Assembly (NCBI RefSeq): GCF_006716185.1
Contig: NZ_VFOP01000001.1
Location: forward strand, 2,232,001-2,296,000
DNA length: 64,000 bases
Source of the DNA: Ornithinicoccus hortensis
GTDB taxonomy: Bacteria; Actinomycetota; Actinomycetes; Actinomycetales; Dermatophilaceae
Direction: 5' to 3'
Both the position numbers and the translations under genes were made by a program. The notes beneath the pieces are model-generated. The model was not told the DNA's origin. It searched no databases and was given only the letters and a program-made list of their open reading frames with translations. Below, piece after piece: positions 1-64,000 of the stretch; positions within the stretch are counted from its first letter, which is position 1; the number at the start of each line of letters is the position of its first letter.

Positions 1-1388
1 CGGTGATGCTCGGCTGGTTCGCCGACGGCGCCGACCCGGACGCCGGGCTGCTGGCCTTCCGGCAGATCAGCGACACGCTCGGGACCACGCACTGGTACCT
101 GCGGATGCTGCGCGACGAGGGTTCGGCCGCGGAACGGCTCGCGCACGTGCTGTCCAGCAGCCGGTATGCCGTCGACCTGCTCATCCGCTCGCCCGAGGCG
201 GTCGTGCTGCTCGGGGACCCGAAGGGCCTGTCCCGCGTCGACCCGGAGACGCTGCGCACCCGGCTCGTGTCGGCCGCCGGTCGGCACGAGGGAGCGGCGG
301 AGGCCTTCCAGGCGGTGCGCACGGTCCGGGCCCGGGAACTGCTGCGGGTTGTGCTGGCCGACCTCGTGGGGGAGCTGGACGACGCCCAGGTGCGGGCCTC
401 CCTCACCGCGCTCACCGACGCCCTGCTGGAGGCCGGACTGGCGGTCGCGACCCGCGCGGTCGTCGGGGACGAGGACCCGCTGGTGCGGATGATGGTCGTC
501 GGGATGGGCCGGCTCGGCGGCGCCGAGCTGGGCTACGCCAGCGACGCCGACGTGATGTACGTCTACGAGCCGGTCGTGGAGGGGACCGAGGGCGCGGCCG
601 AGCAGGCCCTGGCGATCGTCACCGAACTGCGCAAGGGCCTGACCGGCAGCGGGCCCGACCCCGCGATCGAGCTGGACGCCACCCTGCGTCCGGAGGGCAA
701 GAGCGGCCCGCTGGTGCGCAGCCTGGAGTCCTACCGCGCCTACTACGACCGGTGGTCCGCCGGGTGGGAGTCCCAGGCCCTGCTGCGGGCCAGGCCCGTC
801 GCCGGCGACGCCGACCTGGCCCGGCGGTTCACCGAACTGATCGAGCCGCTGCGCTGGCCCGAGGGCGGGATCGACGCCCGGGCCGTCCGCGAGGTGCGCC
901 GGCTCAAGGCCCGGATGGAGGCCGAACGGCTGCCGCGGGGCGCCGACCCGCGCACCCACTTCAAGCTCGGGCTGGGCGGGCTGAGCGACGTGGAGTGGGT
1001 GGTCCAGCTGCACCAGCTCCGGCACGCGCACGAACTGCCGGGCCTGCGCACCACGAGGACCCTGGACGCCCTGCAGGCCCTGGAGGAGGCCGGGCTGGTC
1101 GAGGCCGCCGACGCCGCCGTGCTGCGCCGGTCCTGGGTGCTGGCCTCCCGGCTGCGGGACGTCGGGGTGCTGTGGCGCGGCCGCCCGGTCGACTCGGTGC
1201 CCAGCCACCTGCGGGACGCCGAGGGGATCAGCCGGATCCTGGGTCGGGCACCCGGGCTGGGCAGCAAGCTGGCGGAGGAGTGGCGGCGCACCGCCCGCCG
1301 GGCCCGGCAGGTGGTGGAGCGGTTGTTCTACGAGACGGCACCGGTTCCCGCCGCGTCGCCGCGCCGATCGGACCCCCGGCGTTCGTAG
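1..1388 (+). CDS. glnE: Glutamine synthetase adenylyltransferase/deadenylase, C-terminal part (5' end outside window)
   Basis: The visible ~460 residues are the C-terminal half of GlnE, the enzyme that adds AMP to glutamine synthetase and removes it in response to nitrogen status. The second nucleotidyltransferase domain is recognisable from GMGRLGGAELGYASDADVM, whose SDxD aspartates bind metal, followed by the helical C-terminal region (HFKLGLGGLSDVEWVVQLHQL). Full-length actinobacterial GlnE is about 1000 residues, so roughly half is missing because the window begins inside the gene. The TAG stop is embedded in the -10 box of the next gene. Identification is firm; the start cannot be seen. 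Confidence 0.93.
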   Translation, partial: VMLGWFADGADPDAGLLAFRQISDTLGTTHWYLRMLRDEGSAAERLAHVLSSSRYAVDLLIRSPEAVVLLGDPKGLSRVDPETLRTRLVSAAGRHEGAAEAFQAVRTVRARELLRVVLADLVGELDDAQVRASLTALTDALLEAGLAVATRAVVGDEDPLVRMMVVGMGRLGGAELGYASDADVMYVYEPVVEGTEGAAEQALAIVTELRKGLTGSGPDPAIELDATLRPEGKSGPLVRSLESYRAYYDRWSAGWESQALLRARPVAGDADLARRFTELIEPLRWPEGGIDARAVREVRRLKARMEAERLPRGADPRTHFKLGLGGLSDVEWVVQLHQLRHAHELPGLRTTRTLDALQALEEAGLVEAADAAVLRRSWVLASRLRDVGVLWRGRPVDSVPSHLRDAEGISRILGRAPGLGSKLAEEWRRTARRARQVVERLFYETAPVPAASPRRSDPRRS

Positions 1389-1391
1389 GAT
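1386..1391 (+). promoter_or_regulatory. -10 box TAGGAT giving a leaderless transcript
   Basis: TAGGAT lies exactly 6 nt before the GTG at 1398, so a transcript would start on the start codon. The first three bases are also the glnE stop codon. No convincing -35 is visible. Confidence 0.5.
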
Positions 1392-1397
1392 GGCCCG

Positions 1398-2054
1398 GTG
1401 ACCCCCGACACCCGCGTCCCGACCGGTCCCGCCGCCGGCGTGGACACGGGCCAGGCGGGTCTGCTGCTGCTCCGCGGGGCCCCGCCCGAGGTGTCGGACT
1501 GGGTCCGCCGTGGTGTCGTGCCGGTGACGGTGGCGCCGCTGCCCGGCTGGACCGCGGTGCTGCCCAACGGTCCCTCCCGCGCCGAGCCGCCCTACGACGA
1601 CGCCCTGACCCTGCTGGCCGCGCGGCACGTCCCGCCCAAGGTCGCGCCCGCGATCGGCTTCTTCGCGATCGGGGGGAGGGCCGTCATCACGGTGCAGACG
1701 CGCTCGGTGCGCCGGCACGTCCGGTGGGTCGTGTGGGACCCCGCCCGCGGCGTGCTGCGCCCGCCGGACCTGGCGGTCGCCCCGCCGCAGCTGTTGCTCC
1801 GGGCCGCCGGCGGGGGAGACCGGCGCGAACTGGTCGAGATCCTGGCCGAACGGCACCTGGCACCGCACAAGCTGTTGGCCGCGGTGACCGCCGTCCTCGG
1901 GCTCCCCGGTGGTCGGCTGCTCATCGACCGCACCGAGGTCGAGGACATCGCGGGGGCCATCGACCGGGAGCCGTTGGAGCGCGAGGTCGGCTACTTCGAG
2001 GACGCGGTCAAGGACTCCGTGCGGCTGCGCCGGGAGCTGGAGCTGGAGGCATGA
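1398..2054 (+). CDS. Conserved hypothetical protein, 218 aa
   Basis: I do not recognise a family. The protein is soluble-looking, with no signal peptide or membrane segment. It has a hydrophobic N-terminal half around PPKVAPAIGFFAIGGRAVI and a basic, beta-rich middle (RRHVRWVVWDP), and ends in a charged helix. The GTG start is chosen because a -10 box sits 6 nt upstream (leaderless). The gene overlaps the next start by 4 nt (ATGA), so it is probably co-transcribed and translationally coupled with priA and the SseB-like gene. Function unknown. Confidence 0.75.
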   Translation: MTPDTRVPTGPAAGVDTGQAGLLLLRGAPPEVSDWVRRGVVPVTVAPLPGWTAVLPNGPSRAEPPYDDALTLLAARHVPPKVAPAIGFFAIGGRAVITVQTRSVRRHVRWVVWDPARGVLRPPDLAVAPPQLLLRAAGGGDRRELVEILAERHLAPHKLLAAVTAVLGLPGGRLLIDRTEVEDIAGAIDREPLEREVGYFEDAVKDSVRLRRELELEA

Positions 2055-2764
2055 GCGGGCTCACCCTGCTGCCGGCCGTGGACGTGGCCGGCGGGCGCGC
2101 TGCCCAGGTGGTGGGTGAGGGGACCACCGACCCGTATGCCGTGGCGCGCGCCTGGGTGGACCAGGGCTCAGCGTGGGTGCACCTGGTCGACCTGGACCGG
2201 GCGTTCGGGCGCGGCGACAACCTGGCCCAGCTCGCGGCGATCATCGAGGCGCTGCCGGTGCCGGTGCAGCTGTCCGGGGGGATCGGCGACGAGGAGTCGG
2301 TGGCCGCGGCGCTGGGCACCGGGGCCGCCCGGGTGGTGCTGAGCAGCGCCGCGCTGCGCGACCCGGAGTGGGTCGCGGACGTGGTGGGCACCCACCGCGA
2401 GCGGGTCGCCGTCGGCGTCGACGTGCACGGGGCGGAGGTCGTGGCCCGCGGCAGCGAGGTGCGGCTGGGGCCGCTGGACGACGTGCTGGCGGGCCTGGCC
2501 GCCGTGGACTGCCGCACCTACGTGGTGGCCGACGCCGCGCGGGACGGCCGGCGGCACGGTGCCGACACGACCCTGTTCCGACGGGTCGCCGAGGAGGTCG
2601 ACGGCACGGTCATCGCCTCCGGTGGCGTCGCGTCCCTGGCCGACCTGGAGCAGCTGGCCGCCCTCGCCCCCGTGGGGGTGGGAGGTGTCGTGCTCGGCGC
2701 CGCCCTCTACCACGGCGCGTTCACGCTGGCCGAGGCGCTGGAACTGACGGGGGTGCCGCGGTGA
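2051..2764 (+). CDS. priA: Phosphoribosyl isomerase A (HisA/TrpF bifunctional type)
   Basis: A 237-residue TIM-barrel protein of the HisA family. It isomerises ProFAR to PRFAR in histidine synthesis; in Actinobacteria the same enzyme usually also does the TrpF step of tryptophan synthesis. Visible family motifs are LLPAVDVAGGRAAQ at the N-terminus with the catalytic Asp, HLVDLDRAFG, VQLSGGIG, VVADAARDGRRHG and VIASGGVASLADL, which include the two phosphate-binding loops. ATG overlaps the upstream stop by 4 nt. Whether it truly has TrpF activity is inferred from the phylum, not from a residue I can single out. Confidence 0.9.
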   Translation: MSGLTLLPAVDVAGGRAAQVVGEGTTDPYAVARAWVDQGSAWVHLVDLDRAFGRGDNLAQLAAIIEALPVPVQLSGGIGDEESVAAALGTGAARVVLSSAALRDPEWVADVVGTHRERVAVGVDVHGAEVVARGSEVRLGPLDDVLAGLAAVDCRTYVVADAARDGRRHGADTTLFRRVAEEVDGTVIASGGVASLADLEQLAALAPVGVGGVVLGAALYHGAFTLAEALELTGVPR

Positions 2765-3609
2765 GCGGCGGACGGTTCGAGGGCCACGACCCCGCGCGCG
2801 GGCACGACACGGCCGGCGTCCCGTGGGCCGGCCGGACCCTGACCGGCACCGGCTTCGACGACGACGAGGGGGCCGCGGACGCCGAGCTCGCGGCGGCCCT
2901 CGCGGCGGCGCGGACCGCGGGACACAGTGCGGGGCACGCTGCGGAGCGGGCCGCGGGGCCGGAGCACCCAGCAGCGCCCGGGGGCGAGGAGCGGGTGGTG
3001 GCCGCGGTGGCGGCCGCCCGGCTGCTCGTGCCGGTGGTCGCGGTGCCGGGTGAGGTCGACGACTCCACCGGGCTGGCCGCCGACGTCTCCAGCGACATGG
3101 CGGTCGTCACGCTCACCGCCCCCGACGGCGCCCGTGCGCTGCCCGCCTTCACCTCCCTGGACACCCTCGCGGCGTGGGACCCCGAGGCCCGGCCGGTCCC
3201 GGTGGAGGCATCCAGGGCGGCACAGGCCGCCGTGCAGGAGGGGTGCCAGGTGATCGTGCTGGACCCCCCGCGTCCGGGGACCCCGCCGGACCAGGCGGCC
3301 CCGGCATACGTCCTGCGCGGGTCGATGGTGTGGGCCCTGGCGATGGGGCGCACCTGGGAGCCGGCCCACCGGGACGGTGCGGTCGCGGAGGCTGTGGCGC
3401 AGGCCGTGCGGGGGCTGCCGGCGGTGCGCAGCCACGCCCTCGCGCCGGGGGAGGACGGGGCGCTGCGGGTCGAGCTGGAGCTGGCCGAGGGGCTGGACCA
3501 GGTCACCCTGCAGACCCTGGTGACCGAGATCGGGCAACGGATCGCCGCGGACGGGGAGGTCCGGGCCCGGATCGACGCGCTGGCCTTCGCGCTGCGCACC
3601 GCGCGCTGA
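2761..3609 (+). CDS. SseB-family protein, 282 aa
   Basis: The middle of the protein resembles the SseB N-terminal domain, with a beta-rich core (LLVPVVAVPGEVDDSTG, MAVVTLTAPDGARALPAFTS, LDTLAAWDP) preceded by about 75 residues of low-complexity Ala/His/Gly sequence. The exact role of SseB proteins in Actinobacteria is unclear. A GTG start is chosen because it overlaps the priA stop (GTGA). The same gene commonly follows priA and precedes infC in related genomes, from general knowledge. The low-complexity N-terminus is probably disordered. Confidence 0.75.
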   Translation: MSGGRFEGHDPARGHDTAGVPWAGRTLTGTGFDDDEGAADAELAAALAAARTAGHSAGHAAERAAGPEHPAAPGGEERVVAAVAAARLLVPVVAVPGEVDDSTGLAADVSSDMAVVTLTAPDGARALPAFTSLDTLAAWDPEARPVPVEASRAAQAAVQEGCQVIVLDPPRPGTPPDQAAPAYVLRGSMVWALAMGRTWEPAHRDGAVAEAVAQAVRGLPAVRSHALAPGEDGALRVELELAEGLDQVTLQTLVTEIGQRIAADGEVRARIDALAFALRTAR

Positions 3610-3966
3610 GCCGGTCTGCGACGGGGCCGTCCGGCGCGGGCGTGTCGTGGCCGGGGGGCCGGTGCTGCTATCCTGGTCGGGACCAGTCGTGCGATCGGGC
3701 ACCCAGCAGTGGGTGTTTCGGCGGTGCGACGTGCAAGTGAGGCCCAGAGCTTCCACCCGCGACGACCCCAGGGTTGCCGGGTCAACGGTCCGCAGGTCGT
3801 GGATCGCCCAGCCAGGGCGAGGACCACGGCGCACCACCGTATCCCGTGTGCTCACGGCATACGGTCCCGCGGCGGACCCAGGATCACTCCAGGCCTCTCG
3901 TGCACCCAGGTGACGGGAGGCCTTTCCCGTCCCCGGGGTCCACACCGACGATGAAGGAGCAAGCAC
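3610..3966 (+). promoter_or_regulatory. infC leader region (357 nt, no gene)
   Basis: This gene-free stretch holds a plausible -10 (TATCCT, 3669-3674), a long structured-looking leader, a GGCATAC copy at 3856-3862, a hairpin with short T run at 3891-3925, and a strong ribosome binding site AAGGAG (3954-3959) 7 nt before the AUC start of infC. The arrangement suggests post-transcriptional control of the infC-rpmI-rplT operon, as is known in other bacteria through IF3 or L20. I found no sequence match to a named riboswitch. Confidence 0.5.
3891..3925 (+). terminator. Attenuator-like hairpin in the infC leader
   Basis: AGGCCTCTCG (3891-3900) pairs with CGGGAGGCCT (3914-3923) over 10 positions with one G-U wobble and a 13-nt loop, followed directly by a short T run. 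It lies about 40 nt before the infC start codon, a position suited to attenuation. Confidence 0.5.
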
Positions 3967-4620
3967 ATCAGCGAACCTCGTATCAACGAGCGCATCCGGG
4001 TCCCCGAGGTGCGGTTGGTTGGCCCCAATGGTGAGCAGGTCGGCATCGTGCGCGTCGAGGACGCGCTCCGGCTGGCCGCCGAGGCAGACCTCGACCTCGT
4101 CGAGGTGGCCCCGATGGCCCGCCCGCCCGTGGCCAAGCTCATGGACTTCGGCAAGTACAAGTACGAAGCGGCCATGAAGGCCCGTGAGGCCCGGAAGAAC
4201 CAGGTCAACACGGTCATCAAGGAGATCAAGCTTCGTCCGAAGATCGACGCGCACGACTACGGCACCAAGAAGGGCCACGTCGAGCGCTTCCTGAAGGCGG
4301 GGGACAAGGTCAAGGTCACCATCATGTTCCGCGGCCGCGAGCAGTCCCGACCGGAGCTGGGGTTCCGGCTCCTGCAGCGGCTGGCGGAGGACGTCGCCGA
4401 GCTGGGCTTCGTCGAGAGCGCGCCCAAGCAGGACGGGCGCAACATGGTGATGGTCCTCGGGCCGGCCAAGAAGAAGGCGGCCGTGCGCGACGAGAAGCGT
4501 CGTGACCGGCAGCGCTCCAAGTCCGAGGCCGAGCACGCCGCCGCCGAGGCGGAGGCCACCGGGTCGGAGGCCACCGACGTGGCCGCCACCGCGGAGTCGC
4601 CGGAGGCCTCGGCGAGCTGA
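3967..4620 (+). CDS. infC: Translation initiation factor IF-3 (AUC start codon)
   Basis: IF3 binds the 30S subunit, prevents premature 50S joining and proof-reads the start codon. The 217-residue product begins [18 protein letters not shown], the family's canonical N-terminus, with the N-domain/linker ([19 protein letters not shown]) and the C-domain ([28 protein letters not shown]). A low-complexity Ala/Glu tail of about 35 residues follows. The only start that preserves the conserved N-terminus and sits 7 nt after AAGGAG is AUC at 3967. The next ATG (4009) would delete 14 conserved residues. Rare start codons in infC are a known autoregulatory device because IF3 discriminates against them. 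Confidence 0.93.
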
Positions 4621-4732
4621 ACCACCGGGACCGGTGCGCGAAGCCACGCGCGGATGGTCCCTGCCCGACGTACGACCGAACGACAGCACGCGCGACCGCC
4701 CGCGGTCGCCAGAGCAACAAGGAGATCGGCAG

Positions 4733-4927
4733 ATGCCGAAGATGAAGACGCACAGTGGTGCCAAGAAGCGGTTCCGGGTGACCGGCAGCGGCAAGATCAT
4801 GCACCAGCGCGCCCGCCACGTCCACAAGTTCCAGGAGCGCACCGCGAGCCAGGCTCGCCGCCTGGTCAACGACAAGGTCGTGGCCGGTGCCGACGAGAAG
4901 ACCGCCAAGAAGCTGCTCGGCCGCTGA
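4733..4927 (+). CDS. rpmI: Large ribosomal subunit protein bL35
   Basis: A 64-residue, strongly basic protein with the typical MPKMKTHSGAKKRFRVTGSG start and a GADEKTAKKLLGR end, matching bL35 in length and sequence. It is a structural protein of the 50S subunit. An AAGGAG-type site precedes the ATG. It sits between infC and rplT in the conserved operon, so it should share the infC leader control. Confidence 0.96.
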   Translation: MPKMKTHSGAKKRFRVTGSGKIMHQRARHVHKFQERTASQARRLVNDKVVAGADEKTAKKLLGR

Positions 4928-4966
4928 GCCCTGCACACCACTGACTGACACACAAGGAGTACTCAC

Positions 4967-5362
4967 GTGGCACGCGTGAAGCGGGCGGTCAACGCCCAGA
5001 AGAAGCGCCGGGTTACCCTCGAGCGCGCCAGCGGCTACCGGGGCCAGCGGTCCCGTCTCTACCGCAAGGCCAAGGAGCAGGTCACCCACTCGCTGGTCTA
5101 CAGCTACCGGGACCGCCGGGCCCGCAAGGGCGACTTCCGTCGCCTCTGGATCCAGCGGATCAACGCCGGCGCCCGCGCCAACGGGATGACCTACAACCGG
5201 TTCATCCAGGGCCTGAAGGCTGCCGAGATCGAGGTCGACCGCCGCATGCTGGCCGAGCTGGCCGTGCACGACGAGGCGGCCTTCGCCAAGCTGGTGGAGA
5301 TCGCCAAGGCGAACGTCCCGGCGCAGTCCGAGGGCGGCTCCGGCGACACCTCCGCCGCCTGA
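4967..5362 (+). CDS. rplT: Large ribosomal subunit protein bL20
   Basis: 131 residues. The basic N-terminal arm ([19 protein letters not shown], then [16 protein letters not shown]) and globular region ([20 protein letters not shown]) are diagnostic for bL20, a primary 23S-binding assembly protein. Actinobacterial proteins carry a short acidic/Gly-rich tail as here. GTG start at 4967 follows AAGGAG by about 8 nt. It ends the infC-rpmI-rplT operon and may be the autoregulator in systems with an L20-sensing leader; I cannot tell which protein controls this leader. Confidence 0.96.
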
Positions 5363-5388
5363 GCAGACACGACCCCACGACGGCCCAG

Positions 5389-6204
5389 GTGACCGTGACC
5401 CCCGACCCCGACCTGCTGAGCAACGTGCGCAGCGAGCGGGTCCGGGCGGTCCGGTCCCTGGGCCGTCGCGCTGTCCGGCAGCGACAGGGGCGGTTTGTCG
5501 TGGAGGGGCCGCAGGGGGTGCGGGAACTGCTCCGGTATGCCCCGGGCTCGGCCCGCGACGTCTACCTCACGCCGGCCGCTGCCGACCGGTATGCCGAGCT
5601 GGTCTCGCTCGCGGGGGAGGCCGGCGTCCCGGTGCGGGCCTGCACCGACCAGGTGCTGGCCGCGATGAGTGACACCCCGCACCCGCAGGGGGTGCTGGCC
5701 GTCGCCTCACCGGTCGACGTGCCGCTGGGGGAGGCCCTGGCCGCCGCGACGGACGGTGCGGGGTTCGTGGTGGTGCTGACCAACGTGCGCGACCCCGGCA
5801 ACGCCGGCACGGTGATCCGGGGTGCCGACGCCTTCGGGGCGTCCGCGGTGCTGGTCAGCGATGCCAGCGTGGACGTCTACAACCCCAAGGTGGTCCGGTC
5901 CACGGTCGGGTCGTTGTTCCACCTGCCGCTGGTGCTGGGCGTCCCCGTCCCCGACCTCCTGCAGGCCTGCCGGGTGCACGGCCTGCGTCTGCTCGCGGCA
6001 GACGGCGGTGGCGGCACGATGCTGCCCGACGCCGACCTGACCGCCCCGCACGCCTGGGTGCTCGGCAACGAGGCCTGGGGCCTGCCCGAGGAGGTGCTCG
6101 ACCAGTGCGACGACGTCGTCGCCGTCCCGATCGTGCGCGCCGAGAGCCTGAACCTGGCGATGGCCGCCACCGTCTGCCTGCACGCCTCCTCCGCCGCCCG
6201 CTGA
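5389..6204 (+). CDS. TrmH/SpoU-family rRNA 2'-O-methyltransferase
   Basis: 271 residues with the SpoU N-terminal substrate-binding region (RFVVEGPQGVRELL) and the knotted C-terminal catalytic domain: LTNVRDPGNAGTVIRGADAF (motif 1), WVLGNEAWGLPEEV (motif 2) and VPIVRAESLNLAMAATV (motif 3). These bind S-adenosylmethionine and include the catalytic Arg in NVRDPGN. It probably 2'-O-methylates 23S rRNA (tsnR/rlmB-like). The position between rplT and pheS is conserved in Actinobacteria. The GTG at 5389 has no strong ribosome site; GTG 5395 is an alternative start. Confidence 0.88.
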   Translation: MTVTPDPDLLSNVRSERVRAVRSLGRRAVRQRQGRFVVEGPQGVRELLRYAPGSARDVYLTPAAADRYAELVSLAGEAGVPVRACTDQVLAAMSDTPHPQGVLAVASPVDVPLGEALAAATDGAGFVVVLTNVRDPGNAGTVIRGADAFGASAVLVSDASVDVYNPKVVRSTVGSLFHLPLVLGVPVPDLLQACRVHGLRLLAADGGGGTMLPDADLTAPHAWVLGNEAWGLPEEVLDQCDDVVAVPIVRAESLNLAMAATVCLHASSAAR

Positions 6205-6235
6205 CCCGCCCCCGCCCCGGCTCGGCCCGTCGCCA

Positions 6236-6317
6236 CAGGATTATCGGGTTACCCGGTAATCCTGTACTTCGTTGCAGAACCTTCCCGGTCGCTAGCGCCA
6301 GGTTCCGGGGTGAAGCA
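6236..6317 (+). repeat. 82-bp terminal inverted repeat, left arm
   Basis: This arm matches the reverse complement of 7348-7429 at about 76 of 82 positions. The differences are one base (T/C) in the outer palindrome and a 5-base block at 6289-6293 (TCGCT versus GACGA). The outer 25 bp (6238-6262, GGATTATCGGGT then ACCCGGTAATCC) is itself a near-perfect palindrome able to form a hairpin. Confidence 0.85.
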
Positions 6318-6345
6318 CCCTCTACCGCTAGGCGGCAGACCCTCG

Positions 6346-7290
6346 TCAGGGCTCGACGACGATCTTGCCCAGGACGCGGCCCGTGCCGACCAGGCCGAGC
6401 GCACCCGGCACTCCGTCGAGTCCGACCGTCCGGTCGATCCGGACCTCGACCTGACCGGCGGCACAGCGCGCGGCGAGGTCGGCGTAGGAGGTCGGACCGG
6501 GCCTGACGACGAGGACGCCGATCCGCCTGCCCCCGCTGAGGCCGACGAGCCTGCCGGCCGTGGCCGTCCGGACCAGCGTGCGGGTCGGGCCGCCGACCAC
6601 CAGGTAGCGCCCGCCCGGCGCCAGGATCCGGCGGAACGCGAAGACGGACCGCTGCGCCGCAAGATCCAGCACGAGGTCACACGGGTCGAGGTCGGTGAAG
6701 TCCGTCACCCCGTAGTCGACGACCTCGTCCGCGCCGAGGGAGTTGATCAGGTCCAGCTTGGCGGCGTTGTCCACGCCGATCACGTGCGCACCGGCGACCT
6801 TGGCCAGCTGCACGGCGAACGTGCCGCTCCCGCCGCCGGCGCCGTTGATGAGCACGCGGGACCCCGGGCCGGCACCGGCGACGCCCTGCGAGGCGATCGC
6901 CCCGGCCTGCGGAAGCGTGCTCGCCTGGGCGAAGGTGAGCCCCGCGGGCTTGTGCGTCAGCATGCTCGCCCGCGCCACGGCATACTCGGCGAAGCCTCCC
7001 ATCGGGCACTCGCCGTACACCTCGTCACCGACCGCGAAGCCGCTGACCTGGCTGCCGACCGCCGCGACCCGACCGGCGATGTCGGAGCCGAGCACGCGGT
7101 TGCCGGGCCGGCGCAGGCCGGAGTAGCGGGCATAGGCAGGGCTGCCGACGAGGCACTCCCAGTCGGCCAGGTTGACCGACGTGGCCGCGACCTCGACCAA
7201 TACCTGCTTCGGGCCCGGGACCGGTCGGGGAAGTTCCTCCAGACGCAGCACTTCTGGTGGTCCGTACCGGTCGTACACGACAGCCCTCAC
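6346..7290 (-). CDS. Zinc-independent NADP-dependent quinone oxidoreductase-like (MDR family)
   Basis: 314 residues of the medium-chain dehydrogenase/reductase family. The N-terminal GroES-like domain (MRAVVYDRYGPPEVLRLEE, ATSVNLADW, GSDIAGRVAAVG, GFAVGDEVYGE) is followed by a Rossmann domain with the glycine loop INGAGGGSGTFAVQLAK. It lacks the catalytic zinc cysteine set, so it should be a quinone or enone reductase rather than an alcohol dehydrogenase; the substrate is unknown. GTG start at 7290 is supported by a -10 box 6 nt upstream. It lies opposite to its neighbours and is enclosed by long inverted repeats, suggesting insertion into the rplT-pheS region. Confidence 0.85.
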   Translation of the reverse strand: MRAVVYDRYGPPEVLRLEELPRPVPGPKQVLVEVAATSVNLADWECLVGSPAYARYSGLRRPGNRVLGSDIAGRVAAVGSQVSGFAVGDEVYGECPMGGFAEYAVARASMLTHKPAGLTFAQASTLPQAGAIASQGVAGAGPGSRVLINGAGGGSGTFAVQLAKVAGAHVIGVDNAAKLDLINSLGADEVVDYGVTDFTDLDPCDLVLDLAAQRSVFAFRRILAPGGRYLVVGGPTRTLVRTATAGRLVGLSGGRRIGVLVVRPGPTSYADLAARCAAGQVEVRIDRTVGLDGVPGALGLVGTGRVLGKIVVEP

Positions 7291-7296
7291 CCGGAA

Positions 7297-7302
7297 ACCG
7301 TA
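7297..7302 (-). promoter_or_regulatory. -10 box TACGGT of the oxidoreductase gene (leaderless)
   Basis: On the minus strand TACGGT is followed by exactly 6 nt and then the GTG start, predicting a transcript that begins on the start codon. The gene therefore carries its own promoter inside the inverted repeats. Confidence 0.45.
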
Positions 7303-7347
7303 GCGATGCCGGTGGCCGTCCCGAGCCGCCGGAGGGGCGAAACGACC

Positions 7348-7429
7348 TGCTTCACCCCGGAACCTGGCGCTTCGTCCCGGGAAGGTTCTGCAACGAAGTA
7401 CAGGATTACCGGGTGACCCGATAATCCTG
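7348..7429 (-). repeat. 82-bp terminal inverted repeat, right arm
   Basis: Partner of 6236-6317 in inverted orientation. Its outer 25 bp (7403-7427) is the same near-palindrome. It ends 31 nt before the pheS start, so transcription through it or hairpin formation could influence pheS. Confidence 0.85.
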
Positions 7430-7447
7430 CAGGGGCCACCCGCTCTC

Positions 7448-7453
7448 TAGACT
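7448..7453 (+). promoter_or_regulatory. -10 box TAGACT for pheST
   Basis: TAGACT lies 7 nt before the GTG at 7461, which predicts transcription start one base before the start codon. There is no ribosome binding site, consistent with leaderless translation. Confidence 0.55.
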
Positions 7454-7460
7454 GGCGCGC

Positions 7461-8555
7461 GTGTCCGGACCCAATACGAACTACGACCCCGTCGAGGTGA
7501 GCGCGCTCGACCCCGCGGCGATCGAGGCGAACGTCGCCGAGGCGCTCGCGGCGATCGCGGCGGCCAGCAGCCTGGAGGAACTCAAGGCGGTGCGGCTGGC
7601 GCACGCCGCCGAGAAGAGCCCGTTGGCGCTGGCCAACCGCGAGATCGGGGCGCTGCCGCCGAGCGCCAAGGCCGAGGCGGGCAAGCGCGTCGGCCAGGCC
7701 AGGGGGCAGGTGAACAAGGCCCTGACCGAGCGACAGGGCGAGCTGGAGGCCGAGCGGGACGAGCGGATCCTGGTCGAGGAGGCGCTGGACCTCACGGTCG
7801 CGCCCGGGCGCCGGCCGATCGGGCGTCGGCACCCGCTGACGCTGACCGCCGAGCGGATGGCCGACGTGATGGTCGGCATGGGCTGGGAGATCGCCGAGGG
7901 GCCCGAGGTCGAGGCGGAGTGGTTCAACTTCGACGCGCTCAACTTCGACAAGGACCACCCGGCCCGGCAGATGCAGGACACCTTCTTCGTCGAGCCGGCC
8001 GACGCGGGGCTGGTGCTGCGCACCCACACCTCGCCGGTGCAGGCCCGCTCGCTGCTGGAGCGCGGGGCGCCGCTCTACGTCGCGGTGCCCGGCAAGACGT
8101 TCCGCACCGACGAGCTGGACGCCACGCACACCCCGGTCTTCCACCAGATGGAGGGCATCGCGATCGACGAGGGCCTGACCATGGCCCACCTCAAGGGCAC
8201 CCTCGACCGGTTGGCCAGCGAGCTGTTCGGGGAGGGCCTGACCACCCGGCTGCGCCCGGCCTTCTTCCCGTTCACCGAGCCGAGCGCGGAGATGGACTTC
8301 GTCTGCTTCGTATGCCGTGGCGACGACCCGGGCTGCCGCACCTGTGGCGGCACCGGCTGGATCGAGTGGGGCGGCTGCGGCATGGTCAACCAGAACGTGC
8401 TGCGCGCCTGCGGGATCGACCCGGAGCGCTACCAGGGGTTCGCCTTCGGGATGGGCATCGAGCGCTCGCTGATGTTCCGCAACAGCATCGCGGACATGCG
8501 GGAGATCATCGAGGGAGACGTGCGGTTCAACACGCAGTTCGGGATGGAGATCTGA
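7461..8555 (+). CDS. pheS: Phenylalanyl-tRNA synthetase alpha subunit
   Basis: 364 residues, class II synthetase catalytic subunit. The N-terminal coiled coil (residues ~20-100) is followed by motif 1 (MGWEIAEGPEVEAEWFNFDAL), motif 2 (FRTDELDATHTPVFHQMEG) and motif 3 (GFAFGMGIERSLMFRN). A cysteine-rich insert before motif 3 has two CxxC pairs (CFVC, CRTC) in a zinc-ribbon-like arrangement common in actinobacterial PheS. GTG start follows a leaderless-type promoter. The TGA overlaps the pheT ATG by one base, coupling synthesis of the two subunits. Confidence 0.96.
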   Translation: MSGPNTNYDPVEVSALDPAAIEANVAEALAAIAAASSLEELKAVRLAHAAEKSPLALANREIGALPPSAKAEAGKRVGQARGQVNKALTERQGELEAERDERILVEEALDLTVAPGRRPIGRRHPLTLTAERMADVMVGMGWEIAEGPEVEAEWFNFDALNFDKDHPARQMQDTFFVEPADAGLVLRTHTSPVQARSLLERGAPLYVAVPGKTFRTDELDATHTPVFHQMEGIAIDEGLTMAHLKGTLDRLASELFGEGLTTRLRPAFFPFTEPSAEMDFVCFVCRGDDPGCRTCGGTGWIEWGGCGMVNQNVLRACGIDPERYQGFAFGMGIERSLMFRNSIADMREIIEGDVRFNTQFGMEI

Positions 8556-11122
8556 TGCGGGTACCCGTGGAGTGGCTGGCCGAGTACGTGGACCTGCCGA
8601 CCGGGGTCACCGGCGAGCAGATCGCCGCGGACCTGGTCCGGGTCGGCCTGGAGGAGGAGGGCCTGCACGGCGGCGACGTGCAGGGCCCGCTGGTCGTGGG
8701 CCGGGTGCTGGAGGTGTCCCCGGAGCCGCAGAAGAACGGCAAGACGATCAACTGGTGCCAGGTGGACGTCGGGGACGCCAACGGCACCGGCGAGCCGCAG
8801 GGGATCGTCTGCGGCGCCCACAACTTCGCCGCCGGCGACCTGGTCGCGGTGATCCTGCCCGGGGGCGTGTTGCCCGGCAACTTCGAGATCAGCGCCCGCA
8901 AGACCTACGGCCACGTCAGCGCCGGGATGATCTGCTCCTCCCTGGAGCTCGGGCTGGGCCAGGACCACGACGGCATCATCGTGCTGACCGAGTTCCTCGG
9001 CGAGGACGCCGCGGCGGGCCTCGCCCCCGGTCAGGACCTGATCCCCGTCCTCGGGCTGGACCACGAGGTCGTCGAGGTCAACGTCACGCCGGACCGCGGC
9101 TACTGCTTCTCGATGCGCGGCATCGCCCGCGAGTACGGCCACAGCACCGGCGCGGCCTACCGGGACCCCGCGCTGGTGCGCGCCCACGGCGGGGACGTCC
9201 GGCCGATCACCGTGCCCGCGGCGACCAAGGACGGGTATGCCGTGGAGCTGGCCGACGCCGCCCCGCTCGACGGGGTGCCGGGGTGCGACCGCTTCGTGGC
9301 CCGGATCGTGCGCGGGCTGGACCCCGCGGCACAGACTCCGGCGTGGATGGCCACCCGGCTGACCGAGGCCGGGATGCGTCCCATCTCGCTGCCGGTCGAC
9401 GTGTCCAACTACGTGATGCTCGCCCTGGGCCAGCCCACGCACGCCTACGACCTGGGCACCCTCGGCGGGCCGATCGTGGTCCGGCGCGCCCGGGCGGGGG
9501 AGCGGCTGACCACCCTGGACGACGTCGAGCGCCGGCTCGACCCCGAGGACCTGCTGATCACCGACGGCGGGGGCGGGGACCGTCCCGAGCAGGTGCTCGG
9601 CATCGCCGGTGTGATGGGCGGGGCCACCAGCGAGGTGGGCCCGGAGACGACCGAGGTGCTCATCGAGGCCGCCCACTTCGACCCGCGCACGGTGGCCCGG
9701 AGCTCGCGCCGCCACCGGCTCTCCACCGAGGCCTCCAAACGGTTCGAGCGCGGCGTGGACCCCGAGCTCGCCGGGGCGGCCGCCCAGCTGATGGTGGACC
9801 TGATGGTCGAGTACGGCGGGGGCACCGCCGACCCCGGGGTCACCGACGCCGGCTCGGTGGCGCCGCGCGGCACCATCGAGCTGGACGTGGGCCTGCCCGG
9901 CCGCTACGTCGGGGTGGACTACCCGCCGGCCCGGGTGCGGGAGGTGCTCGAGCTGATCGGGTGCCAGGTCACCGAGGCCGGCGAGGGCCGACTGGCCGTG
10001 GTCCCCCCGAGCTGGCGCCCCGACCTCGCGGACCAGCCGGACCTGGTCGAGGAGGTCGCCCGGATCGACGGCTACGACAAGATCCCCTCGCTCCTGCCGT
10101 CCGCGCCGGGCGGTCGCGGGCTGACCCACGCCCAGCGGGTGCGGCGCCGGGTCGCCGACGCCCTGGCGGGCCAGGGCCTGCAGGAGGTGCTCACCTACCC
10201 GTTCGTGGGGGAGGACCGCTTCGCCGAGCTCGGCCTCGCGGCCGGTGACGAGCGTCGGTATGCCGTGCGGCTGGCCAACCCGTTGTCCGACGAGTCCCCG
10301 CTGATGCGGACCGAGCTGCTCCAGACGCTCCCCGACGCGTTGCGGCGCAACGTCTCCCGCGGGGCCAAGGACATCGCCCTCTTCGAGCTGGGCACGGTCA
10401 CCCGCCCGACCCGAGGTGCGGCCGCGCCCGTCCCGGGGGTCGGCGCACGTCCGGACGACGACACGCTCCGGGCCATCCGGGACGCGGTCCCGGAGCAGCC
10501 CTGGCACGTGGCGGTGGTCGCGGCCGGGGCGGCGGACCGGGCCGGCTGGTGGGGCGAGGGACGCGGTAGCGACGTCACCGACGTGGTCGGGTGGGCGCAC
10601 GCGGTGTGCGACCTGCTCGGCGTGACCGTCGAGCGGTTGCAGGCCGAGCGCGCCCCGTTCCACCCCGGTCGGTGCGTGGAACTGGCGCTGCCCGACGGCA
10701 CGACGGTCGGGTGGGCCGGCGAGCTGCACCCCAAGGTGGTGCAGCGGCTCGGGCTGCCCGACCGGACGGTCGCGGCGGAGCTCGACCTGGAGGTGCTCAC
10801 CACGGCGAGCGAGCCGCGTGCGGCCGCGAGCCCGATCTCGACGCACCCCGTCGCCGGCTCGGACGTCGCGCTGGTGGTGAACCGGTCGGTGCGCTACGGC
10901 GACGTGGAGGAGTCGTTGCGGGCGGGCGCCGGCGACTTGCTGGAGTCCATCCTGCTGTTCGACGTCTACCGGGGCGACCAGATCGCGGCCGACGAGCAGT
11001 CGCTGGCCTTCCACCTGGTCTTCCGGGCCCCCGACCGGACGCTGCGGACCGAGGAGGTCAACGCCGCCCGCGACGCGGCCGTGGCCAGGGCGGCGACCGA
11101 CCACGGGGCGGTGCAGCGGTGA
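8555..11122 (+). CDS. pheT: Phenylalanyl-tRNA synthetase beta subunit
   Basis: 855 residues with the full domain order. The N-terminal MRVPVEWLAEYVDLP and EMAP/OB tRNA-binding fold (residues ~40-150, IVCGAHNFAAGD) come first. The B3/B4 editing region (SLPVDVSNYVMLALGQPTHAYD) and the B5 domain (GRYVGVDYPPARVREVLELIG) follow, then the catalytic-like core. The C-terminal FDX-ACB anticodon-binding domain begins near HPVAGSDVALVVNRSVRYGD. It forms the alpha2-beta2 enzyme with PheS. The start codon overlaps the pheS stop by one nucleotide. Confidence 0.96.
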   Translation: MRVPVEWLAEYVDLPTGVTGEQIAADLVRVGLEEEGLHGGDVQGPLVVGRVLEVSPEPQKNGKTINWCQVDVGDANGTGEPQGIVCGAHNFAAGDLVAVILPGGVLPGNFEISARKTYGHVSAGMICSSLELGLGQDHDGIIVLTEFLGEDAAAGLAPGQDLIPVLGLDHEVVEVNVTPDRGYCFSMRGIAREYGHSTGAAYRDPALVRAHGGDVRPITVPAATKDGYAVELADAAPLDGVPGCDRFVARIVRGLDPAAQTPAWMATRLTEAGMRPISLPVDVSNYVMLALGQPTHAYDLGTLGGPIVVRRARAGERLTTLDDVERRLDPEDLLITDGGGGDRPEQVLGIAGVMGGATSEVGPETTEVLIEAAHFDPRTVARSSRRHRLSTEASKRFERGVDPELAGAAAQLMVDLMVEYGGGTADPGVTDAGSVAPRGTIELDVGLPGRYVGVDYPPARVREVLELIGCQVTEAGEGRLAVVPPSWRPDLADQPDLVEEVARIDGYDKIPSLLPSAPGGRGLTHAQRVRRRVADALAGQGLQEVLTYPFVGEDRFAELGLAAGDERRYAVRLANPLSDESPLMRTELLQTLPDALRRNVSRGAKDIALFELGTVTRPTRGAAAPVPGVGARPDDDTLRAIRDAVPEQPWHVAVVAAGAADRAGWWGEGRGSDVTDVVGWAHAVCDLLGVTVERLQAERAPFHPGRCVELALPDGTTVGWAGELHPKVVQRLGLPDRTVAAELDLEVLTTASEPRAAASPISTHPVAGSDVALVVNRSVRYGDVEESLRAGAGDLLESILLFDVYRGDQIAADEQSLAFHLVFRAPDRTLRTEEVNAARDAAVARAATDHGAVQR

Positions 11123-11931
11123 GCGTCCCGGGTCAGGGGACCGCGCCGGGCGCCGCGTCAGGGGACCGGGTCGCCCTGGTCACCGGGGCCTCCCGCGGCA
11201 TCGGCGCGCACTTCGTCCGCGCCCTGCGCGAGGCCGGCTGGACCGTCGTCGGACTGTCCCGCTCCGGGGGCACCGATCCGGATGGCGCGCCCCTGCTGGG
11301 CTGTGACGTCACGGACGCCGCGGCTGTCGGCGCGGTCGTCGACGGGGTCGTCGCCGACCACGGGCGGATCGACCTGCTGATCAACAACGCGGGCCTGGTC
11401 GAGCCGGAGCTGCCGCTGTGGGAGGCCGACCCGGAGACCTGGTGGCAGACCGTGGTGACCAACGTGCGGGGGCCCTTCCTGACCTGCCGGGCGGTGCTCC
11501 CGGTGATGATCGCCCAGGGCGGCGGGCGGGTGATCAACCTGAACAGCGGGGCCGGCACCCGCGAGCGCGCCGACCTCACGGCATACTGCGCCTCCAAGTC
11601 GGCGCTCGCCCGGATCACCGGCGGGATCGCGCTGGACGGTGCCGAGCACGGCATCTACGCGCTCGACCTGGCGCCCGGCGTCGTCGAGACCGACATGACC
11701 CACTCGATGAGGATGCACGAGGGCCGCACCGACTGGACCGATCCCGGCGACGTGACCGCGATCGCGCTGGCCTTCGCCGACGGTGAGCTGGACGGCTTCT
11801 CCGGGCGGATGGTGCGGGCCGGCGCCGACTCCCTGGACACCCTCCGGGAACGCTCCGCGGCCGGGCTCGGCCCCGACGACCGTGCGCTGCGGCTGCGGCC
11901 GTGGGGCCCGGACGACCCGTTGGCCGGGTGA
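11119..11931 (+). CDS. Short-chain dehydrogenase/reductase, 270 aa
   Basis: Classical SDR: cofactor loop TGASRGIGAHFV near the N-terminus, structural motif NNAG (LLINNAGLVEP), and the catalytic YxxxK (AYCASKSALARI) with an upstream Ser (NLNSGAG). Acid residues near the second strand are not clear enough to choose NAD or NADP. GTG start at 11119 overlaps the pheT stop by 4 nt, so it is translationally coupled to pheST, yet it has no obvious link to tRNA charging. The substrate is unknown. Confidence 0.85.
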   Translation: MSVPGQGTAPGAASGDRVALVTGASRGIGAHFVRALREAGWTVVGLSRSGGTDPDGAPLLGCDVTDAAAVGAVVDGVVADHGRIDLLINNAGLVEPELPLWEADPETWWQTVVTNVRGPFLTCRAVLPVMIAQGGGRVINLNSGAGTRERADLTAYCASKSALARITGGIALDGAEHGIYALDLAPGVVETDMTHSMRMHEGRTDWTDPGDVTAIALAFADGELDGFSGRMVRAGADSLDTLRERSAAGLGPDDRALRLRPWGPDDPLAG

Positions 11932-12809
11932 ACCCGGTCCCTCCCGACGAGCCGTATGCCGAGCGCCCGGGCTGGTCGGACTTGCCGCCCGGGGTCCGAG
12001 GCTGGGTGGAGCAGCTGCACGGCGAGCCGGTGGTGCGGGCGGACTCCCAGCGCGGCGGGTTCTCGCCGGGCACCGCCGACCGGGTCGTCACCACCAGCGG
12101 GCGCCGGGCCTTCGTCAAGGCGGTGAGCACCGGCCACAACCCGGACTCCCCGGGACTGCTGTCCCGGGAGGCAGACGTCCTGCGGGTCCTCCCGGACAGC
12201 GCGGGGGCGCCGGACCTGCTGGGCGTCGGGGAGGGGGAGATCTCCGGGCAGGAGTGGGTCGTCCTGGTGCTGGAGGACGTCGAGGGACGCCACCCCCGCA
12301 CGCCGTGGGAGGACGCGGAGGTCGTGGCCGCGCTCGACCTGTTGGACCGGTTGGCGGCCGACCCCGTGCCGGCTGGCACCGGGCTGCCGCGGCTCGCCGA
12401 GGAGTTCGAGCCGGTCCTCGGTCCCCAGGGTGCCGCGCTGCTGGAGGGTGACGCGCTGGTCCACCTGGACGTGCGGTCGGACAACCTGCTGGTGACGCCG
12501 CACGGCGGGATGCGGCTCATCGACTGGCCGTGGGCGTGCGTGGGGGCGCCCTGGGTGGACAGCCTCCTGCTGCTGCTCAACGTCCGGCTCTTCGGCGCGC
12601 CGGACGTGTCCCGCTACCTCCCGCGGGTGCACGCGCTCGGCGCCGACGACGCCACGATCGATGCGGTGCTGGCCGGGCTCGCGGGATTCTTCGGCGAGCT
12701 CGCCGACCAGCCGCCGCCTCGCGGCCTGCCGACGATCCGGGCGTTCCAGCGGGCCCAGGCCGCGGCGTCCATCGAGTGGGTGCGGGAGCGCGTCGGCACC
12801 GAATCGTGA
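11928..12809 (+). CDS. Aminoglycoside-phosphotransferase-like kinase (APH fold), 293 aa
   Basis: The product has the APH/choline-kinase-type catalytic loop HLDVRSDNLLV (Brenner HxDxxxxN motif) and the metal-binding IDWPWA that replaces the usual DFG-like motif. An N-lobe lysine lies in FVKAVSTG. A small-molecule kinase is likely; the substrate cannot be read from sequence and antibiotic resistance should not be assumed. GTG at 11928 overlaps the SDR stop by 4 nt. Its TGA stop lies within the argR promoter region. Confidence 0.75.
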   Translation: MNPVPPDEPYAERPGWSDLPPGVRGWVEQLHGEPVVRADSQRGGFSPGTADRVVTTSGRRAFVKAVSTGHNPDSPGLLSREADVLRVLPDSAGAPDLLGVGEGEISGQEWVVLVLEDVEGRHPRTPWEDAEVVAALDLLDRLAADPVPAGTGLPRLAEEFEPVLGPQGAALLEGDALVHLDVRSDNLLVTPHGGMRLIDWPWACVGAPWVDSLLLLLNVRLFGAPDVSRYLPRVHALGADDATIDAVLAGLAGFFGELADQPPPRGLPTIRAFQRAQAAASIEWVRERVGTES

Positions 12810-12834
12810 ATAATCATGCGTTGCCCTGTATAAT
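12806..12834 (+). promoter_or_regulatory. argR promoter with perfect -10 and ARG-box-like sequence
   Basis: TATAAT (12829-12834) is a consensus -10, rare in this GC-rich DNA, and predicts a start 2 nt before the argR GTG. The AT-rich stretch GTGAATAATCATGCG at 12806-12820 overlaps the -35 position and resembles half of an arginine operator (TGAAT...AT), suggesting autoregulation by ArgR. Confidence 0.55.
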
Positions 12835-12842
12835 CCAGCGTC

Positions 12843-14877
<2,035 letters not shown>

Positions 14878-14886
14878 CCGCACCCC

Positions 14887-15567
14887 GTGACCCCTGCGCC
14901 GGACCGGCCCCGCCTGGACCGTGCCTTCCTGGCCCGGCCCGAGCTCGAGGTGGCCCCGGACCTGCTCGGGTGCACCATCTGGCACGGATCGGTCGGCATC
15001 CGGCTGACCGAGGTCGAGGCGTATGCCGGGGCGCGCGATCCGGGCTCCCACTCCTACCGCGGACGCACGCCGCGCAATGCCGTGATGTTCGGCCCTGCCG
15101 GGCACCTGTACTGCTACTTCACCTACGGCATGCACCACTGCCTGAACGTGGTGTGCGGCCCCGAGGGGGAGTCCTCGGCGGTGCTGCTGCGCGCCGGCGA
15201 GGTGGTGTCGGGCGAGGCGCTGGTGCGGGAGCGCCGCTCCGGGACGAAGGGGCCGCCCGCCTTCCGCGACCTGGCACGGGGGCCCGCCAGGTTGTGCCGC
15301 GCGTTGGGGCTGGACCTCGCGGCGGACGGGACCGACCTGTGCGCCCCCGGTGCGCCGGTCTGGCTCGAGCCCGGGCCGGACCGGGGATCCGGTGGCGACC
15401 GTCGGGAGGGGAACGGCGCCGACCGGATCCGGACCGGGCCGCGCGTGGGCCTGCGCGGCCCCGGTGGTGACGGCACGGCATACCCCTGGCGGTTCTGGTT
15501 GGCGGACGAGCCGACGGTGTCGCCCTACCGCCCGGCAGCGCCCCCGCGCCGTCGGACGGGGCACTGA
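14887..15567 (+). CDS. mpg: DNA-3-methyladenine glycosylase (AAG/MPG type)
   Basis: 226 residues. Family motifs are RPELEVAPDLLGCTI, the catalytic-glutamate stretch IRLTEVEAYAGARDPGSHSY, NAVMFGPAGHLYCYFTYGMH with the intercalating-loop tyrosines, and GPARLCRALGLD. It excises alkylated purines (3-methyladenine, hypoxanthine) in base-excision repair. GTG start 10 nt after argH; the order argH-mpg-tyrS is common in Actinobacteria. The region after residue ~165 contains an Arg/Gly-rich insert (GPDRGSGGDRREGNGADR). Confidence 0.9.
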   Translation: MTPAPDRPRLDRAFLARPELEVAPDLLGCTIWHGSVGIRLTEVEAYAGARDPGSHSYRGRTPRNAVMFGPAGHLYCYFTYGMHHCLNVVCGPEGESSAVLLRAGEVVSGEALVRERRSGTKGPPAFRDLARGPARLCRALGLDLAADGTDLCAPGAPVWLEPGPDRGSGGDRREGNGADRIRTGPRVGLRGPGGDGTAYPWRFWLADEPTVSPYRPAAPPRRRTGH

Positions 15568-15680
15568 GGGGGCCCGCGCGGGAGTCGGGATAGGTGCCGG
15601 GCGCCGGACAGGGCAGGATGGTCCCGGCCCCGCACGCCGCGGGGTCAGCGAGATCCGGAACGCACGAAGGGAAACACACC

Positions 15681-16940
15681 GTGAGCAACATCTTCGACGA
15701 GTTGCAGTGGCGCGGACTGGTGGCGCAGACCACCGGCGAGGACGCCCTGCGGGAGGCACTCGGCGAGGGACCGGTCACGGTGTATTGCGGCTTCGACCCG
15801 TCGGCGCCGTCGTTGCACTTCGGCAACCTGGTCCAGCTCGTCGTCCTCCGGCACCTGCAACGCGCCGGGCACCGGGTGCTCTGCCTGGTCGGCGGTTCCA
15901 CCGGCCTGATCGGTGACCCCAAGCCCACCGCGGAGCGCGTGCTGAAGACGAAGGACCAGACGGCGCAGAACGTGGCCAGGATCAAGGACCTGGTGCGGCC
16001 CTTCCTCGACTTCGAGGGGGACAACCCGGCACGGCTCGTGGACAACCTGGACTGGACGGCGCCGATGTCCGCGCTGGACTTCCTGCGCGACGTCGGCAAG
16101 CACTTCCGGGTCAACCAGATGATCCGCAAGGACGCGATCGCGGCCCGGTTGGAGAGCCAGGAGGGCATCTCCTACACCGAGTTCAGCTACCAGCTGCTGC
16201 AGGCCCTGGACTTCCACCACCTGTTCCGCGAGTACGGCTGCACCCTGCAGACCGGCGGCAGCGACCAGTGGGGCAACCTCACGGCCGGCGTGGACCTGAT
16301 CCACCGGGCCGAGGGCGAGGTGGCCCACGCGCTCACCACCCCGCTGCTGACCGACAGCTCCGGGCAGAAGCTGGGCAAGTCCGAGGGCAACGCGGTCTGG
16401 CTGTCCCCGGACATGACCAGCCCCTACGCCTTCTACCAGTACTTCATCAACGTCGAGGACGCCTCGGTGGTCCAGCTCCTCAAGGTCTTCACCGACCGCA
16501 CGCAGGAGCAGATCGCCGCGCTCGAGGAGTCGCTCACCGAGCGCCCCCACCTGCGCGAGGCGCACCGGGCACTCGCCGAGGACGTCACCACGCTGGTGCA
16601 CGGCCCGGAGCACACGGCGCAGGTGCAGCAGGCCAGCCAGGTGCTCTTCGGCAAGGGCGACCCGGCCGCCCTGGACGAGCAGACCCTGCTCGACGCCACG
16701 GCCGAGCTGCCGGGCGGCACCGTCGCCGTCGGTGACTCGATCGTCGACGCCCTGGTGGCCTCGGGGCTGGCCGACAGCCGCGGCGCCGCGCGGCGCACGG
16801 TGGCCGAGGGCGGCGCCAGCCTGAACAACGTCAAGGTGACGGACGCCGAGCAGGTCCTGGGGGAGTCCGACTTCCTCCACGGCCGGGTGGCCCTGGTGCG
16901 CCGCGGCCGCAAGAACCTCGCCGCGGCCCGGCTGGCCTGA
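15681..16940 (+). CDS. tyrS: Tyrosyl-tRNA synthetase
   Basis: 419 residues, class I synthetase. Seen in order: CGFDPSAPSLHFGNLVQL (tyrosine pocket and HIGH-like motif), the YQLLQALDF and GGSDQWGN binding segments, KLGKSEGNAVW (KMSKS-equivalent), and a C-terminal S4 RNA-binding domain (residues ~355-419, RTVAEGGASLNNVKV). GTG start follows a GAAGGG site by about 8 nt. I saw no T-box leader in the 113 nt upstream. A strong hairpin follows the stop. Confidence 0.96.
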   Translation: MSNIFDELQWRGLVAQTTGEDALREALGEGPVTVYCGFDPSAPSLHFGNLVQLVVLRHLQRAGHRVLCLVGGSTGLIGDPKPTAERVLKTKDQTAQNVARIKDLVRPFLDFEGDNPARLVDNLDWTAPMSALDFLRDVGKHFRVNQMIRKDAIAARLESQEGISYTEFSYQLLQALDFHHLFREYGCTLQTGGSDQWGNLTAGVDLIHRAEGEVAHALTTPLLTDSSGQKLGKSEGNAVWLSPDMTSPYAFYQYFINVEDASVVQLLKVFTDRTQEQIAALEESLTERPHLREAHRALAEDVTTLVHGPEHTAQVQQASQVLFGKGDPAALDEQTLLDATAELPGGTVAVGDSIVDALVASGLADSRGAARRTVAEGGASLNNVKVTDAEQVLGESDFLHGRVALVRRGRKNLAAARLA

Positions 16941-16948
16941 GTCTGCTG

Positions 16949-16987
16949 CTGGTGGTGCCGGGCCCTAACGGGCGGTGGCACCACCAG
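16949..16987 (+). terminator. Strong hairpin after tyrS
   Basis: CTGGTGGTGCC (16949-16959) pairs perfectly over 11 bp with GGCACCACCAG (16977-16987), with an inner GCCC/GGGC stem. There is no T run, as is usual for actinobacterial terminators. It separates tyrS from the rRNA promoter region. Confidence 0.65.
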
Positions 16988-17472
16988 CCGCAGGCCGCTG
17001 ACCAGCCGATTTGTAGTTCCGCCCAAAGTTCGCCTAATGTTTTCCACGTCAGCCCGCGAGGGAGGCACGGACACCGAGGGAAACCACGGTGGCCGGTCCC
17101 GGCGGAGCAGACTACACCCCTGAGCGTTGCCCGGTTGATCCGAGCAGCCCACGGACCGCGCCCCGCGCGGAAGGATCCCAGGGAAGTGTTACGATAGTCT
17201 GGTTGCCCCGATTACTTCGGCCCGGTTGGGTTGTGGTTGTTGGTGTGTGTCCGATTCTTGAGAACTCAACAGCGTGCCAAAAATCAATGCCAATTTATCC
17301 TCGTCGTGGGGTGAGTGGTGGCTGACCGTTGTGGTTGGTTGTTGCTTGTCCTGCTTCGAATATCCTTTGGTTGATGAAGATCGAGTCAGTTGACTCGTTC
17401 TGCTCAGCTAGTTTCAGCCCTTTGTTGGGTTATGGTTTCAGGCCTGCTTTCGGGTGGGTCCTGTGCTGAACT
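16988..17472 (+). promoter_or_regulatory. Promoter and leader region of rRNA operon 1
   Basis: This 485-nt gene-free stretch holds a likely promoter, TTGTAG (17011-17016) and TAATGT (17035-17040) with 18-bp spacing. A second -10-like TACGAT lies at 17190-17195, where the repeat shared with operon 2 begins (17188). An AT-rich leader leads to the 16S. The unique part (before 17188) differs from operon 2, so the copies can be regulated separately. Confidence 0.6.
17262..17272 (+). promoter_or_regulatory. Antitermination (NusA/boxA-region) sequence in rRNA leader 1
   Basis: GAACTCAACAG, within TTGAGAACTCAACAG, closely resembles the mycobacterial rRNA leader element bound by NusA (GAACUCAAUAG). 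It is expected to make transcription resistant to Rho termination. Confidence 0.65.
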
Positions 17473-22474
<5,002 letters not shown>

Positions 22475-22549
22475 ACAAAGATGATACGCGTCCACTGTGT
22501 GGTTCCCGAGATACGGTCGGGAACAGGAACGACCCAAAACTCGATAGAG

Positions 22550-22666
22550 TTACGGCGGCCATAGCGAGAGGGAAACGCCCGGTCACATACCGAACCCGGA
22601 AGCTAAGCCTCTCAGCGCCGATGGTACTGCACTGGAGACGGTGTGGGAGAGTAGGACACCGCCGGA
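22550..22666 (+). rRNA. rrf: 5S ribosomal RNA, operon 1
   Basis: About 117 nt beginning TTACGGCGGCCATAGCGAGA and ending near GGACACCGCCGGA. The two ends are complementary (helix I) and the CCCGGTCACATACCGAACCC loop is typical. Confidence 0.95.
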
Positions 22667-22680
22667 CAACCATTCACAAG

Positions 22681-22716
22681 AGCCCCGTGGGACCAGACAC
22701 CTGGACCCACGGGGCT
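22681..22716 (+). terminator. rRNA operon 1 terminator hairpin
   Basis: AGCCCCGTGGG (22681-22691) and CCCACGGGGCT (22706-22716) form a perfect 11-bp stem with a 14-nt loop just after the 5S gene. Confidence 0.8.
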
Positions 22717-22789
22717 ACTTGCACCCCCACACCCACCCCACCGAAAGGGGCCTCTGGGTTGGGGCTTCCCGCGGTGGAAGAACCGCTGG

Positions 22790-22795
22790 CAGAAT
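22790..22795 (+). promoter_or_regulatory. -10-like CAGAAT before the hydrolase gene (leaderless spacing)
   Basis: CAGAAT lies 6 nt before the ATG at 22802, predicting a transcript starting at the start codon. This would give the hydrolase its own promoter between the two rRNA operons. Confidence 0.4.
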
Positions 22796-22801
22796 GGCCC
22801 C

Positions 22802-24487
22802 ATGGCCGGCGCGGACTTTGTCCGGGAGCTCCGAGCGGCCCCCTCCGCATGGGGCCTGGCTTTTGGCGGGCTGGCCCTGGTCCTCTCGTTCTCGCCGAGT
22901 CTCCTGCCCCGCAGCTGGCCGTTGCAGGGAGCTGCGGCCGGGGTGACTGCCGGCATGGTCTACGGCCTGGCGGTGCTGGTCGCCTGGGGGGTGCGGCATA
23001 CGGCGCGCATGGTGAACGTGCGCGTCGAGGTCACCTCGGATCCGGACCGCTGGGTCCGCTACGTCGGATTGGCCGTGCTCATCCTGGTGCCCCTGTGGTA
23101 CTGGGTGTGGGCGGTGCGGGGGCAGGGGAGGACGGCCGAGTTGGTGCAGATGGAGGCGCCGCCGTTCTGGCAGTCCTTCCTGGCCGTGGTGCTGGGGATC
23201 CTGATCGCGGGGCTCGGTGTCCTGCTCGGCCGTTCGGCCAGGTGGCTCGCTCGGCGCCTCGCGGCACGCGTGCCCTCCTCGGTGCCTCGCTGGGCGGCGG
23301 TGGCTGCCAGCGCGGCGGTCGTGGCGCTGGTCGCGGTGTGGGCGACCAACGCGGTCCTGGTGTCGCGCGTGGCCAACGCGCTCGGGGAGCGGTTCTACGA
23401 GGTTAACTCGCAGACCCGTGAGGGCGTCGTCGCGCCGACCGTGCCCGAACGCTCCGGGGGTCCCGGCTCGTTGCTGGGTTGGGACACGTTGGGTCAGGAG
23501 GGCCAGGTGTTCGTGACCGGTGGCCCGTCGGCGACGGACATCGAGCAGGTGACCGGCGCGCCGGCCCTCGAGCCGATCCGGGTGTACGGGGGACTTGGTT
23601 TCGCGGACTCGTTCGGTGAGGTCGCCGACGGGGTCGTGGCCGAGCTGCACCGCACGGGGGCCTTCGAACGGTCGGTGCTGGTGGTCTACAACACGACCGG
23701 CACCGGATGGGTCAACGAGTGGTCGGCGCAGCCGGTGGAGTACCTGACCGGAGGGGACAGCGCGATCGCCGCGATGCAGTATTCCTACCTCCCGAGTCCG
23801 TTGGCGCTGATCGCCGACCGGGTACGTCCACCCATGGCGGGCAAGGCCTTCTTCGACCGGATATACGCCGAGTGGGAGACGCTGCCGGAGGAGTCACGGC
23901 CCCGGCTCATGGTCGCGGGTGAGTCGCTGGGTTCGTTCGGGGGCCACGGAGCCTTCACGAGCAAGGAGGACATGGTCGAGCGGGTGGACGGAGCGGTGTG
24001 GATCGGCACCCCCGCCTTCACCCCGTTGTGGCGGGCGATCACCCGGGACCGGCAGAACGGGTCGCCGGAGGTCGCCCCGGTGGTCGACAACGGGCAACAC
24101 CTGCGCTTCGTGACGCGGCCGCAGGACCTGGTCGCCGACATCTATGGCCGGCCGCTGGGGGAGTGGGAGGAGCCGCGCATCGCCTACCTGCAGCACGCCT
24201 CCGACCCGATCTCGCGGTGGGACACCAGCCTGATCCGGTCCCGCCCGGACTGGATCACCGAACGGGCCGGCACCGATGTGAACAAGGACATCGAGTGGTA
24301 CCCACTGGTCACCTTCTGGCAGGTGACCACCGACCAGGCCCTGGGGAATGCCACGGCACCCGGCCACGGCCACCTCTACCACCACGACCTCGTGGCGACC
24401 TGGGCCGCCGTCCTCGGTGTCGACAAGGTGGACCTGGCGTCCGTGACGAGTGCGGTGCAGCAGGACCGCGATGCCGCGACGAACTGA
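22802..24487 (+). CDS. Membrane-anchored alpha/beta-hydrolase (Abhydrolase_9-like), 561 aa
   Basis: The N-terminal ~200 residues hold four or five hydrophobic segments (WGLAFGGLALVLSFSPSLLP, VYGLAVLVAWGV, YVGLAVLILVPLWYWVWAV, FLAVVLGILIAGLGVLLG, VAASAAVVALVAVWATNAV). The C-terminal ~330 residues are an alpha/beta-hydrolase-like domain with nucleophile elbow GESLGSFGG (Ser ~375) and a late His cluster (GHGHLYHHD). This two-part layout matches the Abhydrolase_9 N and catalytic families of Actinobacteria; their substrates are not established. It is the only gene between the two rRNA operons and would be deleted if they recombined. ATG start is supported by a -10-like box 6 nt upstream. Confidence 0.82.
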   Translation: MAGADFVRELRAAPSAWGLAFGGLALVLSFSPSLLPRSWPLQGAAAGVTAGMVYGLAVLVAWGVRHTARMVNVRVEVTSDPDRWVRYVGLAVLILVPLWYWVWAVRGQGRTAELVQMEAPPFWQSFLAVVLGILIAGLGVLLGRSARWLARRLAARVPSSVPRWAAVAASAAVVALVAVWATNAVLVSRVANALGERFYEVNSQTREGVVAPTVPERSGGPGSLLGWDTLGQEGQVFVTGGPSATDIEQVTGAPALEPIRVYGGLGFADSFGEVADGVVAELHRTGAFERSVLVVYNTTGTGWVNEWSAQPVEYLTGGDSAIAAMQYSYLPSPLALIADRVRPPMAGKAFFDRIYAEWETLPEESRPRLMVAGESLGSFGGHGAFTSKEDMVERVDGAVWIGTPAFTPLWRAITRDRQNGSPEVAPVVDNGQHLRFVTRPQDLVADIYGRPLGEWEEPRIAYLQHASDPISRWDTSLIRSRPDWITERAGTDVNKDIEWYPLVTFWQVTTDQALGNATAPGHGHLYHHDLVATWAAVLGVDKVDLASVTSAVQQDRDAATN

Positions 24488-24959
24488 GTCTGCGCAGGTC
24501 ACAGCGCTGTAGCCAGCTGCCGGCGGCGTCCGACCCGGCCGATTTTGTACCCGCCGCAAAGTCCTGCTAAAGTAGTCCTTCGCTGCAGGGGTTCGCCCCA
24601 CAGCAGCGACCGACGCCGGATCGTCACGCGGCCCGAGGCTCACAGCTCGGATTTGCCCGCGGGAGATTAGTTCGGTTACGATAGTCTGGTTGCCCCGATT
24701 ACTTCGGCCCGGTTGGGTTGTGGTTGTTGGTGTGTGTCCGATTCTTGAGAACTCAACAGCGTGCCAAAAATCAATGCCAATTTATCCTCGTCGTGGGGTG
24801 AGTGGTGGCTGACCGTTGTGGTTGGTTGTTGCTTGTCCTGCTTCGAATATCCTTTGGTTGATGAAGATCGAGTCAGTTGACTCGTTCTGCTCAGCTAGTT
24901 TCAGCCCTTTGTTGGGTTATGGTTTCAGGCCTGCTTTCGGGTGGGTCCTGTGCTGAACT
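24488..24959 (+). promoter_or_regulatory. Promoter and leader region of rRNA operon 2
   Basis: TTGTAC (24545-24550) and TAAAGT (24568-24573) with ideal 17-bp spacing form a likely P1 promoter. TTGCCC (24653-24658) and TACGAT (24677-24682), 18 bp apart, may form P2. The leader from 24675 onward is the same as in operon 1, including the antitermination element GAACTCAACAG at 24749-24759. Confidence 0.65.
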
Positions 24960-29960
<5,001 letters not shown>

Positions 29961-30035
29961 ACAAAGATGATACGCGTCCACTGTGTGGTTCCCGAGATAC
30001 GGTCGGGAACAGGAACGACCCAAAACTCGATAGAG

Positions 30036-30152
30036 TTACGGCGGCCATAGCGAGAGGGAAACGCCCGGTCACATACCGAACCCGGAAGCTAAGCCTCTCA
30101 GCGCCGATGGTACTGCACTGGAGACGGTGTGGGAGAGTAGGACACCGCCGGA
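30036..30152 (+). rRNA. rrf: 5S ribosomal RNA, operon 2
   Basis: Same sequence as the first 5S gene by eye, at offset 7486. Confidence 0.95.
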
Positions 30153-30166
30153 CAACCATTCACAAG

Positions 30167-30202
30167 AGCCCCGTGGGACCAGACACCTGGACCCACGGGG
30201 CT
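30167..30202 (+). terminator. rRNA operon 2 terminator hairpin
   Basis: Same 11-bp perfect stem (AGCCCCGTGGG / CCCACGGGGCT) as after operon 1. The shared sequence ends at 30227. Confidence 0.8.
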
Positions 30203-30333
30203 ACTTGCACCCCCACACCCACCCCACAGCACCCCGAAGCACGGGTTAGAGTTGTGCGTCCGCGCCAGGTCGGGTGTTCTTCGGGCCGCCCGTGTCACAG
30301 GGCGTTGGATCATATAGCTACACAGGAGGCGTT

Positions 30334-31632
30334 GTGTCCGAGCGTGACGATGAGCAGAAGCCGGCCGAGGGGCGCGGCTCCGGTCGGCGTGAGGACGGAC
30401 GGCCATCCGGCCGGGGAGGCTCGGGGCAACGTCGCGGTGAGGGTGGTCGGGAGTTCCGGTCGGGGCCGCGTCGTGGTGCCGGGGGTTCGGACGGACGGGG
30501 GCGTCAGGGCGGGCGCGGTCGGGATGACCGTGGCCGGAGTGAGCGGGACGGGCGCCCGTACCGGGACGACGGGGGTCAGCGATCGCGTCAGGACGAGCGC
30601 CGTGGGAGCCGCTACCGTGACGAACGGGGTGGGCGACCCGAGCGTGAGGACCGCGGTGGACGTCCTTACCGTGAGGACCGCGGTGGACGTCCTTACCGTG
30701 AGGACCGCGGTGGACGTCCTTACCGTGAGGACCGCGGTGGACCGCGTGGCCCCCGCGACGACCGTGGTGAGGGACGCCGTGAGGGACGTCCGGGTGGGGC
30801 GGAGCGCCGCCCCCCGAGGACGCCGGAGCCTGAGATCCCCGAGGGCGTGGATACTTCCCAGCTGGACCGTGCCGTCTGGCAGGAACTGCGAACCCTGAGC
30901 AAGGACAACGCCGCTGGCGTCGCCGAGCATCTGGTCGCGGCCGGGCTCGCCATGGGCGAGGGGGACCTGGACCGGGCCCTGGCACACGCCAAGACGGCGT
31001 CGCGCCGTGCCGGGCGGGTCGCCTCCGTCCGTGAGGCGCTGGGCGTCGTGCACTACCGCAGGGGCGAGTGGTCCAACGCGCTGGCCGAGTTCCGCACGGC
31101 CCGCAGGCTCTCCGGGAGCAACCACCTGCTGCCCCAGATGGCGGACGTGGAACGCGGGCTCGGGCGTCCGGAACGTGCGCTGGAGCTGGCTGCCGGGCCC
31201 GAGGCGGAGTCGCTGACTCGTGCCGACCGGGTCGAGTTGGCCATCGTGGTCTCAGGTGCGCGCAGGGACCTGGGGCAGCACGAGGCCGGGGCAGCAACGC
31301 TCCGCGACCTGGCGCGCAGCACCCGACCGTCCCAGCCCTGGGCTGCGCGGCTCTTCTACGCCTACGCCGAGGCGCTGCTGGGCCTCGGTCAGGACGACGA
31401 GGCTCGGGAGTGGTTCGATCGGGCCCTGGCGGCGGACGCGGCGGACGAAACCGATGCCGCGGAGCGCCTCGCCGAGCTCGACGGGGTCGCCTTCACCGAC
31501 CTCGAGGAGGAGGCGGACCTCGAAGACCAGGCAGGTCTCGAGCGCCAAGCAGACCTCGAGGGGCAGGCGGACCCAGAAGTTCAAGGTGAGGTTGAGGTCG
31601 AGGTCGTCGACGGCGCCGAGGACCCGCGGTGA
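30334..31632 (+). CDS. RG-rich repeat / tetratricopeptide-repeat protein, 432 aa
   Basis: Two parts are visible. Residues ~1-165 are an unstructured Arg/Gly/Asp/Glu-rich tail with exact EDRGGRPYR repeats and many RGG/RG pairs. Residues ~180-370 form helical repeats typical of TPR proteins (VREALGVVHYRRGEWSNALA, LARSTRPSQPWAARLFYAYA, DDEAREWFDRALAADA). An acidic C-terminal tail (EEEADLEDQAG...) follows. RG-rich tails in other proteins bind RNA, so a ribosome- or RNA-linked role is possible but inferred. GTG start at 30334 follows AGGAGG. The gene lies directly after an rRNA operon and its stop overlaps the HAD gene (GTGA). Confidence 0.8.
   Translation: MSERDDEQKPAEGRGSGRREDGRPSGRGGSGQRRGEGGREFRSGPRRGAGGSDGRGRQGGRGRDDRGRSERDGRPYRDDGGQRSRQDERRGSRYRDERGGRPEREDRGGRPYREDRGGRPYREDRGGRPYREDRGGPRGPRDDRGEGRREGRPGGAERRPPRTPEPEIPEGVDTSQLDRAVWQELRTLSKDNAAGVAEHLVAAGLAMGEGDLDRALAHAKTASRRAGRVASVREALGVVHYRRGEWSNALAEFRTARRLSGSNHLLPQMADVERGLGRPERALELAAGPEAESLTRADRVELAIVVSGARRDLGQHEAGAATLRDLARSTRPSQPWAARLFYAYAEALLGLGQDDEAREWFDRALAADAADETDAAERLAELDGVAFTDLEEEADLEDQAGLERQADLEGQADPEVQGEVEVEVVDGAEDPR
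30646..30742 (+). repeat. 27-bp tandem repeat inside the RG-rich coding region (3.6 copies)
   Basis: Units 30646-30672, 30673-30699, 30700-30726 and a partial at 30727-30742 are identical and encode nine residues, EDRGGRPYR. Being in-frame and exact, they can expand or contract without a frameshift. Confidence 0.9.
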
Positions 31633-32477
31633 CCCAGGGGACCTCCGGGAGTCGTCCCGGGCCGTACCGGGCGATCATCTGCGACCTCGATGGTGTGGTC
31701 TACCGCGGCGGTATGGCCTGCCCGGGCGCAGTCGAAGGGCTCACCGCGGCCCGGGCGGCCGGGATCCGGGTGCTGTACCTGACCAACAACGCCGGGCACC
31801 GGCCCGAAGAGGTGGAGGAGCGGCTGCGGGGGCTCGGGCTGCCCGTCGCGTCCGGCGAGGTGATCACCAGCTCCATGGTCGCTGCGGCGCACGTGGCGAC
31901 CCTGACCCCTCCTCGTGAGGACGCCGTGACCCTCGCCGTGGGCGGACCCGGAGTGCGGCTGTGCCTGGAGCGCGCCGGGGTCAGGACCGTGAGCCCGGCC
32001 GACCTCAGCGACGGTGACGGTCCGCCGGTGTGGGCCGTGGTCCAGGGGTACGGGGCCCAGCTGACTGTGTCCGACCTCAACGAGGCCGCCTACGCCATCC
32101 ACGACGGTGCCCTGTGGGTGGCGACCAATGCGGACAGCACGCTGCCCACCGAACGGGGCCTCGCCCCCGGCAACGGCTCGATGCTCGCAGCCGTCGGACA
32201 CGGCACGGGACGCACGCCCGACCTGGTGGTCGGCAAGCCGGAGCGGCCCGCCTTCCAACGCTGCCTCGAGGTGTTGGGCCTGGCGCCCGAGGAGGTCCTG
32301 ACGATCGGCGACCGGTTGGACACCGACATCGCCGGCGCCCGCGCCGTGGGGATCCCCACCGCCCTGGTGCTGACCGGGGTGCACGACCGGGACGACGTCG
32401 AGGCGGCCGCGCCGGAGCGCTGTCCCGACATCATCGTCGACACCATCCCCGACCTCGGACTGGTCGCCGGCGGGTGA
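31629..32477 (+). CDS. HAD-superfamily phosphatase, NagD-like (subfamily IIA)
   Basis: 282 residues. HAD motif I is CDLDGVVYRG, motif II TNNAG, motif III includes VVGKPERPAF and motif IV is GDRLDTDIAGARA. The cap type and sequence suit NagD-like phosphatases acting on small phosphorylated metabolites (4-nitrophenylphosphatase class). GTG start overlaps the upstream TGA by 4 nt. This HAD gene upstream of tlyA is a conserved actinobacterial arrangement. The true substrate is unknown. Confidence 0.88.
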   Translation: MTQGTSGSRPGPYRAIICDLDGVVYRGGMACPGAVEGLTAARAAGIRVLYLTNNAGHRPEEVEERLRGLGLPVASGEVITSSMVAAAHVATLTPPREDAVTLAVGGPGVRLCLERAGVRTVSPADLSDGDGPPVWAVVQGYGAQLTVSDLNEAAYAIHDGALWVATNADSTLPTERGLAPGNGSMLAAVGHGTGRTPDLVVGKPERPAFQRCLEVLGLAPEEVLTIGDRLDTDIAGARAVGIPTALVLTGVHDRDDVEAAAPERCPDIIVDTIPDLGLVAGG

Positions 32478-32585
32478 CGCGGGAGCCGGCCGGGTGAGGT
32501 TGCGGGGCGGTGCCTCGGGTGCTGTGCGGGGCGGCGATCGCGGGGAGTGCCGGGGCGTCTGCGGGGTGCGCGGGGCCGGACCCGG

Positions 32586-32591
32586 TAGCGT
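32586..32591 (+). promoter_or_regulatory. -10 box TAGCGT for the tlyA-nadK operon
   Basis: TAGCGT sits 7 nt before the ATG at 32599, predicting transcription start one base ahead of the start codon. Confidence 0.45.
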
Positions 32592-32598
32592 GGTGCCG

Positions 32599-32763
32599 AT
32601 GACCGAGAACGCCCGCCCCAGCACCGGTGACCCCGTCGTGGACGAGGCCATGGCCGAGTTCGACGAGCACGCCGGGGGCTCCCTCCAGGACCGGGTCGCC
32701 GCCGCCACGGAGGCGCACCGGCGGCTGCAGCAGCGTCTCGCCGACCCGGGAACCGGTGGCTGA
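32599..32763 (+). CDS. Conserved small hypothetical protein, 54 aa
   Basis: A small acidic protein: MTENARPSTGDPVVDEAMAE, then FDEHAGGSLQDRVAAATEAH and a short Arg/Gln-rich helix. No membrane segment. It overlaps the GTG start of tlyA by 8 nt and has a leaderless-type promoter, so it is likely the first gene of the tlyA-nadK-recN operon. Similar small ORFs occur at this place in other Actinobacteria, to my knowledge. Function unknown; a role as a translated leader for tlyA is possible. Confidence 0.65.
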   Translation: MTENARPSTGDPVVDEAMAEFDEHAGGSLQDRVAAATEAHRRLQQRLADPGTGG

Positions 32764-33571
32764 GGGCACGCGTCTGGACCGGGTGCTCGTCGACGCCGGC
32801 CTGGCGCGCTCCCGGGGGCAGGCCCAGGACCTCGTGCGGTCCGGCCGGGTGAGCGTGGACGGCAGGACCGTGCAGAAGTCCTCGTCCCCCGTGCCGGACG
32901 GGGCGGACGTCCGGGTGGACCGTCCCGAACTCGACTGGGTGGGTCGGGGCGCGGAGAAGTTGCGGCACGCACTGGCCGAGTGGGGCGACCTCGGGCTGGC
33001 CGTGGCAGGTCGCCGGTGCCTGGACGTGGGCGCCTCCACCGGCGGCTTCACCCAGGTGCTGTTGCGCGCGGGGGCGGCCCACGTGACTGCCCTCGACGTC
33101 GGGCACGGCCAGCTGGCGGCGGAGGTCGCCACGGACCCGCGGGTCCGGGACCTGCCCGGCACCAACATCCGCCGGGTGGGGCCGACCGACCTGGGGCCTG
33201 CGTTCGACCTCGTGGTCGCAGACCTGTCGTTCATCTCGCTGACCACCGTGCTGCCGGCCATGGCGGGGGTGCTGGGCCCGACGGGCGACCTGGTGGTGCT
33301 GGTCAAACCACAGTTCGAGGTGGGCAGGCAGCGGCTCGGCAAGGGCGGGTTGGTCCGTCGGCCCGCCGACCGCGCGACCGCGATCCGGGGAGTGGTCGAG
33401 GCCGCGGCCCGGGAGGGGTTGGGGGTGCGGGCACTAGCCCGCTCCGCGGTGGTCGGCACCCACGGGAACGTGGAGTACCTGCTGTGGCTGTCCGCCGACG
33501 GACCCGGCATGATGAAGCCGCCGGAGATCACCGGCCGGATCGAGCAGCTGACCGGGGAGGAGACCGCATGA
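32756..33571 (+). CDS. tlyA: TlyA-family rRNA (cytidine-2'-O)-methyltransferase
   Basis: 271 residues: an N-terminal S4 RNA-binding domain (LDRVLVDAGLARSRGQAQDL, VRSGRVSVDGRTV) followed by an FtsJ-like methyltransferase with SAM loop DVGASTGGFTQVLL, LVVADLSFISL and LVKPQFEVGR carrying catalytic Asp/Lys positions. In mycobacteria TlyA methylates 16S C1409 and 23S C1920 and sets capreomycin sensitivity. GTG start overlaps the upstream small gene; the stop overlaps the nadK ATG (ATGA). Confidence 0.92.
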   Translation: MAEGTRLDRVLVDAGLARSRGQAQDLVRSGRVSVDGRTVQKSSSPVPDGADVRVDRPELDWVGRGAEKLRHALAEWGDLGLAVAGRRCLDVGASTGGFTQVLLRAGAAHVTALDVGHGQLAAEVATDPRVRDLPGTNIRRVGPTDLGPAFDLVVADLSFISLTTVLPAMAGVLGPTGDLVVLVKPQFEVGRQRLGKGGLVRRPADRATAIRGVVEAAAREGLGVRALARSAVVGTHGNVEYLLWLSADGPGMMKPPEITGRIEQLTGEETA

Positions 33572-34461
33572 CACGCCGTGTGCTGATGCTCACGCACCCG
33601 CAGCGGCCGGAGGTCGTGCCACTCGCCCGGGAGGTCACCGCGCTGCTGCGGGAGCACGACATCGCGGTCAGCACCATCGAGGAGAGCGCCGGGACGGTGA
33701 GCGCCGACTGGGTGCCGCCGGAGGCCGAACTCGCCCGGGACGCCGAACTGGTCGTCGTGCTGGGTGGCGACGGCACCATCCTGCGCGGTGCCGAGGTGGC
33801 CCGGGACGCGGGCACCCCGCTCCTGGGGGTGAACCTGGGGCGGGTCGGCTTCCTCGCCGAGGCCGAGCGCGAGGAGGTTACGGAGGTCGTCGACCGGATC
33901 GTGGCCCGGGACTACACGGTCGAGGAGCGGATGACCCTCGAGGTCGACGTCTACCAGGACGGGGAGAAGGTCGCGCACAGCTGGGCCCTCAACGAGGCCA
34001 GCGTGGAGAAGTCCGCCCGGGAGAAGATGCTCGAGCTCACCGTCGAGATCGACGGCCGCCCGCTGTCCACCTGGGGGTGCGACGGGGTGGTGATGGCCAC
34101 GCCGACCGGCTCCACGGCATACGCCTTCTCCGGCGGGGGCCCGATCGTGTGGCCCGACGTCGCCGCGCTGCTCGTGGTGCCGATCTCGGCCCATGCCCTC
34201 TTCTCGCGGCCGCTGGTGCTCGGTCCGGAGACCCGCCTGGCGGTCGACGTCGAGGCGCACGCCGGGGTGACCGGGGTGATGTGGTGCGACGGCCGCCGCG
34301 CGATCGACCTGCCGCCGGGGGCGCGGATCGAGGTGCGGCGCAGCGAACTCCCGGTCCGGCTGGCCCGGCTGACCAGCTCGCCGTTCACCGACCGGCTGGT
34401 GGCCAAGTTCCAGTTGCCCGTCCAGGGGTGGCGCGGCCGCCCTGACGGTGCCGGCTCCTAG
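33568..34461 (+). CDS. nadK: NAD kinase
   Basis: 297 residues; phosphorylates NAD to NADP. The GGDGT motif (LVVVLGGDGTILRGAE), NLGRVGFLAEAE, WALNEASVEK and the substrate loop ATPTGSTAYAFSGGGPIV are all intact. ATG overlaps the tlyA stop and follows GGGAGGAG. Position between tlyA and recN is the standard actinobacterial order. Confidence 0.95.
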   Translation: MTRRVLMLTHPQRPEVVPLAREVTALLREHDIAVSTIEESAGTVSADWVPPEAELARDAELVVVLGGDGTILRGAEVARDAGTPLLGVNLGRVGFLAEAEREEVTEVVDRIVARDYTVEERMTLEVDVYQDGEKVAHSWALNEASVEKSAREKMLELTVEIDGRPLSTWGCDGVVMATPTGSTAYAFSGGGPIVWPDVAALLVVPISAHALFSRPLVLGPETRLAVDVEAHAGVTGVMWCDGRRAIDLPPGARIEVRRSELPVRLARLTSSPFTDRLVAKFQLPVQGWRGRPDGAGS

Positions 34462-34464
34462 GCT
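34459..34464 (+). promoter_or_regulatory. -10 box TAGGCT for recN (leaderless)
   Basis: TAGGCT, overlapping the nadK stop codon, lies 6 nt before the recN GTG, so transcription would begin at the start codon. Confidence 0.5.
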
Positions 34465-34470
34465 GCCCCC

Positions 34471-36207
34471 GTGCTCAGCCGGATCCGCATCCAACGGCTC
34501 GGCGTCATCGAGGACGCCGAGCTCGACCTGTCGCCCGGGCTCAACGTGATCACCGGTGAGACCGGCGCCGGCAAGACCATGGTGGTCTCCGGGCTCGGCC
34601 TGCTGCTGGGGGCGCGCGCCGACTCGGGCATGGTCCGCAGCGGCGTCGGCTCCGCGGTCGTCGAGGGCGAGGTCGACCTGCCGGCCGGGCACCCCGCGCT
34701 GGAACGGGCCGAGAGCGCCGGCGGTGAGGTCGACGACGGCCTGATCCTGGTCCGCGCCGTCAGCGCGGAGGGTCGCTCGCGGGCGCACGTCGGGGGTCGC
34801 TCGGCGCCGGTGGGGGTGCTCACCGAGATCGGCGAGCTGCTGGTCGCCGTCCACGGACAGGCCGACCAGTGGCGGCTGCGGCGCCCTGAGCAGCACCGCG
34901 TCCTGCTGGACACCTTCGGCGGGGAGGCGGTCACCGCCGCGCGCACGGCATACGAGCAGGTGTATGACGAGTGGCTGGGTGCGCAGGAGACCCTCGCCAC
35001 CCTGCGGAGCGCGCGGGTGGAACGCACCCGCGAGGCGGAGATGCTGCGCAGCGCGCTGGGGGAGATCGAGGCCGTCGACCCGCAACCGGGTGAGGAGGAG
35101 GACCTGCTCCTGGAGGAGGAGCGGCTCGGCCACGCCGACGGGTTGCGCCGGGCCGCGGAGGAGGCGCGGGCCGTCCTCGCGGACGAGGACGGTGAGGGAT
35201 ACACCCCGGTGGTCGACCTGCTCGGCACTGTCACGCCCGGCCTGACCCAGAGCGGCGAGCACGACCCCGCGCTCGCCGAGCTCGCCCGCCGGACCGCGGA
35301 ACTGGGCTACCTGGCCTCGGACCTGGCCTCCGACCTCGCCTCCTACGCAGCGGGCGTGGAGACCGACCCGCAGCGGCTGGCCGCCGTGCAGGAGCGGCGT
35401 GCCGCGCTGACCGGCCTGTTGCGACGCTACGGCGCCACCACCGGCGATGTCCTGGCCTGGGCACAGGAGTCCGCGGCCCGGTTGACCGACCTGGACTCCT
35501 CGGACGAGCGGATCGTCGAGCTGACCGAGCAGGTCGCCCGGCTCCGCGCGGACCTGGCCGAGCGGGGTGCCGAGCTGACCGAGCTGCGGACCCGGGCGGC
35601 GCAGGACCTCGGCGAGCAGGTGACCGCCGAACTGGCCCACCTGGCGATGGGCTCGGCCCAGGTGGTGGTGGCCGTGGGCAGCACCGACGACGAGGAGGGG
35701 CTGGCGCTGCCCGGGCGGGAGGCCCCCGTGCGGGTCCGCCGCCACGGGCTGGACGACGTCGAGATCCGGCTGGCCGCCAACCCGGGCGTGGCTCCGCGCA
35801 GCGTGACGAAGGCGGCCTCGGGGGGCGAGCTGTCCCGGGTGATGCTCGCCCTGGAGGTGGTCAGCGCGCAGGGGGACGTCCCGACCTACGTCTTCGACGA
35901 GGTGGACGCCGGGGTCGGGGGTGCGGCGGCGCTGGACCTGGGGGCGCGGCTGGCCGCGCTCGCGCGGCACGCCCAGGTCATCGTGGTGACCCACCTCGGG
36001 CAGGTCGCGGCCTACGCCGACCAGCACCTGGTGGTGCGCAAGAGCTCGGACGGACAGGTCACCTCCACCGGGGTGCACGCGGTGCGGGGCGAGGAGCGGG
36101 TGGCCGAGGTCGCCCGCATGCTGGGGGGCGACAGCGAGTCGCGGGCCGCCCTGCAGCACGCGGCGGAACTGCTCGCGGAGCACGCCGCGCAGCGCGCCGG
36201 GGACTGA
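34471..36207 (+). CDS. recN: DNA repair protein RecN
   Basis: 578 residues, SMC-like ATPase of double-strand-break repair. Walker A is VITGETGAGKTMVVSG, the central region (residues ~150-370) is heptad-rich coiled coil, the ABC signature is ASGGELSRVMLAL, and Walker B is TYVFDEVDAGVGG. VIVVTHLGQVAAYADQHLVV contains the H-loop. GTG start is supported by a -10 box 6 nt upstream. Confidence 0.95.
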   Translation: MLSRIRIQRLGVIEDAELDLSPGLNVITGETGAGKTMVVSGLGLLLGARADSGMVRSGVGSAVVEGEVDLPAGHPALERAESAGGEVDDGLILVRAVSAEGRSRAHVGGRSAPVGVLTEIGELLVAVHGQADQWRLRRPEQHRVLLDTFGGEAVTAARTAYEQVYDEWLGAQETLATLRSARVERTREAEMLRSALGEIEAVDPQPGEEEDLLLEEERLGHADGLRRAAEEARAVLADEDGEGYTPVVDLLGTVTPGLTQSGEHDPALAELARRTAELGYLASDLASDLASYAAGVETDPQRLAAVQERRAALTGLLRRYGATTGDVLAWAQESAARLTDLDSSDERIVELTEQVARLRADLAERGAELTELRTRAAQDLGEQVTAELAHLAMGSAQVVVAVGSTDDEEGLALPGREAPVRVRRHGLDDVEIRLAANPGVAPRSVTKAASGGELSRVMLALEVVSAQGDVPTYVFDEVDAGVGGAAALDLGARLAALARHAQVIVVTHLGQVAAYADQHLVVRKSSDGQVTSTGVHAVRGEERVAEVARMLGGDSESRAALQHAAELLAEHAAQRAGD

Positions 36208-36249
36208 CCGGCGCGGATCGGCCGCACGCGTCTGGCACGATGGGCGATC

Positions 36250-37437
36250 ATGACCTTGTCCAGACGGCCGGCGCACCGGGACGTCCCGGAGACAGCCCCC
36301 GTCGCCGGGCCCATCCGGGTCGATCCGCGGACCAAGAACCTCACCAAGCGGCTCACCGCTGGGGACATCGCCGTGATCAACCACGAGGACCTGGACCAGG
36401 TCAGCGCCCAGGCGCTCGTGGCCTGCCGGCCCAGCGCGGTTGTCAACGCCGCCGCCTCGATCAGCGGGGCATACCCCAACCTCGGCCCGCAGATCCTGCT
36501 CGAGGCGGGCATCCCCCTCCTGGACCGCGCCGGCGAGGCCCTGATGACCCAGGTGACCGAGGGGGTGGACGGTTCGGTCGTCGGCAACGAGGTGGTCGTC
36601 GACGGGGTCGTCCTGGCCGAGGGCACCCGGCTCGACATGCCCACGGTGCTGGAGGCCATGGAGGCCGCCCGCGGCAACGTCTCGCAGCAGATCTCCTCCT
36701 TCGCCCGCAACACGATGGAGTACGTCAAGAACGAGCAGGACCTCCTGCTGGACGGCATCGACCTCCCGGAGCTGCGCACCCCGATGGAGGGTCGTTATGC
36801 CCTCGTCGTCGTCCGGGGCTACCACTACAAGGAGGACCTGCAGACGCTGCGCCCGTTCATCCGGGAGGCCAAACCGGTCCTCATCGGGGTCGACGGCGGC
36901 GCGGACGCCCTGGTGGAGCTGGGCTACCGGCCGGACCTGATCGTCGGCGACATGGACTCGGTGAGCGACGCGACGCTGGTCTCCGGCGCGGAGGTCGTGG
37001 TGCACGCCTACCGTGACGGGCGGGCCCCGGGACTGGACCGGGTGGAGTCGCTGGGGGTGGAGGACCCCATCGTGCTGGCGGCGACCGGGACCAGCGAGGA
37101 CGTGGCGATGCTGCTCGCGGACGGGCTCGGCTGCGAACTGATCGTCGCGGTCGGGACCCACGCCACCCTGATCGAGTTCCTGGACAAGGGACGCCAGGGC
37201 ATGGCCAGCACCTTCCTGACCCGGTTGCGGGTCGGGGGCAAGCTGGTGGACGCCAAGGGGGTGAGCCTGCTCTACCGCTCCCGGATCTCCGGGGCTGCCC
37301 TGGTCTGGCTGCTCATCGCCGGGCTGCTGGCGGTCGTGGCGGCCCTGGCGGCGACCCCGGGGGGTCGCACCCTGTACCAGGTGCTGGCCGTCCGGTGGGA
37401 TGATTTCTGGGCCTTCGTCGGGGGGATCTTCGGTTGA
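36250..37437 (+). CDS. steA: SteA, cytokinetic-ring-associated protein
   Basis: 395 residues. It shows VDPRTKNLTKRLTAGDIAVI at the N-terminus, a thiamin-pyrophosphokinase-like core (VLIGVDGGADALVELGY then PDLIVGDMDSVSD), and one C-terminal membrane helix (VWLLIAGLLAVVAALA). This matches SteA, which with the next gene product SteB localises to the septum and affects daughter-cell separation in corynebacteria. The catalytic-looking DGD/DMDS residues are retained but enzymatic activity is not established. ATG 36250 is chosen, with CACGAT 8 nt upstream as a possible -10. Confidence 0.85.
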   Translation: MTLSRRPAHRDVPETAPVAGPIRVDPRTKNLTKRLTAGDIAVINHEDLDQVSAQALVACRPSAVVNAAASISGAYPNLGPQILLEAGIPLLDRAGEALMTQVTEGVDGSVVGNEVVVDGVVLAEGTRLDMPTVLEAMEAARGNVSQQISSFARNTMEYVKNEQDLLLDGIDLPELRTPMEGRYALVVVRGYHYKEDLQTLRPFIREAKPVLIGVDGGADALVELGYRPDLIVGDMDSVSDATLVSGAEVVVHAYRDGRAPGLDRVESLGVEDPIVLAATGTSEDVAMLLADGLGCELIVAVGTHATLIEFLDKGRQGMASTFLTRLRVGGKLVDAKGVSLLYRSRISGAALVWLLIAGLLAVVAALAATPGGRTLYQVLAVRWDDFWAFVGGIFG

Positions 37438-38606
37438 TCGACTTTCGCTATCACATCGTCTCGCTGGTCGCGGTCTTCCTGGCCCTCGCGGTCGGCATCG
37501 TGCTCGGTGCCGGGCCGCTGCGGGAGGAGCTCGGCACCACCCTGGAGGGCCAGGTCTCCGAGCTGCGGGACGAGCGGGCGCTGCTGCGCGCCGAGCTGGA
37601 CGACACCAAGGCCCGGGACCAGCTCAAGGACGGCATGGTCGCGATCCTGACGCCCGCCGCCACCGCGGACCGGCTCACCGACACCCGGATCGGCATCGTG
37701 ATGCTGCCCGGGGCGGACCGCAACATGCTGGGCTCGGTCAACGACTCGGTGGTCCGGTCCGGGGGCGAGGTGGTCTCCACCACCTGGTTTCGCAACGAGG
37801 CCGAGGACCCGGAGCAGGCAGCGACCCGGCACGAGGCGGCCGTCGAGCTCGCCGGCCTGGTCGACGACCCGGAGCCGCACGAGGGGAGCGAGCCCACCCT
37901 GGGCACCGTGCTGGCCGCCGTCCTCGCCGGCGCCGACGAACCCGGCCAGGTGGGGCAGTGGCCGATCGCCGAGCAGCGCCTGGAGGAACTGAACTTCATC
38001 GAGGTGGACCGGGACGCCGACGTCTCCAACGAGGCGGTGCCAGGCACCCCGGACCTGCGGGCCCCCGACGCGCTGGTCGTGGTCAGCGGTGGCCTGAGCC
38101 AGGCCGCCGTGGAGTCCGACGAGAAGGGCCCCGCGCAACTGACCGCCCGAATGGACCTGGTGGCGGCCCTGGGCGCCGTGGACCTGCCCACCGTGGTCGT
38201 GGGCTACGGCACCGAGTCCTTCCACGACCCGGACGACCTGGCCGCCGATGCCCTGATCCAAGAGATCCGCAAGGAGGGCTCCGTCGCGGACCTGGTCTCG
38301 ACCGTGGACAACGGGGAGTCCGCCACCGGCCAGGCCGCCTTGGTGCTGTCCGTCGGGCAGGCGCTGAAGGGGGAGGTCGGCCAGTGGGGGGTCGGCGCCG
38401 GGGCCGAGGGCGTGGGTCCGCCCGTGCCGGCGGCCCGGAGCACCGACGACGGCGCGCCGACCGGCCCGGTCATCTACCCACCGGTGGAGACCGACCCGCC
38501 GATCGGGACCGACGGCCCGGACGAGACCGGGGCGACCACGGGGTCCGATGCGCCGGTGGGCGGTGGGTCCCTGGGCGATTCCGCGACCGCCACGGCGACA
38601 CCGTGA
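37434..38606 (+). CDS. steB: SteB/MctB-like copper-transporter-family protein
   Basis: 390 residues starting at a TTG that overlaps the steA stop (TTGA). MIDFRYHIVSLVAVFLALAV is the canonical beginning of DUF3186/MctB proteins, with one N-terminal membrane helix and a following coiled coil (LRDERALLRAELDDTKARDQ). The rest is extracytoplasmic and ends in a Pro/Thr/Gly-rich tail. Mycobacterial MctB limits copper accumulation and the corynebacterial homologue SteB works with SteA at the septum. Coupling to steA favours the division role here; that is inference. Confidence 0.85.
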   Translation: MIDFRYHIVSLVAVFLALAVGIVLGAGPLREELGTTLEGQVSELRDERALLRAELDDTKARDQLKDGMVAILTPAATADRLTDTRIGIVMLPGADRNMLGSVNDSVVRSGGEVVSTTWFRNEAEDPEQAATRHEAAVELAGLVDDPEPHEGSEPTLGTVLAAVLAGADEPGQVGQWPIAEQRLEELNFIEVDRDADVSNEAVPGTPDLRAPDALVVVSGGLSQAAVESDEKGPAQLTARMDLVAALGAVDLPTVVVGYGTESFHDPDDLAADALIQEIRKEGSVADLVSTVDNGESATGQAALVLSVGQALKGEVGQWGVGAGAEGVGPPVPAARSTDDGAPTGPVIYPPVETDPPIGTDGPDETGATTGSDAPVGGGSLGDSATATATP

Positions 38607-39481
38607 GTCGGTCGCCAGCTCCCCGCGCGCGGGTGCGGGACGGGCTGCTGCTCCTCACCGCCGCGGCCGGCACGTCGGTGCTCTGGCACCGGCTCCGCAC
38701 CGGTGTGGTGCCGGGCGGGCGGGCGCGGTGGGCCCGGACCAACCACGCCGGTGACGAGGTCACCCTGCTGGAGGGGGTGGCCCTCGTGGCAGGAGCCACC
38801 GGGACGGCCGTGCTGGCCGGACCCGTCGCGGGGCTGGGTGCCGCGCGCACCACGGCCATGCTCGTGACCGGGGTCGGCGCGGGCTGGGTCGGCGCCGTCG
38901 ACGACCTGCGGCAGGACACCGACCGCAAGGGACTGGCCGGGCACCTCGGGGCGCTCGCCCGGGGACACGTGACGACCGGCTCGCTGAAGATCCTCGTCCT
39001 CGCCGGGACGGGCCTGGTGGGGGCCGCCCTGGTGGACCATGCGGCGGCGAGCGGGCGGGGCCGGACCCGCGGCGCCCTGGGGACCCTCGTGGGTGGCGCG
39101 GTCGTGGCCGGCGCTGCGAACTTGGCCAACCTATTCGACCTGCGGCCGGGACGGGCCCTCAAGGTCGGCCTGCTGTCCGCCACGCCCCTCGTGGCGACCG
39201 GTCCCGGCGCGCCGGGCGCGGCCGTGGTGGCGGGAACGGCAGCGGCCCTGCTGCCGGACGACCTGGCCGGCCGCAGCATGCTCGGCGACACCGGGGCCAA
39301 CCCGCTCGGTGCGCTGGTCGGCCTCGCCGTCGTCGATCGCTGGCAGGGCCGCGGCCGGCTGCTCGCGCTGGCCCTGATCACCGGCCTGACGCTGGCCTCG
39401 GAGAAGGTCAGCTTCACCGCGGTGATCGAGTCCACACCGGGGCTGCGTGAGCTCGACGCGCTGGGGCGTCCCCGCCGGTGA
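38603..39481 (+). CDS. Divergent PNPT-superfamily (MraY/WecA-like) membrane protein
   Basis: 292 residues with about eight hydrophobic segments. It retains GAVDDLRQDTDRKGLAGHLG (DD motif), ANLANLFDLRPGRALKVG (replacing NxxNxxDGxDGL) and MLGDTGANPLGALVG (GDTG motif) of the polyprenyl-phosphate sugar-1-phosphate transferase family. The second Asp-Gly of the central motif is missing (RPGRALK), so activity or substrate may differ. GTG start overlaps steB. With murJ just downstream it probably handles lipid-linked wall precursors, but the substrate is unknown. Confidence 0.72.
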   Translation: MSRSPAPRARVRDGLLLLTAAAGTSVLWHRLRTGVVPGGRARWARTNHAGDEVTLLEGVALVAGATGTAVLAGPVAGLGAARTTAMLVTGVGAGWVGAVDDLRQDTDRKGLAGHLGALARGHVTTGSLKILVLAGTGLVGAALVDHAAASGRGRTRGALGTLVGGAVVAGAANLANLFDLRPGRALKVGLLSATPLVATGPGAPGAAVVAGTAAALLPDDLAGRSMLGDTGANPLGALVGLAVVDRWQGRGRLLALALITGLTLASEKVSFTAVIESTPGLRELDALGRPRR

Positions 39482-41106
39482 ACGCGCCCAGCGCCCGACT
39501 GGCGGCCGGGAGCCTGCTGGCCGGCGCCGGGATCATCGCGGCCACCACCCTCCTGTCGCGGGTGGTCGGACTGGGCCGGTGGTTCGTCTTCTCCCACTCC
39601 GTGGGGGCGACCTGCGTGGGGCAGATCTACGGCACCGCCAACCAGGTGCCGAACGTGCTCTACGAGGTCGCCGCCGGGGGAGCGCTCGCCGCGGTCGCGG
39701 TGCCGCTGGTGGCGGGCCACCTCAACCGGGGCGACGAGGGGGCCGCGGACCGCACCGCCTCCGCGTTGCTCAGCTGGGCCCTCACCCTGCTGCTCCCGCT
39801 CACCGTCCTGGTTACCCTCCTGGCCGAACCCATCGCGGGCGCGTTGCTCGGCGAGCAGGCCTGTGGGCAGCCCTCGGCCACCCGCACGGGGGCCCTGATG
39901 CTGGCCGTGTTCGCACCGCAGATCGCCCTCTACGGCATCGGGATCGTGCTGACCGGCGTGCTGCAGGCACACCGCCGCTTCCTCGCCGCCGCGCTCGCAC
40001 CGCTGCTCTCGAGCATCGTGGTGATCGGCGCCTACCTCGCCTACGGCGCCCTGCGGGGCGAGGGGCCTGCTCCGGAGGATGCCGGGCGGGAGGCCATCCT
40101 GGTGCTGGCCTGGGGTACGACCGCGGGGGTGGTCGCGCTGAGCCTGCCGCTGTTCGTCCCGGTCCTGCGCGCCGGGGTGCGGCTCCGCCCGACCTGGCGG
40201 TTCCCCGCGGGCACCGGCAGCCGCGCCGGGGCACTGGCCGTCGCCGGGCTGGTCGCCGTCGGCGCCCAGCAGGTGTGCGTCCTGGCGACGGTCTGGCTGG
40301 CCAACCGCTCCGACGCCGTCGGGGTGGTCAACATCTACACCTACGTGCAGACGGTCTACCTGCTGCCGTATGCGGTCCTGGCCGTCCCGCTGGCGACCGC
40401 CGCATTCCCGCGGCTCACCGACCCGGGGGAGGCCTCCGGCACGCTCCGGAGGACGGCCCAGGCCGTGCTCGCCACCGGCGTCGTGGCTGCCGTGGCCCTG
40501 GCCGCCGTGCGCCGGGAGGTCGGGACGGTGTTCCTGACCCTGGACGCCGGTTCCGCCGGAGGTGGTCGGGGGTCCCTGGAGGCGCTGCCCGTCGGCCTGG
40601 CCGCCTACGCCCCGGGCCTGGCCGGATTCGGCCTGGCCGCGCTGTTGACCAGGGCGCTGTATGCCCACGGCAGCGCGCGGGGAGCCGCCGTCTCGGTGGC
40701 GCTCGGCTGGCTCGTCGCCGCCGTCGTCCCGATCGCCCTCCTGGTTCCGGTCGGGGCACCCTCGGCGTCCCAGACGCTGGTGGCCCTCGGCCTCGCCAGC
40801 GCCGCGGGCATGACCCTCACGGCACTCCTCCAGGCCCGGCTGGTCCGGCGGGACTGGGGCGAGCAGGTCCTGACCGGCAGCCTGCGGCTGGCCCTGGTGG
40901 CGCTGCTCGGTGCGGCGGCGGTGCTCGTGGCGCGGGAGGCGCTGGCCCAGGTCTGGCAGCCGGGAGGACCGTGGACGGCGATCCTGTCCGGCGGGGTGAC
41001 CGGCTCCGCGGCGCTCGCCGCAGGCCTGGCGGGCGTGCGAGTAGTTGAGCCAGAAGCCTTTTCCAGGATCCGACAGGGCATCACCAAGCGGGGTAGGACA
41101 GACTGA
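39478..41106 (+). CDS. murJ: MurJ-like lipid II flippase
   Basis: 542 residues, about 14 hydrophobic helices. Early segments (ATTLLSRVVGLGRWFVFSHS, ANQVPNVLYEVAAGGALAAV) match the MOP-superfamily MurJ N-terminus. Helix 9-10 features (NIYTYVQTVYLLPYAVLAVP) are also typical. It should move lipid-linked peptidoglycan precursor across the membrane; a related polysaccharide flippase is the alternative. GTG overlaps the upstream gene by 4 nt. No C-terminal kinase-like domain as in mycobacterial MviN is present. Confidence 0.82.
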   Translation: MNAPSARLAAGSLLAGAGIIAATTLLSRVVGLGRWFVFSHSVGATCVGQIYGTANQVPNVLYEVAAGGALAAVAVPLVAGHLNRGDEGAADRTASALLSWALTLLLPLTVLVTLLAEPIAGALLGEQACGQPSATRTGALMLAVFAPQIALYGIGIVLTGVLQAHRRFLAAALAPLLSSIVVIGAYLAYGALRGEGPAPEDAGREAILVLAWGTTAGVVALSLPLFVPVLRAGVRLRPTWRFPAGTGSRAGALAVAGLVAVGAQQVCVLATVWLANRSDAVGVVNIYTYVQTVYLLPYAVLAVPLATAAFPRLTDPGEASGTLRRTAQAVLATGVVAAVALAAVRREVGTVFLTLDAGSAGGGRGSLEALPVGLAAYAPGLAGFGLAALLTRALYAHGSARGAAVSVALGWLVAAVVPIALLVPVGAPSASQTLVALGLASAAGMTLTALLQARLVRRDWGEQVLTGSLRLALVALLGAAAVLVAREALAQVWQPGGPWTAILSGGVTGSAALAAGLAGVRVVEPEAFSRIRQGITKRGRTD

Positions 41107-41110
41107 TCCC

Positions 41111-42223
41111 GTGACGAACATCTTGCTGGTGACCGGGCTGGTGGCCGGGGGCGTGGGACGACACGTCCAGGGCCTGGCGGCCGGCCTGGTGGCCGAGGGC
41201 CATACCGTCTCCGTCGCGTGTCCACCGGTCGTCGCGACCCAGTTCGAGATCGCCGACACGGGCGCGATCGTCGTGCCCGTCGAGATCGGGCCGAGACCCT
41301 CGCCGCGGCGCGACCGGGCAGCGACGGCCGCGCTGCGCGCCGCCATGGCCGAGGTCGACGTCGTCCACGCCCACGGGTTGCGGGCCGGCGCGCTGAGCCT
41401 GTTCGCCCGTAGGGGGGAGGACCGGCCGCTCGTGGTGGTCACCAGCCACAACGCCGCCCCGAGGGGCCGGGTCGCGGCGCTCATCCACCACGGGCTGGAA
41501 CGCAAGGTCTGCCACGACGCCGACCTCTTCCTGGGGGTCTCCGAGGACCTGATCGCCCGGGCCCGGGAGCGGGGTGCCCCGGAGGCCGATCGGGCGGTGG
41601 TCGCCGCCGCCCGCGCGCTACCCGAGACCGCGCCCGAGCAGGTCAGGACCGAGCTCGGCCTGACCGACGGGCAGCGGCTCGTCGTGGCCGTCGGGCGGCT
41701 GACCCCGCAGAAGGGCTTCGACCGGCTGCTCGAGGTGATCGGCCGGATCGAGTTCGCCGGCGTCGACATGCGGGTCGTGATCGCCGGGGACGGGCCGCAG
41801 GGGGAGGCGCTGCAGCGCACGATCGACCGGCGCGCCCTCCCGGTCACCCTCCTCGGGCGGCGCGCGGACGTCGCCGACCTGCTCGGGGCGGCCGACCTCG
41901 CCGTGTCGGCGGCCCGCTGGGAGGGACAGCCGGTGTGGCTGCAGGAGGCGCTCAGCGTCGGGGCGCCGATCGTGGCGACCGACGTCGGGGGCACCGCGGA
42001 GGTGCTCGACGGCGGCGGGGTGCTGGTGCCCGAGGACGACCCCGAGGCGCTGGCCGGCGCGATGGCCGCCGTGCTCACCGACCCGGCACACCGGGCGGAG
42101 TTGCGGCGGCGGTCCCTGCGCCGAGCCGAGCAACTGCCCACCGGCGAGGACGCGGTCCGGGCCGCGCTGACGGCATACGCGCGAGCCGGTGACCTGACGC
42201 GCGCCCCCGGTGACGTAGACTGA
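41111..42223 (+). CDS. GT4-family glycosyltransferase
   Basis: 370 residues, GT-B fold. N-terminal acceptor domain (NILLVTGLVAGGVGRHVQGL, VDVVHAHGLRAGALS) and C-terminal nucleotide-sugar domain with VAVGRLTPQKGFDRLLEVIG and the EX7E-like ARWEGQPVWLQEALSVGAPI segment. It probably glycosylates a lipid or wall component given its place after murJ; the exact product is unknown. GTG 41111 is chosen over an upstream ATG because it begins the GT-B fold and has CAGACT 6 nt upstream. Confidence 0.82.
   Translation: MTNILLVTGLVAGGVGRHVQGLAAGLVAEGHTVSVACPPVVATQFEIADTGAIVVPVEIGPRPSPRRDRAATAALRAAMAEVDVVHAHGLRAGALSLFARRGEDRPLVVVTSHNAAPRGRVAALIHHGLERKVCHDADLFLGVSEDLIARARERGAPEADRAVVAAARALPETAPEQVRTELGLTDGQRLVVAVGRLTPQKGFDRLLEVIGRIEFAGVDMRVVIAGDGPQGEALQRTIDRRALPVTLLGRRADVADLLGAADLAVSAARWEGQPVWLQEALSVGAPIVATDVGGTAEVLDGGGVLVPEDDPEALAGAMAAVLTDPAHRAELRRRSLRRAEQLPTGEDAVRAALTAYARAGDLTRAPGDVD
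42216..42221 (+). promoter_or_regulatory. -10 box TAGACT for pyrG
   Basis: TAGACT is 8 nt before the pyrG GTG, predicting a leader of about 2 nt. Same hexamer and geometry as at pheS. Confidence 0.5.
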
Positions 42224-44574
<2,351 letters not shown>

Positions 44575-44784
44575 GCGACCGGGACCCCGGGCGCTGCTGC
44601 GCCGAGTGGACCCGCTTTTCGCGCTTTCCGGCCCTACCGTGGCAATTCCGCGTGCAGTCGGCGGGATTGTGGCCGGGTCCGACCGTCCCGGCCGACGACT
44701 CAACCTTTCCGGGTGCTGCACCGTTGGGGATGGTTGACGGTGTCGTTTCCCGACGGAACGGCCTACACCGGGTGAGGAGCGGGT

Positions 44785-45285
44785 GTGCGCAGGGAGCAGG
44801 AGCAGGAGTTCGTGGCGTTCGTCGACGCGGTCTCACCGCGCCTGCTCGCCAGCGCCTGGCTGCTCACCGGTGACGCCGAGGCGGCCCAGGACCTGGTCCA
44901 GGAGACCCTGGCCCGGCTCTACGTCCGGTGGCGACGGGTCCGCGGGGGCAACCCCACGGCATACGCCCGCCGTGTCCTGACCAACCTGCACACCGACACC
45001 TGGCGCAGCCGGCGCCGGGAGGTGCTGGTGGCCGAGCCGGTTGAGTTCGTCGGGAGCGATCCGGACGGGGGACGGCACGTCGACGTCGTCCGGGCGCTGC
45101 AGTCGCTGCCGCCGCGGGAGCGTGAGGTGGTCGTGCTGCGGCACTACCTGGACCTGTCCGAGGAACAGACGGCGCGGACCCTCGGCACCTCGGTCGGCAC
45201 GGTCAAGAGCTCGGCCTCACGGGGGCTGGGCAAGCTGCGGGAGATCCTGCGGGAAGGAGACGGGTCCCATGTCGGACGAGCGTGA
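44785..45285 (+). CDS. ECF sigma factor, SigE-like actinobacterial family
   Basis: 166 residues. Region 2 is SPRLLASAWLLTGDAEAAQD followed by LVQETLARLYVRW; region 4 is LQSLPPREREVVVLRHYLDL with SEEQTARTLGTSVGTVKSSA. This is the short group of actinobacterial ECF sigma factors often encoded next to a membrane regulator. GTG 44785 follows GAGGAG by about 8 nt; a GTG two bases earlier is out of frame. The gene overlaps the next by 17 nt, implying tight coupling. Confidence 0.9.
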   Translation: MRREQEQEFVAFVDAVSPRLLASAWLLTGDAEAAQDLVQETLARLYVRWRRVRGGNPTAYARRVLTNLHTDTWRSRRREVLVAEPVEFVGSDPDGGRHVDVVRALQSLPPREREVVVLRHYLDLSEEQTARTLGTSVGTVKSSASRGLGKLREILREGDGSHVGRA

Positions 45286-46654
45286 GATGGTGCAGTTGCT
45301 GGACCGTGCGGTGCAGGAGGGGCCGCCGTTGCGGATCGACGCGGCAGCCGTGGTGGCCGCCGGGCGTGGCAGGGTGCGACGCCGCCGGCTCACCGGTCTC
45401 GGGGCCACCGTCGTCCTGGCCGGCGGGGTGTGGTTGGGCGGGAGCCAATTGGCCGGGGGAGAGCACGCGGACGTCCCGCCACCGGCAGCGACCGGGCAGG
45501 TGGGGGTGGTGCCGATGGAGGAGGGCGTCAACCTCCTCGGGCACGAGTTCAGCGTCTCCCTCAGCGAGGAGACCCACGGCGAGCTGGTCCTGACCCAGGA
45601 GGACGACCCGGACCGCCGGCAGTTCGTCCTGGGGCCGCCGGCCGGGTCGGAGGTGCAGTTCCAGCGGACCCCGGCCGGCGTGGTCGTGGCCGTCCCGGGG
45701 TGGGACCCGGGGCAACCGGCGCCGGTGGACGTGCAGGTCCGGACGTCCGACGGGGCGACCCGCTGGGTGGAGAGCACCGACTCGCTCGTCGTCCAGACCC
45801 CGGAGGCGGCGGTCGCGCTGCTGACGGTGCCCGCCGAGCCCGGGGAGGTCCTCGCCGTGGCCCAGGTGCGTCTCGCCGACGACACCGTGCTCGAGGAGGT
45901 GTCCGCGACCTTCCCGCCGCCCGTCCTTGAGGTCACCGTCGGTGACGGGGGCTACGGGCTGTCCCTCGACGGTGCTGAGCTGCAGCGTGCCCGGTCCCTG
46001 CCCGGCGACCTCGACGTCTGGACCAGCCAGAGCCGGACCGTGGTGCTCTCGCCAGCGGATGACGGGCAGTGGTCGGTCGTGCTGTTCCGCAATCAGGTCT
46101 CGGGCTTTCCGGCGCTCCAGGACGCACTCGACGTCGATGGTCGGTCGATGACGGTGCGCGTCTACGAGGGCCTGGTGGCCGACGACGTCGCCGATGTGTT
46201 GCTCGGCCGTGGCGACGAGATGTCGCTGGGCTCGGGCGAGACGGTGCTCACGGAGCAGGTGGCCTCCATCGGTGGCGTCGCCTGCTACGTGCCGAGCGTG
46301 GACTTCTGGTGTGTGCGTCCGTCCCTGGCGGCCGAGGGGTACCCCGGGGAGTTGGCACCCGGGGTCGCGCCGCTGTCCGCGGGGTTCGCCGACCCCTACA
46401 TCCTGGGCGGGGACAACTCGGAGGGCATCCTGGAGTTCGTGGTCGCCCAACGGGTGCCGGAGGGGGCCGTCGGGGGCGCGCTGGAGTTGCCGGGTGGGGA
46501 GCCGGTGTCCGCCGAGGTCGTGCGGCTGGGCGGCTCGGCCCTGGCCGTGGCCCGGGCGACCGCACCGGCACAGGACGAGGACCGGGCACTGGAGGAGTGG
46601 ACCGAACTCATGACGTCCATGGACGGGTTCACCTGGGACTACGGGAGCGACTGA
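45269..46654 (+). CDS. Single-pass membrane protein paired with the ECF sigma factor, 461 aa
   Basis: Short cytoplasmic N-terminus (residues 1-38, MSDEREMVQLLDRAVQEGPP, Arg-rich end), one membrane helix (about 41-58, LTGLGATVVLAGGVWLGG), then ~400 extracytoplasmic residues of unknown beta-rich type. I recognise no named domain; the zinc anti-sigma HxxxCxxC motif is absent. The overlap with the sigma gene suggests it regulates or is regulated with it, an inference from context. ATG 45269 has GGAAGGAG about 9 nt upstream, inside the sigma gene. Confidence 0.7.
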   Translation: MSDEREMVQLLDRAVQEGPPLRIDAAAVVAAGRGRVRRRRLTGLGATVVLAGGVWLGGSQLAGGEHADVPPPAATGQVGVVPMEEGVNLLGHEFSVSLSEETHGELVLTQEDDPDRRQFVLGPPAGSEVQFQRTPAGVVVAVPGWDPGQPAPVDVQVRTSDGATRWVESTDSLVVQTPEAAVALLTVPAEPGEVLAVAQVRLADDTVLEEVSATFPPPVLEVTVGDGGYGLSLDGAELQRARSLPGDLDVWTSQSRTVVLSPADDGQWSVVLFRNQVSGFPALQDALDVDGRSMTVRVYEGLVADDVADVLLGRGDEMSLGSGETVLTEQVASIGGVACYVPSVDFWCVRPSLAAEGYPGELAPGVAPLSAGFADPYILGGDNSEGILEFVVAQRVPEGAVGGALELPGGEPVSAEVVRLGGSALAVARATAPAQDEDRALEEWTELMTSMDGFTWDYGSD

Positions 46655-46733
46655 CCGACCCTCGGGCGCAAAGCGGTTGCCTGCCCGCGGCCCCGTGGGC
46701 ACGATGGAGGCCGTCGACCCGGGAGGCCCGGCC

Positions 46734-47705
46734 ATGCTGCACCTGTCACGTCCGGTGACGCCCACCGGCGGCGGGGTCGTGGAGGTGGCGTGCGACGAGT
46801 CCGGCGCGGAGGGGGAGCACCTGGCGGGGGCGACGACCGACGTCTTCGCCCATGCCACGGTGGCGGTGCCGCCGGGTCCGGCCGCGCTGGCCCTCGCGGA
46901 GATCCGTGACCTGATCGGGTCGCCCGCCCAGGAGTACAAGGCGAACCACCTGCTCCGCCGCAAGCACCGGGAGGTGCTGCGGTGGTTTCTCGGGCCGACC
47001 GGGCCGGTCACCGGGGTCGCCCGGGTCCACCTGGTCGAGAAGGAGTACTTCCTGCTGCGACGGCTGTGCTGGTTCCTGCTGGGCGACGCCGCCCCCGCCC
47101 GGTCGGTGTACCGCTCGGGTGTCCGGGGCGCCGCACCCCCGCGGTGGCGGGAGTTCCTGGGCGCGGCCAACGACCTGATGCGGACCCGGGCCGTCGAGGG
47201 GCCCGGCGATCCGGTAGCCGTGTTCTACCGGGCGCTCGCGGCGCTCGATCCGGGGCAGGCGCCGGTCCTAGACCGGCTAGCGCGGACGCGAGCCAGGGCG
47301 GAGCGGCGGCGACCGGAGCTCGTGGGCGATGTCGCGTCGATCCCGGTGCTCGACCCGCTCTTCCCGGCGGTGGAACGTGCCGTCCACCTCTGGGGCTCGC
47401 CGGACCGTCCGGTCGTCCTGGTCCACGACCGCCAGCGCTCGCTCTCGCCGGACCGGGTGGTCACGCTGGCGGCCGGGCTGGGTGGCCGGCTCGCCGGGAT
47501 CCACCAGGTGGACTCGGCGACCGACCCGAGGGTGCAGCTGGCCGACTTCCTGGCCGGGGTGGCCCGCTGGATCGCCTCGGAGGAGCTCGGGGGCCGGGGC
47601 GAGCCCGACCTCACCGAGTCCCTCACGGCATACGTGGATCCCGCCTCGATCTGGGCCGACCGCGTCAGTTGGTCGCGGCTCTCCACAGGCGCGATCGCCG
47701 GGTAG
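46734..47705 (+). CDS. DUF3800-like protein, 323 aa
   Basis: An N-terminal strand VVEVACDESGAEGEHL carries a DESG motif, and the C-terminal part has QVDSATDPRVQLADFLAGVA. Both ends match the hallmark positions of DUF3800 proteins, which are predicted RNase-H-like and often sit in accessory regions. The middle (HLLRRKHREVLRWFLGP, ERRRPELVGDVASIPVLDPL) is basic and helical. ATG 46734 is chosen because GGGAGG lies 7 nt upstream; ATG 46704 is possible. No partner gene is adjacent and its function is unknown. Confidence 0.6.
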   Translation: MLHLSRPVTPTGGGVVEVACDESGAEGEHLAGATTDVFAHATVAVPPGPAALALAEIRDLIGSPAQEYKANHLLRRKHREVLRWFLGPTGPVTGVARVHLVEKEYFLLRRLCWFLLGDAAPARSVYRSGVRGAAPPRWREFLGAANDLMRTRAVEGPGDPVAVFYRALAALDPGQAPVLDRLARTRARAERRRPELVGDVASIPVLDPLFPAVERAVHLWGSPDRPVVLVHDRQRSLSPDRVVTLAAGLGGRLAGIHQVDSATDPRVQLADFLAGVARWIASEELGGRGEPDLTESLTAYVDPASIWADRVSWSRLSTGAIAG

Positions 47706-47755
47706 GCCGGTCGCTTGGGCTGCCCACGGGGGTTTCGCGGGCGCCCGCAGGCGGC

Positions 47756-47823
47756 GCCATGCACTTTGCGTCATGCATTGTGAGTCGCAGGTCACCCAAG
47801 GTGCATGACCCAAACTGCATGGC
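47756..47823. repeat. 22-bp inverted repeat between convergent genes
   Basis: GCCATGCACTTTGCGTCATG plus CA (47756-47777) pairs with 47802-47823 at 20 of 22 positions around a 24-nt spacer. Each arm contains two ATGCA/TGCAT elements. It lies between the stops of the DUF3800-like and lipoprotein genes and has no T run. It could be a bidirectional terminator or a dispersed palindromic element. Confidence 0.75.
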
Positions 47824-47843
47824 GGGCCGATCGCGCGGGGGAA

Positions 47844-48542
47844 TCAGTCGCCGGCGACGAAGAAGAGCCAGGTGCCGTCCTCGGCGATCCCCACACGCCA
47901 GCCCGAGTAGCCCTCGGCGCCGCGCATCTGCTCCACCTCGTCGGCGGAGTAGAGCCCCGCGTCGACGATCTCCTGCCAGTCGGCGTCGGTCGCCCCGGCC
48001 GAGTAGGCGGCCGGCCACACGGTGACCGCCCCGTCCCCCTCGTAGACCTCCTGGCTCGGGGACGTGGCGGTGAGCAGGACCGCCAGCGCCAGGTAACGGC
48101 CCTCGACGTCGGGGAGCGCCAGGGCCTCCTCGGCCGGCACCTCGCCGAAGGACAGGGAGGGTTGGTCCGCCTCGGCGGCGGCGATCAGCGATTCCGGGTC
48201 GCAGTCGACCGCCGCGTCCAGCAGGGTCGTCGCGAGCTGCACGACTGGGTCGGGGGAGTCGCCGGCGTTGAGCTCACCGGCGGTGTAGCCGCTGCTGGAG
48301 CACTCCTGCGCCGGCGGTGCGGCCTCCTCGGTGCTCTCCTCGGGCTCCTCGCTGGTCTCCTCGGGCTCCTCGGCGGTCTCCTCGTCGGTGGCGGTCTCCT
48401 CCTCGCTGGTGGTGGTGGCCTCCTCCTCGGTGGCGGACTGCTCTGCGGTGGGCGACGGGTCGGTGGCCGGTTCCTCGACCGCTCCGCAGGAGGCAGTGAG
48501 CACGGCGGCAGCGAGGGCGGGGACGAGCAGGATGCGGCGCAC
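47844..48542 (-). CDS. Secreted lipoprotein, 232 aa
   Basis: Signal peptide MRRILLVPALAAAVLTASCG with lipobox LTASC, so it should be lipid-anchored outside the membrane. Residues ~22-72 are a Thr/Glu/Pro-rich linker (repeated EEPEE-type segments). The remaining domain (QECSSSGYTAGELNAGDSPD, later LFFVAGD) is of unknown family. GTG 48542 is chosen because GGAAGGA lies about 8 nt upstream. It is transcribed away from aspS. Confidence 0.8.
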   Translation of the reverse strand: MRRILLVPALAAAVLTASCGAVEEPATDPSPTAEQSATEEEATTTSEEETATDEETAEEPEETSEEPEESTEEAAPPAQECSSSGYTAGELNAGDSPDPVVQLATTLLDAAVDCDPESLIAAAEADQPSLSFGEVPAEEALALPDVEGRYLALAVLLTATSPSQEVYEGDGAVTVWPAAYSAGATDADWQEIVDAGLYSADEVEQMRGAEGYSGWRVGIAEDGTWLFFVAGD

Positions 48543-48653
48543 GAAGGGGTCCTTCCGGGTCGCGGACTCGGGCGGCGCCCAACATATCCGTAGACTGGGG
48601 CCGCGTGGCGGACCGCCATGCATCCATCCACGATCCCGACCAGAGGTTCCACT

Positions 48654-50468
48654 GTGCTCCGTACACACCGGGCCGGCTCCCTGCGTGCCGACCACTCCGA
48701 CCAGACCGTCACGCTCACCGGGTGGGTTGCCCGGCGACGCGATCACGGCGGGGTGGCGTTCCTGGATCTGCGGGACGCCTCCGGGGTCGTCCAGGTGGTG
48801 GCCCGCGACGAGGTGCTGGCCGAGGGCGGGGCGCACGACCTGCGCAACGAGTACTGCATCAAGGTCACCGGCACCGTGCGGATCCGGCCCGAGGGCAACA
48901 CCAACCCGGAGCTGCCCACCGGCGAGGTCGAGGTGGTCGCTGCCGACCTGGAGGTCCTCAGCGAGTCCGAGGCCCTGCCGTTCCAGATCGACGAGCGGGT
49001 CACCGTCGGTGAGGAGGCCCGCCTCCGGCACCGCTACCTGGACCTGCGCCGCCCGGGCGCCAACGCCGCCGGGCAGAACCTGCGGCTGCGCAGCAAGGTG
49101 AACGCCGCGGCCCGGTCGCTGCTCAACGAGCGCGACTTCGTCGAGATCGAGACCCCGACGCTGACCCGGTCCACGCCGGAGGGGGCCCGCGACTTCTTGG
49201 TGCCCGCGCGGCTGCAGCCCGGGTCCTGGTACGCCCTCCCGCAGAGCCCGCAGCTGTTCAAGCAGCTGCTCATGGTGGCCGGGATGGAGCGCTACTACCA
49301 GATCGCCCGGTGCTACCGGGACGAGGACTTCCGCGCGGACCGCCAGCCGGAGTTCACCCAGCTCGACATCGAGATGAGCTTCGTCGAGCAGGAGGACGTC
49401 ATCGAGCTCGGCGAGGCCATCGCCAAGGCCGTCTGGCAGGTGATCGGGGTCGACCTGCCCACCCCGTTCCCCCGGATCACCTACGCCGAGTCGATGGCCC
49501 GCTACGGCTCGGACAAGCCGGACCTGCGCTTCGACCTCGAGCTGGTGGACTGCACGGCATACTTCGCCGACACCCCCTTCCGGGTCTTCCAGGCGCCGTA
49601 TGTCGGGGCGGTCGTCATGCCCGGCGGCGGCAGTCAGCCGCGGCGCCAGTTCGACGCCTGGCAGGAGTGGGCCAAGCAGCGCGGGGCCAAGGGCCTGGCG
49701 TATGTGACGGTCGCCGAGGACGGCACGCTCGGCGGACCGGTGGCCAAGAACCTCAGCGACGCCGAGCGGGACGGCCTGGCCGCCCACGTCGGCGCGAAGC
49801 CGGGGGACTGCGTCTTCTTCGGGGCCGGTGCGGTGAAGTCCAGCCGGGCACTCCTCGGTGCCGCCCGCACCGAGATCGCGCGACGTTGCGACCTGATCGA
49901 CGAGTCGGCGTGGTCGCTGCTCTGGGTGGTGGACGCGCCGCTGTTCGAGCCGGCCAGCGAGGCCGTGGCCGCGGGCGACGTCGCCGTCGGCGGCGGGGCC
50001 TGGACGGCCGTGCACCACGCGTTCACCTCCCCGCAGGAGCAGTTCCTGGACACCCTGGAGGAGGACCCGGGCGCGGCCCTGGCCTACGCATACGACATGG
50101 TCTGCAACGGCAACGAGATCGGCGGCGGGTCGATCCGTATCCACCGTCGCGACGTCCAGGAGCGGGTCTTCTCGATCATGGGGCTGTCCGAGGAGGAGGC
50201 CCAGGAGAAGTTCGGCTTCCTGCTCGAGGCGTTCAAATTCGGTGCGCCCCCGCACGGTGGCATCGCCTTCGGCTGGGACCGGATCGTGGCCCTGCTGGCC
50301 GGCACGGACTCGATCCGCGACGTCATCGCCTTCCCCAAGTCCGGTGGTGGCTTCGACCCGCTGACCGAGGCGCCGGCCCCGATCACCGCGGAGCAGCGCA
50401 AGGAGGCCGGCGTCGACTTCGAGCCGGCCGAGGCCGGGGCAGCAGGTCAGGACGCCGCGGAGGGGTAG
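48654..50468 (+). CDS. aspS: Aspartyl-tRNA synthetase
   Basis: 604 residues, bacterial-type class IIb synthetase. N-terminal OB anticodon-binding domain ([36 protein letters not shown]), motif 2 ([20 protein letters not shown]), the GAD insertion (about residues 290-420) and motif 3 ([20 protein letters not shown]). GTG at 48654 gives the family N-terminus; the ATG at 48618 would add 12 residues. A TAGACT at 48591-48596 is a likely -10, leaving a ~50-nt leader. Confidence 0.95.
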
Positions 50469-50469
50469 G

Positions 50470-51126
50470 TCACCCCGGCACCGCGCTGATCCGTCGGAGG
50501 AGCTCGGGGGCGCCATCGCCGTCGAGCTCCTCGGCGGTGACCGAGCGGCCCGAGAGCACCAGCAGCATCGTCTCGGCGGTGCCCCGGACGTCGGGCCCGG
50601 ACCCGCTGGCCCACCCGATGTCGTCGGCGACCAGCCGGAGCCCGGCGATCCGCTCGGCGGGCCCGCCCCCGAGCGGGATGGTGGACGGCCAGCGCGCCCG
50701 CAGGAGGAACCTCGCGACGGGCAGGAAGGCCTCCCGGGGCACCGCCCGGGGAAGCCCCAGCGGTTTGCGGGCGTCCAGGGCGTGCACGGTGACGTCGACG
50801 ACGGACAGCACGAGTGGCAGACCCGGTGGGGTCACCTCGTCGCGGAGGTTGCGCCGCATCCGCTCCAGGATCGCCGGGGTGCCCCGTTCGGCCCACCGCA
50901 CCGCCGTCTCGGTGATCATCCGGTTGTACCCGAACCGGGCCCGCGCCGCCTCGGTGACCATCTCGTGGAGCCGCAGCGACTGGGCGAATGCCGCGTGCGC
51001 GGCGAGGTCCTGGACGGTCCAGCCGGCGCAGAGGGACGGCGTCGTCCACTGCTGAGGATCCAGCGTCTCCAGGAGGGCGATGAAGGCCTGGCGCTCGCTG
51101 CGCAGGACGGGGGACAGCGCACCCAT
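50470..51126 (-). CDS. Maleylpyruvate isomerase-family mycothiol-dependent enzyme (DinB fold)
   Basis: 218 residues. N-terminal helix with RSERQAFIALLETLDPQQWT, the family signature SLCAGWTVQDLAAHAAFAQS (GW.V.D..AH, containing a metal-binding His), and DVTVHALDARKPLGLPR later. These enzymes use mycothiol, the actinobacterial thiol, and bind a metal through the DinB four-helix bundle. The substrate is unknown. The ATG at 51126 is chosen; the open frame continues upstream into the tandem repeat but no homology supports that extension. Convergent with aspS, whose stop ends one base before this gene's stop. Confidence 0.8.
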   Translation of the reverse strand: MGALSPVLRSERQAFIALLETLDPQQWTTPSLCAGWTVQDLAAHAAFAQSLRLHEMVTEAARARFGYNRMITETAVRWAERGTPAILERMRRNLRDEVTPPGLPLVLSVVDVTVHALDARKPLGLPRAVPREAFLPVARFLLRARWPSTIPLGGGPAERIAGLRLVADDIGWASGSGPDVRGTAETMLLVLSGRSVTAEELDGDGAPELLRRISAVPG

Positions 51127-51321
51127 GCCCCAGTGTGGCACCCCGGGTCGCCCGGCACCAGGGTCCAGGACCGCCAGGTCAGGCGTCTGGTGGGGGTGTG
51201 GGGTCGCCCGGTCAGGCGTCTGGTGGGGGCGTGGGGCCGCCCGGTCAGGCGTCTGGTGGGGGTCGGGGGCCGCCAGCTCGGGCGTCCGGTCGGGGGGTGG
51301 GGCGGGGCGGGGGCGGTCGCC
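51127..51321. other. Divergent intergenic region with repeat
   Basis: About 200 nt between two divergent genes. Nearly all of it is the G-rich 33-bp tandem repeat described below plus a G-run (51290-51315). No second promoter for the minus-strand gene is clear. Confidence 0.6.
51181..51276. repeat. 33-bp tandem repeat, about 3 copies
   Basis: AGGCGTCTGGTGGGGGTGTG begins each unit (51181, 51214, 51247). Copies 1 and 2 differ at two positions and copy 3 degenerates. One strand is extremely G-rich. Read on the minus strand it would encode an 11-residue HQTPDRA-type repeat ahead of the isomerase-family gene. Confidence 0.8.
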
Positions 51322-51327
51322 TATCGT
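51322..51327 (+). promoter_or_regulatory. -10 box TATCGT (leaderless)
   Basis: TATCGT lies 7 nt before the ATG at 51335. That ATG is itself part of a GTATGCC motif (51333-51339). Confidence 0.5.
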
Positions 51328-51334
51328 TGCGGGT

Positions 51335-52837
51335 ATGCCCCTCTCCCCAGCCGGCAACGGCCGCACGGACGTCGTGGTCGTGGGGGCGGGGCCGAACGGG
51401 CTGGCCGCGGCCGTGACGCTGGCGCGGGCGGGGCTCGAGGTCACCGTCCTGGAGGGGCAGCCCACGCCGGGCGGGGGAGTGCGCACGCTGCCGCTCGTCA
51501 CCCCGCAGGTGTCGGAGGCGGAGGGGCTGCTGCGGGACGTCTGCGCCGCGGTGCCGGCCGCGGCGCCGTCGTCCCCGTTCTTCGCCGCCTTCGACCTGCC
51601 CGCGCGAAGCCTGGACCTCATCGTGCCGGAGGTGTCCTACGCCCAGCCGCTGGACGGCGGCCTGGCCGGGATCGCCTACCGGGACCTGGAGACGACCATC
51701 GAGGGTCTGGGTCCGGACGGGGCCCGGTGGCGGACCCTGATGGGCGGTCTGGTGCGGCACTACCGGGACGTCGCGGCGATCGCACTGTCGGACAAGCGCT
51801 CGGTGCCCGCTCCCGCCACGACCCCGGCGGGGTTGGCGGCGGCGGGTGCGGCCTTCGGGCGGGCCGTCGCGCTGCTGTCCACCCGGGCCGCCGACGGTTG
51901 GTGGCCCGACGGGACGGGGCACGCCCTGGTGAACGGTGTCGCGGCGCACACGATCACCAGGCTTCCCTCGCTCGCCGCGGCCGGCACGGCGGCCTACCTC
52001 GGCGCGCTGGCGCACAGCCCCACCGGGTGGCCGCTGGTCCGCGGGGGGATCGGCGAGATCACCCGCGCCCTGGTCACCGACCTCGAGGCGCACGGGGGTC
52101 GGGTGCTCACCGACCACCCGGTGTGGAGCGGTGCGGACATCCCGCCCGCCCGCGCGGTGCTGCTGGACACGCACGCCAGGGTGGCGGCGCCGCTGCTCGC
52201 CGAGCCCTACCGGTCGCGGGTGGCCGCCCTCCCGCTGGGGGCCTCGGTCTGCAAGCTCGACTACGTGCTGTCCGGCCCGGTCCCGTGGTCGCACCCGGAG
52301 GTCGGACGGGCCGGCACGGTGCACGTCGCCGGCACCGTCGAGCAGGCGCGTGCCGCGGAGGCCGAGGTGGCGGCGGGACGCCACGCCGAACAGCCGGTGC
52401 TGCTGGTGAGCGATCCCGCCGCGCACGACCCCGGCCGGGAAGGTCCGTCGGGGTTGCGCCCGCTCTGGGTCTATGCCCACGTGCCGCACGGGTCCACCCG
52501 GGACGTCCGGGCCCCCGCGGAGGCACAGCTCGAGCGATTCGCTCCCGGTTTCCGGGACGTCGTCGTGGACTGCCTGGTCACCCCGGCCGCGGAGCTGTCC
52601 GAGCACAATGCGGGCTATCCGGGAGGGGACATCTCCGGGGGGCTGATCACGATGTGGCACATGGTGGTCCGCCCGACGCTGCGCGTCGACCCGTATGCCG
52701 TGGCGCCCGGGGTGTGGTTGTGCTCGGCCTCGACGCCGCCCGGCCCGGGGGTGCACGGCATGTCCGGCTTCCACGCCGCCCGGCGGGTGCTGCGCGCGTT
52801 CGGGATCACCGGCGTGCCCTCGCTCGGTCCCGCCTGA
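51335..52837 (+). CDS. FAD/NAD(P)-dependent oxidoreductase, phytoene-desaturase-like
   Basis: 500 residues. Dinucleotide-binding motif VVVVGAGPNGLAAAVTLARA with TVLEGQPTPGGGVRT at the N-terminus and the C-terminal FAD contact region GVWLCSASTPPGPGVHGMSG are typical of the phytoene desaturase/carotenoid isomerase-like flavoproteins (CrtI/BCO-type). No carotenoid genes are adjacent, so the substrate is unknown. ATG is set by the leaderless promoter. It converges with, and overlaps by 32 nt, the membrane protein gene on the other strand. Confidence 0.82.
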   Translation: MPLSPAGNGRTDVVVVGAGPNGLAAAVTLARAGLEVTVLEGQPTPGGGVRTLPLVTPQVSEAEGLLRDVCAAVPAAAPSSPFFAAFDLPARSLDLIVPEVSYAQPLDGGLAGIAYRDLETTIEGLGPDGARWRTLMGGLVRHYRDVAAIALSDKRSVPAPATTPAGLAAAGAAFGRAVALLSTRAADGWWPDGTGHALVNGVAAHTITRLPSLAAAGTAAYLGALAHSPTGWPLVRGGIGEITRALVTDLEAHGGRVLTDHPVWSGADIPPARAVLLDTHARVAAPLLAEPYRSRVAALPLGASVCKLDYVLSGPVPWSHPEVGRAGTVHVAGTVEQARAAEAEVAAGRHAEQPVLLVSDPAAHDPGREGPSGLRPLWVYAHVPHGSTRDVRAPAEAQLERFAPGFRDVVVDCLVTPAAELSEHNAGYPGGDISGGLITMWHMVVRPTLRVDPYAVAPGVWLCSASTPPGPGVHGMSGFHAARRVLRAFGITGVPSLGPA

Positions 52838-53732
52838 CCGACCGGCCCCGCGACCGGCGCGCCGACGTGCGGGTGGTCCTGCGGTGGCGCAGCCATGCGG
52901 CATACCGCTCCCACGGCAGGAAGGCGGACCAGCAGACCACGGTGGGCAGGAAGTGGATCCCGAGCAGCACGAAGGTGCTCAGGTGGAAGCCGACGAAGAA
53001 GAGGACGACCAGCCAGCGGCGGTGCTCGCGGACCAGGAAGACCGCCGGGGCGAGCAGTTCCAGGGCCATCGCGCCCCACTGGGAGGCCCGCAACAGCAGC
53101 GCCTGGTCCACCAGGTGGACGTTGACCGGGTTGGGGCGGCGCAGGAAGGCCCACACCAGGGTCCCGGAGTTGCCCCAGCGGACCAGGTCCCAGTCGTTGA
53201 GCACGGCCTTGGCCAGCACCGACCCGGTGTAGGTCAGCACGGTAAAGACCTGGACCATCCGCAGCGCCCACCCGGCACCACCGCTGCGGTCGGGGTCGCG
53301 GTAGCGGCAGACGCCGGCGGTGGGCAGCACCAGCATCGCCACCATGATCGCCATGTGGTCGTGGGCCACGTAGCCGAAGCTCATCCCGTACAGGCACCAG
53401 ACGGCGTAGCAGCCGCTCAGCAGCAGACCGCCCACCACCTGGACCGCCGCCGGTACCCGGGCGCGGGCGCCCAGCGCGACCCCGACCAACCCCGCCGCGA
53501 TCCCGACCAGCAGCAGGGTGGGGACCGCCCCGGTGGGCGCCGGCAGCCCCAGGGCGGAGGCCACCGGGACCGGGTCGTAGAACTCCGGCGTCCCGCTGCG
53601 GTCGCGGGGCGACCGGAGGAACACCAGGGCGTCGAGCAGCGCCATCGTGCCGACCAGCACCCGGACCCAGGCGACCCGGGCCCGGGGGACGGGGGCGACC
53701 CACCACCCGGCCACGGCGCGGAGCACCCTCAC
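52806..53732 (-). CDS. HTTM-domain-like membrane protein, 308 aa
   Basis: Multi-pass membrane protein with about seven hydrophobic segments (VLVGTMALLDALVFL, VPTLLLVGIAAGLVGVALGA, VVGGLLLSGCYAVWCLYG, MAIMVAMLVLPTAG, MVQVFTVLTYTGSVLAKAVL, WLVVLFFVGFHLSTFVLLGI). Features such as NDWDLVRWGNSG and FVGFHLSTFVLLGIHFLPT resemble HTTM (vitamin K carboxylase-like) membrane proteins. GTG start overlaps the stop of the gene upstream, so the pair is coupled. The role is unknown; Arg-rich C-terminus of about 30 residues. Confidence 0.72.
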   Translation of the reverse strand: MRVLRAVAGWWVAPVPRARVAWVRVLVGTMALLDALVFLRSPRDRSGTPEFYDPVPVASALGLPAPTGAVPTLLLVGIAAGLVGVALGARARVPAAVQVVGGLLLSGCYAVWCLYGMSFGYVAHDHMAIMVAMLVLPTAGVCRYRDPDRSGGAGWALRMVQVFTVLTYTGSVLAKAVLNDWDLVRWGNSGTLVWAFLRRPNPVNVHLVDQALLLRASQWGAMALELLAPAVFLVREHRRWLVVLFFVGFHLSTFVLLGIHFLPTVVCWSAFLPWERYAAWLRHRRTTRTSARRSRGRSVRRDRARARR

Positions 53733-54223
53733 CCGGTCTCCCCGGTCCAGGCCAGGACCAGCCGGTCCTCGACGGGCCCGTGCTGGGCGCCGTCCCGCAG
53801 CCGGTGTACCTGTTGGCGGATCTCCAGGGCCGCGAGGTCGGTGCCCGGGTGCTGCGCCTCGTAGGTCGCCTCCAGCAGGGCCAGGCGCGAGGGGTCCTGC
53901 TCCAGCTCCGGCAGGGCGACCTCCATCTCGACCCGGGTCATCCCGACGGTGTCGGCCCGCATCTCGATCCGTTCGATCCGGCCGTCGGCGAACCGCCCCA
54001 CCAGGTAGGTGTCCAGGACCACCCCGTCGGGGTCCCGTGCCACGCCGTACTGGCCCAGCATGCCCAGCGGGAACCAGTCGTCGTGCCGGCCGAGCTGGGC
54101 CGTCAGCAGGATGCCCAGGAAGACCGCGGTGACGGTCAGGCGCAGCACGATCCCGAACCGACCGAGCCCGCCCGCCGGGGGACGCTCGGTGGGCCGGTCC
54201 TGCACCGGAGGTTCCCCTGTCAC
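53729..54223 (-). CDS. Membrane-anchored hypothetical protein coupled to the HTTM gene, 164 aa
   Basis: After a proline-rich cytoplasmic start (TGEPPVQDRPTERPPAGG) there is one membrane helix (about residues 24-45, FGIVLRLTVTAVFLGILLTA). An acidic extracytoplasmic region of ~115 residues follows. No known domain recognised. Its stop overlaps the start of the HTTM gene (GTGA), implying that the two products work together. The GTG at 54223 is placed by a -10 box (54230-54235) exactly 6 nt upstream. Confidence 0.72.
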   Translation of the reverse strand: MTGEPPVQDRPTERPPAGGLGRFGIVLRLTVTAVFLGILLTAQLGRHDDWFPLGMLGQYGVARDPDGVVLDTYLVGRFADGRIERIEMRADTVGMTRVEMEVALPELEQDPSRLALLEATYEAQHPGTDLAALEIRQQVHRLRDGAQHGPVEDRLVLAWTGETG

Positions 54224-54229
54224 CCGACC

Positions 54230-54235
54230 AGGGTA
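54230..54235 (-). promoter_or_regulatory. -10 box TACCCT (leaderless)
   Basis: On the minus strand TACCCT is followed by 6 nt and then GTG, so the predicted transcript starts on the start codon of the 164-aa membrane protein gene. Confidence 0.5.
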
Positions 54236-54254
54236 GGGCGTGTCGGCCCGGCGG

Positions 54255-55034
54255 TCAGGCCAGACGCCGGCTGTGCCAGGGGTAGGCGGTGCGGTAGCCG
54301 AGCCGGCGGTAGAGCGACAACGCCGTGGCGTTCGCGCTGTACACCCCGAGGGTGCAGACCCCGTGCCCGGCCAGGGCACGGCGGGTCAGCGCCGCGGTGA
54401 TCGCCGCGCCCAGGCCGCGGCCGCGGTGCGCGCCGTGCACGACGATGCCGGCCAGGTGCGGGGCGCCGGAGCTCAGCCGTTGCATGCCCCCGGCGGCCAA
54501 GAGCGCGCCGTCGGCTCCCCGGAGGCCGAGCCACAGCACGGTCCGCCCGGTCCCCGGCTCGCCCTCGGCGGTCGGGCTGTGCTCCGCCGAGAAGACCGCG
54601 AGCTCCTCGGCGTCCGCGGCGTCGTCCAACTCCTGCAGCGCCGCCTCGCCGGGGCGGGAGGCCGGCGCGGAGGTGGTCCACATGAAGTCCCACTCCCCGC
54701 CGCCGGCGAGGTCGAAGTGCGCCGCCAGCACCGCGGCATACGGCTGGGGGATGGACAGGCTGCCCACCCCGAGCCGCGCGACGTGTCCCTCCTCGCGCAG
54801 CCCGGTGAGCAGGTCGGCGAGGCCGTCCGCGGGGGAGGTGCCGCCGGCGGGCAGCGGGATCAGCCACAGCCCGTGCCGGTGGGTGCTCTGCCGTTCCACC
54901 GCCACGGCCCCCGTGCCCGCCAGGACCGCCCCCTCGAACGGGTCGGGCACCGCCCACCGGACGAACGGGTCGTCCCGGGTCAGGCCCAGCAGGTCCGGGT
55001 GGGTGCGCACGGGGCGCAGCGGTCGGTCGGGCAC
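54255..55034 (-). CDS. GNAT-family N-acetyltransferase
   Basis: 259 residues. The C-terminal GNAT core is clear: GIVVHGAHRGRGLGAAITAA (acetyl-CoA loop R/QxxGxG/A type) followed by GVCTLGVYSANATALSLYRR and LGYRT. The N-terminal half (YAAVLAAHFDLAGGGEWDFM and WTTS) is a second, degenerate GNAT-like unit. Substrate unknown. Two GTG codons are available; the second (55034) is chosen because the -10 TACGAT (55041-55046) predicts transcription start exactly there, whereas GTG 55040 would lie upstream of the transcript. Confidence 0.8.
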   Translation of the reverse strand: MPDRPLRPVRTHPDLLGLTRDDPFVRWAVPDPFEGAVLAGTGAVAVERQSTHRHGLWLIPLPAGGTSPADGLADLLTGLREEGHVARLGVGSLSIPQPYAAVLAAHFDLAGGGEWDFMWTTSAPASRPGEAALQELDDAADAEELAVFSAEHSPTAEGEPGTGRTVLWLGLRGADGALLAAGGMQRLSSGAPHLAGIVVHGAHRGRGLGAAITAALTRRALAGHGVCTLGVYSANATALSLYRRLGYRTAYPWHSRRLA

Positions 55035-55040
55035 CGGCAC

Positions 55041-55046
55041 ATCGTA
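55041..55046 (-). promoter_or_regulatory. -10 box TACGAT of the GNAT gene
   Basis: TACGAT on the minus strand with 6 nt to the GTG at 55034. It decides the start of the GNAT gene. Confidence 0.5.
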
Positions 55047-55085
55047 GGGAGCCGGGGGTGGCGGCCGGTCGGCCAGGGCGGTGGG

Positions 55086-55205
55086 TCAGGCGGCGAGCCA
55101 GGCCGCGGCAGCGGCCAGCAGACCGGTGGCCAGGCAGGTCAGGAGGGTCGGGAGGGAGGCCGCCGCGCGGGCGGAGACCAGGTGGTCGGCTGCGTACTCG
55201 TGCAT
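55086..55205 (-). CDS. Possible small membrane protein, 39 aa
   Basis: MHEYAADHLVSARAAASLPT leads into a hydrophobic Ala/Leu-rich segment (LLTCLATGLLAAAAAWLAA) ending at the stop. The shape, a short polar start and one C-terminal membrane helix, fits a bacterial small membrane protein. A weak GGGGA precedes the ATG. No homologue is recalled and high GC makes chance ORFs common, so this is tentative. Confidence 0.4.
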   Translation of the reverse strand: MHEYAADHLVSARAAASLPTLLTCLATGLLAAAAAWLAA

Positions 55206-55326
55206 GTCCCCAAGCCTGGCTCGGGCAGGGTCTCCCGCGCGTCGGACCGCGGGACTGTTCCGGGGTACGACGCAGGTGGTGGCCGGTCGCCCGGTGTCCT
55301 CCCGGGGTATGACGAGGGGCACGGGA

Positions 55327-55332
55327 TAACCT
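55327..55332 (+). promoter_or_regulatory. -10 box TAACCT for rarA (leaderless)
   Basis: TAACCT lies 6 nt before the GTG at 55339, predicting transcription start on the first base of the start codon. Confidence 0.5.
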
Positions 55333-55338
55333 GCCCAG

Positions 55339-56721
55339 GTGCCCGGACCCGACGGTGGTGACCTGTTCGCCCAGCAGCTCGACGAGACCGGCGACCTGCG
55401 ACCGCCCCTGGCGGTGCGGATGCGCCCGGCCTCGCTGGAGGAGGTCCGCGGGCAGGGGGACGTGCTGCGGCCGGGGAGCCCGCTGCGCCGATTGATCGAG
55501 GGGCAGGGCGGTGCGGCCGGGCCGCTGTCGGCCATCCTCTGGGGTCCGCCGGGGACCGGCAAGACGACCCTGGCGCACCTGGTGGCCCAGGCCGCCGGAC
55601 GCACCTTCGTGGAGCTGTCCGCCGTCACCGCGGGGGTCAAGGACGTCCGGGCGGTGATGGAGCAGGCGACCCGCGAGCGGAGCCTGTACAGCCGGCAGAC
55701 GGTGCTCTTCCTCGACGAGATCCACCGGTTCAGCAAGGCCCAGCAGGACGCCCTGCTGCCGGGGGTGGAGAACCGGCTGGTGATCCTGGTCGCCGCCACC
55801 ACCGAGAACCCCTCGTTCAGCGTGATCTCCCCGCTGCTGTCGCGGTCCATGCTGATCCGGCTGCAGTCCCTGGACGACCAGCAGGTCGGCGAGGTGATCG
55901 ACGAGGCGCTGGTGGACGGGCGGGGACTCGAGGGCAGGTTCACCCTCGAGCCGGAGGCCCGGGACCACGTGATCCGGATCGCCGGCGGGGACGCCCGCCG
56001 GGCGCTGACCACGCTGGAGGCCGCTGCGGGGGTCGCCGAGGACGCCGTGCCCGCGGGGCGCGAGCACGAGCCGGTGGTGATCACCGTCGCCGCCGCCGAA
56101 CAGGCCGTGGACCAGGCAGCCGTCCGCTACGACCGGACCGGGGACCAGCACTACGACGTGGCCAGCGCCTTCATCAAGTCCATGCGGGGCAGCGACGTCG
56201 ACGCGGCACTGCACTACCTGGCCCGGCAGCTGGAGGCGGGGGAGGACCCGCGGTTCATCGCGCGGCGGATCGTCATCGCGGCCAGCGAGGACGTGGGGAT
56301 GGGGGACCCGACGGCCCTGCAGACCGCCGTGGCCGCGATGCACGCGGTCGCCCAGATCGGGATGCCCGAGGCCCGGATCATCCTGGCGCAGGCCGTGGTC
56401 CACAACGCGCTCGCGCCCAAGTCCAACGCGGCATACGGCGGGATCAACGCCGCCATCGCCGACGTGCGGGCGGGCAAGGGGGGCGCGGTCCCGGCCCACC
56501 TGAGGGGGAGCGGGTATGCCGGGGCGGCTGGACTCGGGCACGGGGAGGGCTACCGCTACAGCCACGACGAGCCGGCCGGGGTCGGGCCGCAGCAGTACCT
56601 GCCCGACGACCTGGTCGACGCCGACTACTACCACCCCACGGACCGTGGTTGGGAGGAACGTCTCGGGCCGCGCTGGCGCCACCTGCGCGGGATCATCCGG
56701 GGCGAGGAATCCTCCGGTTAG
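55339..56721 (+). CDS. rarA: Replication-associated recombination protein A (MgsA/RarA AAA+ ATPase)
   Basis: 460 residues. AAA+ module with Walker [18 protein letters not shown], Walker [21 protein letters not shown], sensor 1 region [19 protein letters not shown], then the tetramerisation and MgsA C-terminal regions ([36 protein letters not shown]). Works at stalled replication forks. GTG start set by the leaderless promoter. alaS follows directly. Confidence 0.92.
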
Positions 56722-56755
56722 AGTGTCCCGACCCCGACTCATGCATGAGGAGCTC

Positions 56756-59434
<2,679 letters not shown>

Positions 59435-59440
59435 CCGGGC

Positions 59441-59953
59441 GTGCGGCGCGGTGTGCGGCTGGGGGTAGACGTAGGACAGGTCAGGGTCGGGGTGGCCCAG
59501 AGCGACCCCGACGGCCTGCTCGCGACCCCGGTCGCCACGCTGGACCGGGACGAGGACGGTGGGTCCGACCTCGACCGGATCGGCGACCTCGTCGCGGAGT
59601 CGGCGGTGCTGGAGGTCGTCGTCGGGCTCCCGCGCTCCCTCTCCGGGGAGGAGGGGGTGGCCGCGCGGCGCGCTCGCGACTACGCTGCCTCGTTGCACCG
59701 TCGCCTCGCCCCGGTGGCGGTCACACTGTTTGACGAACGGTTGACGACCGTCGATGCCCACCGGGTCCTGCGCTCCAGCGGGGTCAGTGGGCGGGAGCAC
59801 CGTTCCCGGGTCGACCAGGCGGCCGCCGTGCTCATCCTGCAGGCGGCGCTGGACGCCGAACGCACTACCGGTCGACCGGCCGGCGAACCCGTGGGTGCCC
59901 GCAAGCCACGGACCAAGAGGTCCGCGGCCCGACACGAAGGAACGCAGCCGTGA
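59441..59953 (+). CDS. ruvX: Putative pre-16S rRNA nuclease / Holliday junction resolvase-like RuvX (YqgF)
   Basis: 170 residues, RNase H fold: LGVDVGQVRVGVAQSDPDGL, VVVGLPRSLSGEEG and LFDERLTTVDAHR carry the family's acidic residues. YqgF proteins mature the 16S 5' end and/or resolve junctions. The Lys/Arg-rich C-terminal tail is an actinobacterial feature. GTG start 6 nt after the alaS stop; its stop overlaps the mltG GTG. The order alaS-ruvX-mltG-aroE is classical. Confidence 0.9.
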   Translation: MRRGVRLGVDVGQVRVGVAQSDPDGLLATPVATLDRDEDGGSDLDRIGDLVAESAVLEVVVGLPRSLSGEEGVAARRARDYAASLHRRLAPVAVTLFDERLTTVDAHRVLRSSGVSGREHRSRVDQAAAVLILQAALDAERTTGRPAGEPVGARKPRTKRSAARHEGTQP

Positions 59954-61269
59954 CCCGATCCCCTGACAACGGACCCGTGGACGGCCGCGCCGAGGAGGTG
60001 CCTCCCGGCGACGTGCACCCGGACGACCTGAGCCACGACGAGGCCCACGAGGACCTGCACCGCCACGAGGACCTGCACCACGACGAGGACCACCCCGAGG
60101 ACGAGGACTGGTTCGCCGACGGCGACGGGACCCTCGCCGACGACGTGATCGCGACCGGGGTCCACCCGGACGACGTCGTGGACGAGGACGAGCGGCCGCG
60201 CCGCAAGCGCAAGCACCGCTCGCCGGCGGTCCGCTGGGGGGCGATCCTGCTGGCGCTGGTCATCGTGCTCGGCGGCGGGTTCTTCGGCGCCCGGGCGCTG
60301 GGCGACCTGGTCCCCAGCTTCGACTTCGGCAGCGGCGCACCCGAGGACTACGAGGGGGAGGGCAGCGGCGAGGTCGAGATCGAGATCCCCGGGGGTGCCG
60401 GTGGCGGCGAGATCGGCCAGGTGCTCTACGACGCCGGCGTCGTGGCCAGCCCCGAGGCCTTCTCGAACGTGGCGGCCGCCGACCCGCGGGCCACCGCGAT
60501 CCAACCGGGCAGCTACACCATGGCCAAGGAGATGAGCGCCAGCGCCGCCCTGGAGCGGCTGCTGGACTCCGAGAGCCGGAACGTGGCCCGGGTGACCCTC
60601 CGGGAGGGGCTGTGGACCTCCGAGGTCTTCGCCCTGCTCGCCGAGGGCACCGGCAACGAGGTCGCCGACTACGAGGCGGTCGACCCGGAGTCCCTGGACC
60701 TGCCGGACGCGGCCGACGGCGAGCTGGAGGGGTTCCTCGCGCCGGACACCTACTCCTTCGCCCCCGACGACACGCCGGAGGAGCAGCTGCGCCAGATGGT
60801 CGCCCTGGGCAACCAGCGCTACCAGGAGCTCGGGGTCCCCGAGGACGAGCTGCGGGAGACGCTGACCATCGCCAGCATCATCGAGGGCGAGGCCGCCAAC
60901 CCCGACGACTTCGCCAAGGTCTCCCGGGTCATCCAGAACCGGCTGGACGAGGGCGAGGGGCTGCGGATGGACTCCACCATCCACTTCATCCACCAGGAGC
61001 GCGGCCGGGTCGGCACCACCGACGAGCAGCGCAAGGTGGAGAGCCCCTACAACACCTACCTCCACGAGGGCCTGCCCCCGGGGCCGATCAACAACCCGGG
61101 CGCCGCCGCCATCGAGGCCGCGATGAACCCGGCGGACGGGGACTGGATGTACTTCGTCACGATCAACCCCGACACCGGCGAGACCGTGTTCACCGAGACC
61201 CTGGAGGAGCACGAGGAGCAGGCCGAGATCTTCCAGCAGTGGTGCGAAGAGAACCCGGACCGCTGCTGA
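59950..61269 (+). CDS. mltG: Endolytic murein transglycosylase MltG with His/acidic N-terminal extension
   Basis: 439 residues. The first ~90 residues are an unusual cytoplasmic segment rich in His, Asp and Glu (about residues 15-80), then a basic patch (RPRRKRKHR), one membrane helix (~96-114), a LysM-like part and the YceG/MltG catalytic domain. The catalytic Glu is probably E312 in ASIIEGEA; YNTYLHEGLPPGPINNPGAA is diagnostic. It cuts nascent glycan strands outside the membrane. GTG overlaps ruvX. The His-rich tail could bind metal. Confidence 0.92.
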   Translation: MTRSPDNGPVDGRAEEVPPGDVHPDDLSHDEAHEDLHRHEDLHHDEDHPEDEDWFADGDGTLADDVIATGVHPDDVVDEDERPRRKRKHRSPAVRWGAILLALVIVLGGGFFGARALGDLVPSFDFGSGAPEDYEGEGSGEVEIEIPGGAGGGEIGQVLYDAGVVASPEAFSNVAAADPRATAIQPGSYTMAKEMSASAALERLLDSESRNVARVTLREGLWTSEVFALLAEGTGNEVADYEAVDPESLDLPDAADGELEGFLAPDTYSFAPDDTPEEQLRQMVALGNQRYQELGVPEDELRETLTIASIIEGEAANPDDFAKVSRVIQNRLDEGEGLRMDSTIHFIHQERGRVGTTDEQRKVESPYNTYLHEGLPPGPINNPGAAAIEAAMNPADGDWMYFVTINPDTGETVFTETLEEHEEQAEIFQQWCEENPDRC

Positions 61270-61272
61270 GCC

Positions 61273-62112
61273 ATGCCGCACCGTGCCGGGGTGGTCGGGG
61301 ACCCGATCGCCCACTCCCTGTCTCCTGCACTGCATACGGCCGCGTATGCCGCGCTGGGCCTGACCGACTGGACCTACGGGCTGACCCGGGTCCCGGCCGG
61401 TGACCTCGCCCGGCACGTCGGGGGCCTGGACGACTCCTGGGTCGGGATCTCGGTGACGATGCCCGGCAAGGAGGAGGCGCTCGCGCTCGCGGACGTCGTG
61501 GGCGACGAGGCCGCGCTGGTCGGCGCCTCCAACACGCTCACCCGCACGGAGGGCGGCTGGCGGGCGGACAACACCGACGTCGCGGGCCTGGCGGAGGCGC
61601 TGACGGGGGTCGAGGTCCGTGGGCCCGGTCCGGTCGACGTCATCGGGGCCGGGGCCACGGCACGGTCCGCGCTCGTCGCGCTGCACCGGGTCGGCGCCCG
61701 GTCCCTGCGGTTCGTGGTCCGCGGGACGGTGCGCCCGGAGACCGCCGCCCTGGCCGTCCGGCTGGGCCTCACGACGAGCACCGTGTCGTATGCCGACTGG
61801 TCGGCCGGGTTGGCCCGCGGCGCAGGGGCGGACGTGGACCTGGTGCTGAGCACGGTCCCACCCGGCGCGACGCCGCCTGTGGACGGCGCCCCCACCTCCC
61901 CGGCCGGCGTGGTGTTCGATGTGACGTATGCCCCGTGGCCCAGTCCCCTCGCTCACGACGTCGCCCGGCACGGCCGCACCGCCGTGGGCGGGTGGACCAT
62001 GCTGCTGCACCAGGCCGCGGCCCAGGTGCGCCTGATGACCGGGCTCGACGCCCCGGTGGAGGCGATGCGCGCCGCCCTCGCCGAGCGCCTGCCCCAGGCC
62101 GCGGCGGGATGA
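61273..62112 (+). CDS. aroE: Shikimate dehydrogenase
   Basis: 279 residues. Substrate domain begins GVVGDPIAHSLSPALHTAAY and has ISVTMPGKEEALAL with the catalytic Lys. ADNTDVAGLAEAL carries the catalytic Asp, and the NADP domain opens VDVIGAGATARSALVAL. It reduces 3-dehydroshikimate in the aromatic pathway. ATG 3 nt after mltG; stop overlaps the peptidase ATG. Paired with aroC one gene further on. Confidence 0.92.
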   Translation: MPHRAGVVGDPIAHSLSPALHTAAYAALGLTDWTYGLTRVPAGDLARHVGGLDDSWVGISVTMPGKEEALALADVVGDEAALVGASNTLTRTEGGWRADNTDVAGLAEALTGVEVRGPGPVDVIGAGATARSALVALHRVGARSLRFVVRGTVRPETAALAVRLGLTTSTVSYADWSAGLARGAGADVDLVLSTVPPGATPPVDGAPTSPAGVVFDVTYAPWPSPLAHDVARHGRTAVGGWTMLLHQAAAQVRLMTGLDAPVEAMRAALAERLPQAAAG

Positions 62113-62861
62113 GCACCTGGCTACTGCCCCTGGTCGTCGCCGGGCTCGCCCTGGGCGGGGTACCCGTGGCGCGCTGGCTGCGGTGGGTGAGCTACCGCAA
62201 GCCGGACGAGGAGGACCTGCCGCTGCCCGGCAAGCGGTGGTGGGTGCCGCCCTGGCTGGCCGTGGCCGGCGGGCTCCTCACCTGGCGGGTGGTGCTCTCC
62301 GACCCGGCCCGCGGCGTCGGCGAGGTGGTCGACCCCGGGGTCGGCAGCGGCCGGGAGGGCTGGGTCCAGCTGGTGCTCCTGCTGACCCTGCTCGCGGTCA
62401 TGCTGGCCTGCGTCTGCCTGGCCGCGATGGACATGGACGTGCACCGGCTCCCCGACCGCATCATGTGGCCGACCATGGGGGTGCTCACCGTCGGGCTGCT
62501 GCTGGCCGGCCTGCTCGGCGGGGGGCTGCTGCCGTGGGTCTGGGCGCTGCTCGCCGGACTGCTCTGCGGGCTCGCCTACCTCCTGCTGGCGCTGACCTCA
62601 CTGGCCCGGGGATCGCTCGCGATCGGTCTCGGGGACGTCAAGTTGGCCGCCCTGCTGGGCGCCGGGCTCGGCTGGTTCGGCTGGCAGTCGGTGGTCGTGG
62701 GGATGTATGCCGGGGTGCTCCTCGGCGGGGTGTTCGCCCTGGTGCTGCTCGTGCTGCGCCGCGTCACCTTCGGCGGCCACCTGCCCTACGGGCCCCCGAT
62801 GATGATCGGTGCGCTGGTGGGAGCCGTGCTGCCGCCGGATGTGCTGTCCGGACTGTTCTGA
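62109..62861 (+). CDS. Prepilin peptidase (A24 family)
   Basis: 250 residues, seven or eight hydrophobic segments. The two catalytic aspartates lie in LAAMDMDVHRLPDRIMWPTM and IGLGDVKLAALLGAGLGWFG (GxGDxK). The N-terminal methyltransferase-like zinc domain of full PilD is absent; residues ~28-50 are a short basic loop. It should cleave type IV pilin or Tad/competence pseudopilin leaders, but no pilin genes are in this window. ATG overlaps aroE by 4 nt. Confidence 0.88.
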   Translation: MSTWLLPLVVAGLALGGVPVARWLRWVSYRKPDEEDLPLPGKRWWVPPWLAVAGGLLTWRVVLSDPARGVGEVVDPGVGSGREGWVQLVLLLTLLAVMLACVCLAAMDMDVHRLPDRIMWPTMGVLTVGLLLAGLLGGGLLPWVWALLAGLLCGLAYLLLALTSLARGSLAIGLGDVKLAALLGAGLGWFGWQSVVVGMYAGVLLGGVFALVLLVLRRVTFGGHLPYGPPMMIGALVGAVLPPDVLSGLF

Positions 62862-62882
62862 GGGCGTGACAGGATTCCCCCT

Positions 62883-64000
62883 ATGTTGCGCTGGATCACC
62901 GCAGGGGAGTCCCACGGCCCCGCCCTGACCGCGGTCCTGGAGGGCCTGCCCGCCGGCGTCCGGGTGGACCGGGCCGCCGTGGAGGGGGCCCTGGCCCGAC
63001 GCCGGCTGGGTCACGGCCGGGGCGCCCGGATGTCGTTCGAGGCGGACCGGCTCAGCTTCCTCGGCGGGCTGCGGCACGGACTCTCCCTCGGGTCGCCGCT
63101 GGCCCTGCAGGTGGCCAACAGCGAGTGGGCCAAGTGGGAGTCGGTGATGAACCCCGAGCCCGTCGACCCCGCCGCGCTGGCCGGGGCCGACGACATCGGT
63201 GCCCCGCAGGAGCTGGCCCGCAACCGGCCGCTGACCCGGCCGCGCCCGGGGCACGCCGACCTGGTCGGGATGCAGAAGTACGGCTTCGAGGAGGCCCGGC
63301 CCGTGCTGGAGCGCGCCTCGGCCCGGGAGACCGCCGCGCGGGTCGCGCTCGGCGCCGTGGCCGCCGCCTTCCTGGAGCAGGCCTGCGGGATCGAGCTGGT
63401 CAGCCACACCGTCGCGATCGGGGGCGCCGCCAGGGACGCCCGGGACGACGACGCCCCGCTGCTGGAGGACCTGCCGCGCGCCGGCGACGTCGACCGGCTC
63501 GATGCGGACCCGGTCCGCACCCTGGACGCCGCCCTGTCGGCGGCCATGGTGGCCGAGATCGACGCGGCCAAGAAGGCCGGCGACACCCTCGGCGGCGTCG
63601 TCGAGGTGCTCGCCTGGGGCCTGCCCCCCGGCCTGGGCTCGCACGTCCACTGGGACCGCCGGCTGGACTCCCGCCTGGCCGGGGCGCTGATGGGCATCCA
63701 GGCGATCAAGGGGGTCGAACTCGGCGAGGGGTTCCGCACCGCGGCCCGCCGTGGCAGCCAGGCCCACGACGAGATCGAGCGGGACGGGGCCGGCACGGTC
63801 CGCCGCCGCACCCTGCGCTCCGGCGGGACCGAGGGCGGGATGAGCACCGGGGAGGTGCTGCGGGTCCGCGCCGCGATGAAGCCGATCAGCACGGTGCCCC
63901 GGGCGCTGCAGACCATCGACGTGGCCGACGGCAGCGCCGCCACCGCGATCCACCAGCGCTCGGACGTCTGCGCGGTCCCCGCGGCGGGGGTCGTCGCGGA
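62883..64000 (+). CDS. aroC: Chorismate synthase (3' end outside window)
   Basis: 373 residues are visible and the frame is open to the window edge; full length is about 400. Canonical [20 protein letters not shown] start, [20 protein letters not shown] (FMN-binding), [20 protein letters not shown], and [20 protein letters not shown] followed by [15 protein letters not shown]. It makes chorismate from EPSP using reduced FMN. ATG 62883 is near a CAGGAT at 62870-62875, another leaderless-type arrangement. Confidence 0.95.

Follow-up and report, generated by a model that had tools for sequence, protein, structure and literature searches.

The genome of Ornithinicoccus hortensis carries a short asymmetric word, GTATGCC, which is over-represented genome-wide at the DNA level. 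In its best form, GTATGCCGTG, this word is probably a mark of self DNA resembling a DNA uptake sequence. Among the causes proposed in the initial annotation, an uptake signal fits best because of the dialects found in relatives, the strand balance, the depletion in acquired DNA and the presence of com and tad genes, while Chi-like recombination and Vsr-type repair bias have lost ground.

Copies of GTATGCC in the window

The window is a stretch of 64,000 nt from the forward strand of O. hortensis (GCF_006716185.1, NZ_VFOP01000001.1, positions 2,232,001-2,296,000). The initial annotation had counted at least 35 copies; we found exactly 35 (19 GTATGCC and 16 GGCATAC), matching every coordinate it gave, and the excess was confirmed by 100 dinucleotide shuffles of the window (mean 3.65 copies, sd 1.93, largest 10). 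The copies below come from a word search of the window and from translation in called ORFs; minus means GGCATAC on the plus strand.

164..170, plus, Arg-Tyr-Ala
2134..2140, plus, Pro-Tyr-Ala
3303..3309, minus, Pro-Ala-Tyr
3856..3862, minus, noncoding DNA
5535..5541, plus, Arg-Tyr-Ala
5589..5595, plus, Arg-Tyr-Ala
6979..6985, minus, Glu-Tyr-Ala, minus-strand gene
8310..8316, plus, frame 0, Val-Cys-Arg
9235..9241, plus, Gly-Tyr-Ala
10258..10264, plus, Arg-Tyr-Ala
11580..11586, minus, Thr-Ala-Tyr
11954..11960, plus, Pro-Tyr-Ala
13070..13076, plus, Val-Tyr-Ala
15021..15027, plus, Ala-Tyr-Ala
15477..15483, minus, Thr-Ala-Tyr
22995..23001, minus, frame 1, Arg-His-Thr
34116..34122, minus, Thr-Ala-Tyr
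34947..34953, minus, Thr-Ala-Tyr
36468..36474, minus, Gly-Ala-Tyr
40659..40665, plus, Leu-Tyr-Ala
42172..42178, minus, Thr-Ala-Tyr
44399..44405, plus, frame 1, Gly-Met-Pro
44958..44964, minus, Thr-Ala-Tyr
47627..47633, minus, Thr-Ala-Tyr
49556..49562, minus, Thr-Ala-Tyr
51333..51339, plus, across start codon of ORF 51335-52837
52693..52699, plus, Pro-Tyr-Ala
52899..52905, minus, Arg-Tyr-Ala, minus-strand gene
54735..54741, minus, Pro-Tyr-Ala, minus-strand gene
56430..56436, minus, Ala-Ala-Tyr
56514..56520, plus, Gly-Tyr-Ala
61344..61350, plus, Ala-Tyr-Ala
61788..61794, plus, Ser-Tyr-Ala
61926..61932, plus, Thr-Tyr-Ala
62705..62711, plus, Met-Tyr-Ala

Called ORFs contain 33 of the 35 copies, the coding and noncoding labels being approximate since the ORF callers were simple ones made for this analysis. 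As initially annotated, most copies encode Tyr-Ala as TAT GCC (19) or Ala-Tyr as GCA TAC (11), and the exceptions also proved correct: Val-Cys-Arg at 8310, Arg-His-Thr at 22995, Gly-Met-Pro at 44399, the copy over a start codon at 51333 and the noncoding one at 3856. The window has 33 TAT codons, and 19 of them fall inside the motif. A G directly follows the word in 30 of the 35 copies, and the claim that about half of them are extended agrees with the GTATGCCGT continuation seen in 17.

Genome-wide excess, strand balance and spacing

Genome-wide, O. hortensis has 2,073 copies, and the rough balance of orientation noticed in the window (19 and 16) holds for the whole genome (1049 and 1024); the reversed word occurs 509 times (266 and 243). 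In a sample of 464 kb, the best form is found 69 times versus 3.1 expected. Called genes of this sample hold 192 copies versus 35.4 ± 5.4 (maximum 50) in 100 synonymous-codon shuffles, and those of a second species, G007, hold 325 versus 34.1 by the same kind of shuffle; in G007, 153 of the 235 TAT codons lie within the motif. Thus, the excess persists against the codon-aware null, which had been named beforehand as the refuting test. All six frame-orientation classes are enriched relative to the synonymous-codon null, and the density of the word is 0.61 per kb in noncoding versus 0.49 per kb in coding DNA. The information around the 7-mer fades within three bases in O. hortensis and within one base in G007, and because it declines so fast the word is not part of a longer repeat in these species. 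A weak three-base rhythm remains in the flanks of both. The synonymous-codon null, the flank information and the reading frames of the copies together support the earlier view of a constraint on the DNA rather than on the protein.

The G007 word, GGTATGCC, is found 272 times versus 9.1 expected under an order-2 and 15.1 under an order-3 model. Under an order-4 Markov model its excess is only about twofold (272 vs 136) and other words rank higher, an effect due in part to the dominance of the word among its own subwords.

Over 20 origin placements, 90-109 of 199 copies fall on the leading strand, so that the check on strand bias relative to the origin suggested by the initial annotation revealed none, and counts in 20 stretches indicate a roughly even distribution along the chromosome. 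Close inverted pairs are not in excess in O. hortensis, where pairs within 60 bp in any orientation number 9 versus 7.0 expected in the sample. The corresponding counts are 10 versus 21.1 in G007, 8 versus 6.0 in G037 and 9 versus 5.6 in G041. Of the genomes compared, only G045 has more close pairs (4 vs 0.7); there the word sits within a longer repeat that is half intergenic, and this genome may be a different case.

The word is scarce in the recently acquired DNA sampled, namely portions of two prophages plus a single defence island. The parts of the two comEC prophages (45.5 kb) have 4 copies versus 19.6 expected (P 2.4e-5), and L010, a 20 kb stretch with Hma defence genes and an integrase that was chosen as the lowest of 20 samples, has 1 versus 10.5.

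Dialects among relatives

GTATGCC is carried by 29 of the 30 other genomes of the genus (the Ornithinimicrobium/Ornithinicoccus group), with Ornithinicoccus halotolerans (G022) as the sole member at background. The comparison of related genera, also proposed initially, revealed GTATGCC itself in many genera of the family and one-base dialects in others (GGTATGCC, GTATGNCG, GGATGCCG, GTACGNCG and GTATGCGG); GTATGACG, like GTATGNCG, is a further dialect one base apart. Copies of GGATGCCG number 3949 in G056 and 3816 in G046, where the reversed word has 289 and 392, and GTACGCCG and GTATGCGG occur 48 times versus 7.3 expected in G053 and 17 times versus 1.1 in G050, respectively. In G094, of family f19, which is probably a carrier family outside the Dermatophilaceae of O. 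hortensis, there are 4491 copies of GGATGCCG versus 159 of the reversed word. In the ComEC tree, GTATGCC carriers are present in both large supported clades, and the word-free G022 and G058 are nested in supported groups of carriers. The same word, or one differing by a single base, in relatives is as expected of a tag marking "own" DNA for transformation.

Competence and pilus genes

The O. hortensis genome contains comEA and comEC as well as two tad (Flp pilus) loci. According to PMC4322843, a gene set of this kind is needed for transformation in Micrococcus luteus, whose transformation depends on Flp pili; the term "uptake sequence" occurs 0 times in its text, and our literature search found no uptake or transformation data for the family. 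These genes are nearly universal (comEC in 92 and TadE in 96 of 97 genomes), most non-carriers of the word having them as well, and they are not sufficient predictors of it, since comEC and at least two tadA matches are also retained where no word was detected, in the five genera G032, G038, G039, G040 and G058. Fewer than two tadA matches were seen in only three of 29 genera (G036, G043 and G044), none with a firm word (P 0.015). This association was spotted post hoc and would lose strength should the doubtful GGAGSCGG of G036 prove to be a word.

Competence genes are present in carriers, with comEC broken or unfound in five. It is broken in G002, G017 and G014, and their keeping of the word fits an uptake signal only if the breaks are recent; no comEC match was found in G019 and G023, whose assemblies are drafts (75% complete and 570 contigs). 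In the word-free G022, comEC homology ends at residue 397; a contig ends 155 bp from this break, which could be an artefact of assembly. ComEA showed no difference between carriers and non-carriers, and none of the receptor candidates inspected by eye, ComEA and the pilins of the tad-1 locus (found by flp motif in 8 of 11 loci and missed in G056, G038 and G031), separates the two groups.

Comparison with known uptake sequences

To our knowledge, uptake tags have so far been reported from only two Gram-negative families. The neisserial DUS is used in both orientations, and close inverted pairs of it are common, unlike in O. hortensis. It belongs to another phylum and its words are otherwise unrelated to ours, apart from ATGCCGT, common to the present word and to AT-DUS, an overlap treated here as chance. 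PMC3630211 describes the DUS as a short asymmetric word with thousands of copies, many of them intragenic, with dialects a few bases apart that follow phylogeny and with some word-free relatives, all of which recalls our case. PilM_2 (PF11104), of the type IVa pilus machinery, was searched for in 35 of the 59 family genomes, and 33 of these, O. hortensis included, gave no match; weak matches appeared in G006, under the cut-off, and in G018, over it together with its neighbours. Of the features of a neisserial DUS/ComP system proper, neither type IVa machinery, judged by PilM_2 in these 35 genomes, nor frequent inverted pairs, judged in the O. hortensis sample, were encountered. The Pasteurellaceae USS is described in PMC12616744 as strongly enriched, about 9-12 bases long and split into dialects, with a minor pilin as the proposed receptor; it is similar in enrichment and dialects, but belongs to another phylum, has another word and uses the Gram-negative type IV pilus.

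Alternative explanations

Chi words are, like ours, short, over-represented and lineage-specific, and a Chi-like signal, read by RecBCD or AdnAB to switch from degradation to repair and accumulating in the core genome, would fit the scarcity in prophages. Within the genus, a search of 31 genomes found RecC in 30. Nevertheless, such a signal seems unlikely: of the family's 28 other genera, searched for RecC, 18 lack it, and ten RecC-less genera have an excess of GTATGCC (G033, G034, G035, G037, G042, G045, G047, G048, G051 and G052). Moreover, E. coli Chi has a strand bias of 75%, whereas the present word is strand-balanced and a 75% bias was rejected for the origin placements tried (P 2e-16 to 6e-12). 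The roughly even spread would also suit a site bound by a chromosome organiser or another DNA-binding protein, which by coevolving with its site could likewise yield one-base dialects and an isolated short word. We regard this as rather improbable: no chromosomal protein is known to us to keep thousands of sites in coding DNA that are unclustered, non-palindromic and strand-balanced, and the scarcity in acquired DNA would require an extra explanation.

That the word marks where an orphan or restriction-modification methylase acts, and was retained or amplified in the manner of HIP1, is very improbable, even though each strand of the word has an adenine, as in many methylase sites, and dialects could track specificity subunits. 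Restriction sites are usually avoided and not amplified, the word is not palindromic, whereas HIP1 of cyanobacteria, a likewise over-represented octamer, is, and methylases of the one family searched for, PF01555, are absent from O. hortensis, which counts against the methylation initially proposed, and from G007, and are patchy elsewhere (41 of 97 genomes). Least credible is a word without function, generated by codon-pair preference or by a bias of mutation or repair towards particular sequences, as in very-short-patch repair. Single neighbours are indeed skewed (GTATGCT 1 vs 10.2 expected, GTATGTC 41 vs 10.2), but when the counts are added up across the position with the strongest skew, the total is still about fourfold up (GTATGC 277 vs 64.8), and therefore one-position conversion between neighbours cannot be the source. 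In addition, Vsr was not found in O. hortensis, G007, G011, G021 or G026, and codon pairs cannot be the only cause, given that the word is in excess in noncoding DNA and in all frames.

A possible mechanism and its meaning

If GTATGCC is an uptake sequence, cells of the family would import free DNA through ComEA/ComEC and Flp (Tad) pili, with an extracellular DNA-binding part of the machine, for which a minor Tad pilin is by analogy a candidate, preferring DNA that bears the word. Fragments with the word would enter and recombine more often, and copies would be gained and retained on either strand, within genes as well as between genes, at all places where the sequence can bear them. Drift in receptor specificity could then generate dialects one base apart between genera, and loss of uptake would let the words decay to background. 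Competence, uptake specificity, the receptor and molecular drive are the parts of this scheme that we infer.

We lean slightly towards the broader reading that these words form an uptake-sequence system independent of the two known ones, the third overall and the first of Actinomycetota and of Gram-positives, read by Flp/Tad pili, with at least six dialects (GTATGCCG, GGTATGCC, GTATGNCG, GGATGCCG, GTACGNCG and GTATGCGG, all in one family) and with self-preferring uptake shaping the whole genomes of these actinobacteria. If the present words work like DUS and USS, a Gram-positive phylum with a different pilus has evolved sequence-specific uptake anew, and the spread of words, the splitting of gene pools by dialects and a DNA binder on Flp pili would be directly testable. 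Natural transformability with DNA carrying the right word would also be predicted for many actinobacteria that are yet to be studied.

Abundance of the word

Each of the 35 copies of GTATGCC/GGCATAC listed for the window by the initial annotation lies at its coordinate, and the over-representation claimed there is confirmed: dinucleotide shuffles of the window gave a mean of 3.65 copies and never more than 10. The codon readings were likewise correct, with 19 copies read as TAT GCC, 11 as GCA TAC, three in other frames, one spanning a start codon and one noncoding. The window has 33 TAT codons, 19 of them inside the motif.

In the whole chromosome of O. hortensis (3,935,242 bases, the window being 2232001-2296000), the word counts were 1049 + 1024, compared with 266 + 243 for the reversed word. 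In a 464 kb sample made up of 20 spaced 20 kb stretches and the window, GTATGCCG was the top 8-mer under both order-2 and order-3 Markov models (206 copies vs 9.4 and 13.0 expected), and GTATGCCGTG was the top 10-mer under an order-4 model (69 vs 3.1). At order 5 the excess of the 7-mer was absorbed (234 vs 216), because models of such high order contain most of the word. In G007, a second species, the excess of GGTATGCC under order 4 was only twofold and other words outranked it. Copies in O. hortensis are spaced as if placed at random (CV 1.00).

The window also holds the following features:
17473-22667, complete 16S-23S-5S rRNA operon
24960-30153, second complete 16S-23S-5S rRNA operon, in direct repeat with the other, the two starts lying ~7.5 kb apart
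22802-24487, the one ORF called between the two operons

A signal at the DNA level

Codon or codon-pair preference as the sole cause is ruled out by synonymous shuffles, by noncoding copies and by off-frame copies. Shuffles within genes, which kept both protein and codon usage, gave 35.4 ± 5.4 copies (maximum 50) vs 192 observed in O. hortensis and 34.1 vs 325 in G007. All six frame-orientation classes were enriched, 1.9-8.8 fold in the genes of O. hortensis and 5.2-13.5 fold in those of G007. Noncoding and coding densities per kb were similar in the former (0.61 and 0.49) and amounted to 0.85 and 0.97 in the latter, where 153 of 235 TAT codons fall inside the motif (111 of 306 in the O. hortensis sample).

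The word is short and isolated. Past the 7-mer, information in O. hortensis falls from 0.85 bits at base 8 to 0.47 at base 9 and 0.22 at base 10 and is about zero further on, except that bases 13 and 16 have 0.23, a codon-like three-base rhythm; in G007 it is 0.38 at the base preceding the word and does not exceed 0.15 at the other flanking bases. In G045 (loci L185-L187, L064, L218, L219 and L236, three loci from tad regions having been added to the set used for flank information), the word stands at the head of a longer repeat, approximately GTATGCCGCTGRGCYYGCTC, which by eye is partly palindromic and may be a hairpin-type dispersed repeat; 23 of its 46 copies lie within called genes. This genome, with 1,209 copies of GTATGCC, was retained as a carrier despite the location of the word within a longer repeat.

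Distribution across the genus, family and order

One contig of G022 is identical to an Ornithinicoccus halotolerans record and a partial ComEA translation of G003 is the same as in Ornithinimicrobium sp. CNJ-824; the genus is therefore the Ornithinimicrobium/Ornithinicoccus group. In NCBI terms the family covers Intrasporangiaceae and Ornithinimicrobiaceae; in GTDB it is Dermatophilaceae.

The word is present in 29 of the genus's 30 other genomes, at ~230 copies per Mb or more and exceeding its reversed form about 2.9-21 fold. The exception, G022, has 87 copies genome-wide (reversed word, 35), and its 85.1 kb sample was at expectation (1 vs 1.3). A single search also revealed 15 copies in 16 kb of Knoellia aerolata and added Intrasporangiaceae URHB0013, UBA4719 and Ornithinimicrobium CNJ-824 to the carriers; no copy was present in 17.7 kb of Janibacter indicus. 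For seven genera (G035, G042, G047, G048, G049, G051 and G052) carrier status was assigned from genome counts alone. G022, G032, G036, G038, G039, G040, G043, G044 and G058 yielded no firm word; the eight word-free genera were judged on samples of 55-60 kb each plus genome-wide GTATGCC counts. The tally of 29 genera treats G031 and G054 as uncertain, outside these eight, and enters G036 as word-free. Across the 38 genomes that represent 19 other families of the order, copies of GTATGCC exceeded those of the reversed word ~2.5 fold at most and were never dense.

Dialects and the ComEC tree

Other genera favour variants of the word, which we call dialects. They were sought in samples of 54-85 kb from these genera and G022, and of 400 kb from G007.

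Dialects of the word, with observed vs expected copies (Markov order in brackets where specified)
G007: GGTATGCC; 272 vs 9.1 (order 2), 15.1 (order 3)
G037: CGTATGCCGC
G041, G034, G033, G057: GTATGNCG
G057, preferred form: GTATGACG; 40 vs 0.9 (order 2), 3.2 (order 3)
G056, G046: GGATGCCG; 64 vs 6.3 and 43 vs 6.4
G053: GTACGNCG; GTACGCCG 48 vs 7.3
G050: GTATGCGG; 17 vs 1.1

Genome-wide, G056 holds 3949 copies of GGATGCCG vs 289 of the reversed word, G046 3816 vs 392 and G031 1336 vs 310. Outside the family it was found in two genomes of family f19, with 4491 copies in G094 (reversed word, 159) and 1548 in G078 (184). As a control the reversed word is loose here: the GTATGNCG genomes G033 (842 vs 166) and G041 (827 vs 126) reach 5-6.6 fold, and therefore little can be concluded from the 4.3 fold of G031. 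The 28 fold of G094 stands out. Three candidates are not firm dialects, namely GGATGCCG in G031, with all 36 copies coding and a codon rhythm in the flanks, CGTACGCC in G054 (22 of 41 copies coding) and GGAGSCGG in G036.

Other words were over-represented in some samples: GGAGCCGG (46 vs 10.7) and GGAGGCGG (35 vs 9.6) in G036, and the palindrome GGACGTCC (12 vs 1.6) in G040. GTACGCCG was also in excess in a Hamadaea MAG (L126; 23 vs 3.8 expected in 17 kb) and in Austwickia (L082; 7 vs 0.9), and more mildly in Micromonospora (L094 and L125) and a Jiangellaceae MAG (L092).

A ComEC tree of 22 rows leaves 7 of its 19 inner forks unresolved. It places carriers of GTATGCC both in the clade of the genus (98/98) and in one of 12 rows (97/98). 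The word-free G022 joins O. hortensis and G014 (99/98), and the word-free G058 joins URHB0013 (100/99). Two rows of GTDB family f5 sit inside the 12-row clade, so the tree of this gene does not cleanly follow the species.

Rival causes

The word is balanced between strands: among 199 sampled copies, 95 or 104 were on the leading strand under the origin placements tried, and 90-109 over 20 placements. This strand test and the RecC profile both speak against a role as a Chi site of RecBCD: 30 of the genus's 31 genomes have RecC, but it is missing from 18 of the 28 other genera of the family, 10 of which have a GTATGCC excess. Profile searches likewise speak against Vsr and PF01555 methylases as causes; each is absent from O. 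hortensis and found in 41 of the 97 genomes. None of the three tracks the word.

Competence and tad machinery

A PilM-type pilus was rejected as the candidate uptake machine: of 35 family genomes searched, 33 gave no PilM match and two gave weak ones. O. hortensis has comEA and comEC (L051) and two tad loci, one ordered tadA-tadB-tadC-flp-tadE-tadF-tadG a short distance upstream of prfB (L226) and the other at L227. Pfam supports the ComEA domains, ComEC, both TadA, one TadE and one Tad/TadG-like protein; flp and TadF of these loci had no Pfam match. In M. luteus, transformation needs comEC and genes of both tad loci (PMC4322843).

These genes are widespread, comEC being found in 92 of 97 genomes and TadE in 96 of 97, so that TadE was discarded as a discriminating marker. 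No ComEA differences indicative of a specificity switch were seen. One accessory TadA of G025 is not the shared machine, since a query with it over 37 of the family's 59 genomes gave near-identical proteins in G007 and G021 alone. In these 37 genomes, counting accessory and partial matches, fewer than two tadA matches occurred only in G036 (0), G043 (1) and G044 (1), none with a firm word; the remaining match of the last two looks like tad-2. The association of fewer than two tadA matches with absence of the word (8 word-free of 29 genera) had P 0.015 in a post hoc test. At least two tadA matches and comEC are retained by a further five word-free genera (G032, G038, G039, G040 and G058).

The comEC homology of G022 stops at residue 397, near a contig end, and the rest was not found in that assembly. 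The word is kept in G014, whose comEC (L057, 7110-9035) has an in-frame gap corresponding to residues 371-506 of the O. hortensis protein, in G019 and G023, whose draft assemblies gave no comEC match, and in G002 and G017, whose comEC is split.

Scarcity in acquired DNA

In these last two related genomes (L053-L054 and L055-L056, respectively), a prophage is inserted in the same region of comEC, which is split at about residue 288 by ~40 kb of DNA, a situation that recalls the comK prophages of Listeria. Eight insert proteins were compared with PHROGs and seven matched. Besides the junction integrases, the matches in G002 were to proteins of the tape measure, the tail and the tail assembly and to one without known function, and in G017 to an endolysin; one G017 protein had no match. 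Both junctions carry a phage integrase, of serine type because its second match is a DNA invertase. The 45.5 kb of insert examined held 4 words vs 19.6 at genome density (P 2.4e-5), and 26.5 kb of flanks held 11. The poorest of the 20 stretches of O. hortensis (L010, 1800001-1820000; 1 word vs 10.5 expected) contains a tyrosine integrase, by eye an IS3-type transposase-like gene pair, and Hma-type defence genes, namely HmaB and HmaC (PADLOC) with a GmrSD-like gene (Pfam).

A candidate DNA-uptake sequence

Among the matches listed in the open-licence literature, we found no report of such a word from Actinobacteria, and the terms "uptake sequence" and "DUS" are both absent from the text of a 2026 paper on M. 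luteus competence (PMC12849477). As late as 2025, only two families were named as known holders of such uptake words, in a paper that relates the dialects of Pasteurellaceae to residues of orthologous surface proteins (PMC12616744).

The type IVa pilus and the inverted pairs, both particular to the neisserial system, are not matched here, and we therefore class the word as DUS-like in its probable working rather than as a ComP/DUS member. With the uptake sequences of Neisseriaceae and Pasteurellaceae it does share its excess, its action at the DNA level, strand balance, dialects and scarcity in acquired DNA. Going from word to uptake, we infer that it would act in the uptake of DNA.
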